Of a DNA stretch of 41,852 bases, positions 1 through 41,852 are shown piece after piece. Source of the DNA: a virus. The stretch covers positions 1-41,852 of the IMG/VR virus record IMGVR_UViG_3300024252_000033. One strand, 5' to 3'. The notes under the pieces were generated by a model. That model did not search any database. It was not told the origin of the DNA and was given only the letters and a program-made list of their open reading frames with translations. Within the stretch, counting starts at the first letter, position 1. Each line of letters starts with the position of its first letter. Made by a program: the position numbers and the translations under genes.

Positions 1-689
1 AATTCTATTAATTTTTCATCACTCTCAACTATCTCACGGAGTAGTTCAACATTATTTTCTAGGTCATTATCTTTAAAAAATACCTTCATATCTGCATTAT
101 TAAAGCCTTCTCCCTTTAGCTTAGTGGCTAAACTAGACTTTAATGATGCAACGGTTCTTTTGGGTGGTTCAATTATCTCAGTATCTTCTACCAGTTCTAT
201 CGTTGGCATATCATTAGGAGATGGAATATCCATAGCTTCCTCTACTGAATACATATTATTTAAACAAGATGGATACAATGCTCTAACACCACTAGAAACT
301 GCTCTAGCCATTAACATAGCCTTTGGCATCTTCTTCCAGTTATCTTTACTAGCTAAGCCCATTTGAGTAGCCATTTGTATAGTGTACTCGCTAACATAAG
401 ACTGACCATCTATCTCTAATCTACATACAGCTTTTTTGTCTGTAGTATCTTTCCAGTTCACTTTTCCACCAGCTCTTTGGAATCTAGCTTGTACTTCTGT
501 ACTCTTTAGTGAAGGCATCCCATTAATAACAGAATACATTTGTACCGCTTGTATTGGATGGATATTCTCAGCCTGAGCAATCAACATTAAAGTTACTGCT
601 TGTTCCGGACTCTTTAAGCCAAACATTCCACTCTTAGTTACACTTAATGCCATTGTTTGCATTTCTGCGAAAGGTACTATATTACTCAT
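1..689 (-). CDS. RecT-like ssDNA-annealing recombinase (3' end beyond window)
   Basis: Open from ATG at 689 to the left edge, 229 codons visible, so the C-terminus is missing. The N-terminal half (KSGMFGLKSPEQ, AENIHPIQAVQMY, then INGMPSLKSTEVQARFQRAGG, LASKDNWKKMP and a RALYPSCLNNMYSVEE stretch) matches my memory of phage proteins annotated as RecT, which anneal single strands during recombination-dependent replication. The last visible part is acidic and variable. It overlaps the upstream 63-codon gene by 8 bases and follows a Gp157-like gene, the usual company of RecT/SSB modules. The family call is by motif memory; another annealing family is possible. Confidence 0.62.
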   Translation of the reverse strand, partial: MSNIVPFAEMQTMALSVTKSGMFGLKSPEQAVTLMLIAQAENIHPIQAVQMYSVINGMPSLKSTEVQARFQRAGGKVNWKDTTDKKAVCRLEIDGQSYVSEYTIQMATQMGLASKDNWKKMPKAMLMARAVSSGVRALYPSCLNNMYSVEEAMDIPSPNDMPTIELVEDTEIIEPPKRTVASLKSSLATKLKGEGFNNADMKVFFKDNDLENNVELLREIVESDEKLIE

Positions 690-873
690 TATCTAACTCC
701 TCGATTATTGCTATATTTTTCTCACTTGTAAAACACATTCCGTTTATTTCTTCATTCACCCAGTCTTGGAGTTCATTACTGTTCTTGTTCTTGACTATTT
801 CATATTCTTCCTCAGTTAATTCAATAGGCTCACTTTCCCAAAACTCACAGCTTTTATAAATTATGGTTTTCAT
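682..873 (-). CDS. small acidic hypothetical protein (63 aa)
   Basis: A 63-residue acidic protein rich in Glu, with two cysteines (C9 and C47) and no recognised domain. Its ATG overlaps the stop of the Gp157-like gene and its own stop overlaps the RecT-like start, so the three are translationally coupled in one early operon. Position suggests an accessory role in recombination or replication, but nothing in the sequence shows a function. Confidence 0.7.
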   Translation of the reverse strand: MKTIIYKSCEFWESEPIELTEEEYEIVKNKNSNELQDWVNEEINGMCFTSEKNIAIIEELDNE

Positions 874-1388
874 TATCTAACTCCTATGCTTTCATTATCA
901 ACAATAGAAACACCATCTATTATTAATCCTTCTTTTAAAGCCTTCTTTAGCTCAACCTTATCAACCTCTTTCTTAACTCTCATAAACTCCCTACCGATAT
1001 TGTCCTCCGTTACAATATTCAAAGATTGACTATGCTTAACTGTGAAACTAAACTTATCAGTCTTTAGCTTCTCCTGACCGCTTGCTTTTAAAGCTGATAA
1101 CATAATCACTTTTAAATACTTAGCTTTGTTATCCATTGCTACAGCTTTTGCACTTAGTCGCTTTGCTTCTGCTTTGAGTGCCTTTGACTTTGACTCTAGC
1201 TCTTTAGTCACATAAACTGTGTTCTCTAGCTTTGCACCAAGTGTCATTTCTATTGCATTGAATAGTTCTGTTAAAGTTGCAGTATCATCTGTAACCTCTC
1301 CAGTCTCTTCGTCTACTGTATAATCTTGCGATAAATCATTTAAAGCTCTGAACTCTAATGAGATACCGAATAGTGATAAATCTTTCAT
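873..1388 (-). CDS. Gp157-like phage protein
   Basis: 171 residues with the layout of the siphovirus Gp157 family: a short variable N-terminus containing DEETGEVTD, a long charged coiled-coil core (about residues 55-105, Lys/Ala/Glu-rich), then the conserved end with LKASGQEKLKTDKFSFTV, a MRVKKEVDKVELKKALKEG motif and a closing IVDNESIGVR strand. Family members sit beside RecT, exonuclease or SSB genes; the exact activity is not established. It is the first gene of the leftmost operon, behind a TTTAAGC-type promoter at 1417-1447. Confidence 0.8.
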   Translation of the reverse strand: MKDLSLFGISLEFRALNDLSQDYTVDEETGEVTDDTATLTELFNAIEMTLGAKLENTVYVTKELESKSKALKAEAKRLSAKAVAMDNKAKYLKVIMLSALKASGQEKLKTDKFSFTVKHSQSLNIVTEDNIGREFMRVKKEVDKVELKKALKEGLIIDGVSIVDNESIGVR

Positions 1389-1416
1389 TCTCTAACTCCT
1401 TTTGTGTATAAGAAGT

Positions 1417-1447
1417 ATATTACTATGTTCCTTATATTTTGCTTAAA
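1417..1447 (-). promoter_or_regulatory. early-type promoter for Gp157-RecT operon
   Basis: On the minus strand TTTAAGC (1441-1447) is followed after 18 nt by TAATAT (1417-1422), about 29 nt before the ATG at 1388. The TTAAGC-like element resembles the upstream element reported for Helicobacter and Campylobacter vegetative promoters. The spacing differs from the 10-nt spacing of the other early-type promoters here, so the exact -10 is uncertain. Confidence 0.5.
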
Positions 1448-1465
1448 ATGTAAAGAATATATACA

Positions 1466-2227
1466 TTAAAATAAAGTATCAGCTGGAAATATTCTCTCAT
1501 TCGCTATCTTGAAGTAATCATTATCCATCTCTATGCCTATACCTCTTCGATTTGTGTTTGCACAGCCTACAAGAGTGCTTCCCGACCCACAAGTAAAGTC
1601 TAAAACCAACTCGCCCTCGTTTGTATATGTTTTAATTAGATATTCCATTAGTGCTACTGGTTTTTGTGTTGGGTGCAGTCCTCTTTCGCATTTAAAATCA
1701 AGTATAGTTTTAGGATAATTTGTATTCTCTTGAATGTATTCATCTTTATGGGATGGTCTTTGTCCTATTCCTCCAGCTTTTATATGACCATGCTTGTGAT
1801 TCTTCATGACTTTATTTAATTTCACTAACCCTTGTGGAAAGTATGGCATCCTTTTTTTTGACTGCGAAGCGTGTACTGTTACACCATCTGAAAAAATATG
1901 TACAAGTTCATGTGTAGTTATTGGTTTGTTTTTTGCTTGGGCTACTCCTGAAACCATATTTTTATACCACACCCAATCATACTTGTAGTTCTTAATATTA
2001 CTCATTCGTAAAGCACTACTAAAAGGCTCACTACCAAACAAAACTATTGCTCCATTAGGTTTTATAAGCTTATTCAGTCTTAACCACATTTCATCAAAGT
2101 CTATAACTGAATCCCATTTGCAAGCAGTTGTCCCAAAAGGGGGGTCTGTAATTATCGCATCTACAACAATACCTTCTTCTATTAATTTGTCCATAACCTC
2201 TAAACATTCGCCATTAATTAATCTCAT
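1466..2227 (-). CDS. DNA methyltransferase, beta class (N6-A or N4-C)
   Basis: 253 residues. Catalytic motif IV DPPF is at residues 28-31, and the AdoMet-binding motif FTCGSGST comes late, at 211-218, preceded by HPTQKPVALMEYL. This order (motif IV before I) defines the beta class of amino-methyltransferases. The Phe in DPPF, rather than the commoner Tyr, fits either adenine or cytosine-N4 methylation. It is the last gene of the helicase/methyltransferase operon and its ATG overlaps the stop of a 59-codon ORF. No cognate restriction enzyme is adjacent, so protection from host restriction or control of phage DNA are the likely roles. Target sequence unknown. Confidence 0.9.
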   Translation of the reverse strand: MRLINGECLEVMDKLIEEGIVVDAIITDPPFGTTACKWDSVIDFDEMWLRLNKLIKPNGAIVLFGSEPFSSALRMSNIKNYKYDWVWYKNMVSGVAQAKNKPITTHELVHIFSDGVTVHASQSKKRMPYFPQGLVKLNKVMKNHKHGHIKAGGIGQRPSHKDEYIQENTNYPKTILDFKCERGLHPTQKPVALMEYLIKTYTNEGELVLDFTCGSGSTLVGCANTNRRGIGIEMDNDYFKIANERIFPADTLF

Positions 2228-2403
2228 TTTATACCTTTAAACTTATTTAACACATTCAATTTAACAATAAACTCTTCCATTGTGCAGTCCACGACTATCT
2301 TGTCAGTCAATATGCCTTTATATACTTGCTTTTCATAGAGATGTATCACCATGTGGTTAGGTGGCATCTCGTATTCTATTTGTTTTATGTCTTGGAGTTT
2401 CAA
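2224..2403 (-). CDS. small hypothetical protein, TTG start (59 aa)
   Basis: Fills the gap between the two amino-methyltransferase genes. The TTG at 2403 overlaps the upstream TGA (TTTTGA) and sits behind the good ribosome site AAGGGAG; an ATG 12 codons in (2367) has no comparable site. The stop overlaps the next ATG (AAATGAG). Product: 59 residues, with EMPPNHMVIHLYEKQVY near the start. No family recognised. The tight overlaps at both ends support it being real. Confidence 0.6.
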   Translation of the reverse strand: MKLQDIKQIEYEMPPNHMVIHLYEKQVYKGILTDKIVVDCTMEEFIVKLNVLNKFKGIK

Positions 2404-3125
2404 AATAAACTCCCTTGCACTGCTTCTAGTCTTTTGTTTGCTATTTCCACATAATCGGCTTCAAGTTCGCAACCGCACCAATCTAAGTTTAGTGATTTAC
2501 AAGCTATCGCAGTTGTTCCACTTCCCATGAAAGGGTCGAAGATTTTACAGTCATCTGTTTTGTAATCTCTAAGAATGTTCTCAAACAGCTTGCTAGGTTT
2601 TTGTGTTGGATGAAATCTTTTATCTTTATTTTTCATGTCTTGTTGTATCATCCCGCTATATAGAAATCTGTATATCTTTGCAGGTTTTTTATAGCTAGTC
2701 CAAGCCATTTCACAGTCTGCAAAGTCGTTAGAATATTTGTCCTCTACTCTTTTATCCCAAATCAACCAAGAAGATGTTGGTTCTAGTGCTTGAGTAAAAT
2801 AATTTCCACCGAAAATAATCTGGTGCTTACTTACTCTTTTCATCTCATTAAAAATTTCTAATGATGGTATTTTTTCATCCCATTCTGTATTGTGGCTCGA
2901 GTAATCATTTCTAAATGCTCCCCCGACTTTAACCGCACCACTCGTAACATAATTCATCTTATTAATGTTTATCCCATAAGGAGGGTCTGTCAAAACCAAA
3001 TCAAAGTAATTATCAGGTACTTGCTTCATAAACTCTAAGCAGTCTATGTTGTGTATTTTGTTCATTTTATCTTGCATATCAAATTCCTTAATCTCGTTTT
3101 CCATTTCTTTTAGTGTTTGACTCAT
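2400..3125 (-). CDS. DNA methyltransferase, beta class, DPPY (probably N6-adenine)
   Basis: 241 residues. DPPY is at residues 47-50 and DPFMGSGTT at 197-205, with HPTQKPSKLFENIL between; again motif IV precedes motif I, so beta class. The region between (IIFGGNYFTQAL, SSWLIWDKR) matches small phage adenine methyltransferases. It differs clearly from the DPPF enzyme downstream, so the phage carries two distinct amino-methyltransferases of probably different specificity. The first 20 residues are a charged extension; a start at M21 (MNKIHNIDCLEFM) is possible but the first ATG is kept. Lies between the helicase and the 59-codon ORF in one operon. Confidence 0.9.
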   Translation of the reverse strand: MSQTLKEMENEIKEFDMQDKMNKIHNIDCLEFMKQVPDNYFDLVLTDPPYGININKMNYVTSGAVKVGGAFRNDYSSHNTEWDEKIPSLEIFNEMKRVSKHQIIFGGNYFTQALEPTSSWLIWDKRVEDKYSNDFADCEMAWTSYKKPAKIYRFLYSGMIQQDMKNKDKRFHPTQKPSKLFENILRDYKTDDCKIFDPFMGSGTTAIACKSLNLDWCGCELEADYVEIANKRLEAVQGSLF

Positions 3126-3148
3126 TTTATTAATCCTTTTTTTTGTTG

Positions 3149-4651
3149 TTATATATAAGCAATAGCACTAAGCTTATGCCCTTTAGCCTTGAGTTCTTCT
3201 ATCTTAGCTAGTATTTCACTAGGCTCTCGTTCTAGTGCTTTAAAGGCTACTATCTTGTGAGTCACCCACTTCCAATTATATTTTAGCTCTTTAGCTATAT
3301 CTTTTAAAACTAATTCCACTTTATCCCAGTTATCAGAACCATTCATAGTTTCTTCATATTGCACTTCCTTTAATTCCTTATCCGTAAGTAGTATTTTTCG
3401 CTCAACCTTTTCAGCACCACATTTACACTTCACATAAAACTCTATAGCCTTAGTGGTAATCTTCATTTCTATGTTACCAGCTTGTAATTGAACTCCGCAT
3501 GACTCACAAAAGTTGAGATTATACACAGCCATATTTTCCTCAACTAAAGTATGTGCATTAGAGCAACGATAAGTGGTCTTATTAATATAAGTTAGCTCAT
3601 CCTTAGCATAAGCCTTTCGTGATATTATTTTCATGTCCTCTTGGCAGGTTTGGCATACTTTAGCTTTCTTCTTTGTCTTGACTCTATTCATATCTAGCCT
3701 TTGCATTGGGTGGTGATTAGTTCTCTTTAGAACCTCGCAGCAATCTATCACTAATGCCTCATCATCAGGATTATTATAATCTATTCTAGTAGCCCTTCCT
3801 ACACATTGAATAAATAAAGGGATTGACTTCATAGGTCTACACATCATAATGCAGTTTATAGATGGAATATCTACACCTACGGTTATCATTTCTACATTTA
3901 TTAGCAGTTCTATTTCACCGCTCTCAAAAGCTTTTAAAGTTCCATCATTCTTCTTTTTTGAGTGTATGGTTTCGGCTACTATTCCGTTAGCAATAAATTC
4001 ATCTTTTAGACTTTCCGCGTGTTTTGTATCTATTGCGAATAGCAGAGTCTTTTTGTCTTTTGCATATAAGTTATATGTATCAACTATATCCTTTTTAATT
4101 TCAGGCTTATCCATCACATCAAAAGACTGCTGTTTATTAAAATCTTTACCACTTGACTTAATTACAGATGTATCCACTTTAGATGTAGATAAAACTCTAA
4201 TAGGTTTTGCATATCCCATCTTGACCAAATCAGGCAGCTGAACTAAATCTACTATATAATCAAACTTTAAAGCATATCCGGACTCATCAATAGGAGTACC
4301 ACTTAGAGTTATAGAATACTTACTTTTAATATTATCTTTAAGTTTAGAGCCATGCCCCCAGCTTTCATCTATTATTGCTAAGTCAAACAACTCGGTAGGA
4401 ACTTTCCCGTGAGCTTGTAGAGTTCCATAAGTAATATCTAAATCAGCAAAGTGTTGCTTCATTTGCTCTATCAGTATAGTTCTAAAGCTAAAAAATCCTA
4501 TCTTCTTATCTTTAGCCATCTCTAGCATTAATTTAGCTACAAGCGATTTACCAGCACCCACTGATAAGCATAGTGCGATATGTTTATGACCATTTAAAAA
4601 AGCTTCTCTGCATTTAACTATTGCATCTAGCTGATAATCTCTCGGCTTCAT
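3149..4651 (-). CDS. SF2 (DEAD/DEAH-type) helicase with C-terminal zinc-binding region
   Basis: 500 residues. Motif Q/I: RDYQLDAI then SVGAGKS (Walker A, about 29-36). Motif II is the variant IDES (94-97), motif III SGTP (117-120), and motif VI QCVGRATRID near 280. Together these are the two RecA-like folds of an SF2 DNA/RNA helicase or translocase. After the helicase core there are cysteine pairs (CQTC, then CESC and CKCG) that could bind zinc. Phage enzymes of this type unwind replication or recombination intermediates. It follows a 57-codon ORF by two bases. Confidence 0.88.
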   Translation of the reverse strand: MKPRDYQLDAIVKCREAFLNGHKHIALCLSVGAGKSLVAKLMLEMAKDKKIGFFSFRTILIEQMKQHFADLDITYGTLQAHGKVPTELFDLAIIDESWGHGSKLKDNIKSKYSITLSGTPIDESGYALKFDYIVDLVQLPDLVKMGYAKPIRVLSTSKVDTSVIKSSGKDFNKQQSFDVMDKPEIKKDIVDTYNLYAKDKKTLLFAIDTKHAESLKDEFIANGIVAETIHSKKKNDGTLKAFESGEIELLINVEMITVGVDIPSINCIMMCRPMKSIPLFIQCVGRATRIDYNNPDDEALVIDCCEVLKRTNHHPMQRLDMNRVKTKKKAKVCQTCQEDMKIISRKAYAKDELTYINKTTYRCSNAHTLVEENMAVYNLNFCESCGVQLQAGNIEMKITTKAIEFYVKCKCGAEKVERKILLTDKELKEVQYEETMNGSDNWDKVELVLKDIAKELKYNWKWVTHKIVAFKALEREPSEILAKIEELKAKGHKLSAIAYI

Positions 4652-4652
4652 C

Positions 4653-4826
4653 TCAAAACTCCATCACTAACTGCTTATACACATAAGGCATAAACATATC
4701 TTTCTTAGGAGTACAATCCCACTCACCTTGTAGCAACTTAACATTCTTCATTTCGTAGCTATAGTTACCATTTGACCTTTGGCATTTGTATTTTCTAGTG
4801 CAGCCTATTGCATTGCAGTATTGCAT
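4653..4826 (-). CDS. small cysteine-containing hypothetical protein (57 aa)
   Basis: 57 residues beginning MQYCNAIGCTRKYKC, with four cysteines (4, 9, 15, 38), possibly a metal site. Its ATG overlaps the TAA of the C5-methyltransferase gene (TAATG) and its TGA ends one base before the helicase ATG. The overlaps and the protein-like composition support a real gene; function unknown. Confidence 0.6.
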   Translation of the reverse strand: MQYCNAIGCTRKYKCQRSNGNYSYEMKNVKLLQGEWDCTPKKDMFMPYVYKQLVMEF

Positions 4827-6049
4827 TAGAATAATCCTCCACTTGGTATTGGGTTGTATAGCTGTCTAATAATACTTCTCATTGTATTCACTTCAATCGC
4901 ATTTCCAGCTATTTTATAACTTTGAGTGTCTGAATTTATCAGGTTTATATCTTTATCGTTAATCCCTTGAAGTCTAAAACACTCTCTTGGTGTTAATCTT
5001 CTTATCCTAAAGGCCTCTTTATTTTCAATAACAACATTATCTTTCTGAACACTTGTCAAACAATTACTGGTCCCACTCTCATTTATTTCTAACATTTGCT
5101 GAGTCGGAAGGCCAGCCGTTCTTGATTTTGGATTATCAGGGTTACGACCTCTTATTGCTCCAATCATTACCCCTTGATTACAAGAACAGTCTAAAGTTTG
5201 TGCGACTCCTTTTCCTACTCTTCCTCTTCTTGTCTTGCTATCAGGGTGTGTAAAGTTTATGCTGTCGTTCTCTGTTGCTACTTCATAACCACAATTTGTT
5301 GCACTTTTCACCATCACTTTAGGCTCTCTATTCCCCCCTCCCATTGTCGTTAAGCAGTTACACATATCATCTTCTTTGTTTACTCGGTCTATTCCCATGC
5401 TTTCATATTTTGGATTTATCATAGAATTAATTACTTTTTCACTCAAGTAGTACTTCTCATCAACACCATCTTCCAAATAATCCCGTAATACTTTATCAAG
5501 CTTTTCGTGTGGTGCAAAGTTAAACTCGTGATACTTGTCTACATCTAAAAAACCAACGATAAAAACTCTCTCTCTGTTTTGAGCCGTTCCATGTTCTTTT
5601 GCATTTAGAACTTTTGATGCGATTAAATATCCCATATCTTGAAAGGTTTTAACCACCTCTTTATAATCTCGCCCATCATTTGAACTTAATAAGCCTTTCA
5701 CATTCTCAAATATAAATGTTTTTGGCATCATCTCGCTCATAACTCTTGCACCTTCTCGAAATAAGCTTGATTTTTCCCCATCAAAACCTTTTCGCTTCCC
5801 TGCAAGTGATAAATCCTGACATGGAGAACCCCATATAAATAAATCTACCTCATCTTTATATTTTCTAGCATCTAAATCTGAAATATCATTATAAAAAGTT
5901 TTAGGCTCTCCGTGAAACTCTAAATATTGAAGTCTTGCATACTTATCCCACTCACAAGCGAAAACGACCTCATGTTCAACATCTTCATATCTTAGTGCAA
6001 ATTCAGGTGCGGCAAGTCCACCACTAAATGCTGTTGCTAACTTTATCAT
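4826..6049 (-). CDS. DNA cytosine-5 methyltransferase
   Basis: 407 residues with the full C5 motif series: motif I FSGGLAAPEFAL (a variant of FxGxGG), catalytic SPCQ with the nucleophilic Cys at 77, ENV at 115-117, QNRERVF at 157-163, a variable target-recognition region, RRLTPRECFRLQG, and the closing motif X as AGNAIEVN. It methylates C5 of cytosine in a short site that cannot be read from sequence. This is the third methyltransferase of the operon and has a different chemistry from the other two; no restriction partner is adjacent. Confidence 0.93.
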   Translation of the reverse strand: MIKLATAFSGGLAAPEFALRYEDVEHEVVFACEWDKYARLQYLEFHGEPKTFYNDISDLDARKYKDEVDLFIWGSPCQDLSLAGKRKGFDGEKSSLFREGARVMSEMMPKTFIFENVKGLLSSNDGRDYKEVVKTFQDMGYLIASKVLNAKEHGTAQNRERVFIVGFLDVDKYHEFNFAPHEKLDKVLRDYLEDGVDEKYYLSEKVINSMINPKYESMGIDRVNKEDDMCNCLTTMGGGNREPKVMVKSATNCGYEVATENDSINFTHPDSKTRRGRVGKGVAQTLDCSCNQGVMIGAIRGRNPDNPKSRTAGLPTQQMLEINESGTSNCLTSVQKDNVVIENKEAFRIRRLTPRECFRLQGINDKDINLINSDTQSYKIAGNAIEVNTMRSIIRQLYNPIPSGGLF

Positions 6050-6051
6050 CT

Positions 6052-6291
6052 TTACCCCTCCAACTCAATAGCACGATTAATACTATCACGAGCCTCTTTC
6101 AAGTCCTGTATGGCATCTTTGTACCCACGCTTACCATTTGCTAATAACTTTTTAATAGCGTGTTGTGTTGCAGGATTAACCACTTCAAACGCTTTTAATA
6201 CATCATAAACATCAATCGTTATGCTTTTGCATTTTCTATTGTATTTATTCTCGCCTACTTCTATTTCCATTTCTTTGTATGTTTTACTCAT
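6052..6291 (-). CDS. conserved phage hypothetical protein (79 aa)
   Basis: 79 residues. The core DVYDVLKAFEVVNPATQHAIKKLL followed by GKRGYKDAIQDLKEA resembles a small protein I recall from many phages beside replication genes; no function is established to my knowledge. It overlaps the primase-helicase stop by one base and ends two bases before the C5-methyltransferase, so it is co-translated with the replication genes. Confidence 0.75.
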   Translation of the reverse strand: MSKTYKEMEIEVGENKYNRKCKSITIDVYDVLKAFEVVNPATQHAIKKLLANGKRGYKDAIQDLKEARDSINRAIELEG

Positions 6292-8288
6292 TAAAAAATC
6301 CCCGCTACATCATCCATAGAATAAGTAGTCTCAGTAAAACTAATATTCGCACTATCTTGAGTATTCATTAGACTTATCATCCAACCATTACCACCAACTT
6401 TTTTCCACTTGAACTCAGTCCCTTTTAAATCACTAAGTAATTTTCCGACCTTATTCGCTCCACATCTTCCTTTTAATTCAGCCTTAATATCATTAACTCC
6501 CATCTCTCCATTTTTTAACACCTCTTTTATCAATCCTAAAACATCATCCTCTTTTGTTTCAGGTGGTAAATCCTCTTTAAAGAATTCCATCTCATCAAAG
6601 TCTAGTCTAAAAGATAGCTTAGGCTCTAGTAATGCTCTTGCTTTACTATTCTCTAGCATTAGATATTTACTCTCTTCTATCTTTGATATATAAGTCATAT
6701 TATCGCTAGATGCTTCTATAACTTGTGATCCTACATAGTTTAACTTCCCATCTTCATCTTTACCCTTTCTAGTGTGGTGTAAAACGATTATAGTAGCACC
6801 AAATACATCACGAACTTGCTGGAGAGTGTCAAACATTGGATTAATGCTTTTATCATCATTAATAGAGCCATTTATAAAGTTCTTTAATGAGTCAATTACT
6901 ACTAAAGTCTTACTTCCGCTATCTTTGAAATTAGTGAGCATTTGTAAATCATCAAACATGTCTGTTTTAGATGCAGTCGAACCCGTGTAGTAAGTTACAT
7001 TATCATCACCATTCTTATCCATTAACTTTACAATTCTATCTTTAGTATACACTAGTGGATTATCGCCATCAAAGTAGATAACATTATCTATAGCTTTAGT
7101 TGAGAATAGTTTGTTTATAATCGCAAAAGTTAAGGCTGATTTACCAACATTTGGCTGACCTACAAAAGTAGTTATTTGTTTGTGAGGTAGCAAACCATCA
7201 ATAAGCATTTTCATATTCTCAGTCTCTAGGATTGTTTGTCGTGTTACAGATTTATTTTTCTTTTTTAGTAGTGTTTGCCAGTCGCTAGTCTTTTCATTGC
7301 TAAGTGACCCAACATAAGCCAACAAGTCTGATTTAAACTTAGCTATATCATCATACTCAATCACTAAATCTTTGAAGTCTGTACCTTTTAGCTTGTAAAT
7401 ATTTCTAAACTCATCATAGTCAAACTTCTTTTTGTCACAAACTGTCTCTTCCATTAATCGATTAATTACATTTTGTCCAGCATCGCCATCATCACCCATG
7501 AATATTAGTTCTCGACCTTGAGTAAGCTCAAAAGGTATATCACCTTTATATGAAGCACTTGGTAGTGAGATAACCGAGTAGCCCATAAGAATAGCCACTA
7601 AATAATCACTTGTTCCCTCTGTAACTATAGTAAGTGGATTCTCTGTAAGTCTAGTGTATAAGAAGTTAGATTTTACACCCTCTAAGCCACACCACTTAAC
7701 CATATTGTCACCGACCATCTTCCATCTATACTTTAAACATTGCTCGTGACCATGCTCATCTCTAATAAGAATCATAGTTGTATCTTCGTGCTTTGCTTTT
7801 CTAACACTACTAACAAAATAAGCTATGTCATCTTCATCACCACTTTCAAACACTCTCTTTGGAGCAAACTCATCAAGCAATTTCTTATGTGCTTTGTCTT
7901 TAAAGTTAAGCTCTATTTGCTGGTCAAAGATTTTACGGATTGTTGATGGTGACATATAATCTTGCTGAGGAATTGGTGCTAACTTCTTAGCTTGTAATTG
8001 AGGTGTATTTTTTATGCCTAGCATATCTTTTAAATCCTTAATAGTGTCGGGAAGTGATTTACCACTTGCTCCCATGTAGAAGTCTATAACACTTCCAGAC
8101 TTATCACCAAAATCTGAAAAAGTATTAGTTGATGGAACTAATTTAAGAGATGAAGTCTTTTCACTTCTGAGTGGGTTATGTTTACAGTTCATAAACTTAG
8201 ATTTTGAGCCAAGCTGAGGCTGAGCATTAAACATCTCAGCTAAGTATACAATTGAGATGTCTTTTTTAATTTGTTCTAATTCGTCCAT
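6291..8288 (-). CDS. bifunctional primase-helicase (Toprim + RecA-like ATPase)
   Basis: 665 residues. The N-terminus (1-75) has the shape of a CHC2 primase zinc domain, but only C35 and H37 remain; the usual CxxC is replaced by FSDFGDKSGS, so it probably binds no zinc. Toprim follows, with Glu at 224 (VTEGTSDYL) and DDGDAG at 266-271. Then a RepA/DnaB-like ATPase with Walker A GQPNVGKS (377-384), Walker B LVVIDSL and a HHTRKGK sensor stretch. The C-terminal 80 residues look like a small winged-helix. It would make primers and unwind DNA at the fork. First gene of the large early operon, behind the structured leader at 8330-8557. Confidence 0.9.
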   Translation of the reverse strand: MDELEQIKKDISIVYLAEMFNAQPQLGSKSKFMNCKHNPLRSEKTSSLKLVPSTNTFSDFGDKSGSVIDFYMGASGKSLPDTIKDLKDMLGIKNTPQLQAKKLAPIPQQDYMSPSTIRKIFDQQIELNFKDKAHKKLLDEFAPKRVFESGDEDDIAYFVSSVRKAKHEDTTMILIRDEHGHEQCLKYRWKMVGDNMVKWCGLEGVKSNFLYTRLTENPLTIVTEGTSDYLVAILMGYSVISLPSASYKGDIPFELTQGRELIFMGDDGDAGQNVINRLMEETVCDKKKFDYDEFRNIYKLKGTDFKDLVIEYDDIAKFKSDLLAYVGSLSNEKTSDWQTLLKKKNKSVTRQTILETENMKMLIDGLLPHKQITTFVGQPNVGKSALTFAIINKLFSTKAIDNVIYFDGDNPLVYTKDRIVKLMDKNGDDNVTYYTGSTASKTDMFDDLQMLTNFKDSGSKTLVVIDSLKNFINGSINDDKSINPMFDTLQQVRDVFGATIIVLHHTRKGKDEDGKLNYVGSQVIEASSDNMTYISKIEESKYLMLENSKARALLEPKLSFRLDFDEMEFFKEDLPPETKEDDVLGLIKEVLKNGEMGVNDIKAELKGRCGANKVGKLLSDLKGTEFKWKKVGGNGWMISLMNTQDSANISFTETTYSMDDVAGIF

Positions 8289-8329
8289 AATAATTCTTCG
8301 AGATTATTGATTTTAAGAGGGAAAGAAGA

Positions 8330-8420
8330 GGAGTCTCAATTCACTTCAATCACTATTCAATATAGTAAACTCTTAACGGAGTGCCGAAACACTCGTGGAA
8401 TTGAGACTCCGTTAAAAGTT
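8330..8420 (-). promoter_or_regulatory. mutually exclusive leader hairpins upstream of primase
   Basis: In the minus-strand RNA, stem B pairs 8406-8420 with 8368-8382 (15 pairs, one G-U), with a small hairpin GAGUG/CACUC (8390-8394 with 8379-8383) competing for its inner end. Stem A pairs 8398-8410 with 8330-8342 (13 perfect pairs) and is followed by a pyrimidine-rich UCUUCUUUCCCUCUU run. A and B share 8406-8410, so they cannot form together. The G-U pair exists only in the minus-strand RNA (A/C mismatch on plus), which points to function in the leader of the primase operon. Confidence 0.55.
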
Positions 8421-8423
8421 TGT

Positions 8424-8459
8424 AAAAATAGCTATAGTCACCAAATCAAACTATAGCTA
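8424..8459 (-). terminator. Rho-independent terminator-like hairpin
   Basis: Perfect 10-bp stem (8450-8459 with 8429-8438) with an 11-nt loop, followed on the minus strand by five U (8428-8424). The stem is AT-rich. It lies between the lysis cassette and the primase gene and contains the stop codon of the 26-codon leader ORF, so it may end lysis transcripts and/or attenuate the early operon. Confidence 0.6.
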
Positions 8460-8518
8460 AAAAAGGGCAGAACTAACGAAAAACCATAGGAGGTATTTTT
8501 CTGTAAGACAACCGTCAT
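8438..8518 (-). CDS. possible 26-aa leader peptide
   Basis: ATG at 8518 behind AAGTAAGGCA, 26 codons, ending in TGA inside the loop side of the terminator hairpin. The product (MTVVLQKNTSYGF, then a hydrophobic SLVLPFFSYSLIW) has no known family. Its position, after a promoter and ending in a terminator, is what a transcription-attenuation leader peptide would look like. It may be fortuitous. Confidence 0.35.
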   Translation of the reverse strand: MTVVLQKNTSYGFSLVLPFFSYSLIW

Positions 8519-8534
8519 TGCCTTACTTGATAGA

Positions 8535-8557
8535 ATGGTATTATATATCTACTTAAA
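8535..8557 (-). promoter_or_regulatory. early-type promoter for primase operon
   Basis: TTTAAGT (8551-8557) on the minus strand with two possible -10s: TATAAT at 8540-8545 (5 nt away) or TACCAT at 8535-8540 (10 nt, the spacing seen at the other early-type promoters). It directs transcription through the leader ORF and hairpins into the primase gene. Confidence 0.5.
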
Positions 8558-8567
8558 GTTTTATTAA

Positions 8568-8831
8568 TTACTCTAAATGCCCTCTATTTTTAGAATCATC
8601 TAGTATTGATTGCAATTCAGGATCGTTTACCGCTTTTTCGCCTGCTATCTGCTCATCAAGTGTCACTACATGAAATGGGTTTGCTACTCCAAGTGTCACA
8701 CTAGAATTTGTCGCTGTTGCATATACCAATCCACCTTGAATAGCTATTATAGCTATCAAAAATGATATTAATAGGTATAACCACTTAGTCATGTCTTTCT
8801 TTGGCTTCTTGGGCTTTATATCAGACTGCAT
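8568..8831 (-). CDS. single-pass membrane protein, lysis cassette (87 aa)
   Basis: Lys-rich N-terminus, then one strong membrane segment (about 17-39, LYLLISFLIAIIAI), then a polar C-terminal half. The topology predicted is N-in with an outer periplasmic tail. It overlaps the endolysin gene by 11 bases and is the last gene of the lysis cassette. A holin-type or inner-membrane spanin role is possible, but it lacks a diagnostic motif. Confidence 0.65.
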   Translation of the reverse strand: MQSDIKPKKPKKDMTKWLYLLISFLIAIIAIQGGLVYATATNSSVTLGVANPFHVVTLDEQIAGEKAVNDPELQSILDDSKNRGHLE

Positions 8832-9381
8832 AACTTCTATTTACCCATCCATTTAGGAATTTAGAGAATTGTGGCTTATCTTCTGCGAGTGTAGATAGAT
8901 AGCCTATTTCTACTTCATCGAACTTAATATCAAATAAATCTTCATTGTAGTTGTTTATAGCATCTAAGGATATAGACCCTATTAACCCATCGGCTTTTAC
9001 TCCAATTAGCCTCTGTGCTACCTTAGCACTTGTCTTAGAGCCACTTAGTACAGCAAACAGAAATATCTCTTCCGCTATCTTCTGACTATCCACTCTATCA
9101 AGTTTCAAGCCACTCCAGTATTTATTATGGAATACGCCTTGTACTTTCTCCATAATTCTAGGGTTAAAATACAGCATTCTGGATGCTTCTTTCGCATTGT
9201 AGTTACAAAGCTCCACTAATTTACTTATAAAATTCCAGTCTATTTGTGTTGGATTAGCTTTCTGATAAACACCGCCCAATGTCCACCCACTTTCACCTTG
9301 ATTTTTATGCAAGAACTTATCAGGATTATTTCCAAATTCTACCTTCCATAGTTTTTCAAGTGCTAAATGTAGCTTAGCCAT
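8821..9381 (-). CDS. endolysin, GH108-like muramidase with C-terminal peptidoglycan-binding region
   Basis: 186 residues. The N-terminal KLWKVEFGNNPDKFLH with NQGESGWTLGGVYQKANP resembles GH108 N-acetylmuramidases of phages from Campylobacterota; the candidate catalytic acid is E15. The C-terminal GVKADGLIGSISLDAIN is the typical peptidoglycan-binding motif found after GH108 domains. It would cleave the glycan backbone at lysis. No signal peptide, so a holin is needed. It lies among four small membrane-protein genes, as expected for a lysis cassette. Confidence 0.82.
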   Translation of the reverse strand: MAKLHLALEKLWKVEFGNNPDKFLHKNQGESGWTLGGVYQKANPTQIDWNFISKLVELCNYNAKEASRMLYFNPRIMEKVQGVFHNKYWSGLKLDRVDSQKIAEEIFLFAVLSGSKTSAKVAQRLIGVKADGLIGSISLDAINNYNEDLFDIKFDEVEIGYLSTLAEDKPQFSKFLNGWVNRSYAV

Positions 9382-9590
9382 TAAAAAAGTTTCTCATTAA
9401 TATGTAAAAACATAGCCGTAAATATTGCTATGGATAATAGAGTTCCAGCTATGAATGTGTAGAAGCATTTACTAGAGTTCTTTCTTGTCTCCTCTTCAAT
9501 TACAAAATCAATCTCTTTATTGAAGGCAGTCCTCGCTTTATCATCATCTCTGAGTATCGCATTTATTCTGAGCCTAAAGTCCATCATCAT
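9381..9590 (-). CDS. small membrane protein, holin candidate (69 aa)
   Basis: Charged N-terminal 40 residues, then one membrane segment (43-63, FIAGTLLSIAIFTAMFL) and a very short tail. Three Met codons open the ORF; the exact start among them is uncertain. Overlaps the endolysin start by one base. Size and location suit a holin or holin partner, but one-segment holins have no reliable signature. Confidence 0.6.
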   Translation of the reverse strand: MMMDFRLRINAILRDDDKARTAFNKEIDFVIEEETRKNSSKCFYTFIAGTLLSIAIFTAMFLHINEKLF

Positions 9591-9871
9591 TCTTTCCCTT
9601 TTAATTTCTTCGCTTCTTGATATGTATCTGCAATATCAGCAGCATAAGGAAGCCACTGCTTATGTTCAATCCCTATTAAGAGAAAAGCAAAAGCAATCAC
9701 CGCATAAGTGATTAATCTATCTTTCCCTTGGTTCTGCTTAATTGAATGAACATCTGCACTTACTATAGATATTTTATCTAAAACCGTGTGAGACAATATA
9801 TTATTCTTTGCGTGGTTGTCTAAACCCTGTTTTTCAACTCTGATAAATTCTTTTTGTGTTGCTTCATCCAT
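9587..9871 (-). CDS. small membrane protein, lysis cassette (94 aa)
   Basis: 94 residues: an amphipathic N-terminal half (MDEATQKEFIRVEK, with possible coiled coil to residue 50), one membrane segment (53-68) and a polar C-terminal tail ending KKLKGKE. The N-terminal pattern resembles phage haemolysin XhlA-like proteins, which accompany holins, but this is weak. Overlaps the neighbouring gene by 4 bases. Confidence 0.62.
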   Translation of the reverse strand: MDEATQKEFIRVEKQGLDNHAKNNILSHTVLDKISIVSADVHSIKQNQGKDRLITYAVIAFAFLLIGIEHKQWLPYAADIADTYQEAKKLKGKE

Positions 9872-10028
9872 TATTTCCCTCTACAGACACCCAAAATACA
9901 GTGGTCTGGTTTTTATCTGAATTATATATATAGTGAGTCACATCATGCTCCTTCTGAACATAAGCACCAAGTATAGCTGTGAAGAGAGCTATAACAAGTG
10001 TCTCTGTTATTACAAAACCTTTTTTCAC
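9864..10028 (-). CDS. small membrane protein, GTG start (54 aa)
   Basis: GTG at 10028 overlaps the lipoprotein stop (GTGA) and the TGA overlaps the next gene's ATG region. 54 residues beginning MKKGFVITETLVIALF: one N-terminal membrane segment (about 5-23), then a polar periplasmic tail. The coupling at both ends and the membrane helix support it. The layout (short N-terminal anchor plus tail, beside a lipoprotein gene) could suit an inner-membrane spanin, but the tail is short. Confidence 0.55.
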   Translation of the reverse strand: MKKGFVITETLVIALFTAILGAYVQKEHDVTHYIYNSDKNQTTVFWVSVEGNNG

Positions 10029-10273
10029 TTAACAATAATCTCTTCTATCTTCTTTATTCTGTCAAGAGCCTCATCCATTTCATTTAGCCTATAAAGCATA
10101 CTATCGTCAAGTAAATCTGAGTTAAGGATTGCAATTTCTTTACCTTTTACAACAATAGTCTTTGTGTTCTTGTACATCTGTGCTATTGCTAAACCAGTTG
10201 ACGGTGTAGACCATGCACACCCACTAAATAAAGTGGCTATTCCTAATACCGTTAAAGTCAATGTTTTTTTCAT
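10025..10273 (-). CDS. small lipoprotein (possible outer-membrane spanin)
   Basis: MKKTLTLTVLGIATLFSGC is a clear lipoprotein signal with lipobox LFSGC and lipidated Cys at 19. The mature part is about 63 residues with a charged C-terminal helix (LNEMDEALDRIKKIEEIIVK). I chose the ATG at 10273 because GGAG lies 9 nt upstream; an ATG at 10288 also exists but is almost at the start point implied by TATAAT at 10297-10302. A lipoprotein in a lysis cassette suggests an o-spanin, though the usual Pro-rich stretch is absent; a superinfection-exclusion lipoprotein is an alternative. Confidence 0.68.
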   Translation of the reverse strand: MKKTLTLTVLGIATLFSGCAWSTPSTGLAIAQMYKNTKTIVVKGKEIAILNSDLLDDSMLYRLNEMDEALDRIKKIEEIIVK

Positions 10274-10315
10274 CTGCTGTTTCTCCATTTTAAGTTATTA
10301 TAATTGTACCACTTT

Positions 10316-10654
10316 TTATGTGTTAACTATAGGTTTGTTATCCCAAAAAGCAGCACCACCAAAATTAACCACTGCATTGTAGTATTCAATAGCTCTATAT
10401 CTAGCTAAGAAGTGTGGGAAGTACCAAGCTTCTTTATCATTAATGATTCTTAACATATTGTTTAAAAATACTCTATCGGCTTCTTTCTTGTGCTCTATGG
10501 TGCTTCCTGCTTCATACATATAATCGTGTATACAACAACACTCTTTAATATTTAAGAAGTATATAGTATTAGGAATTATAGATGCACTCCACCCAGTACC
10601 ACATCCGTTACAAGTCTCTTTAGGCTCATAGCCATCTGGTTTAAATAGTTTCAT
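10316..10654 (-). CDS. phospholipase A2-like phage protein
   Basis: 112 residues. The core CCCIHDYMYEAG (Cys 39-41, His43, Asp44, Tyr47) matches the CCxxHDxxY active-site helix of phospholipase A2-like proteins. A second helix EADRVFLNNML supplies the usual downstream Asp, and C15/C18 could pair with the core cysteines. Such proteins occur in phage lysis or tail regions and may damage membranes during lysis or entry; activity is unproven. Its ATG lies inside the end of the upstream 48-codon ORF. Confidence 0.65.
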   Translation of the reverse strand: MKLFKPDGYEPKETCNGCGTGWSASIIPNTIYFLNIKECCCIHDYMYEAGSTIEHKKEADRVFLNNMLRIINDKEAWYFPHFLARYRAIEYYNAVVNFGGAAFWDNKPIVNT

Positions 10655-10787
10655 TCTTATCCTTTGTAATGTAGTGATGTTTTTTATCTACATACATTTC
10701 ATGCCCCCACAATAGAGCACCAATTATGGTTACAATGCTTGACCCCATTGCTATGACTATTAAAGGGAATATCTGACTATTAATCAT
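10641..10787 (-). CDS. small membrane protein (48 aa)
   Basis: ATG at 10787, ending TAA at 10641 within the start of the PLA2-like gene. It begins MINSQIFPLIVIAMGSSIV and has one membrane segment (about 5-28), then a His/Lys-rich tail (DKKHHYITKDKNETI). The ribosome site is weak, but the start overlaps the TGA of the decayed anchor frame upstream, so it may be reached by coupling. Confidence 0.5.
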   Translation of the reverse strand: MINSQIFPLIVIAMGSSIVTIIGALLWGHEMYVDKKHHYITKDKNETI

Positions 10788-10973
10788 AGCACTAACAACT
10801 TAATGCAATTCAGCGGTGTTTTATCTCTAAACTTCGTCACCAAACGAGGTGGGGTCGTATATAAAAGTTCACTATGCCGAGGATATTTATTACAGTATAC
10901 CTTAGTCCATCTAAAAGGAGTTATTTTAAACTCTGTGTCTATGTTGTTTTTTTAGTTTTATATTGCTTGCCAT
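10784..10973 (-). pseudogene. decayed copy of the tail-spike N-terminal anchor
   Basis: Starts ATGGCAAGCAATATAAAAC, the same as the spike gene just upstream, and stays alignable for about 45 bases (MASNIKLK, then NNxxTEFxIT). A run of seven A (10937-10943) replaces six, shifting the frame and ending the ORF after 15 codons. If the extra A is removed, reading continues to a TGA overlapping the next ATG, but the later part no longer resembles the spike. It is best read as a remnant of a third anchor copy left by tail-fibre cassette exchange. Confidence 0.6.
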
Positions 10974-10974
10974 A

Positions 10975-13002
10975 TTATGCTCCTACTAGCTTTTTGATAT
11001 TGTTTGCATCTATTGTACCAGCACCAATAGTGCCAGCTACTTCAAAGCCAGCCACTTCAACATTCATAATGTTACCAGAAACTAAATCATAATTAGTTGC
11101 TAAGTAAACACAAGTGTATGTAGCATATATATTATTGTTCGTAATAATATTCTCCCCTTCAGAAACTTGGATAGCTCTGTGGTTTAGACTATTGGCAGAG
11201 TTTACTTTAATTGTATTACCATTAATGACTGCACCCTTCATACCCTCCACTAGTCTAATGGTAGCAGTAGCAGAAGTAACAGTGCTTTCAAGATAATTAT
11301 TATCTATAACTAGTTTTGCTTGCTGTGAACTTCTAAGAAGTAAAGCATTATTCCCTGAGGCTACTATATGGTTTCCAGAAATATTAATGTAGTCTATAGC
11401 ATTGCCAGACACTACTTGAACTGGGGCTACTGTAGCAGAAGTATGCCCAACAACAGTATTGTCATTAAATCTTATGGATGCTGCCAATCCATTAGCTGTG
11501 TCAGCAAAATAAATAGCACCATCAGACACAACTCCACCTAGTATTTTGTTATTTGATACATTTGAACTACCAGCAATATACAAAGCAAGACCAGTAGAGT
11601 CTGAAGCATCAATAGTATTGTTGTGTATCTCTCCACCATTGTGACTTTTAATCCATATAGCAGACTGAGATCCAGTAGTTGTTACTGTGTTTCCTATTAT
11701 TGAGCCATAAGTGTCTTCATTAACACCAGAGCCTCCACCATGCTGAATACCCATACCATTTGACAGTATTCTGTTGTTAGATATAACAAACTTGTCTCCT
11801 ACAGATGCTACTACTATCCCAGTAATTTTTCTGATGTTTTCAACACCAGTCCTTTTATCTATTCCAATGTCTATTACATTTCCAGTTACTACAGTATCTA
11901 ACCCTGATATTTGTATTCCATACTGATTAGCACTAGCACCACTACCAACATCAGTAAAGTTCTTAAATATGTTGTTTGAAAATACATGATTGTCACTAGG
12001 CTCATTTGTAGCAGTCTGTGACTTTATACCATGTATACATCCATCTTCTATATTGCCATCTACCACTATTCCATTACATCCATGAGATATGTCACAAAAC
12101 ATACCAACAAGGAGATTTGTATAGTCAGTACCAATATGGTTATATGATTGGTTGTTAGATACTGTACTGTTATGAACATGGGCAAAAGTAATACAATGAC
12201 CACCAGCTTGTTCAAAGCTGTTGCCTTCTACTAGGATATTTCTAATTTTTATTGTGTTCTCTGGGTTTACTGTATCAGACCTTGATGCTATTGCACTTCC
12301 ATTGTTTCTAAAGAAATAATTATCTCTTATAACTATATCCCTAGTATCGTAGTCAGAAGCTAGACCCACTAAGGAAATCATGTGTGATATACCCCTTGCA
12401 CCAGCTATTGTCATATCAAGTATACTGTCATTAATGAATCTGAAACCACTAATCTCAACCTTTTGTACACCACTAAGTATAAATAGGTCGCCAAGTGCTG
12501 TATTGAAAGCAGCTGTACCAGTTGTATATATCGAACAGCCACTACCTATCAATTCAGTGTGAGTAGGAACATTAATCCCAGTCCATGCTGTTGTTCCAGT
12601 TACATCTAAGTTTAAAGTTATTCCATCAAAATCTATTTGTTGCCCACCATTAGTTTCTATAAATGTCTTTAGTTCAGAGAAAGTTGATGTGCTTGTTATA
12701 TCAAACCACTTCACATTTACAGCTCCACTATACTGCCTAACCCATCCAGAGAAGTTAGTACCTTGGTTATCACTAGCCACTAGAGTAGAATCATATACAA
12801 ACAATCCTCCTCTATCTAAATCAGTAACTATACAAGCTTGTCCAGTAGTAGTTACTATAGCTTCCATAGCTGCCACTGTAGCCACTGTATAACTTGTATT
12901 AGCTAATTGTTCACTCGTGAGGCTTGTAGCCCCTGAGCCATCTGTATGAGTTATTGTGAACTCTGTACCTAGGTTGTTTTTTAGTTTTATATTGCTTGCC
13001 AT
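10975..13002 (-). CDS. tail spike, right-handed beta-helix (pectate-lyase-like)
   Basis: 675 residues. Residues 1-110 are a virion-anchor domain (MASNIKLKNNLGTEF, then GSGATSLTSEQ, DRGGLFVYDSTLVAS, WVRQYSGAVNVKWFD). The rest is a series of 20-30 residue coils rich in NNxF, GNxI and SNNx turns, as in parallel beta-helix spikes that bind or cleave surface polysaccharide (repeats such as VIRDNYFFRNNGSAI and VFSNNIFKNFTD). No catalytic acids can be assigned by eye. It shares its anchor with the next gene and with two short remnants. Confidence 0.82.
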   Translation of the reverse strand: MASNIKLKNNLGTEFTITHTDGSGATSLTSEQLANTSYTVATVAAMEAIVTTTGQACIVTDLDRGGLFVYDSTLVASDNQGTNFSGWVRQYSGAVNVKWFDITSTSTFSELKTFIETNGGQQIDFDGITLNLDVTGTTAWTGINVPTHTELIGSGCSIYTTGTAAFNTALGDLFILSGVQKVEISGFRFINDSILDMTIAGARGISHMISLVGLASDYDTRDIVIRDNYFFRNNGSAIASRSDTVNPENTIKIRNILVEGNSFEQAGGHCITFAHVHNSTVSNNQSYNHIGTDYTNLLVGMFCDISHGCNGIVVDGNIEDGCIHGIKSQTATNEPSDNHVFSNNIFKNFTDVGSGASANQYGIQISGLDTVVTGNVIDIGIDKRTGVENIRKITGIVVASVGDKFVISNNRILSNGMGIQHGGGSGVNEDTYGSIIGNTVTTTGSQSAIWIKSHNGGEIHNNTIDASDSTGLALYIAGSSNVSNNKILGGVVSDGAIYFADTANGLAASIRFNDNTVVGHTSATVAPVQVVSGNAIDYINISGNHIVASGNNALLLRSSQQAKLVIDNNYLESTVTSATATIRLVEGMKGAVINGNTIKVNSANSLNHRAIQVSEGENIITNNNIYATYTCVYLATNYDLVSGNIMNVEVAGFEVAGTIGAGTIDANNIKKLVGA

Positions 13003-13013
13003 TTAGTTTTCCT

Positions 13014-14318
13014 TTATGCTGTTGTATTATCTGTAACTAAACCATAGCTTGCCAATGCTGTAATAAGTGAAGCTAAAGCAGCATTACCACCTCTACTACC
13101 ACTTACAGTAGGTTTAGCAATAGGATTAGTTGCATTAAAGCCCACCTTGCCCCATAGTTTCATGTCGTTAGTTGCAGTTGGTGTTGTCGCAATAAATTGA
13201 GAGTTATCTTGAGTTAATATAGCAAAGTCAGTAGATGTCCCTGCACCTGCTGATATTCTTAGCCCTGATGTAGTTGTACCAGCAATAGCCCATCCACCAC
13301 CAATAGTAGTATTTATTTTCGGATTAACTATACTACCATTAAGATTAGCAGTACCATTAACAATTATGCTGCCCTCAGTTCTAGTGTCACCCCAAAATTT
13401 AAAGTCGTCTGTACCAGTGGCTACTGATGCAATATATGCTGTGCGACCATTATTTAATATTGAAAAGTCATAGTCAGAGCCTGTTCCTGCTTCAACCCTC
13501 ATCCCATCAGTAACTGTTTTTTGTATAATCCAATTACCTGCAACAGTACCGCTCCCTAAACCACCTTGATTTACTACAAAACCCTCAAACAATGACTTTG
13601 TTGCACCTTTTGTAACTACTGCCCAATCAGAACTTGTCCCTGATGTTAGTTCTTCTATATATAGCCCATAGTTGTTTACAACTGCACCACTACCACTGAC
13701 TGCAACATCATGGACACTTAATCCTCTTCTTACACTTATTGTACCGCTGTCTATTAGTGGAACATCTACATAACCATAGGCAGTTCCAATCAACCCACTT
13801 GTAGAATACTTCATTCCATTTTGGAATGGTGCAAAATGTCCGTACCCACTTACTCCAGCAACAGTAGCCCTTGCATCAAAAGAGGCATAAGATATATTAC
13901 CTCCTCTTGTTACATCTGAGCTATCACTAAAACAATGCCCATTACCTGCTATTGTATCATCAACATCTCTGTTTACTGTTACTACTGAGTCTGATGAGTT
14001 TGTTGTAGTGTTTCCATCTCCAAAGAATGTGTAATTCTCTAATGACCCAAACCACTTAACATTTACACTTCCACTATATTGTCTTACCCACTTGCCAAAT
14101 ATAGTACCACCATTATCTGTAGCTGTAGAGTCGTATATGAAGTTACCACCTCTATCAATATCAGTTAGTATAGCTAAACTACCATCTACTGCTGTAGCTG
14201 CTGTAAGGTCTGCTACTGTTGAGTAGTAAGAGACATCTAAGTTTGAGTTACTACCATCATTGTTTGTTATTGATAATGTTTTACCATTCTGATTCTTGAG
14301 CTTAATTTGACTAGCCAT
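13014..14318 (-). CDS. tail fibre/spike with shared anchor and C-terminal KPTVSGSRGG motif
   Basis: 434 residues. It has the same N-terminal anchor as the 675-residue spike (MASQIKLKNQNGKTLSI, DRGGNFIYDSTATDN, WVRQYSGSVNVKWFG). The middle is Gly/Thr/Ser-rich with two similar blocks (GSGTVAGNWIIQKTVTDGMRVEAG and a TIGGGWAIAGTTTSGLRISAG block), typical of fibrous beta structure. The C-terminus KPTVSGSRGGNAALASLITAL is a motif I recall from the ends of many phage tail-fibre genes. Probably a second receptor-binding protein. Its ATG overlaps the stop of a 27-codon anchor remnant. Confidence 0.78.
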   Translation of the reverse strand: MASQIKLKNQNGKTLSITNNDGSNSNLDVSYYSTVADLTAATAVDGSLAILTDIDRGGNFIYDSTATDNGGTIFGKWVRQYSGSVNVKWFGSLENYTFFGDGNTTTNSSDSVVTVNRDVDDTIAGNGHCFSDSSDVTRGGNISYASFDARATVAGVSGYGHFAPFQNGMKYSTSGLIGTAYGYVDVPLIDSGTISVRRGLSVHDVAVSGSGAVVNNYGLYIEELTSGTSSDWAVVTKGATKSLFEGFVVNQGGLGSGTVAGNWIIQKTVTDGMRVEAGTGSDYDFSILNNGRTAYIASVATGTDDFKFWGDTRTEGSIIVNGTANLNGSIVNPKINTTIGGGWAIAGTTTSGLRISAGAGTSTDFAILTQDNSQFIATTPTATNDMKLWGKVGFNATNPIAKPTVSGSRGGNAALASLITALASYGLVTDNTTA

Positions 14319-14401
14319 TATGCTGCCTCCCTTTTGATGTCTCCAGTAGAAGAGACTTTATATCTTTCATTTATATTTTTTAGTTTAATATTACTTGCCA
14401 T
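14318..14401 (-). CDS. 27-codon anchor remnant (MASNIKLKN ORF)
   Basis: An intact short ORF starting MASNIKLKNINERYK, clearly the first strand of the same tail anchor, then diverging and stopping after 27 codons. Its ATG overlaps the TAA of the 148-residue gene and its TAA overlaps the fibre ATG, so it is perfectly coupled. It could be a truncated fibre gene or a leader used only to hand ribosomes to the next gene. Confidence 0.5.
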   Translation of the reverse strand: MASNIKLKNINERYKVSSTGDIKREAA

Positions 14402-14847
14402 TATAACACCTTGTAAGTAGCACCATCTTCTATTGTAAGTGATGCTCCATTTAATAATTCAAAACTATCTATGCTAAAACCATTAGTTCCAGTAACAATA
14501 GTCATAGATTCATTAGCTACTGATGAATGTGCCATAAACTGAATACCTTTAGCTAGACCAGCTCCTACGAACTGTCCACCACCTATACCAGCACCACCAT
14601 CAATAGCAGCAGCAACCGTTCCTATGGTATTGGCACCAAGTATGTCGTTAGATATTGCTGTTAAACCAGGTTCATTAGAAGCAACTACACCTATGTCTGC
14701 ATTAATCTCACCTATTCTAAGGTTTAAGTCTGCCCCAAAGCTATTTAAGTAAGTTAGAATATCGCCAGTATTTGTATCAAATGTCAGCTGAGACTGTCCA
14801 ATCAATGGTACATCACCAGTATAAATAGTTAAATCTACAATAGCCAT
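14401..14847 (-). CDS. probable tail-fibre accessory/virion protein (148 aa)
   Basis: 148 residues, Gly/Ala/Ile-rich, with no charged helices and with a closing beta-rich segment (FELLNGASLTIEDGATYKVL). It is the first gene of the spike operon, behind a late-box promoter at 14868-14904. Composition and place suggest a tail-fibre network protein, but no family is recognised. Confidence 0.65.
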   Translation of the reverse strand: MAIVDLTIYTGDVPLIGQSQLTFDTNTGDILTYLNSFGADLNLRIGEINADIGVVASNEPGLTAISNDILGANTIGTVAAAIDGGAGIGGGQFVGAGLAKGIQFMAHSSVANESMTIVTGTNGFSIDSFELLNGASLTIEDGATYKVL

Positions 14848-14867
14848 ATCTTTCCTTTTTTGTTTGT

Positions 14868-14904
14868 ATTATACTTACAAATCCAATTTTTATAAAGGTG
14901 TTTA
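14868..14904 (-). promoter_or_regulatory. late-box promoter (spike operon)
   Basis: TAAACACCTTT (14894-14904), 20 nt, then TATAAT (14868-14873) on the minus strand, upstream of the 148-residue gene. One of eight promoters with this box and spacing. Confidence 0.75.
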
Positions 14905-14909
14905 TAGAT

Positions 14910-16055
14910 TTATATTAGTGATTCTAAATCTATAGTCATTTTAGAGATAGTCGGTGTAGCTATTAGAATGTTAAATTTGTTATATATGCCGAATAAAATT
15001 AGACTATCATATCCATCTGTTTCAAACATAACCGGAATGCCACGGTATTTGACAAGTAAATCATATACTAAATCTGTAAGACCCGCAGGTATATCGACTG
15101 TTAGACTATTTGTAGCTTTATAATTACCTTGCTGTAAATAAGTCTCACCAGTTGAACCAATTTGCTTCTTAGAAAAGTCTATCATACCCAAACCAGCACC
15201 ATATAAAGTAGCCCCAGTGTAGTTGGTTTTACCAATTCCAACCAACCCAACTTTAGCAATACCACTAATAGGCTTTATTGTTATATCAATAGTCACACCT
15301 AGACTTATAGGAATAGGAGTATTTAACTTAGATTTATATATAAAATCATTAAAGAAATAATTATAAAAAGTACCACCATTTTTGCTTATCAATGGTATGG
15401 TTTGATTATGTAATTCTATAGGCGTAGAGCCGGTGGTATTTACTGTTATAGTTATCTCACTTGCCACTAAGTTAATAAAATAAACCTCATCTACCCTCGC
15501 AGTAATAAATGACATAGTAATATCACCACCATCTATAGCACTATCACTTACTGTCTGTGAACTTAAAGACTGGTCGAGACATTTGTATTTATTAACATAG
15601 CCTAAATCCTCCCATTTAAGAGGTGTTTCTATCGGATTATATCTATGATATCTTAATTCACTAACCGTATCGCCTACACCTATTAGAGTGAAGTTAGAAG
15701 GTGTTGTTAAATCTTCTGTAGTAAAGTTTATATCATCAGTTACTTTAGCTATGTAATAACTATTATTATCAGTTACATAAACAGTAGTGACCGCATTAAC
15801 TACTGAAACTGAAGTATTATCGGAGACTTCAACACCCGTATTAGCAATAGTTGTATAGTGAGGACTCAAAGGGTCTGTATTGTCATAGATATAAGTAACT
15901 AACGGGTATATAATACCTAATGCTTTATATAACTTATTGTTTAATTGTCTTATAGTATCTATTGCATAGTCGCTATCTATATTCCATATGGGAGTAGTAT
16001 CATCTGCTAGGTTAGTAGCTAAGTAGTCTATGTCTTTAAGTGGTGTTAGATTTAT
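14910..16055 (-). CDS. tail protein downstream of tape measure; apparent non-canonical start
   Basis: The reading frame is open from a TAG at 16074-16076 to the stop at 14910, but no ATG, GTG or TTG occurs before the TTG at 15869, which has no ribosome site. The segment above 15869 reads like protein (NLTPLKDIDYLATNL, then WNIDSDYAIDTIRQLNNKLYKALG), and a strong AAAAAAAGGA site precedes ATC ATA AAT at 16050-16058. I therefore place the start at the ATA (16055), giving about 382 residues; a point mutation of ATG or a sequencing error would look the same. Mainly beta-strand in composition; its location after the tape measure suggests a distal-tail or hub protein. Confidence 0.6.
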   Translation of the reverse strand: MNLTPLKDIDYLATNLADDTTPIWNIDSDYAIDTIRQLNNKLYKALGIIYPLVTYIYDNTDPLSPHYTTIANTGVEVSDNTSVSVVNAVTTVYVTDNNSYYIAKVTDDINFTTEDLTTPSNFTLIGVGDTVSELRYHRYNPIETPLKWEDLGYVNKYKCLDQSLSSQTVSDSAIDGGDITMSFITARVDEVYFINLVASEITITVNTTGSTPIELHNQTIPLISKNGGTFYNYFFNDFIYKSKLNTPIPISLGVTIDITIKPISGIAKVGLVGIGKTNYTGATLYGAGLGMIDFSKKQIGSTGETYLQQGNYKATNSLTVDIPAGLTDLVYDLLVKYRGIPVMFETDGYDSLILFGIYNKFNILIATPTISKMTIDLESLI

Positions 16056-16091
16056 GATAAATCCTTTTTTTCTCTATAATATTTATTATAA

Positions 16092-16128
16092 ATACTACAA
16101 TATAAAAATAAATATTCAAAGGTGTTTA
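16092..16128 (-). promoter_or_regulatory. late-box promoter (distal tail gene)
   Basis: TAAACACCTTT (16118-16128), 20 nt, then TAGTAT (16092-16097). A TATAAT 27 nt away is also present, but the 20-nt spacing agrees with the other members. Confidence 0.65.
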
Positions 16129-16136
16129 TGATATAA

Positions 16137-19100
16137 TTATAATGCTTTAAGCCCATCATTTTGTATTCTAAGTAAGGTGTCATAGACATTATTGTTTGTC
16201 TTTAGAACTTCAATCATTATAGCTTCTAGAGTAGCAAGTCTATCATCATTACTTGTAGGGTTTGCAACTGTCACAGTTGGTGTTAGAGTAGAGGTCGTAG
16301 TAGCATGGTCTAAATCACTTGCGACTATTCTAACCATAAGCACTTCATCTTTAAAATCTATCATAGCCTTATTCGCTTCTAAATTGCTGATAAGGTTCTT
16401 GTTTATAGAAGATGTATCGCCAAAAGAAGCATTTGAGACACTCGCACTTAATGAAGTTATTTCTCCTAGCAACTCACGAGCCTTATCACTATCTCCAGAA
16501 GCTAAAGAACTCTCAAAAGCACTCTGTGTCAGGTTTATCCTTTTTATCTCATCATTTGTTAGCTCATCTGTTGTCATGGTTGAATTTTTAATGCTTCTAA
16601 TAGTAGAGTCTATACTTTCCGCCATTGATTGCATATTATCAGAAAAGCTATCAATAGTAGATGTAAGCATTTCTTTATTAGCCATAAGTGCATCAAGTTC
16701 AATGTCGCTAAGCCCTTCTGCATCAGTCGATAGCATATTAAATATAGAAGATAATTCATCTAGAGTTGTAGCTAGTGTAAATCCAGCTTCACTAGCCAAA
16801 TCATTAGCCAATTCATCATCTGTCTTAAAGCTATCTGTCCAAGTTTTTATATTATCAGTTGAAGTTTCAAGTGCATCATTGATAAGTTCTAGTGCATCGG
16901 CATAATCTTGTCCAACTTGCCAAATTCCACCAACTTCCATCAATGAAGCTAGTCTTTCAATTCCAGCTGTATCTAAATTACCTTGCTTTTTAAGTAGTGC
17001 TAACTCATTTATTTCATTTAGCACATCCGTATAGGCTTCGGTATCAAAAGAGCCTAAATCCCCAACACTTGTATTTATGTTCTTCAAGCCTTCTAATGTC
17101 ATAAGTTCAAAATCTAGTGAATCGGCTAGAGTTTCTAACAACAAATCTGTTCTGTTTGATTGTAAATCAGCTAGTATACCCCTGTTGTTCACCTCATTAA
17201 ACCAAGCTTCCACTCCGGCTTCCCAACGATAAGTCCCCTCTTCTTTGCTCTTAGCCACATTTGCATATAGTCTAGCTTGTTCATCATTAATAGCAGTTAT
17301 TGATTCCGTATAAGCTTCAAGAGTCTCACTAATACTAGAACCAACATTTCCAAAGGCTTCTAATTTTTCAGCCGCACTATCAAGCCCTTCTATAAAAGCA
17401 TCAAAGTTTCCGCCATAATTAGCCATTTCTAAATTAGTACCACTTTGGAAGTCTGCAGAGTCTATTTGAGATGAATAGTCTGGTGCTGATTTACTTGAAC
17501 TTCCACCGCCACCGCCACCGAATCCAGCAACACTAACTCCAATTGAAGCCAACATTGCTCCAACTGTTAAAAATGCTGGTATATTTGAAGGGGGAGGTAA
17601 AGTCAATGCAGCGGCTAAAGCTGTTTGTCCATAGATCCCCTGCTTCGTTGTTTCAGAAGTTGCAACCATCATCAAGTCAGCAACTCGTGCAACTTGGTCG
17701 GCTACTCTAATTGCGGTAGTAACATCTTGCATTTGTTTAGCACCTGAACTGCCGGCTTCGTATGCACCAACTAATGACTGAGTCAAGTCTGCGGCTGCAC
17801 TCATTCCGGTCTGAATCCCAGTATAGTTGTCTTTCGCTACTTTTTTGTTGTCTTTTCCAGCATCATTAATTAAATCACCTTGAACCTTATAAAACTTCTC
17901 AATTTTATCAGTACTCCAAGTGTCGTCTATCGCTTCTTTTAGTCTCATAAAGTTTTCAATAGCTAAGTCTTGATTCGACTTCATTGAGTCTGTTGCTTCT
18001 TGCTGGAGAGCTTTCTTCTGTTCCTCTAGCTTATTTGCTTCTTCTAGCAAATAAGCATTATGAGCGACAACGTGAGAATCGTAGTTTGTGTAGTCAGGGA
18101 TAGAAACAGGCTTGTCTTTGTCTTTTTTACCAACAAGTCCACCACCGGAAGTATCAGCAAGAGCCTTCTTCTTTTCTTCCATTAATTTTATTTCAGCTTT
18201 TATTGATGCTATATTCTCTTCATGCTTTTTTTTATCTTCATTCGTCCAGAATTTTTTACCTAAACTTGTCCATGATGCACCTTCACTTTCATAAGCTTCT
18301 GACAACTCTCTGCTTAATGTAGCAAGTCTAATATTGATGTCACCTATCTTAGTTATGTCTTTTGTATCTCTAAACTGTAAAAGTAGAGCTTTCCACTGAC
18401 CGCCAAGATATTCTACTTCATCAGTAAAGTCTTTTATAAATCCTTTTGATGCTCCGAAAATATCCTCAGTTAATGCACCAGCCAACTTGTCCCATTGATT
18501 AGTTAAATTAGATACAGATACAGCCATAGTGTCTACAGCTTGGAATTCTCCAAATCGTTTAGTTAATAGTGCTGTAACGTTTGAACTTTCTTTTAGAACT
18601 TTATTTGTAATTCCCATAGAGCTTAAAAATCTACCTAAGTCACTATTCGCTAAAACTGTACCAGTTGCTAATCCATCAACACCAGCTAATAATGAGTTAA
18701 ATTCTATACCAGCCGCACCACTTGCAATGGATAAACTCCTAGTAAGTTCAACCATTTCTTTAGTTGTGGCTCCAACTGCTTTCATAGATGGGTACATAGA
18801 TTTATAAATTTTAGATGTTTGACCTAGTGTATGAGGGGTTTGTGCATTTATTGCTTCAAGTGCTGAAAATGTTTTAAGTGATTCCTTTCCAGCTAGATTA
18901 TATTTCTCTTGTAGTGTTAAGTGCTTGCCCATAGAGTCTACATTAGTAGAAGTAGCTACTGTCAATGCTGTTAGCCCAGCCACTTGCTCCTCTATTAGTT
19001 TATTGTATGCAAATCCTCTTTTTGCAACTAAATCATAAGCTGTACTTAATGTCACAAAACCAGCTGCAGCATAAGCTAATTCTTTTGACATATTCCTCAT

Positions 19101-19211
19101 GCCAACCGATGCTACATTAGTTGATACTTTTAATTTGTTTAATTGACCTTGTAACTTCTTTATCTCCGGTGTAGCCTTGTCATCAACTCTGAATTTTAAT
19201 TGTAAAGCCAT
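16137..19211 (-). CDS. tape measure protein
   Basis: 1024 residues, the longest gene in the window. The N-terminus (LKFRVDDKATPEIKKLQGQLNKLK) and following Ala-rich region match tape-measure N-termini. The middle is helical and charged, and a hydrophobic stretch sits around 535-570 (SNIPAFLTVGAMLASIGVSV) followed by a Gly run. It sets tail length and helps genome entry; at about 1.5 angstrom per residue it predicts a tail near 150 nm. It lies downstream of the frameshifted chaperone pair, the standard siphovirus order, and has its own late-box promoter. Confidence 0.92.
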   Translation of the reverse strand: MALQLKFRVDDKATPEIKKLQGQLNKLKVSTNVASVGMRNMSKELAYAAAGFVTLSTAYDLVAKRGFAYNKLIEEQVAGLTALTVATSTNVDSMGKHLTLQEKYNLAGKESLKTFSALEAINAQTPHTLGQTSKIYKSMYPSMKAVGATTKEMVELTRSLSIASGAAGIEFNSLLAGVDGLATGTVLANSDLGRFLSSMGITNKVLKESSNVTALLTKRFGEFQAVDTMAVSVSNLTNQWDKLAGALTEDIFGASKGFIKDFTDEVEYLGGQWKALLLQFRDTKDITKIGDINIRLATLSRELSEAYESEGASWTSLGKKFWTNEDKKKHEENIASIKAEIKLMEEKKKALADTSGGGLVGKKDKDKPVSIPDYTNYDSHVVAHNAYLLEEANKLEEQKKALQQEATDSMKSNQDLAIENFMRLKEAIDDTWSTDKIEKFYKVQGDLINDAGKDNKKVAKDNYTGIQTGMSAAADLTQSLVGAYEAGSSGAKQMQDVTTAIRVADQVARVADLMMVATSETTKQGIYGQTALAAALTLPPPSNIPAFLTVGAMLASIGVSVAGFGGGGGGSSSKSAPDYSSQIDSADFQSGTNLEMANYGGNFDAFIEGLDSAAEKLEAFGNVGSSISETLEAYTESITAINDEQARLYANVAKSKEEGTYRWEAGVEAWFNEVNNRGILADLQSNRTDLLLETLADSLDFELMTLEGLKNINTSVGDLGSFDTEAYTDVLNEINELALLKKQGNLDTAGIERLASLMEVGGIWQVGQDYADALELINDALETSTDNIKTWTDSFKTDDELANDLASEAGFTLATTLDELSSIFNMLSTDAEGLSDIELDALMANKEMLTSTIDSFSDNMQSMAESIDSTIRSIKNSTMTTDELTNDEIKRINLTQSAFESSLASGDSDKARELLGEITSLSASVSNASFGDTSSINKNLISNLEANKAMIDFKDEVLMVRIVASDLDHATTTSTLTPTVTVANPTSNDDRLATLEAIMIEVLKTNNNVYDTLLRIQNDGLKAL

Positions 19212-19242
19212 AATACACCCTAATAGTTTATTTTATTAAGAT

Positions 19243-19279
19243 ATATTACACTAAAAAAGTTATTTTATATAGGTGTTTA
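19243..19279 (-). promoter_or_regulatory. late-box promoter (tape measure)
   Basis: TAAACACCTAT (19269-19279), 20 nt, then TAATAT (19243-19248) on the minus strand, upstream of the tape-measure ATG at 19211. The box has one change (TTT to TAT). Confidence 0.7.
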
Positions 19280-19370
19280 TGTTTTTAGAGTATGTGATGA
19301 TTTCTTCGTAGGAATTGTAGATAAAGTTATTTTTAAGTGATGAAAACATATAATTAGAACAGTCCGACAT
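19260..19370 (-). CDS. possible 36-aa peptide
   Basis: ATG at 19370 and stop at 19260, beginning MSDCSNYMFSSLKNNF. The ribosome site is weak and the ORF runs through the late-box promoter, so coding is doubtful. It is listed because it fills most of the gap between chaperone and tape-measure genes. Confidence 0.25.
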   Translation of the reverse strand: MSDCSNYMFSSLKNNFIYNSYEEIITYSKNINTYIK

Positions 19371-19405
19371 GGACAGACTAATTCTTTTATTCTAGCCTTT
19401 TTAGT

Positions 19406-19426
19406 AAGTGCTATTTTTTAGCACTT
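19406..19426 (-). other. stable hairpin at end of chaperone gene
   Basis: Perfect 8-bp stem AAGTGCTA/TAGCACTT with a 5-nt loop, spanning the stop codon of the chaperone extension. There is no U run after it on the minus strand, so it is more likely an RNA-stability element than a terminator. Confidence 0.45.
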
Positions 19427-20162
19427 GCCCTTTTCTCATTGATTAGCTTTTCCATACAATTAGTATAATACAGTAAATCTTCAAAGTCACTCATCCCTCT
19501 ACTTTTTGCTACGTCCATAACAACACCGTACTGCAAAGCTCCTGACATTCCATCTCTAGCGTTGCTACATAGATTATATATTTCAACAATATTATGGTCG
19601 ATAGGATTAATCTCTGGCATTAGGTATTTACATTCAAAACCTTTGTCGGTTAAGTTGTAATAGTGTGAATTTCTTTTAGGGAGGGTTGTTAATCTACATG
19701 GTGTATCGGGATTAAATTCCCGACACGATTGACACGAGCTAGAGTTTTTTATTGACCAAGTGGCAAAACTACTGAGCCTTGCTCTTGTGTCTCTACTTTT
19801 TTTTCCTCAATAGCATTAAAGTTTTGAATGGCAGCCTTAATTTCTTCTACTAAAGCATCAGGCGAGTATTCCCAAATTAGGGACACTACATCATCTTCTA
19901 AACCTAGTGGTGTTCCATTTTCATCTTCAAATCCATTAACATCAGATACAGAAGCTATAAATAATGCTTTTGAATATTCACCATTTGAAATAGTACCATC
20001 AGGAAGAACAGCTTTTGACATAGTATCAATTTTATTAGCTCTTGACATTCTGCTTACCTCTACTCGAAAAGGTTGTTCTGCTAGAGCAGTTCCTATAAAT
20101 GCTTCATCAGCATTTGTGATTGTTTTCGTTTCGTTATTTAAACTTGCAAGATTAAATTTCAT
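19411..20162 (-). CDS. tail assembly chaperone GT fusion made by -1 frameshift
   Basis: The shorter chaperone ORF (ATG 20162) contains GAAAAAAAAG at 19796-19805, with A AAA AAA in the zero-frame register of a classical slippery heptamer. Slipping -1 after residue 122 enters a frame with no stop until 19411, adding 128 residues (250 total) with a Cys motif (CQSC, then C near DTPC) and a DGMSGALQYG helix. This second frame has no usable start of its own near its beginning; the ATG at 19620 would lose half of it. Location between tail tube and tape-measure genes is exactly where siphoviruses make G and GT. Confidence 0.8.
19749..20162 (-). CDS. tail assembly chaperone G (short form)
   Basis: 137 residues, product of ribosomes that do not shift frame. 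It begins MKFNLASLNNETKTI; the last 15 residues after EEKK (VETQEQGSVVLPLGQ) are the zero-frame tail replaced in the fusion. Helical C-terminal part (PDALVEEIKAAIQNF). It would coat the tape measure before tube assembly, with the fusion recruiting tube subunits. Between the tube gene and the tape measure. Confidence 0.78.
   Translation of the reverse strand: MKFNLASLNNETKTITNADEAFIGTALAEQPFRVEVSRMSRANKIDTMSKAVLPDGTISNGEYSKALFIASVSDVNGFEDENGTPLGLEDDVVSLIWEYSPDALVEEIKAAIQNFNAIEEKKVETQEQGSVVLPLGQ
19797..19805 (-). promoter_or_regulatory. -1 ribosomal frameshift site
   Basis: Slippery G AAA AAA AA on the minus strand (A run 19797-19804). About 70 nt downstream a hairpin (19718-19726 with 19703-19711, 9 pairs including a G-U that exists only in the minus-strand RNA, loop of 6) may stimulate shifting or slow the ribosome, though it is further than the usual 5-10 nt. 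Confidence 0.7.
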
Positions 20163-20217
20163 TGTTGTTTCTCTCTTTTGTAATTTTGCTCTGGGTTGGA
20201 TGTTTCATAATTTGAAA

Positions 20218-20249
20218 GGGCATATTAGAAACAACAAGTTTATATGCCC
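20218..20249 (-). terminator. hairpin after tail tube gene, terminator-like
   Basis: GGGCATAT/ATATGCCC, 8 perfect pairs (20218-20225 with 20242-20249), with an inner AAAC/GTTT extension. It is followed by only TTTC on the minus strand. It lies between the highly expressed tube gene and the chaperone gene, where partial termination would lower chaperone expression. Confidence 0.5.
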
Positions 20250-20263
20250 TACGTGCTAACTAC

Positions 20264-21193
20264 TTATACAGTAGCAGCATCATTTGTAAGAGTTATTACT
20301 AGAGCAGAGCTAGATGCTCCGGCTCTCCAAAAAGCTGTATAATTAAATGTTTGAGTTAATCCTTGTGGACTATCAACAGTGACCCCAGTAGGTTCTAATA
20401 CTACTTCCTCCATATCGAAAGCGATACCACCAGAACCGTTCGTAAGTGTAATATTTAAAGTTTGGTCTACATTATCACGAGCAGCCGCCAATAGTGTATC
20501 ATTTTCATATAAAGCAGTAAAACTCCCAGAAACACCAACCATTCCGAGTGGAATTTCTCCACGAATACCGCCATCACCAATCACATACTGACCGCCATCA
20601 AGATTGTTAGTATATGAAAGCGACATATCTTTAACATTAACAGCACCAGTAACAACAGCTTGAAATTGCTCAAAGTTAAAGTTATTAGTTAAATCGGTTG
20701 GAGATAAAATCTCAGTTGCGGAACGAGTAACTTTTTGACCCATAGCATTTATATTAAGAAGTAACTCACCGTCACCACCGAAAGAAATATCAAAAGAGTT
20801 CATTTTAATACCATTAGCTAAGTGAAATTCACCTAAGTCTTTGTGAGCAATCTCTGTAAAGATAGATGGAATACTGGTGTCATTAACCTTAAATGTATGA
20901 ATATACGGACCAGCACCAGCAGTAGTAGGAGCACCGAAGAATCCCTCCAGCCATTTAGGAGTAGATTTAGTATCAAGAGGTACAGAAAATGAACCATCAA
21001 CCGCCTTAAATCCTAAAAAACTTCTATCCATGTTACGAGTACCACGAATAATTGAACTATCATTAAGAGCTTGAGTCTCTTTAATATCTAATGTAGGAGC
21101 AAAAGGGACTTCATAGCTAGTAGCACCAGTGACCCCAAAACTTGTTTCTAATCCCATTCTAAACGATACCGACGAGCCCTGAGCTTGTGACAT
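20264..21193 (-). CDS. major tail tube protein
   Basis: 309 residues, beta-rich. The start MSQAQGSSVSFRMGLETSFG is followed by SSIIRGTRNM, SVPLDTKSTPKWLEGFFG and GELLLNINAMGQK, matching siphovirus tube proteins of the phage-tube type. The C-terminal part (GVTVDSPQGLTQTFNYTAFW) is the final strand pair. Forms the stacked rings of the tail. Behind its own late-box promoter, as expected for a high-copy protein, and followed by a terminator-like hairpin and the chaperones. Confidence 0.88.
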   Translation of the reverse strand: MSQAQGSSVSFRMGLETSFGVTGATSYEVPFAPTLDIKETQALNDSSIIRGTRNMDRSFLGFKAVDGSFSVPLDTKSTPKWLEGFFGAPTTAGAGPYIHTFKVNDTSIPSIFTEIAHKDLGEFHLANGIKMNSFDISFGGDGELLLNINAMGQKVTRSATEILSPTDLTNNFNFEQFQAVVTGAVNVKDMSLSYTNNLDGGQYVIGDGGIRGEIPLGMVGVSGSFTALYENDTLLAAARDNVDQTLNITLTNGSGGIAFDMEEVVLEPTGVTVDSPQGLTQTFNYTAFWRAGASSSALVITLTNDAATV

Positions 21194-21220
21194 AGTAATT
21201 CCTTAATTTTATTTATGAGT

Positions 21221-21257
21221 ATTATATATTAAATATTTATTTTGTTAAAGGTGTTTA
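21221..21257 (-). promoter_or_regulatory. late-box promoter (tail tube)
   Basis: TAAACACCTTT (21247-21257), 20 nt, then TATAAT (21221-21226) on the minus strand. The first bases of the box are the stop codon of the upstream tail-terminator gene. Confidence 0.78.
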
Positions 21258-21662
21258 CCCTTCCATTAAAGAAACAGTAACTCTATAAGGTGTAATCATA
21301 TTATTACCACTTGCAAAGCTATTGAGGGTATTAGTTTTTTCACAAACTATATTGCCTTCAATATGTTCACGAAACAAAACATCTAATCTTTCTATAATAG
21401 TTTGAGTCGCACCCATCCCATCACCAAGTTCATCATAAATATCTATTTGAAAAAATGCTCTATAATCTATAGGCTTTGCACTTGACATTAAGTATCTATC
21501 TTGAGTAAGTGGCAATAGTTTAGCTTCAATAAATGAAGTCGACACGGGTACACTCGCGCCATTTAAAGTGTAGTAAGTAGTATTAAACCTCTTTATCACT
21601 ACATCGGTTATATTAGCTACTAGATATGCTTCTAGTGTGTCTTTGATTGTTTTTAGGCTCAT
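21255..21662 (-). CDS. tail terminator/completion protein
   Basis: 135 residues: an N-terminal helix (LKTIKDTLEAYLVANI), strands (YLMSSAKPIDYRAFFQIDIYD), a second helix (GATQTIIERLDVLF) and a final strand (ITPYRVTVSLMEG). This is the alpha/beta pattern of tail terminator proteins (DUF4128/gpU-like), which cap the growing tube. Its place just before the tube gene in the neck-to-tail order agrees. Overlaps the upstream gene by 4 bases. Confidence 0.72.
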   Translation of the reverse strand: MSLKTIKDTLEAYLVANITDVVIKRFNTTYYTLNGASVPVSTSFIEAKLLPLTQDRYLMSSAKPIDYRAFFQIDIYDELGDGMGATQTIIERLDVLFREHIEGNIVCEKTNTLNSFASGNNMITPYRVTVSLMEG

Positions 21663-22075
21663 ATTATAGTTGTCCCTTTTATTAATTGCCCTATTTTATC
21701 TTCTGTTTTTCCGTATATTGCAGAAATTCCGGGGGCTTGTTTTGAGTGTCCAGCCTCAAGAGCATCAGCATAACTTAGATTATTTTGGATATAAATTTCA
21801 TCATTGTGCTTGAATTTTAAACCGCTAATAGTTGGCATTGTCTCGCTGATATTTGCACCAACATTTTTAAGTGCCATATCGTTAGTTTCATTTGTTGAGC
21901 GATTAACTGTTAATATATTGTTATGTCTAAATAATCCAGTGTCAGCAGGTGATAGTTCTGTTATCTCACTATAAGCCAAAAGCACTATTTTCTTAGCTTC
22001 TGATACTTGCTTTTTCTGTAGCTTCTCTATCTCTTGGTTGGTTTCTCTCAAGAACTCATTTATATTACTAACCAC
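21659..22075 (-). CDS. HK97 gp10-like neck/tail-completion protein
   Basis: 138 residues. A long N-terminal helix is followed by SPADTGLFRHNNILTVN and YIQNNLSYADALEAGHSKQAPGI, the recognisable motifs of gp10-like minor tail proteins (SPVDTGxLRxS, then Y..xxE.G). It forms part of the head-tail joint. It overlaps the tail-terminator gene and the small upstream ORF. Confidence 0.75.
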   Translation of the reverse strand: MVSNINEFLRETNQEIEKLQKKQVSEAKKIVLLAYSEITELSPADTGLFRHNNILTVNRSTNETNDMALKNVGANISETMPTISGLKFKHNDEIYIQNNLSYADALEAGHSKQAPGISAIYGKTEDKIGQLIKGTTII

Positions 22076-22247
22076 GATTGGCCTCTTTAAATCCTATAGC
22101 TATGTAATTTAATTCGCTAGTTGTAATGGATGGATTATTTCTCTTTTCAGCAAATAAAGAATTAATAAGTCTTTGTGATTTTTCAGCACCAGCACTTCTG
22201 TCTATAATCATCTTTAAGCTTCCACACTCTACAAGTCGAGCAGCCAT
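22068..22247 (-). CDS. small hypothetical protein of neck module (59 aa)
   Basis: ATG at 22247 overlaps the TAA of the neck gene before it (TAATG), and the TAG overlaps the gp10-like start. 59 residues beginning MAARLVECGSLKMIID, with a helix SAGAEKSQRLINSLFAEKRNN. No family recognised. Perfect coupling at both ends supports it. Confidence 0.6.
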   Translation of the reverse strand: MAARLVECGSLKMIIDRSAGAEKSQRLINSLFAEKRNNPSITTSELNYIAIGFKEANRG

Positions 22248-22603
22248 TATCTTCGAGCCTGAACCATGTAGTACAGGGTAACATTCTTTTTTATCTCAGG
22301 AATAACTCTCACCACTTGATGACTTACACTATCTATAGTAATTGTACTATTTGCATCTATATTTATCATCAAATTATTGGGAATCATTAATTTAATATCT
22401 GTAGCCAAAATTAGACTAGAAACTTCATTACTTTCATAAAGCCCTATATCTGCTTTATACGGTGTATTTGTTGGTGTTGATACAAGACTTCCTCCTATGT
22501 ATGTATCGACAGTATTAACCACTACTATATCACTTCCAACATCACCTATAGTGTTAAGAACAATTAATCTTAGTCTGTTTAGTTTTTCAGTAGTTAAAAT
22601 CAT
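22247..22603 (-). CDS. head closure/neck protein
   Basis: 118 residues, mainly beta. Pattern: an N-terminal helix (EKLNRLRLIVLN), YIGGSLVSTPTNTPYKADIG, LMIPNNLMINIDANSTITIDSVSHQVVRV, and a final LYYMVQARR strand. It resembles SPP1 gp16-like head-closure proteins, and its place between the connector-like gene and the gp10-like gene agrees. Sequence signal is weak, so context carries much of the call. Confidence 0.6.
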   Translation of the reverse strand: MILTTEKLNRLRLIVLNTIGDVGSDIVVVNTVDTYIGGSLVSTPTNTPYKADIGLYESNEVSSLILATDIKLMIPNNLMINIDANSTITIDSVSHQVVRVIPEIKKNVTLYYMVQARR

Positions 22604-22604
22604 C

Positions 22605-23126
22605 TTATCGACCTATATCAAAAAATGCAGAAGATGATCCATTGCTAACTAAATCGCCAATTAATGAAGTTACACTCTCTGGCATAGTATTGAATGACTT
22701 ATTTATATTATCAGAACTATCAAGAGCATATTTAATATCAAGAGTACCGAGTTTAATCTTTTCGATTGTATCAACATTAGAACCTTGCTGTGACATATCA
22801 ACCGATAATATATGTAGTGCTAATTCGTATTGGGCTTCTTTTAATATTGTTGGGATAGTAGAGTCTAAGAATATACCATCTAAATAGCCAAGTGATAAGC
22901 GAGGAAAAGGAAGTGCTTGAGTATTTGACTCACGAGTGCCATAAAACTTCTCAGTGTTGATTCTCTTTGTAGCCATCACTAAAGCCTGATTTCGTTTAAT
23001 GTCATCAGTCAAAGAAGTCCAAGCTTCTGAGTACATTCTACCATCAAAATAAGTATTTGCTTCTGTTAAAGTCACATAAGAATTTGAGCCAACACCACCA
23101 ATTGTAGCATCTATAACTAATGACAT
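22605..23126 (-). CDS. head-tail connector/adaptor protein
   Basis: 173 residues. NSYVTLTEANTYFDGRMYSEAW followed by RNQALVMATKRIN and ALPFPRLSLGYLDG is the pattern of the phage adaptor family often mis-annotated as DnaT-like ssDNA-binding. It attaches below the portal. First gene of the neck operon, with its own late-box promoter at 23150-23186. Confidence 0.78.
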   Translation of the reverse strand: MSLVIDATIGGVGSNSYVTLTEANTYFDGRMYSEAWTSLTDDIKRNQALVMATKRINTEKFYGTRESNTQALPFPRLSLGYLDGIFLDSTIPTILKEAQYELALHILSVDMSQQGSNVDTIEKIKLGTLDIKYALDSSDNINKSFNTMPESVTSLIGDLVSNGSSSAFFDIGR

Positions 23127-23149
23127 ATCTAAGCCTTTTTTTTATCTGA

Positions 23150-23186
23150 ATTATACACTTTAGTTTATATATTATAAAGGTGCTTA
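23150..23186 (-). promoter_or_regulatory. late-box promoter (neck operon)
   Basis: TAAGCACCTTT (23176-23186), 20 nt, then TATAAT (23150-23155) on the minus strand; one base of the box differs. It starts two bases below the stop of the 58-codon gene. Confidence 0.75.
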
Positions 23187-23187
23187 T

Positions 23188-23364
23188 CTATCTAAGTGTC
23201 GCAACAAACTCACTATAATGATTCCTTACACACTTTTCTTCTCGTATAAACTTCATGTTTAGCACTATGTTCTCAAGAGGACTAAGTGTTATCGTGTAGT
23301 GTCTACAATTCTCTTTGCGGATGCAAGTTGTTGCTTTGCATCTCTTGAAGTCCTCTATGCTCAT
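23188..23364 (-). CDS. small four-cysteine protein (58 aa)
   Basis: ATG at 23364 overlaps the VRR-NUC stop (ATGA). 58 residues starting MSIEDFKRCKATTCIRKENC, with cysteines at 9, 14, 20 and 45, possibly a small zinc site. No family recognised. It ends just before the neck-operon promoter, so it belongs to the VRR-NUC operon. Confidence 0.6.
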   Translation of the reverse strand: MSIEDFKRCKATTCIRKENCRHYTITLSPLENIVLNMKFIREEKCVRNHYSEFVATLR

Positions 23365-23729
23365 TTATCCAATTCCTTAATCTGTTCAATTGCATCAGCA
23401 TATCCAAAAGCAATAGTTGAAAGGGCATAGTCATATTTCTTGACAGTACATATAAAATCTAATTGTTCAGAACTTGTCTTGCTATTTGATGCACTCATTT
23501 TACCACTCTTTAGTTTTACTTTTTGTCGTTTTAGTTCTAAATATAAAATTTTATGCTTTAAAAAAATCGTCAAGTCTGACACTCCAGCCACCACTCCGCC
23601 TCTCTTTAGATTAAATGCTTCTTTCGCATTTCTTTTTCCACCATTTGGGTTTGCATGAAATAAGTAGTTGTTTAATTTCAACCAATTAACTAAGGCTACT
23701 TGTTCCATCTCTTCGGTTGGTGTTATCAT
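23361..23729 (-). CDS. VRR-NUC domain nuclease
   Basis: 122 residues. EEMEQVALVNWLK, then NPNGGKRNAKEAFNLKRGGVVAG, VSDLTIFL and LYLELKRQK are the family signature (PNGG, GxxDL, then ELK with catalytic D and E/K). These stand-alone phage VRR-NUC proteins are structure-specific DNA nucleases, probably resolving branches before packaging. In an operon with two small ORFs under an early-type promoter rather than a late-box promoter. Confidence 0.85.
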   Translation of the reverse strand: MITPTEEMEQVALVNWLKLNNYLFHANPNGGKRNAKEAFNLKRGGVVAGVSDLTIFLKHKILYLELKRQKVKLKSGKMSASNSKTSSEQLDFICTVKKYDYALSTIAFGYADAIEQIKELDK

Positions 23730-23935
23730 ATCAAATCTCCTATAAACTCTAAGAAGTCTATCTCATCTTCTAAATTATTCCACTCGACCATCTGGTCGAA
23801 CTGCAACTTAATTTGCTCTATGTCTGTCTGTATAGCATCAGCTATCTCTTGTTTACAATCATCAATAGCATCTTGTATTATATCTTGCTCTCTTATGTAT
23901 TTGTCTATTGCTTCTGTGTTTGCACATCTTTCCAT
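23726..23935 (-). CDS. hypothetical acidic protein (69 aa)
   Basis: Helical, acidic protein (DIIQDAIDDCKQEIADAIQ, then WNNLEDEIDFLEFIGDLI). I use the ATG at 23935 because GGA lies 7 nt upstream; the frame is open further up to a TTG at 23947 that has no good site. Overlaps the VRR-NUC gene by 4 bases. Function unknown. Confidence 0.65.
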   Translation of the reverse strand: MERCANTEAIDKYIREQDIIQDAIDDCKQEIADAIQTDIEQIKLQFDQMVEWNNLEDEIDFLEFIGDLI

Positions 23936-23936
23936 T

Positions 23937-24191
23937 TTAATATCCAAACAATAGAGTCATTTGTTCAGATGCTCCAAGATTGTTAAAATCTTCTAGTTCA
24001 ATATCATTATGACAATCAAACTCAAGCGGTGTCATCTCTGAATAACTGCCTTGACCTTGGTCACTATAAATGTAAAAGCTTGTTAATGCCGACTCTTCTA
24101 GATCTTCATAAGCCTCTGCATAAGTTTCTTTAATTATTCCTAAAAAACCTGACTTTTCTTCGATTGCTTCTGCTCTTGTTAATGTTTTCAT
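23937..24191 (-). CDS. hypothetical protein (84 aa)
   Basis: 84 residues, acidic (pattern EAYEDLEESALTSFYIYSDQ, then DIELEDFNNLG). No recognised domain. First gene of the VRR-NUC operon, behind the early-type promoter at 24219-24241, and divergent from the plus-strand operon. Confidence 0.65.
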   Translation of the reverse strand: MKTLTRAEAIEEKSGFLGIIKETYAEAYEDLEESALTSFYIYSDQGQGSYSEMTPLEFDCHNDIELEDFNNLGASEQMTLLFGY

Positions 24192-24218
24192 TTTCTAAAC
24201 CTTTATTTGATATTCAAT

Positions 24219-24241
24219 ATTATATAATCTATTTACTTAAA
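24219..24241 (-). promoter_or_regulatory. early-type promoter (VRR-NUC operon)
   Basis: TTTAAGT (24235-24241), 10 nt, then TATAAT (24219-24224) on the minus strand. Same element and spacing as at 36181, 39278 and 41030. Confidence 0.7.
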
Positions 24242-24322
24242 GTTTTATAAAAATGTAGATATCTCCTATTTAACCTTAAACCATTAAATAGACAAAATCA
24301 AGGGTACTCTCTTATATATATT

Positions 24323-24448
24323 AAATTATTAAATTATCGACTACTTGACAAATATATAAAAAAATGTTAATATCTCGTTCAGAGATATTAAATTATCTAA
24401 ATTATTAAATTATCGAAAATTTAACGGATTAAATTATCGTAAATTATC
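24323..24448. repeat. AAATTAT octad operator array, copy 1
   Basis: Seven copies of AAATTAT(C/T): two adjacent at 24323 and 24331 upstream of the plus promoter, and five downstream at 24390, 24399, 24407, 24431 and 24441; two pairs are in exact 8-bp phase. A palindrome AATATCTC-gttca-GAGATATT (24369-24389) covers the -10 and start region. The arrangement matches the second array at 36550-36705 and looks like a repressor or iteron array. Confidence 0.7.
24345..24373 (+). promoter_or_regulatory. plus-strand sigma70 promoter for 24510-29653 operon
   Basis: TTGACA (24345-24350), 17 nt, then TAATAT (24368-24373): near-consensus vegetative promoter. The -10 lies in an 8-bp palindrome and operator repeats flank it on both sides. 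Drives the only plus-strand genes, about 130 nt downstream. Confidence 0.75.
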
Positions 24449-24509
24449 AAATCGAAAATTTAAACTTTCCACTCAAAATCAACTCCCAACCTTAAAGGAA
24501 TAATTAACA

Positions 24510-24734
24510 ATGAAACAACAAATAAATGATTTTTTAAATATAACTGCTGTAGATATATATGTGGATTCTAGTAAGGTGACTAAGCTATTCTCTAAAGTAA
24601 TAGGGTATAATAACGGTAATATAAGTACAGTTTCCATTACTGATGAAGTAAATGGCGGCACACTAAACAAAGTAATGGCTTACCTAGATGGTAATATATC
24701 TAGTGTAACATCTACTTACACGGAGGGTATCTAA
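24510..24734 (+). CDS. small hypothetical protein, plus operon (74 aa)
   Basis: 74 residues with an internal imperfect repeat: KVIGYNNGNISTVSITDEV and KVMAYLDGNISSVTSTYTEG, read as two beta-hairpins. A similar hairpin (ITYNDNGSINTITITDQNG) is in the minus-strand gene at 29692-29931. AAAGGA precedes the ATG, and the stop overlaps the next ATG. Likely a small virion or fibre-linker protein. Confidence 0.65.
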   Translation: MKQQINDFLNITAVDIYVDSSKVTKLFSKVIGYNNGNISTVSITDEVNGGTLNKVMAYLDGNISSVTSTYTEGI

Positions 24735-27676
24735 TGGCATACATAATTGACTATAAAACTCAACACACATCAAGTATAGATGATTCAGGATTTACTATAG
24801 AAGAACCACCACTATTAAATGTTAAAGCTGGAGACTTACTGGTAATGGCATGGGGAGCTAACACAGATGCAGAAGTTCAACTGCTTGATGGATTTAATCT
24901 TGCTACACACATAACATCAAATGAAACTATAACTTCAACAAGTTTTACAGTTGGTGCTTTAAATATGTTCTTTCAAGATGGTGATGTACTACAAATAGGT
25001 GATGAAAAGATACTAATAACAAGTGGAGCTGGTGATAGGACATTTAATGTTCAAAGAGCATACGATGGTACAACAGCAGTAGCACATAGTGACAACGAAA
25101 ATATATGGAAGATAGATGATGCAGGTGGAATAGGTGGAGCAGACTGGAAGCCAGTACCTCATGGATGTTCAACAATGGATGTGTGTGAAGCTAAGATGTA
25201 CTACAAGTTTGCAGAAGTTGATGGGGAACAAGTATCGACATGGACTTGTCCTGTAGTAGGAACATACATGTATATGTTTACAGCAGCAATCAGGGGAGTA
25301 CATCCAACAGACCCATTTATAGATGCAGGTACTTCATACTATACAAATAGTGCAAATACACAAGTATCATATCCTGATTTAGTAGCAACATCAGAAGACC
25401 AGTTGGCATTGTATGTAGGTAGCTCAGATGCTGATACAATAACAACTGGTTCTCATGGTAGAGCAGGATTATATTTAGCAACAGATGTTAAAATGTATCA
25501 AGGTATATCAAGTGGAGTTGGCTCAATGGGAGCATTTGAAGATACAGTACCAAGTGACCAAACAGCAGCGATAGGTGTATTGTTTAGAGATGACCCAGCC
25601 AATGCGATAATACCTCTACAAATAACACCATCAAATTCATTAGTAAAAATAGATGCTGACAATACAAGTGATGATACTTGGATGGAAGCAATATACGCAA
25701 GTGGAATAGACCCAAAGACTGGGATAGCAAGAGTTAATCAAATGCCTAATTTAGAGATGATAGCTACAACTTCACAATGGGTATTCAGAATTGATAACGG
25801 TGGTACAGACTGGCTAGATAATGGAGTCATAGGGGAAACTGTAACCTTTGGAGATGGAAGCACAGGTAAACTAGGCTGGATTAGAAGATACCAAACGGCT
25901 GCAAGTGGTAGAGCATACATGATGGTATATGACTACAATGGAGGACTACAAGCAAATAATTCTACTGTAGTTGGTTCTACGAGTACAGCAAGTGCTTTAA
26001 TATACAGTACAGGTACAAGTTATCAGAGTGCTGTAACCAACTATGTCAAGTCAGACATAAAACTAAATACATACGAAACACTAAAGATTAGTGGCTGTAC
26101 AGGAGTAGGGATTAGTGATGGTGTATACTTTGTGAAAGCCCACGATATAATGAATACCACAAATGAGGGTTATTGGTATCAACTAATATCTCATGCAGAA
26201 AGAAGAGAAGATGGAGTGGTTCAGACATTCTCAGTAGGTACAGCAAGCCCAACATTAGCACCTTATCATATGATTAATAGAGCCTATACATATTCAGAGG
26301 GAGACACTAATTTAATAACAAGAGGTACAACAGGTAATCAAGCTGGGTGGAAAGCAAACTACTTAGGCTCATTTAAGTCGTGGGTTACACCGATAGACTA
26401 TTCAAGTGAAGCACTGGCAATATGGTCAAGACACTATAATGGTAATGCAGCAAAGACATACTTTTGTGCGATTGATAGCTCAAATAACTGGAAGATATGG
26501 ATTATAAACAATAAGACAGCAGCAGGGTTCCAATATGCTTCACCAGAGTTTAGAACATTTGATTTAAATTCTACTGATACTCCAAAGTACCAAACACAAA
26601 GCTTTAATAGCAATGCAATAAAATATATTGGGTTTATGTTAGAAACTACAAGTGACACAAGTAGAGATACTATGTATATGTACGACCAATATACACTAGA
26701 CTTACAGACAGTAAGAGGTGGAGGTGAAAGTTTTGGTGTGCCTCTTCTTGATATAGAGAAGCTCTTAGCAGTTGAAGAAACACTAAACGGACAGAGCTTT
26801 ACAGAGGGGCTAAAAGCATATACACCAACAATGCTTGTAGCATCAAAAACTATAAGATTTTCTTGTTACATGGGTTCATCAAACCAAGCACTAGGATTTC
26901 TACCACAAGCAGATGGTATAGGAAACTTTATATATAATGTTGATGGAGATAGCAGTGTATTTGGATTGGAATTTACTGATGCAAAAGGTAGTGTAGCGAG
27001 TCTGCTGACGAGCGATAAAGGTAACTTCTTAAAAACTGGTGGTACTGCTACTGTAGGTTTAGAGGGTTCAACTATTGCAAACTACAATCCTACTTTTCAA
27101 ATTGGCGAAACAATTACTGGTGTAAGATTTACTGGGTGTGGGCAGATAAGTGGTGGAGCAACACTTACAAACTGTATTATTACAGGACATACAGGAAGTG
27201 GTGGTGTGTTGTTTGATGGATTTATTAATGGTGGTAGTTACAGTAATAACACCTATGGAGTAGAAATAGATACGGCTGGAACATATGAGTTAAATGATGC
27301 TACTTTTAGCAACAACACACAAGATATAAATGTAACAGCAACAACTGGAACAGTAACTATAATCACTAATGTAGCAAGGATGACTTATATAACTGCTGGA
27401 GCTATTGTTGATATACAAGCACCAGAAACTAAACTAACATTAACTGGATTACAGATTGGTAGTGATGTAGTTATATTAGAAGCTGGTACTCAAACAGTAT
27501 TAGCAAGTGTAGCCCAAGGTGGTACTTCATTCAACTATACCTATTCTACATTGATAGATATAGATATAGGAGTTATTAAGCAGGGGTATATAACTTTGTA
27601 TCAGTATGGATACACGCTAGGTTCAACTAGTGCTAACTTACCGATAACACAACTAGTAGACAGGAATTATGTATGA
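24734..27676 (+). CDS. large virion-like protein (980 aa)
   Basis: 980 residues, beta-rich, Gly/Thr/Ser-rich, few charges. Begins MAYIIDYKTQHTSSIDDSG, with an early DVLQIGDEKILITSGAGDRTFNVQRAYDGT block that is common in phage baseplate or fibre proteins. From about 780 it has repeated short coils (ITGVRFTGCGQISGGATLTNCIITGH) like a beta-helix, and near the end a LTLTGLQIGSDVVILEAGTQT domain like those in marine phage structural proteins. Probably a tail or head decoration protein that contacts the host. Confidence 0.65.
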   Translation: MAYIIDYKTQHTSSIDDSGFTIEEPPLLNVKAGDLLVMAWGANTDAEVQLLDGFNLATHITSNETITSTSFTVGALNMFFQDGDVLQIGDEKILITSGAGDRTFNVQRAYDGTTAVAHSDNENIWKIDDAGGIGGADWKPVPHGCSTMDVCEAKMYYKFAEVDGEQVSTWTCPVVGTYMYMFTAAIRGVHPTDPFIDAGTSYYTNSANTQVSYPDLVATSEDQLALYVGSSDADTITTGSHGRAGLYLATDVKMYQGISSGVGSMGAFEDTVPSDQTAAIGVLFRDDPANAIIPLQITPSNSLVKIDADNTSDDTWMEAIYASGIDPKTGIARVNQMPNLEMIATTSQWVFRIDNGGTDWLDNGVIGETVTFGDGSTGKLGWIRRYQTAASGRAYMMVYDYNGGLQANNSTVVGSTSTASALIYSTGTSYQSAVTNYVKSDIKLNTYETLKISGCTGVGISDGVYFVKAHDIMNTTNEGYWYQLISHAERREDGVVQTFSVGTASPTLAPYHMINRAYTYSEGDTNLITRGTTGNQAGWKANYLGSFKSWVTPIDYSSEALAIWSRHYNGNAAKTYFCAIDSSNNWKIWIINNKTAAGFQYASPEFRTFDLNSTDTPKYQTQSFNSNAIKYIGFMLETTSDTSRDTMYMYDQYTLDLQTVRGGGESFGVPLLDIEKLLAVEETLNGQSFTEGLKAYTPTMLVASKTIRFSCYMGSSNQALGFLPQADGIGNFIYNVDGDSSVFGLEFTDAKGSVASLLTSDKGNFLKTGGTATVGLEGSTIANYNPTFQIGETITGVRFTGCGQISGGATLTNCIITGHTGSGGVLFDGFINGGSYSNNTYGVEIDTAGTYELNDATFSNNTQDINVTATTGTVTIITNVARMTYITAGAIVDIQAPETKLTLTGLQIGSDVVILEAGTQTVLASVAQGGTSFNYTYSTLIDIDIGVIKQGYITLYQYGYTLGSTSANLPITQLVDRNYV

Positions 27677-27759
27677 TAGAACAAATAACAACAACAACAG
27701 ATGGAAAGTACACAGGTACTATCATAGATACACGTAGAGACGAAAGAAGTAGGCAATGA
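27673..27759 (+). CDS. 28-aa peptide between virion genes
   Basis: ATG at 27673 overlaps the stop of the 980-residue gene and its TGA overlaps the next ATG (CAATGAG). Product starts MIEQITTTTDGKYTGTIID. Too short for a domain call; it may serve only for translational coupling. Confidence 0.45.
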   Translation: MIEQITTTTDGKYTGTIIDTRRDERSRQ

Positions 27760-29102
27760 GTAAGATAACAAGTAGAACCCTCTTAAATGTAGGTACGAAT
27801 CTTATCATAGATAAGCCAAACAGAACGATAGAGCTAGTTGAGGCTGGGAATTTGAACCCAAAAGATGGTGTGGCATTTCAAACAATCTATTCTAAGTTTG
27901 TAGATTTATGGAGTACTTCAGAGTACCAAAATAACCCATTCCCATTCAATGCACTAGATGCACTTTCAGGACAGTACCTAATTGGTATTGATGCCGGTGG
28001 TAATGCTAATGGATGGAAGTGGTTAAATGACACTACTAGACAGATGGTTCGTGATGGTGGTTGGGAAGAGTACAACTCTTCTGGTGGACTAGAAAGAGTA
28101 TACGCTGGTATCGTTGGACTTGGTGCTTTAGGCCTTAGTTCTCAACCTTACTATATAGCTGACGCTAGTGATGCTCCTACAAACTTTACGTTTGATGGCC
28201 AAGCAAATGAAGGTATCCAAGTTTACGGTGATGCTAGTAACGGTGATTTTGACAAGAGAGTATACTTTAAAACGTTTGTTAGAGAGCAGGGTAAAAAGTA
28301 TTCAGATTCAGTACTAGCAGATACAGGTAAGATAGCTACAGGTGCTTATATCGTTAATATGCTACTAAGTAATGAAGATGACCTAAAGATAAGCGACTTA
28401 GACACTGAAATGACTAATGCTCCTTATGATGGTATCACAGTAGAGTATTTTGCGGTTGACCAAACTAGAGATGTTGGTGGAGTAGACTATAACTATGATG
28501 TAATAGTAAATGGTAATGGAGCTACTCTAGAGCAAATCTACACTAAGTTGCAGTACCTACTTAGACAATCATCAGATATTGATATCGGTGCTGGTACAGT
28601 TGTCGGAAAAACTGCAGCATTACTTGCCGGTTTTGTTGGCTCTACATTAGAAACTACTATTGGTGTGTATGTAGACAATATTCAAAATGCAGATAGCAAT
28701 AGAATAAAGTTTAAAGATACAAGTGGGATATTCAGAGAGAACCCGTTTGAGTCGGCAGGTATTATGAGCTTTAACACTATCATGGTTGGAGCAGGGTCTA
28801 GTTATAGAATGATGTACACTAGCCCAGACGGAGCTGGTAATGACTACGGTGAAGCTGGTGCGATTACAGTAAATGACGCTAGTGGGTTACCTATTACAGG
28901 TATGATTACTTCAGGGGAAATTGGATTTACTTTTGACTTCGATAATGATGCTGTAGGAGGTCCTGCTGCTACTGATAAAGCAGTTACGTTGGTCGGGATT
29001 CGTCCCAACAGTTCTAAGTTTGCTGTTGCTACTGGGGTTCTTACTAAGTCAAAAGGTATCAGTCTTGGGCTGGTTGCGGAAGCGGATAGAGCTTATACTT
29101 AA
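27756..29102 (+). CDS. virion-like protein (448 aa)
   Basis: 448 residues, mixed alpha/beta with a beta-rich C-terminal third (GEIGFTFDFDNDAVGGPAATDKAVTLVG). It contains DGGWEEYNSSGGLERVYAG and YNYDVIVNGNGATLEQIYTKLQYLLR, patterns I associate with structural proteins in marine phage genomes beside 150-residue proteins like the next gene. Function unknown beyond probable virion component. Confidence 0.6.
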   Translation: MSKITSRTLLNVGTNLIIDKPNRTIELVEAGNLNPKDGVAFQTIYSKFVDLWSTSEYQNNPFPFNALDALSGQYLIGIDAGGNANGWKWLNDTTRQMVRDGGWEEYNSSGGLERVYAGIVGLGALGLSSQPYYIADASDAPTNFTFDGQANEGIQVYGDASNGDFDKRVYFKTFVREQGKKYSDSVLADTGKIATGAYIVNMLLSNEDDLKISDLDTEMTNAPYDGITVEYFAVDQTRDVGGVDYNYDVIVNGNGATLEQIYTKLQYLLRQSSDIDIGAGTVVGKTAALLAGFVGSTLETTIGVYVDNIQNADSNRIKFKDTSGIFRENPFESAGIMSFNTIMVGAGSSYRMMYTSPDGAGNDYGEAGAITVNDASGLPITGMITSGEIGFTFDFDNDAVGGPAATDKAVTLVGIRPNSSKFAVATGVLTKSKGISLGLVAEADRAYT

Positions 29103-29133
29103 TATCTTTTCGGTATAATCTCAATTGTAATAC

Positions 29134-29155
29134 AGTAGTCTCTCCGGAGGCTACT
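29134..29155 (+). other. stable hairpin between plus-strand genes
   Basis: AGTAGTCTC/GAGGCTACT, 9 pairs with one U-G, 4-nt loop, in the 77-nt gap. No U run follows, and a TATAAT lies upstream (29114-29119), so it could be a processing or stability element or part of the next gene's leader. Confidence 0.4.
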
Positions 29156-29179
29156 ACTACTTCAATAAAAAGGATACTT

Positions 29180-29653
29180 ATGTTTATATTCGACGGTGCT
29201 GCAAAAACTATTAAGATTATTGACGATACTGTCGATGACAACAATTTTGTAACGTTTACTCCTGAAGCGCTGTGGACTGCTTATGTGGACTGGGCTGCGG
29301 AAGGTGATAACCTGAAGTATAGTAGAGCTCTTGAGGTTACTGGGGGTAATGATATTGGTGGTGGTGAAGCTGTTGGTAACTATGTGTTCCTTCGTAATGA
29401 CCTTGGTTGGGTTGGAATACCTCCAAGCTCTGACGGTGTGTCTATTATTGTTAATGGTTCTCTATATGGTAAAGACCCAATGTTACCAGTTATAACCTCA
29501 GTTCCTGGGCAGGCGGTAAATCTAATTATTAATAGGTCAGTAGTTTCAACACTAAGAACTGTTAATAGTGGAAGTGGATTATCAACTGAAGAGCATGATA
29601 GATTATTCTTGAATGCATCTAAATCTGACGTGTTTAACGCAAGTCAGATATAA
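29180..29653 (+). CDS. virion-associated protein (157 aa)
   Basis: 157 residues. MFIFDGAAKTIKI, then EALWTAYVDWAAEGDNLKYSRALEVTGGNDIGGGEAVGNYVFL and GWVGIPP follow the pattern of a small phage structural family (FxFDGxxKxI, then LWxxWxxW, then GGxxIGGGxxxGxYxFL). The C-terminus ends in STEEHDRLF, common in tail and fibre proteins as a helical linker. Last gene of the plus operon; AAAAGGA precedes the ATG. Confidence 0.65.
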   Translation: MFIFDGAAKTIKIIDDTVDDNNFVTFTPEALWTAYVDWAAEGDNLKYSRALEVTGGNDIGGGEAVGNYVFLRNDLGWVGIPPSSDGVSIIVNGSLYGKDPMLPVITSVPGQAVNLIINRSVVSTLRTVNSGSGLSTEEHDRLFLNASKSDVFNASQI

Positions 29654-29691
29654 AGTATGGTATTGTATGAAGGTGCCGCCATAAGTTGCCT

Positions 29692-29931
29692 TTAGTTTAT
29701 TGTCGTTTTTATATTTATCACATTCAAGAGTGCATCCCAAGTGTATGTACTGGTCATCACTTTCCCATTTTGGTCAGTTATTGTAATAGTATTAATACTT
29801 CCATTATCATTGTAAGTAATATCTTTCTCACTAGCTTGACCTATAGGGTTCTCTGTTACTTTTAAACTTCTCTCACCTTCTGCAACCTCTGTGAGTAAGT
29901 CAGATGGTAGACCGTTTATATTGTAAGTCAT
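29692..29931 (-). CDS. hypothetical beta-hairpin protein (79 aa)
   Basis: 79 residues with YNDNGSINTITITDQNG hairpin, similar to the two hairpins of the plus-strand 74-residue protein. Convergent with the plus operon; only 38 bases separate the two stops. Expressed after the 128-residue gene from the late-box promoter at 30347-30383. Function unknown. Confidence 0.6.
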   Translation of the reverse strand: MTYNINGLPSDLLTEVAEGERSLKVTENPIGQASEKDITYNDNGSINTITITDQNGKVMTSTYTWDALLNVINIKTTIN

Positions 29932-29934
29932 TTA

Positions 29935-30321
29935 TTACTTCTCGAATACCGTATAATACTCAAATTTTGAGCCTTTTCTTCTGTAGTATTTACCAATACC
30001 ACGACTTGTATTCTTTTCTTTGAATAGCTCAAAAGTGTCTAATTCAAGAACGATAACATTACCCATAGCAAGTATGTCATCCGTCTTTATAATATACTCT
30101 TTGATGGGTTCACAGTATGTCTTTGTATATAATTCAGTATTAGGGAGGTTGGGAATTAGTGGCTGTGATTTAGAAATAGTCATGGCTTTAATAAAAAAAT
30201 CCTTTATCTTTGGGACATAACTCTCTCCTACAATTGATGACAGAGTAAGGACTAAAGATATCAATACTATATATTTCCATTCTTTCATTGACTTTAGAAG
30301 TAGTAATTTGTAAAAGTTCAT
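29935..30321 (-). CDS. single-pass membrane protein (128 aa)
   Basis: 128 residues: basic N-terminus, one membrane segment (about 16-33, YIVLISLVLTLSSIVG), then a soluble domain of about 95 residues. AAGGGG is 6 nt before the ATG; a start at M12 is possible. Directly behind a late-box promoter. No family recognised; it could be a late envelope protein (for example exclusion or lysis control). Confidence 0.6.
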   Translation of the reverse strand: MNFYKLLLLKSMKEWKYIVLISLVLTLSSIVGESYVPKIKDFFIKAMTISKSQPLIPNLPNTELYTKTYCEPIKEYIIKTDDILAMGNVIVLELDTFELFKEKNTSRGIGKYYRRKGSKFEYYTVFEK

Positions 30322-30346
30322 GGGAACCCCTTATTTTGTTTGAGTA

Positions 30347-30383
30347 ATTGTACTATATAAAGTAGATACTACAAAGGTGTTTA
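30347..30383 (-). promoter_or_regulatory. late-box promoter (128-aa membrane protein)
   Basis: TAAACACCTTT (30373-30383), 20 nt, then TACAAT (30347-30352) on the minus strand. Confidence 0.72.
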
Positions 30384-30389
30384 AGTATA

Positions 30390-30527
30390 TTAGATTTCCA
30401 CCTCCTTTCTCTTCTTTCTTCTCTTCTGAACATAGTGAGCTTTAAAATCTAAGCTTGTTGGCATAGCCATCTGTGTTTCTTTTTCATCAGTTGTCTTTTC
30501 TTTGGCTCTCTCTTCTCTCTCTTCCAT
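30390..30527 (-). CDS. small charged protein (45 aa)
   Basis: ATG at 30527 behind AAGGAACTGAA; 45 residues starting MEEREERAKEKTTDEKETQ and ending in a basic cluster VQKRRKKRKEVEI. Low complexity, no family. Between the capsid gene and the 30347 promoter, so expressed with the head genes. Confidence 0.5.
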   Translation of the reverse strand: MEEREERAKEKTTDEKETQMAMPTSLDFKAHYVQKRRKKRKEVEI

Positions 30528-30589
30528 TTCAGTTCCTTATATTAAATAGACTCAACAAAGAGGATGAATTAACACCCCCTAAGTTCAAT

Positions 30590-30754
30590 TTACTTCTTAT
30601 TTCTGATAGCTGCTATATGTGCAAAGTAATCTTTTTCTTCTACAACTTGACCCTTAACGAAACCATCTTTATTGACAGTCCCTTTAGGATTAGGTTTAGC
30701 CACCGGAGACATTACTATCTCTGGCTCTGGCTTATCATCTCCAAGTAAACTCAT
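30590..30754 (-). CDS. small protein following major capsid gene (54 aa)
   Basis: ATG at 30754 behind an excellent AAGGAGG site, 12 bases below the capsid stop. 54 residues, MSLLGDDKPEPEIVMSPVAK then PNPKGTVNKDGFVKGQ and a short helix. The strong ribosome site and the place suggest an abundant head-associated protein. No family recognised. Confidence 0.65.
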   Translation of the reverse strand: MSLLGDDKPEPEIVMSPVAKPNPKGTVNKDGFVKGQVVEEKDYFAHIAAIRNKK

Positions 30755-30765
30755 TGTCTACCTCC

Positions 30766-31782
30766 TTAATTTGTTATTAAGAAAGCAAGTGGTACTGACT
30801 TTCTATCTACAACACGAGTCCATACAGCCGCAGAAGCAAGTTCTGTTAGTGTATAACCACCTTCAGCAGTTGGAACTCCAACAGATTGATAACCAAAAGG
30901 ATGTAGGCACCAAGTCTTTCTTTCACCAATGTTTTCAATACCAGCACCGTTACCACCTAATTCATCTCTTTCTATTGCTACTGGAACCTTAGGCACACCA
31001 TCACCGTAACCAAATGCACCTCTACCAAACAATACGGTAGTATATTTAAACCCATCAGTAGCACCAGCAGTAACAGTCATGCCATCATCGACAATAACTC
31101 TTTTACCCATAAATGTGGGAATAGTTAGTGAACCGTTAGAGTCTGGAATAAAGTCAATATCATCAGCATCTACCATTTGCTTCATAATTGCTGAGTGAAC
31201 AGCTAACATAGCAATATCTTCGGCAGCATCACCCATTGTAAAGACCGCAGAGGTAAAGTTTGCTCTTGACCATTTAGTAGTAGGAAATTGTGTAGCGATT
31301 GCTTCGGACGAAACATCTACTACCATATCGCCAGCATTTGTAACAACATTGTCAGCAAGAATACCATTAGACACTGCGATTACAGTTCTTTGAAATTGTC
31401 TTGACCAGTATGTACCAAATCTATTACGAACGTGTTGATTAGCATCTGCACCAGCAATTTCACCAGCTAAATCAGCATTTGAATACCATTGGTTAAGGAA
31501 TCTTGAGCGACCTACCATTTTAGCAGTAGCGAGCTTCTGAGCAGTAGCTTTAACAGCAGGGTCTGAACTTGATAAGTTTGCTTCTACAGTTGAATCTAAA
31601 TCTTTCCAAAATGGAAGATTAAAAGTATCGCCACCTGAACCAGCTTGAGCATTTAAAACTGGATTGTTTACAATAATTCCACTTTGTACGAATACAGTTT
31701 TTTCCGGTGAATCTACCGCATCGTATGTTAAATATACTTCCGGTACGATTACGTCCGAAATTCTAGTTGTTCCAATTGCCAT
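30766..31782 (-). CDS. major capsid protein
   Basis: 338 residues. Start MAIGTTRISDVIVPEVYLTY, then SGIIVNNPVLN, GGDTFNLPFWKDLD, the helix LATAKMVGRSRFLNQWYSNADLAGEIAG, a P-domain segment IPTFMGKRVIVDDGM, and a closing KTWCLHPFGYQSVG. This is the pattern of a siphophage coat protein family with HK97-type fold. Lies directly after the scaffold gene with 5 bases between. Confidence 0.9.
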   Translation of the reverse strand: MAIGTTRISDVIVPEVYLTYDAVDSPEKTVFVQSGIIVNNPVLNAQAGSGGDTFNLPFWKDLDSTVEANLSSSDPAVKATAQKLATAKMVGRSRFLNQWYSNADLAGEIAGADANQHVRNRFGTYWSRQFQRTVIAVSNGILADNVVTNAGDMVVDVSSEAIATQFPTTKWSRANFTSAVFTMGDAAEDIAMLAVHSAIMKQMVDADDIDFIPDSNGSLTIPTFMGKRVIVDDGMTVTAGATDGFKYTTVLFGRGAFGYGDGVPKVPVAIERDELGGNGAGIENIGERKTWCLHPFGYQSVGVPTAEGGYTLTELASAAVWTRVVDRKSVPLAFLITN

Positions 31783-31787
31783 TTATA

Positions 31788-32531
31788 TTATCCTCGACTA
31801 AATAGTCTATTAAATTCTGTTGGATTGCTTTTAAACAATGCCATTCTTTCTGTCTCTGACATATCAGAAGATTTTTTGCCCGTTGGTTGGTTTGGTGGAG
31901 GAGTACCGCCACCGTTGTTTACTATTTCACGAGATAAGAATTTAGGGTTTAAAGTTTTCTTCAAAGAATCGGTTATATATGTTAAAGGTAATGGTGACTG
32001 GTCTTGACTCGTTACATCCGTAAGAATATTACCGTGTCCATCATTAACATACCATGCACCGTCTTTAAATAATGCCTTCTCTCGTATCTTCTTATCAATT
32101 AGAGTCAAAGTATCAGGGTCAGAAATATCAAAGCCTTCATAAAGACCTTTCTCTTTCACCGATTGAACAAAGCTCATCTCTGTTAGTTTTCCGTCTTTAT
32201 CCGCAATACTAGCTTCATGTGCAGAGATAAGGCTTCTCAACTCTTCCTCTCTACCCTGATACTGCTTATCAAGAGTTTCTTTTAGTTCTAGCTTAATAGC
32301 TTCAATATCACCGCTATTCTTACTATTTTTGCTAAGTTCTCTTACTTCACTTGATAGTTTTTCATTACTAGACTCTAGCTCTGAGTTTTTCATTTTAAAC
32401 TTGTCACGAGACTCTATAGTGTCTTTGTGTGTGCCATCTATCTTGTTAAGTATTCCCTTTAGCTCCGACTTTATCTCATCCGAAATATCGTAACCATCTA
32501 ACTTTGTTAGTGCTTGTTCCATTTGACTCAT
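31788..32531 (-). CDS. capsid scaffolding protein
   Basis: About 247 residues: a long charged coiled coil (roughly 20-110), then a C-terminal globular part and a Gly/Pro hinge (NNGGGTPPPNQPTG) before a terminal helix (SETERMALFKSNPTEFNRLF). This is typical of gp20-like scaffolds, whose C-terminal helix binds capsid subunits. I chose ATG 32531 because AAGGA lies 7 nt upstream; an ATG at 32552 has no site. Directly upstream of the capsid gene. Confidence 0.82.
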   Translation of the reverse strand: MSQMEQALTKLDGYDISDEIKSELKGILNKIDGTHKDTIESRDKFKMKNSELESSNEKLSSEVRELSKNSKNSGDIEAIKLELKETLDKQYQGREEELRSLISAHEASIADKDGKLTEMSFVQSVKEKGLYEGFDISDPDTLTLIDKKIREKALFKDGAWYVNDGHGNILTDVTSQDQSPLPLTYITDSLKKTLNPKFLSREIVNNGGGTPPPNQPTGKKSSDMSETERMALFKSNPTEFNRLFSRG

Positions 32532-32590
32532 TGTTGTTTCCTTGTTTATCATCCGATAAAGATTTTAGTACTCATCCGAGTATTGATAGT

Positions 32591-32628
32591 ATTATATAGT
32601 AAAATTTTAAGGAAAGTAAAGGTGTTGA
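32591..32628 (-). promoter_or_regulatory. late-box promoter (scaffold-capsid)
   Basis: TCAACACCTTT (32618-32628), 21 nt, then TATAAT (32591-32596) on the minus strand; the only member with 21-nt spacing. Confidence 0.7.
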
Positions 32629-32646
32629 AGTTTAAGGAAATATGTG

Positions 32647-33714
32647 TTACTTATTTAGCAATAGAAGATTAACCTTATCCTTAGCCAACAACTTCTTTCT
32701 AGATACATTCATAGCATCCTTAAAGGACATCTTCCCATCTTTCCATAGTTCATATCTCTTAGCACCTAAATACTCTCTTTGGTACTTATCATCAAACGAT
32801 TTAAAGAATGTCTCAGGTGTTGAGCCTTTTGCTACTTGCTTGACTTCACCGACTTTAAACTTAGTTGATTTAGTTCCGTCTCTATGATTGACTTTTTTAC
32901 CATTCCATTGAACTATATTCTTATCTGGATTCAACTTATCAAACTCACGAATTAAATCATTTTGAGGTATCCAAACACTTCTACAATTATAATGTGTCTT
33001 AGGTCTATACTTTGCCGCTGCTTGTTCTTTAGTAATATACCCATTATGTAAGAAACAATACTTAGATGTTCTGGTATCCATAACAGCACTGAATTTATAC
33101 CCATCTATCTCATCTTCAAATTCTTTCCAACTCTCATTTTTAACCGCTTCGATATTCTCTAGCATAGAAGTACGGATTAAAGTATTAGCTTGATTTCTAT
33201 AAGTGGCTCCGATAGTATTTCTAACATTTCTACCTATTTCTGCTATTCCTTGACCTTTATCAAAGCCATTAATAATAATACCTTGTACTTTAGCAGTAGA
33301 GGTACTGTTAAGATGTTTAAAATGTTTGTCTAATGTATGCCCTTGAATTAGCATATTTTTATTTGTGAGTCTTGCTTTGGCTTCCTTAGATATGTCTTTG
33401 AATTTAGTGAAAGCTTTGGCGGCTTGAGTAGTAACAAACCCATCAGCCATGATAGAACCCATTTTATCCCAAGTAGTACCAGCAATATCTCTCATATCTT
33501 CTATAACAGCTTCATCTAAATCTTCAAAGGCTAGACTCATCTCTTTATTAACAAGTGTTCTTATTTTCTTCTGATTAGTTGTATTAGCTATTCCAGCTAA
33601 GATATTCTTCTGAGCTTGTAGTAGATTTTCTTCTAATATCAAAGCACTATCAGGCTGGACTCTCTCTAGATATAATAGTGCCTTAGTTACTTCTTGTTCA
33701 AGATTCTGAGTCAT
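32647..33714 (-). CDS. minor head protein (SPP1 gp7/Mu F-like)
   Basis: 355 residues. The C-terminal half has the Mu F-type signature: RTSMLENIEAVKNESWKEF, DTRTSKYCFLHNGYITKEQ and KTHYNCRSVWIPQ. The N-terminal half is helical. Such proteins sit inside the procapsid with the portal and help DNA exit. It overlaps the portal gene by 17 bases, as usual for portal-minor head pairs. Confidence 0.88.
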   Translation of the reverse strand: MTQNLEQEVTKALLYLERVQPDSALILEENLLQAQKNILAGIANTTNQKKIRTLVNKEMSLAFEDLDEAVIEDMRDIAGTTWDKMGSIMADGFVTTQAAKAFTKFKDISKEAKARLTNKNMLIQGHTLDKHFKHLNSTSTAKVQGIIINGFDKGQGIAEIGRNVRNTIGATYRNQANTLIRTSMLENIEAVKNESWKEFEDEIDGYKFSAVMDTRTSKYCFLHNGYITKEQAAAKYRPKTHYNCRSVWIPQNDLIREFDKLNPDKNIVQWNGKKVNHRDGTKSTKFKVGEVKQVAKGSTPETFFKSFDDKYQREYLGAKRYELWKDGKMSFKDAMNVSRKKLLAKDKVNLLLLNK

Positions 33715-35068
33715 CGTTACTCAACATACCGTCAGTTGCTATTTTCTCGCTCTCGGCTTCTTTATCGAAATCACTAGGTAATCTAAAAGTGCCACTTGCT
33801 ATGATTGAATACATAGTTTCTATAGACATAGTTCCACTTACTACCATTGTATTTAGAGCTAAAGCTTCTTGAGCTGTCAAAGGTTGAGTCAATATATCCG
33901 CTTCAACACCAATACTTCCACCATCATCTAAGTTATACATCTTAGCAGCCATAAGTAGCATTAGCTCAGCAGTATCTACTAATGACCTAACATAAGTATT
34001 TAGTTTTGACTGTGATTGATTAGTGCTTACACCAACCTCAAAAGCTGTAGTGTTTCCATCGCTAGTAATTGCAGATAAAGCTATCTCTCTCATCTTGGTT
34101 TCTATTCTATCTAGTAGAGTAGAGTTTATCGCAACACCTCCGCCATCATAATCTAACCATTCAACAGTAGCATCTGTGTTAGTGGTAGCAACAGCCTTAT
34201 TAGCACCTACTACCATTCCTTTTATCTCTTCCGCATCAAATCCGAACATCTTAAGCATTGGCACACTTGCTATATGAGCTGAGTGTCTAGAGTCTGTAAA
34301 TATCTGATAATGAGCGATATTCAAATTAGCTAAATCTAAAAATGGTGGCATAGCACTAAAGTATTCTTTACCACCTAAGTTAAGAGCAACTAATGGTATA
34401 AAGTTTAAGCCAGTGCTTCCACTCTCAATCTTAACTTCGCCATTCTGTTGAACTTGCCATATCTCATAGCCACCAATAGTTAATATTCTATACTGGTCAA
34501 TTGCTTCTTCTGCATAAGGATTATTAGCATCAGCTACCATAACTGACTCACGAATCTTAACCTGACTTAAAACTATCTGTCCACTTATAGTCTCTGTTTT
34601 CCAACTTGTGACATTCTCAGGCTGAATAATTGTATAGTATGGCTTGATCCCTTGAGCTATCTCATCGGCTTTACTTGTTACATTGTCACCTTTTGGAGTG
34701 TCTACTAATGCAAAACAAATCCCTTTTCTTAGTGCAGTGATAAATAGATTTTGGAGTAGCACATCAAAGTGATTACCTTGAGCATCTGCATTTTCTATAC
34801 TTGGAAGTAGTTGTGAAGGAATATTATCACCGTAAACAATAGGGTTTTTAAAGATAAGCCCAGCGATACCTTCTAAGTTTGGGTTAAATGAGTCGAAGAA
34901 AGTTCCCTTAGCTAGTCTATTGTCATAGCTCTTAGTAGTCTCTCCATCCTCTTTAGGAAGATAAGCCTCTCCAGATGATTTAATCTTATACCCACCTGCT
35001 ACAATGTCATCTATGAGCTTATAATGAGGAAGCTTATCGTTTAATATCGGTGATACATATTCTAGCAT
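33698..35068 (-). CDS. portal protein (DUF4055-like)
   Basis: 456 residues. YLPKEDGETTKSYDNRLAKGTF, LEGIAGLIFKNPIVYG and the stretch LRKGICFALVDTPKG match the DUF4055 portal family. A helical tail region (about 330-380) precedes the Asp/Glu-rich C-terminus. Forms the dodecameric DNA gate. First gene of the head operon behind a late-box promoter. Confidence 0.88.
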   Translation of the reverse strand: MLEYVSPILNDKLPHYKLIDDIVAGGYKIKSSGEAYLPKEDGETTKSYDNRLAKGTFFDSFNPNLEGIAGLIFKNPIVYGDNIPSQLLPSIENADAQGNHFDVLLQNLFITALRKGICFALVDTPKGDNVTSKADEIAQGIKPYYTIIQPENVTSWKTETISGQIVLSQVKIRESVMVADANNPYAEEAIDQYRILTIGGYEIWQVQQNGEVKIESGSTGLNFIPLVALNLGGKEYFSAMPPFLDLANLNIAHYQIFTDSRHSAHIASVPMLKMFGFDAEEIKGMVVGANKAVATTNTDATVEWLDYDGGGVAINSTLLDRIETKMREIALSAITSDGNTTAFEVGVSTNQSQSKLNTYVRSLVDTAELMLLMAAKMYNLDDGGSIGVEADILTQPLTAQEALALNTMVVSGTMSIETMYSIIASGTFRLPSDFDKEAESEKIATDGMLSNDDSES

Positions 35069-35098
35069 TAATAAGCCTTAGTTCTTTATTTTAGGCTT

Positions 35099-35135
35099 AT
35101 TATAGCATTCTATTTATTATTTACAAAGGTGTTTA
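35099..35135 (-). promoter_or_regulatory. late-box promoter (portal/head operon)
   Basis: TAAACACCTTT (35125-35135), 20 nt, then TATAAT (35099-35104) on the minus strand. Confidence 0.78.
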
Positions 35136-35150
35136 TAATCTTTAATTGCA

Positions 35151-35243
35151 TTATGCTGTAGACGATAATACAATTGTTCCAAACATTATAATTCCCAAAA
35201 TCAATAACTTAACTGTTATTTGTATATATTCTTCTTTTGACAC
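35151..35243 (-). CDS. 30-aa membrane microprotein
   Basis: GTG at 35243 directly follows the zinc-ribbon gene's TAA, with AAAGGG upstream. Product MSKEEYIQITVKLLILGIIM and then a hydrophobic end: one membrane helix. Very short, so only moderately supported. Confidence 0.42.
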   Translation of the reverse strand: MSKEEYIQITVKLLILGIIMFGTIVLSSTA

Positions 35244-36110
35244 TTAATATCCCTTTATCTTAACCTCATTACCATAGTCTATAACTATAGTATCTGCACA
35301 AACAACCGTATTGCTTTTCAAATACTCAGCCATCATCTCTTCATCTGTTTTACCAATCGGAGTAGGCTTAGCTCTTGATTTTTCTTTAACAGCTTCTCTA
35401 TGTGCTTTATTAATAGCTCTCGCTTTCTCTATAGCAACCTTAGAGACTTCTCTACGATTTACCTTGGTTCTGTATTCTTTAACCGCCTTTACCCCTAATT
35501 TTCGACCACACTTAACACCTCTCTGTAGCATCGTTTCTTTTCGCTTTAAATCAGCAGCTTTTAAGTCACTATCAAGATGCTTACAGGCTGTGCATGATGT
35601 TCTCTCTGCTGAGTGCTTCTGCAATACTTTTTTCTCGTCTCCGCAGTGTTTACAGATTCGATAAAATACTTTTGGTGGATTTTTCTCTTTACCTAAATGT
35701 CTGCATTTATTACATGACTTTAAGCCACCAGCAGAAGCTTGTTTTACTCTCTTACTATCTCCACAATGTTTACATATTCTAAAGTATCTAGTTGGTACTA
35801 CCATTTTCATCTCCATTAAATCAAAATAAATATAATCTACTTTCTTTTTTCTTGACTTCCTGCTGCATTTCGTACACTTGCTAGTCTTTCTCTTTGCTGG
35901 AGATTCTCTAACACTTGGGCATGTAGGACAAAATAACCAGTATCGCTTATGCTCACCTATTTTCTTTCGATTCTTTCCCTGCATGTCAGCGGCTTGGATT
36001 TTGGCTCTACATTGCATGCACATTGTCCCTTTCTTTGGCTTATATGACACTTCTTTTGAATCTGAACATACAGAACAAACTCTTGTGTAGGTTCTATTCT
36101 TAATCGGCAT
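35244..36110 (-). CDS. protein with four tandem zinc ribbons, candidate regulator
   Basis: 288 residues. Four CxxC...CxxC units: Cys 12/15/31/34, 61/64/79/82, 113/116/133/136 and 153/156/173/176, each with 14-16 residues between the pairs. The last two are near copies (RICKHCGD). A basic helical region (about 185-250) follows, then a short beta end. Built like a DNA- or RNA-binding protein. It has an early-type promoter (36181-36203), unlike the late genes that start right after it. By analogy with the zinc-finger activators of late genes in P2-type phages, it is a candidate activator of the late-box promoters. HNH-associated zinc fingers are an alternative, but no HNH core is seen. Confidence 0.7.
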   Translation of the reverse strand: MPIKNRTYTRVCSVCSDSKEVSYKPKKGTMCMQCRAKIQAADMQGKNRKKIGEHKRYWLFCPTCPSVRESPAKRKTSKCTKCSRKSRKKKVDYIYFDLMEMKMVVPTRYFRICKHCGDSKRVKQASAGGLKSCNKCRHLGKEKNPPKVFYRICKHCGDEKKVLQKHSAERTSCTACKHLDSDLKAADLKRKETMLQRGVKCGRKLGVKAVKEYRTKVNRREVSKVAIEKARAINKAHREAVKEKSRAKPTPIGKTDEEMMAEYLKSNTVVCADTIVIDYGNEVKIKGY

Positions 36111-36153
36111 CTTTAGACTCCCATTTGTTGTCTAGTCTTAATGGCCTTTTCAT
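36100..36153 (-). CDS. 17-codon ORF overlapping the zinc-ribbon start
   Basis: ATG at 36153 behind AAAGGTTGAG, stop TAA at 36100 overlapping the next ATG in another frame. MKRPLRLDNKWESKDAD. It may be a leader that couples translation to the zinc-ribbon gene, which also has its own GGGAG site. Confidence 0.35.
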   Translation of the reverse strand: MKRPLRLDNKWESKDAD

Positions 36154-36180
36154 CTTCTCAACCTTTTAATTAGATTAGGA

Positions 36181-36203
36181 ATTATAATGTTAATTTGCTT
36201 AAA
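36181..36203 (-). promoter_or_regulatory. early-type promoter (zinc-ribbon gene)
   Basis: TTTAAGC (36197-36203), 10 nt, then TATAAT (36181-36186) on the minus strand. The same TTTAAG element occurs a second time just upstream (TTTTAAGT near 36210), at the stop of a 36-codon ORF. Confidence 0.68.
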
Positions 36204-36209
36204 GTTTAC

Positions 36210-36320
36210 TTAAAATGTAGATATACTCTTTGCTTTTCTTCTTTTTGCTTTTCCGTTTTGCCACTTAGTTTTATTTTGTCTCCATGTCATCATCTTTATC
36301 AGCTTGTTTTCTATAATCAT
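36210..36320 (-). CDS. small basic peptide (36 aa)
   Basis: ATG at 36320 overlaps the TAA of the RHH gene (TAATG). MIIENKLIKMMTWRQNKTKW followed by a strongly basic end (NGKAKRRKAK). The coupling supports translation. Possibly nucleic-acid binding by charge; no family. Confidence 0.42.
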   Translation of the reverse strand: MIIENKLIKMMTWRQNKTKWQNGKAKRRKAKSISTF

Positions 36321-36469
36321 TATATCTTCTCAGTTACTTTTTTCTTTTCTAGCTCATTAACCATATAATTAAAAAATTCTATCATGCTCATTTCGTATCT
36401 ATGAGAAATCTTTTTAAACCTTACTAAGTCTTTCTTCTCTACTCTTAACATCGCTGTATCTTTCTGCAT
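36320..36469 (-). CDS. ribbon-helix-helix (CopG/Arc-like) regulator (49 aa)
   Basis: ATG at 36469 behind AAAGGATTG. Residues 5-12 (TAMLRVEK) form the DNA-reading strand, KKDLVRFKKISHRY the first helix, MSMIEFFNYMVNELEKKK the second. This is the typical size and pattern of an RHH repressor. A 9-bp inverted repeat lies right upstream (36482-36510), and the octad array with the divergent plus promoter begins 80 bp away, so self-repression and control of the arrays are plausible. The family call is by pattern only. Confidence 0.62.
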   Translation of the reverse strand: MQKDTAMLRVEKKDLVRFKKISHRYEMSMIEFFNYMVNELEKKKVTEKI

Positions 36470-36481
36470 TTTTCAATCCTT

Positions 36482-36510
36482 TTGTATATTTTGTATGCGA
36501 TAATATACAA
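36482..36510. promoter_or_regulatory. 9-bp inverted repeat upstream of RHH gene
   Basis: TTGTATATT (36482-36490) and AATATACAA (36502-36510), perfect, 11-nt spacer, ending 12 bp before the RHH ATG. It covers TATATT/TACAAAAT sequences that could be the -10 of the gene, as for an autoregulatory operator. Confidence 0.55.
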
Positions 36511-36549
36511 CAATTAACATAAAAGTACTCCATCTTATATACATATATT

Positions 36550-36705
36550 AAATTATTAAATTATTGTATGCTTGACAAATAGATTTAAAGTGGGTACTAT
36601 ATATTTTATATATATAGTTTTTTTAAATTATTGTATACTTTTGATAATTTAACCTCTTAAATTATCGTAAATTATCGACCCTCTTTTTTAAATTATTAAA
36701 TTATC
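36550..36705. repeat. AAATTAT octad operator array, copy 2
   Basis: Seven AAATTAT(C/T) units: two adjacent at 36550 and 36558 upstream of the plus promoter, five downstream at 36625, 36659, 36669, 36690 and 36698. The count and split (2 + 5), the 8-bp phase, and the preceding GTACTC...CTTATAT sequence match copy 1 at 24304-24448. Confidence 0.7.
36572..36600 (+). promoter_or_regulatory. plus-strand sigma70 promoter, second module
   Basis: TTGACA (36572-36577), 17 nt, then TACTAT (36595-36600). The sequence from 36534 to 36581 is a near duplicate of that before the promoter at 24345. No plus-strand ORF follows within 350 bases; every plus ATG there stops within a few codons, so the product would be RNA. 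Confidence 0.65.
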
Positions 36706-36721
36706 ACTTTTTAATAGTATA

Positions 36722-36855
36722 TGCTATAATTGCTATGATTAATTCGTAGAGCTGTAGCATAAATCCTACACCCTACAGTTCTTCAAATTAATGGTGTAGG
36801 TAGTTTCGATTATGTTCTAGATGAGATAGTTTTGTCTATGCTCTAAAAATCGAAC
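36722..36855 (+). ncRNA. candidate structured RNA with H-type pseudoknot, plus strand
   Basis: Extended -10 TGCTATAAT (36722-36730) predicts a start near 36737. Stem 1: 36749-36757 pairs with 36773-36781 (9 pairs, one G-U). Its loop ends in CCUACACC (36765-36772), which pairs perfectly with GGUGUAGG (36793-36800). Loops are 7, 0 and 11 nt, the geometry of an H-type pseudoknot. A third arm pairs 36805-36811 with 36848-36854 and holds GAGAUAG/CUAUgCUC. The G-U of stem 1 is a mismatch in the minus-strand RNA, so the plus strand is the likely functional one. No known RNA family recognised. Confidence 0.5.
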
Positions 36856-36914
36856 AATTCAGATATTCTAACCAGTGAATAAATCCCGATTATAAACATT
36901 GCTATTTCAATCAT
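36843..36914 (-). CDS. 23-aa membrane microprotein
   Basis: ATG at 36914 behind AAAAGGA; MIEIAMFIIGIYSLVRISEL and stop, one hydrophobic helix. Lies just after the terminase gene and overlaps the 3' arm of the plus-strand RNA candidate on the other strand. Short, but with a good ribosome site. Confidence 0.4.
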   Translation of the reverse strand: MIEIAMFIIGIYSLVRISELFDF

Positions 36915-36954
36915 ATTAAATCCTTTTGTTAATTGTATCTACTAATATTTTAAA

Positions 36955-38211
36955 CTATACTATAAAATCAGAACTACTTAATGTAGATTTGCCATAGCTT
37001 GAATAGTGCCAAGTAGCATACGAGAAAGCATCAAATACATCATCAAAGTACTCGTGCTTCTTATTAGGCATACCATTATCATCAAAAACGTGCTTTTCAA
37101 GACTCTCTAGCAATCTTTTACACTTACTTGATACAAATACTCGCCTAGTCTTATCTGTAGAGCATACCATACTATTACAAGCATTAACTCTATCAATAAC
37201 ATTAGGATTCTTTGTTAAGTTTCTAACTGAATATCCGTATGACTTAATAATAGTAATATCGGTTTGACCACCACTACTAGATTTATTAGCTGCACCACTA
37301 GCATCGGTATGAAATAACTTCTTATGTCTTGGGTATCTTCTTTGTATTGCTTCCATTAAGTCATTAGTATTAAACGACCCAAAGAACTCATCTACGGCAT
37401 GAAGTTCATCGCCACGACTAACAAACACTATACATGGCATTAAGTTTATGTTGAAGTCAATTCCAAATATAAGAGTATCGTGTATTGTAGGTACTTCTTT
37501 AGTTGAGTTAAGCTCTCTATCGAAATTAGGAACTACTAAGCCGTCAAAGCTCTCAAAACTAGCTAAATACTCTTGTCTAAAAGTTCTATCGTCTAAATCA
37601 TTCATAGCAGATTGTATTTCACTACCAGGAACATATCCACCATCAATAGTAGTGAATTGCCACGACTCCCAGTCATCATTAGTCTTAGCTTGATTGTATA
37701 AATCATAGAAGTAATTTCTACCCATCGGTGAACTAATAAATAAAGCCCATCCTTGCTGGTCTGATAGAGCTGGTCTTAATACCTTTTGCCATACATTCTC
37801 TGGGTCTCTCATGGTAGCGAACTCATCCATTACGACACCGCTTAGCGAAACACCCCTCATAGTATCAGGTCTATCAGCACCTTTTAGCATTATTCTAGCA
37901 CCGTTTAGTAAAGTAACTTCTAATCTTGACTCATTAATTACTTTAGCTAGTTTATTTCTAACTTTACTTTTAAGTATTTCCCATAAAATCTGTCTAGCTT
38001 GTGCAAATGTAGGAGCGACAAAGAAATAGATAGCATCCTTTTTGGCTATAGCGGCTGTTATTATTATGAATGTAGCAAGATATGATTTTCCAAATCTTCT
38101 ACCACATCCTGCAACTTTAAATCTAGCATTTGAGTGAAAAATAGAGTGTTGTTTTTCTTTTAAGTGTTTCTTTGAGTTAAATTTTACTAGTGTTTGACTA
38201 CTCAATCTCAA
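36955..38211 (-). CDS. terL: terminase large subunit
   Basis: 418 residues. ATPase: Walker A GCGRRFGKS (35-43), Walker B VVMDEFA (126-132), coupling motif SSPMGRN. Nuclease (RNase H-like): IFGIDFN near 250, LFHTDASG, and a C-terminal DDVFDAFSYATWH with acidic residues. It cuts concatemers and pumps DNA into the procapsid. Overlaps the small-subunit gene by 14 bases. Confidence 0.95.
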   Translation of the reverse strand: MRLSSQTLVKFNSKKHLKEKQHSIFHSNARFKVAGCGRRFGKSYLATFIIITAAIAKKDAIYFFVAPTFAQARQILWEILKSKVRNKLAKVINESRLEVTLLNGARIMLKGADRPDTMRGVSLSGVVMDEFATMRDPENVWQKVLRPALSDQQGWALFISSPMGRNYFYDLYNQAKTNDDWESWQFTTIDGGYVPGSEIQSAMNDLDDRTFRQEYLASFESFDGLVVPNFDRELNSTKEVPTIHDTLIFGIDFNINLMPCIVFVSRGDELHAVDEFFGSFNTNDLMEAIQRRYPRHKKLFHTDASGAANKSSSGGQTDITIIKSYGYSVRNLTKNPNVIDRVNACNSMVCSTDKTRRVFVSSKCKRLLESLEKHVFDDNGMPNKKHEYFDDVFDAFSYATWHYSSYGKSTLSSSDFIV

Positions 38212-38743
38212 CCTCTATAATAGTATCACCCTTAGCTGGTTCTACTGATACAGTATTGAATCTACTATTAACACCTAAAGTGATAGATGCTTTGTCAATA
38301 GTATTCATAGCCTTCTCATAGTGTTCAGGTTGCATATCATGTTCAATAACATTAGCCATTGATACACCCATTCCTTGACCTTCTGTTACTACTTTTTGTG
38401 CCTTACCTTTTTCTACTAGTTTAGCAATCCCACTTATTATATTATTAGTAACTTCATGTATATTTTTGACATTTTGATGCTTGTATTCCATGCTGTCTAA
38501 ATTGTATTTAACTGCTTGATTTATTGCGATATTGTCAATCGCACTTAATTCGCACTTTTTGGCATTTTCTAAAGTCGTTTGAGCTTCGACTATATGGGCG
38601 TTTTCTTTACCTATTCCATCGCATATTTTACGAACCATACTCTCACTGATTTTGTATGTTTTTGCTAGTTGAATATTGGTATAAATGCCGGTCTTAAATT
38701 TCGCAATAATGTTAGCTTTTTGTCTGTCTGAAAGTTTAGCCAT
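38198..38743 (-). CDS. terS: terminase small subunit
   Basis: 181 residues. N-terminal helix-turn-helix (RQKANIIAKFKTGIYTNIQL, AKTYKISESMVRKICDG), as in TerS proteins that bind the packaging site, then helices and a C-terminal acidic tail (DTIIEVEIE). Directly upstream of and overlapping terL. Confidence 0.82.
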   Translation of the reverse strand: MAKLSDRQKANIIAKFKTGIYTNIQLAKTYKISESMVRKICDGIGKENAHIVEAQTTLENAKKCELSAIDNIAINQAVKYNLDSMEYKHQNVKNIHEVTNNIISGIAKLVEKGKAQKVVTEGQGMGVSMANVIEHDMQPEHYEKAMNTIDKASITLGVNSRFNTVSVEPAKGDTIIEVEIE

Positions 38744-39054
38744 TAGAATAAAGTTCCTTGTGATTCGTGGTGTGTTGGAGCTGCTTTAGCTTTCATCTTC
38801 TTAGATATCTTAGGTATATCATCTTTTCTATCAAACATCGCTTCCCTTATAAATGCACTTATAGACATATCGTGTCTTATACATAAAATGCCTATCTCAA
38901 AATATTGCTCAAGTGGTATTAGTGTGATTATTTTCTTAGTGGATTTTCCAAACTCATCCAATTGCCATTCGTACATATCACGAAATTCATGCTCTTTTAA
39001 AGCCTTAATGCCTTTTGGTGATGTAGGAAGTGGTTTGGATGGTGGTTTAGCCAT
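38743..39054 (-). CDS. hypothetical protein, possible RHH-like DNA binder (103 aa)
   Basis: 103 residues: Pro/Lys-rich start, then KKIITLIPLEQYFEIGILCIRHDMSISAFIREAMF, which has a strand-helix-helix look, and a basic tail (KISKKMKAKAAPTHHESQ). Overlaps the neighbouring gene by 8 bases and touches terS. Probably DNA-binding, possibly in packaging; uncertain. Confidence 0.6.
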   Translation of the reverse strand: MAKPPSKPLPTSPKGIKALKEHEFRDMYEWQLDEFGKSTKKIITLIPLEQYFEIGILCIRHDMSISAFIREAMFDRKDDIPKISKKMKAKAAPTHHESQGTLF

Positions 39055-39271
39055 TCTTTAGCTTTTCCTCACATACTTTCCCCCAACCCACCATGATAAG
39101 ATTAAACTTATCTATAGTATGTGGATGTTCAATAGGAGGCTCACCTTTGATTATGATATGATTGCCACGTTTCCAAGTATGGATAGTGTTTGTGCTTATT
39201 TTCAGATACCTGCTTAATGCAGAGATTGAAGTCGGATTATATATTCTCTTTAGTCGTTTTTCTTTTTTCAT
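39047..39271 (-). CDS. small helix-turn-helix DNA-binding protein (74 aa)
   Basis: SISALSRYLKISTNTIHTWKRGN (about 15-37) is a clear HTH. Basic N-terminus (KKEKRLKRIY). First gene of the terminase operon. The -10 (39278-39283) places the transcript start at or next to the A of the ATG, so the mRNA is probably leaderless. May be a regulator of the cluster or a packaging-site binder. Confidence 0.7.
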   Translation of the reverse strand: MKKEKRLKRIYNPTSISALSRYLKISTNTIHTWKRGNHIIIKGEPPIEHPHTIDKFNLIMVGWGKVCEEKLKNG

Positions 39272-39277
39272 GCAGTA

Positions 39278-39300
39278 ATAGTATCACATATTTACTTAAA
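39278..39300 (-). promoter_or_regulatory. early-type promoter (terminase operon), leaderless
   Basis: TTTAAGT (39294-39300), 10 nt, then TACTAT (39278-39283) on the minus strand; six bases then separate it from ATG. TTTAAG is also the last codons of the upstream 47-codon ORF. Confidence 0.68.
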
Positions 39301-39435
39301 TAACAAATAGCATAACACAGATGTTACTATAGAGACACTGGCAGGCACTACAATATAATTGTACTCACCCATCAGATAGCGAGATCTATATTTGCATAAT
39401 GAGTGCTTTAAGTTATTCAGTTCATGCTTTAGCAT
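39292..39435 (-). CDS. small membrane protein (47 aa)
   Basis: ATG at 39435 behind AAAGGGATCAA. MLKHELNNLKHSLCKYRSRY then a C-terminal membrane helix (about 27-46, YIVVPASVSIVTSVLCYLLF). Stop lies inside the terminase-operon promoter. No family recognised. Confidence 0.55.
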   Translation of the reverse strand: MLKHELNNLKHSLCKYRSRYLMGEYNYIVVPASVSIVTSVLCYLLFK

Positions 39436-39495
39436 TTGATCCCTTTCATTTTATAAGAGTGTAAAACAACCAATAGAAACCAGCTCTATGGATGT

Positions 39496-39684
39496 TTATA
39501 GCTCGTACTTTCTAGAAGCCTTCTCTATTGCGTCATAAACAACTCTATCTGTAGCTTTATACATAGAAGATAGTATTTCTTTTCTACTTGTTTCCCAAAT
39601 CCTGTTAATATCATCAGGGTCAACTATACCAATATTCCTTAAAGTCTTAACTACCAACTTTTTTATTATCTTCTTTGATTTCAT
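39496..39684 (-). CDS. hypothetical basic protein (62 aa)
   Basis: 62 residues, basic N-terminus (MKSKKIIKKLVVKTLRNIG) and helical remainder. AAGGAGCAG precedes the ATG. Unknown. The flanking 39436-39495 and 39685-39775 gaps hold nothing further that I can support. Confidence 0.6.
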   Translation of the reverse strand: MKSKKIIKKLVVKTLRNIGIVDPDDINRIWETSRKEILSSMYKATDRVVYDAIEKASRKYEL

Positions 39685-39775
39685 TTCTGCTCCTTAGTAT
39701 TTGCTCATGATACAATGACCATGACTCATCTTATAATCTTCTAAAAATCATGTTTATTCATTACTTATCTTTTGT

Positions 39776-40204
39776 TTATTGTTTCTCACACCATACTTTG
39801 GCAGCTTCCCAAGTCATTGGTTTATCACTTGATTTACCCCAAACAAGGTTACCATTTTCATCTGTTCTAACACACCTGACATAAAACTCAACTGTCTTAT
39901 TGCCGTAGTGGGAGCCGCCATACTTAAAGTAAACACCCCAAGCACTCTTAGAATCTGAAACATTTGACGAAGAAGACCAATAAAAACTAGGAGTAAATCC
40001 CTCCATACTTGTAGCAGGGTCATATTTTTCATAATCTACCGTACTGAGTAACTCCTTTATGTTTGGCATTCTCCAAGAGATTCTATCTTTCTTTACTAAA
40101 TCGTATGTTATTCCATCTATTGTTATTTCCCTCATTGTTTGTTCTTCGCTACTAAGTACGTCATCTTCAATCATTAATGCTTCTTGCCAAGTTCTTTTAC
40201 TCAT
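39776..40204 (-). CDS. DUF1566/Lcl C-terminal-type domain protein
   Basis: 142 residues. ISWRMPNIKELLSTVDYEKYDP, then FYWSSSS, AWGVYFKYG and FYVRCVR are the DUF1566 signature (WR.P.iKEL, YWSSS, VRCVR), a C-type-lectin-like fold. The usual leading TW..A..yC helix appears after VRCVR (MTWEAAKVWCEK), with a second TWQEAL at the very start, so the order looks rearranged. No signal peptide. Unusual company in a small-gene early block; role unknown. Confidence 0.72.
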   Translation of the reverse strand: MSKRTWQEALMIEDDVLSSEEQTMREITIDGITYDLVKKDRISWRMPNIKELLSTVDYEKYDPATSMEGFTPSFYWSSSSNVSDSKSAWGVYFKYGGSHYGNKTVEFYVRCVRTDENGNLVWGKSSDKPMTWEAAKVWCEKQ

Positions 40205-40413
40205 TCTAGCTCATCTTTATAATATCTAGCAATTTCAGCTATTTCATCTTCAGATAAAGTTTCAATAAGTGCATCAGTTCCGATTTCGTCATGTATGGAT
40301 TGTAACATCCACTGCATATCTTTTCTATTGGTATTAAAATCTACAACTAAAAGTCTAGCTGAAGATGTTGAAATTGTTACCACTGTGTCGCATAATACTA
40401 TTCCTATATTCAT
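40201..40413 (-). CDS. hypothetical protein (70 aa)
   Basis: 70 residues: a beta start (IGIVLCDTVVTISTSSARLLVV) then helical acidic end. Overlaps the DUF1566 gene by 4 bases. No family recognised. Confidence 0.6.
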   Translation of the reverse strand: MNIGIVLCDTVVTISTSSARLLVVDFNTNRKDMQWMLQSIHDEIGTDALIETLSEDEIAEIARYYKDELE

Positions 40414-40417
40414 TTTC

Positions 40418-40489
40418 TCAACCTTTAAATATTGCTGTAACTATAATTGTTGAAATAATTGTTGAAATAATAGCCCAAATAATAAACAT
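40418..40489 (-). CDS. 23-aa membrane microprotein
   Basis: ATG at 40489; MFIIWAIISTIISTIIVTAI and stop. It is one hydrophobic helix containing a direct repeat (ISTI ISTI). Ribosome site weak. It sits between two coupled small genes. Confidence 0.38.
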   Translation of the reverse strand: MFIIWAIISTIISTIIVTAIFKG

Positions 40490-40494
40490 TAATG

Positions 40495-40647
40495 TCACTT
40501 TCTCAACCTTCTGAGTTCTTTTTCACAAGCGACTCTTATCGCTCTTGCTTCGTAAAAGCCAGATGCAACATCTAAGGCATACTGAGCATCTTTAATTGAA
40601 CGACCCTTATACTTATCTAATATCTTCGCTTCTAAGTGGCTAGGCAT
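40495..40647 (-). CDS. small hypothetical protein (50 aa)
   Basis: ATG at 40647 lies inside the end of the 71-residue gene. MPSHLEAKILDKYKGRSIKD followed by AQYALDVASGFYEARAIRVA and a basic end. Helical, protein-like; unknown. Confidence 0.55.
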   Translation of the reverse strand: MPSHLEAKILDKYKGRSIKDAQYALDVASGFYEARAIRVACEKELRRLRK

Positions 40648-40855
40648 CTTGCAAGCCTATCAAAGTTAAAGCAGTAAGTTCCGTGTGGATGTCATATAAC
40701 ATAGCTTCATACTTTTCTAGTTCTTTAACTCTAGCATCTTTAGCTATTATTGACTCCCTTAGTTGTTTTAAAACATCACTTATTTCTAAACTTACATCTG
40801 TCTGAACTGGTGGTGTTATTTCGCCTGCTGTATATTTACCATCTATTAACTCCAT
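40640..40855 (-). CDS. hypothetical protein (71 aa)
   Basis: 71 residues: a short N-terminal strand region (MELIDGKYTAGEITPP) and a helix or coiled coil (LKQLRESIIAKDARVKELEKYEAML). Overlaps both neighbours. Unknown. Confidence 0.6.
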   Translation of the reverse strand: MELIDGKYTAGEITPPVQTDVSLEISDVLKQLRESIIAKDARVKELEKYEAMLYDIHTELTALTLIGLQDA

Positions 40856-41007
40856 TTTATTTCCTTGATTATTATTATATATTTTTTATCTCTATTTAGC
40901 TTATTGCTAAAAACTGCTCTCTTTAAGATATCAAACATCTCGCTAAAGCTATTAATAGTAAATTCCAATGTATTAAGCTTGATAGTCTCTGTAATTTTAA
41001 AATCCAT
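40846..41007 (-). CDS. small hypothetical protein (53 aa)
   Basis: ATG at 41007 behind AGGAGGATAC, the best ribosome site in this block. MDFKITETIKLNTLEFTINS, then FSEMFDILKRAVF and a basic end. First gene downstream of the promoter at 41030-41052. Unknown. Confidence 0.6.
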   Translation of the reverse strand: MDFKITETIKLNTLEFTINSFSEMFDILKRAVFSNKLNRDKKYIIIIKEIKWS

Positions 41008-41029
41008 GTATCCTCCTCTTTCAAGTGAT

Positions 41030-41052
41030 ATAGTATCTTCTATTTACTTAAA
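41030..41052 (-). promoter_or_regulatory. early-type promoter (small-gene block)
   Basis: TTTAAGT (41046-41052), 10 nt, then TACTAT (41030-41035) on the minus strand. The element is also the last codons and stop of the upstream 54-codon gene. Confidence 0.68.
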
Positions 41053-41204
41053 TCTTTCTTGTAATGTATATTCTGTCTATAATAATCTTCATCATAGACG
41101 AAGGCTTCACCACCAGCATCTTTTATTTTCTGTGCTAACTTATAAGCTGCATCTTTGTCAGTCTTAGTTATGCCATCAGCCGTTGCTACTATATATAGGG
41201 GCAT
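41040..41204 (-). CDS. small hypothetical protein (54 aa)
   Basis: ATG at 41204 overlaps the TAA of the gene before (TAATG). MPLYIVATADGITKTDKDAA, then YKLAQKIKDAGGEAFVYDED: a beta-alpha-beta pattern. Unknown. Confidence 0.6.
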   Translation of the reverse strand: MPLYIVATADGITKTDKDAAYKLAQKIKDAGGEAFVYDEDYYRQNIHYKKDLSK

Positions 41205-41374
41205 TACTCAATATCCTTGAGCTTTGCATTTTCAACTAGCTTACGAACTATCTCTTTATTTGTGATATTCGTTTCGTGCTTGTGCTTATAAGCTATTTTT
41301 AGTGCTGCTAATCTATCACTTGTTGGAGTTGGTATCTCGATTCTCTCACCGCCATCTGTTTCAACTGTTTTCAT
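41204..41374 (-). CDS. small protein, possible DNA binder (56 aa)
   Basis: ATG at 41374 behind AAGGAACAAA. MKTVETDGGERIEIPTPTSD then RLAALKIAYKHKHETNITNK and a helix EIVRKLVENAKLK; the strand plus two helices resemble an RHH unit, but weakly. Coupled to the next gene. Confidence 0.55.
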   Translation of the reverse strand: MKTVETDGGERIEIPTPTSDRLAALKIAYKHKHETNITNKEIVRKLVENAKLKDIE

Positions 41375-41420
41375 TTTGTTCCTTGTATCTTCTGTATTTG
41401 TCGCTCTTTACACAATTTCT

Positions 41421-41443
41421 ACAGTCGGCATTGCACCGACTGT
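41421..41443 (-). other. hairpin between SSB-like and next gene
   Basis: ACAGTCGG/CCGACTGT, 8 perfect pairs, 7-nt loop, no U run on the minus strand. Located in the 79-nt gap after the SSB-like stop; could be a processing or mild attenuation signal. Confidence 0.42.
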
Positions 41444-41453
41444 TTCTACAATC

Positions 41454-41852
41454 TCAGAAAGGGAGCTCTTCCTCTTCAATCTCTATCGGAGCTGTCTCAA
41501 CTGGTGCATAACTAGCAGGTGCCTGGATCTCTTCCTCAACATCCTCTGGTATAACACCAAGAGCATCATTTGCTTTAGAGTAAGCTAGAGTAGATACATT
41601 AGCATAGAACTTACTGTTATACTCTTTCATGTAAACATCCGCTATAACTGAATAGCCTATTAGATTATTAAAATCAAAGCACTCAGGCGCTCTTAAAGCA
41701 TCTCTCAGTATCGCAACTTTCCACACTAAGTTATCATCAGCACAGTACACTTCATTATGCTTTAAAATGGCAGTTCCAAGAGTAGGAGTATTGTCTTTAA
41801 TTACTATTTGCTTACATTCAAAAACTACTTTAACTTTCTCGTTGCCTTGAGT
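41454..41852 (-). CDS. single-stranded DNA-binding protein-like (5' end beyond window)
   Basis: Open from the right edge to TGA at 41454, 132 residues visible. The first ~90 visible residues are beta-rich as in an OB fold (VKVVFECKQIVIK, VYCADDNLVWKVAILRD). The C-terminus is acidic and ends EIEEEELPF, matching the D/E-rich tail plus I/L-P-F that SSBs use to bind partners. A GTG at 41750 would give 98 residues, but coding composition continues to the edge. It would protect ssDNA for the RecT-like and primase-helicase proteins. Confidence 0.58.
   Translation of the reverse strand, partial: TQGNEKVKVVFECKQIVIKDNTPTLGTAILKHNEVYCADDNLVWKVAILRDALRAPECFDFNNLIGYSVIADVYMKEYNSKFYANVSTLAYSKANDALGVIPEDVEEEIQAPASYAPVETAPIEIEEEELPF

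Follow-up and report, generated by a model that had tools for sequence, protein, structure and literature searches.

A conserved box at a fixed distance from the -10 element precedes head and tail genes in a virus of probable Campylobacterota hosts

Eight minus-strand sites in a 41,852-base stretch of DNA from an uncultured virus (35% GC; IMG/VR virus record IMGVR_UViG_3300024252_000033, hereafter the window) carry the box TAAACACCTTT, with no more than one mismatch, followed at 20 nt, or once at 21 nt, by a TANNNT -10 hexamer. This box/-10 architecture is not random, it precedes a defined set of head and tail genes, it is conserved in relatives, and it has been recoded in a coordinated manner in a related lineage. 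The sequence supports a coordinated family of structural-gene promoters whose box overlaps the -35 position, and the explanation that we consider probable is that these promoters for head and tail genes are switched by the phage itself. A tag that is kept or subtly recoded in relatives would point to an undescribed viral switch protein for particle-building genes.

Eight sites share a box and a near-invariant spacing to the -10

The original prediction was that eight boxed sites lie on the minus strand, with a spacing of 20 nt in seven cases and 21 nt in one. We recovered all eight, with the same -10 ends and the same spacings, and the 21-nt case proved to be the scaffold promoter (Table 1). 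Five of the boxes are exact and three have one mismatch. Invariant positions are CACC in the box and the T, A and T of the -10. When the -10 hexamer is taken as -12 to -7, the box falls at -43 to -33, as had been proposed, which places it next to the -35 position, with a slight overlap. It is asymmetric, has no dyad, and its flanks vary. The 5' ends of the boxes are 57-76 nt upstream of the eight genes, and most boxes start no more than 20 nt from the preceding stop codon; the box at 21257 (promoter 5) itself contains the TAA that ends the preceding gene.

Table 1. Predicted boxed promoters and candidate regulator genes in the window
Feature	Span (strand)	Box (position)	Spacer	-10 (position)	Gene downstream, or description
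Promoter 1	35099..35135 (-)	TAAACACCTTT (35125-35135)	N20	TATAAT (35099-35104)	Portal, 33698-35068 (phrog_145, E 2.5e-93)
Promoter 2	32591..32628 (-)	TCAACACCTTT (32618-32628)	N21	TATAAT (32591-32596)	Scaffold, 31788-32552, then major capsid, 30766-31782 (phrog_206 and phrog_247)
Promoter 3	30347..30383 (-)	TAAACACCTTT (30373-30383)	N20	TACAAT	128-aa membrane-type protein, 29935-30321 (no confident match in family search)
Promoter 4	23150..23186 (-)	TAAGCACCTTT (23176-23186)	N20	TATAAT	Head-tail adaptor, 22605-23126 (phrog_477), and neck genes
Promoter 5	21221..21257 (-)	TAAACACCTTT (21247-21257)	N20	TATAAT	Tail tube, 20264-21193 (Phage_tube_2, 5.6e-39)
Promoter 6	19243..19279 (-)	TAAACACCTAT (19269-19279)	N20	TAATAT	Tape measure, 16137-19211 (TMP_3 / phrog_10093)
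Promoter 7	16092..16128 (-)	TAAACACCTTT (16118-16128)	N20	TAGTAT	Distal-tail-type gene, open frame 14910-16073 (phrog_6278, 4e-33)
Promoter 8	14868..14904 (-)	TAAACACCTTT (14894-14904)	N20	TATAAT	148-aa protein, 14401-14847
74-aa HTH protein	39047..39271 (-)				Candidate regulator, two genes upstream of the small terminase; weak Phage_CI_repr match (0.0026)
103-aa basic protein	38743..39054 (-)				Candidate regulator, adjoins the small terminase
288-aa multi-zinc-ribbon protein	35244..36110 (-)				Candidate regulator, just upstream of the first box; CxxC pairs, weak Zn_ribbon_8 match

A motif search of the window gave no surplus of random matches. On the minus strand there are exactly eight boxes with at most one mismatch, every one of them with a TANNNT at 20/21 nt, and on the plus strand there is a single such box, which has no -10. 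Markov-3 simulations of the window gave an expectation per strand of 0.92 boxes and of 0.07 boxes with a -10 (maximum 1). When box and -10 were scanned together with a matrix built from the eight window sites and five sites of relatives, the eight sites scored 27.4-32.9 bits and the next match on either strand 11.3; the matrix includes the sites it scores, so the point is the gap. The simulations and this gap rule out chance repeats as the origin of the boxed sites. Moreover, an unbiased search for k-mers at a fixed distance upstream of -10-like hexamers ranked the same motif first in the window, and found no equivalent motif in the loci of other relatives.

The gene families agree with the predicted order of portal, scaffold-capsid, membrane protein, neck, tail tube, tape measure, distal tail and spike. 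Promoter 8 is followed, after the 148-aa protein gene, by beta-helix spike and lysis genes from 13002 down to 8821, including an endolysin (phrog_315). Our scan of the window revealed no box ahead of the primase-helicase, the helicase, the methyltransferases or the terminase pair, and the claim that replication genes are not boxed therefore held for the primase-helicase and helicase. The terminase (36955-38743) also belongs with the virion functions yet lacks a box, and no lysis gene has a box to itself, so that the regulon is better described as head/tail morphogenesis than as every late gene. The proposal of a coordinated late regulon thus stands in this narrower form, on the strength of the statistics, the gene identities and the conservation described below, and we infer the late timing and the activation of the boxed promoters from the function of the genes.

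Conservation and recoding of the box in related phages

We found that the box is kept in two relatives, recoded in two others, and absent further out. Searching 2.9 million viral contigs for box-N20/21-TATAAT in its exact form yielded 55 stretches, most of which look like single coding matches when their flanks are judged by eye; 3300024257_000045, which is the same species as the window, is among them. Multiple copies with promoter-placed sites were seen in only two non-self contigs, 3300005512_003587 (L095) and 3300026533_000093 (L087), which encode protein relatives of the window phage (TerL 78%, portal 60% and head morphogenesis 46%; tail tube 72%). L095 has two sites, one before the portal (TAAACACCTTT-N20-TAACAT) and one before the scaffold, and its scaffold promoter shares the odd N21 spacing even though no relationship can be recognised between the capsid genes of L095 and the window. 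L087 has three sites, one before the tail tube gene and one before each of two other tail genes; its tail operon is split by opposite-strand genes, and the gene directly downstream of this insertion has a box promoter of its own.

At the three orthologous promoters, identity is 97% in the box, 89% in the -10, 51% in the spacer and 27% in the 40 nt upstream, part of this agreement being ascertained because L095 and L087 were found by the pattern itself; three of their five sites lay outside the matches of that first search. These figures bear on whether the sites are promoters at all. A recombination, packaging or RNA-processing signal repeated at gene junctions would also be found, like most boxes, close to an upstream stop codon. 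We find such a signal barely credible, since the box stands at a near-invariant distance from a -10 that is followed by a ribosome site, its strand is the gene strand in every case, and the -10 is conserved while the spacer and flanks are not.

No TAAACACCTTT promoter was found in two other relatives, L127 and L162 (TerL 74-76%; L127 portal 43%). Instead, these contain CTAACCCCTTT/A (≤1 change) exactly twice, both times on the coding strand and 20 nt before a -10 (TATAAT and TATACT), a combination of recoded box and -10 that was seen 0 times in 60 Markov simulations. The recoded sites precede only the portal and the presumed scaffold, a coiled-coil protein similar to the scaffold of L095 in position and on visual inspection. 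The shared core AACnCCTT and the identical geometry read as the same system with a shifted DNA specificity. A hairpin was considered as an explanation of the CTAACCCC variant and rejected: a GGGG arm precedes the portal site in L127 and is absent in L162, while the box is present in both.

Neither version of the box was found in the more distant TerL relatives L128, L129-131, L155 and L157, and a search of 62 loci that share the capsid, many of which share little beyond that gene, showed that the box is not general. One of these relatives by capsid, L008 (capsid 68%, terminase 28%), has a single TAAACATCTTT-N20-TATAAT, upstream of a large gene that occupies the tape-measure position; no further convincing boxed promoter was found in it, and its other late promoters have a different, extended -10 (TTGTANAATTC). 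The membership of this single site in the family is unproven.

Host background and the factor that might read the box

TerL relatives in cellular genomes include a Helicobacteraceae metagenome-assembled genome (MAG; 69%), a cave MAG listed in the same phylum and one MAG labelled Gracilibacteria. The host phylum is therefore probably Campylobacterota, whose sigma70 promoters have a gnTAnaAT -10 and no -35 hexamer (PMC3847290). The phage sites resemble these in combining a TATAAT/TAnaAT-type -10 with the lack of a -35 hexamer, and differ in their box, since the host promoters have no conserved 11-mer. It had been argued that the box replaces a normal -35, as a class II activator site or an altered sigma contact would. 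The overlap with the -35 position is there, but a missing -35 is by itself no evidence for an activator when the ordinary sigma70 promoters of the inferred host phylum have none.

Some phages use host activators, and the box might be the site of a host stress or growth-phase activator that the phage exploits. We rejected a host regulon since box-N20/21-TATAAT is no commoner than chance in 397 Campylobacterota genomes (three single matches versus one for the reversed control). Together with the recoding in L127/L162, which would need a different host factor, this makes an exploited host regulator very improbable.

Taken together, we infer that the sites are active promoters, act late and are activated, and that the protein responsible is encoded by the phage. 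The host polymerase, carrying its principal sigma factor, would read the eight sites through the -10 hexamer, and a phage-encoded DNA-binding protein would recognise the asymmetric TAAACACCTTT and would sit beside or on sigma region 4. Both the rigidity of the distance to the -10 and the asymmetry of the site suggest direct contact of this protein with sigma region 4 or the polymerase, of the kind made by MotA in T4 (PMC2988021). Once bound, it would most likely recruit or stabilise polymerase, so that virion genes would be expressed only after it has accumulated; its gene may lie in the cluster that precedes the terminase.

The same promoters could instead be controlled negatively. Since the ordinary sigma70 promoters of the inferred host phylum do without a -35 (PMC3847290), a bare -10 could suffice and no activator might be needed. 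In that case a phage repressor could bind the box as an operator, silence these otherwise strong host-type -10 promoters early or in lysogeny, and permit late expression when it is lost. A Cro/CI-like HTH gene indeed lies upstream. We consider repression unlikely: the box is asymmetric and ends short of the -10, a spacing that is fixed within 1 nt across 15 promoters is more typical of a polymerase contact, and the proteins scanned included no recognisable repressor or integrase module. Every well-studied phage controls its late genes positively (PMC10695390), which is why we favour activation.

The fixed spacing would also suit sigma appropriation or a phage sigma-like factor: sigma region 4 would be remodelled, or its role taken over, by a phage protein, and the box would then serve as an altered -35 element. 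This is a mechanistic subtype of the phage-switched promoters that we prefer. The last three T of the box occupy the place of the first bases of a -35 with a 17-nt spacer, and MotA/AsiA provides a precedent (PMC2988021). The box, however, reaches 8 nt further upstream than a -35 and the scanned proteins included nothing recognisably like AsiA or a sigma factor, and we regard this subtype as rather improbable.

For the preferred phage-encoded activator there are three candidate genes upstream of the first box (Table 1), none of which had a confident match in family and fold searches. The 74-aa HTH protein is modelled as an HTH, a hairpin and a long helix (pLDDT 73); fold searches with it gave no significant match, and a 35% identical protein occupies the same place in L124/L158. 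The 103-aa protein has a 32% identical counterpart at the same place in L124/L126/L158, and the order HTH protein, 103-aa protein, terminase is kept in L124 and L158. By eye, the 103-aa protein had suggested a ribbon-helix-helix, which we do not claim since its AlphaFold model is all-helical, with low confidence (pLDDT 53). For the zinc-ribbon protein no phage homologue was found, and its gene has its own, different promoter at 36205. This is one of two copies of a second, non-boxed promoter type, TATCTACATTTT...ACTTTAAGnAAAT..ATTATAAT, located at 36205 and 24243 before the zinc-ribbon gene and small genes.

Gene timing in Campylobacterota phages is little known, and according to a 2024 paper no phage infecting Sulfurimonas had been isolated (PMC11290706). 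The eight-copy cis-element, with orthologous sites in two relatives and a recoded set in a third, defines a tangible regulon and offers a means of delimiting late operons in phages that have not been cultured, along with a few activator candidates. It also raises the question of what an activator does when the sigma70 that it acts on makes no use of a -35.

Comparison with known phage systems

A shared element at a fixed distance from the -10 before several late operons, as found here, is one mark of the general class of phage-activator-dependent late promoters. The box itself had been called unfamiliar; to our knowledge its sequence is not that of any described phage, and a literature search for it returned unrelated sequences only. 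Sets of late promoters with small phage activators are found in P2/P4 (Ogr-Delta) and Mu (C), and the window, too, has a zinc-binding candidate. The sites of these activators are dyads, that of Ogr lying at about -55 and that of C near -43, whereas the box in the window is single and asymmetric and falls short of the Ogr position.

In P1, about ten late promoters share one activator site, and the activator gene lpa adjoins the packaging genes pacA/pacB (PMC10695390). The likeness extends to gene position, since our HTH candidate is near the terminase genes. The Lpa site, in contrast, is a 9-bp inverted repeat (PMC10695390), and TAAACACCTTT has no dyad. T4 middle promoters also have a short, asymmetric, phage-specific box that overlaps the -35, keeps a fixed spacing (±1) to a host -10 and recurs in many operons (PMC2988021). 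The MotA box, (a/t)(a/t)(a/t)TGCTTtA, has its centre GCTT 12 ± 1 nt from the -10 and is centred at -30 (PMC2988021), while the box described here has a CACC core at 20/21 nt and is centred at -38. MotA boxes serve middle genes and those in the window serve morphogenesis genes. Pfam/PHROG matching of the scanned proteins gave no relative of MotA or AsiA, a comparison in which distant ones could be missed.

These comparisons suggest, as the best reading, that the family belongs with the activator-box promoters of phages, like T4 MotA boxes or P1 Lpa sites, from which it differs in box, spacing and symmetry. More tentatively, it may represent an undescribed class of Campylobacterota-phage activators, with or without a sigma-remodelling partner, that is adapted to host promoters with no -35 and whose specificity has co-evolved with its site (TAAACACCTTT versus CTAACCCCTTT) within the same 20-nt geometry.

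Possible start codon and further predicted promoters

The open frame of the phrog_6278 gene starts at 16073 (minus strand), and its first ATG, GTG or TTG lies only at 15869. Because a good ribosome site, AAAAAGGA, lies immediately upstream of the ATC and ATA codons at 16058 and 16055, the sequence suggests that one of these rare codons is the start. A second, predicted promoter type, TATCTACATTTT shortly followed by ACTTTAAGnAAATnnAnATTATAAT, occurs in two similar copies, with weaker resemblances near 8559 and 1448.

No box, the motif of the late promoters, was found in the plus-strand block, and a family search with two of its three proteins found none. The DNA upstream of it is rich in AT, contains several repeats of TTAAATTATC, and carries a TTGACA-17-TAATAT site at 24345-24373.

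Features in the window and related loci
Feature	Locus	Coordinates	Strand	Remark
phrog_6278 gene	window	14910-16073	minus	behind late promoter 7
Second promoter type (predicted)	window	36205	minus	before zinc-ribbon gene
Second promoter type (predicted)	window	24243	minus	before small-gene operon
Plus-strand block	window	24510-29653	plus	980-, 448- and 157-aa proteins; enclosed by minus-strand late region
HTH-TerL cassette	window	38198-39271		
HTH-TerL cassette	L124	940-1835		
HTH-TerL cassette	L158	2010-2974		
Head region, differing capsid	L095	144-1082 and 1094-5223		

Capsids of related phages

The viral contig L095 has the portal, head morphogenesis and scaffold position in common with the window, yet its major capsid-type protein looks unrelated, and a search of the viral collection found no relative; the capsid thus appears to have been replaced within an otherwise conserved head module. 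The L008/L254 phage shares little with the window except the capsid. Its recurrent predicted promoter, TTGTANAATTC (an extended -10) followed by AAGGNGTTAAG, precedes several genes.

Terminase cassette

The gene order HTH protein, small basic protein, TerS and TerL is conserved in the window, L124 and L158, and is reminiscent of lpa-pacA-pacB in P1.
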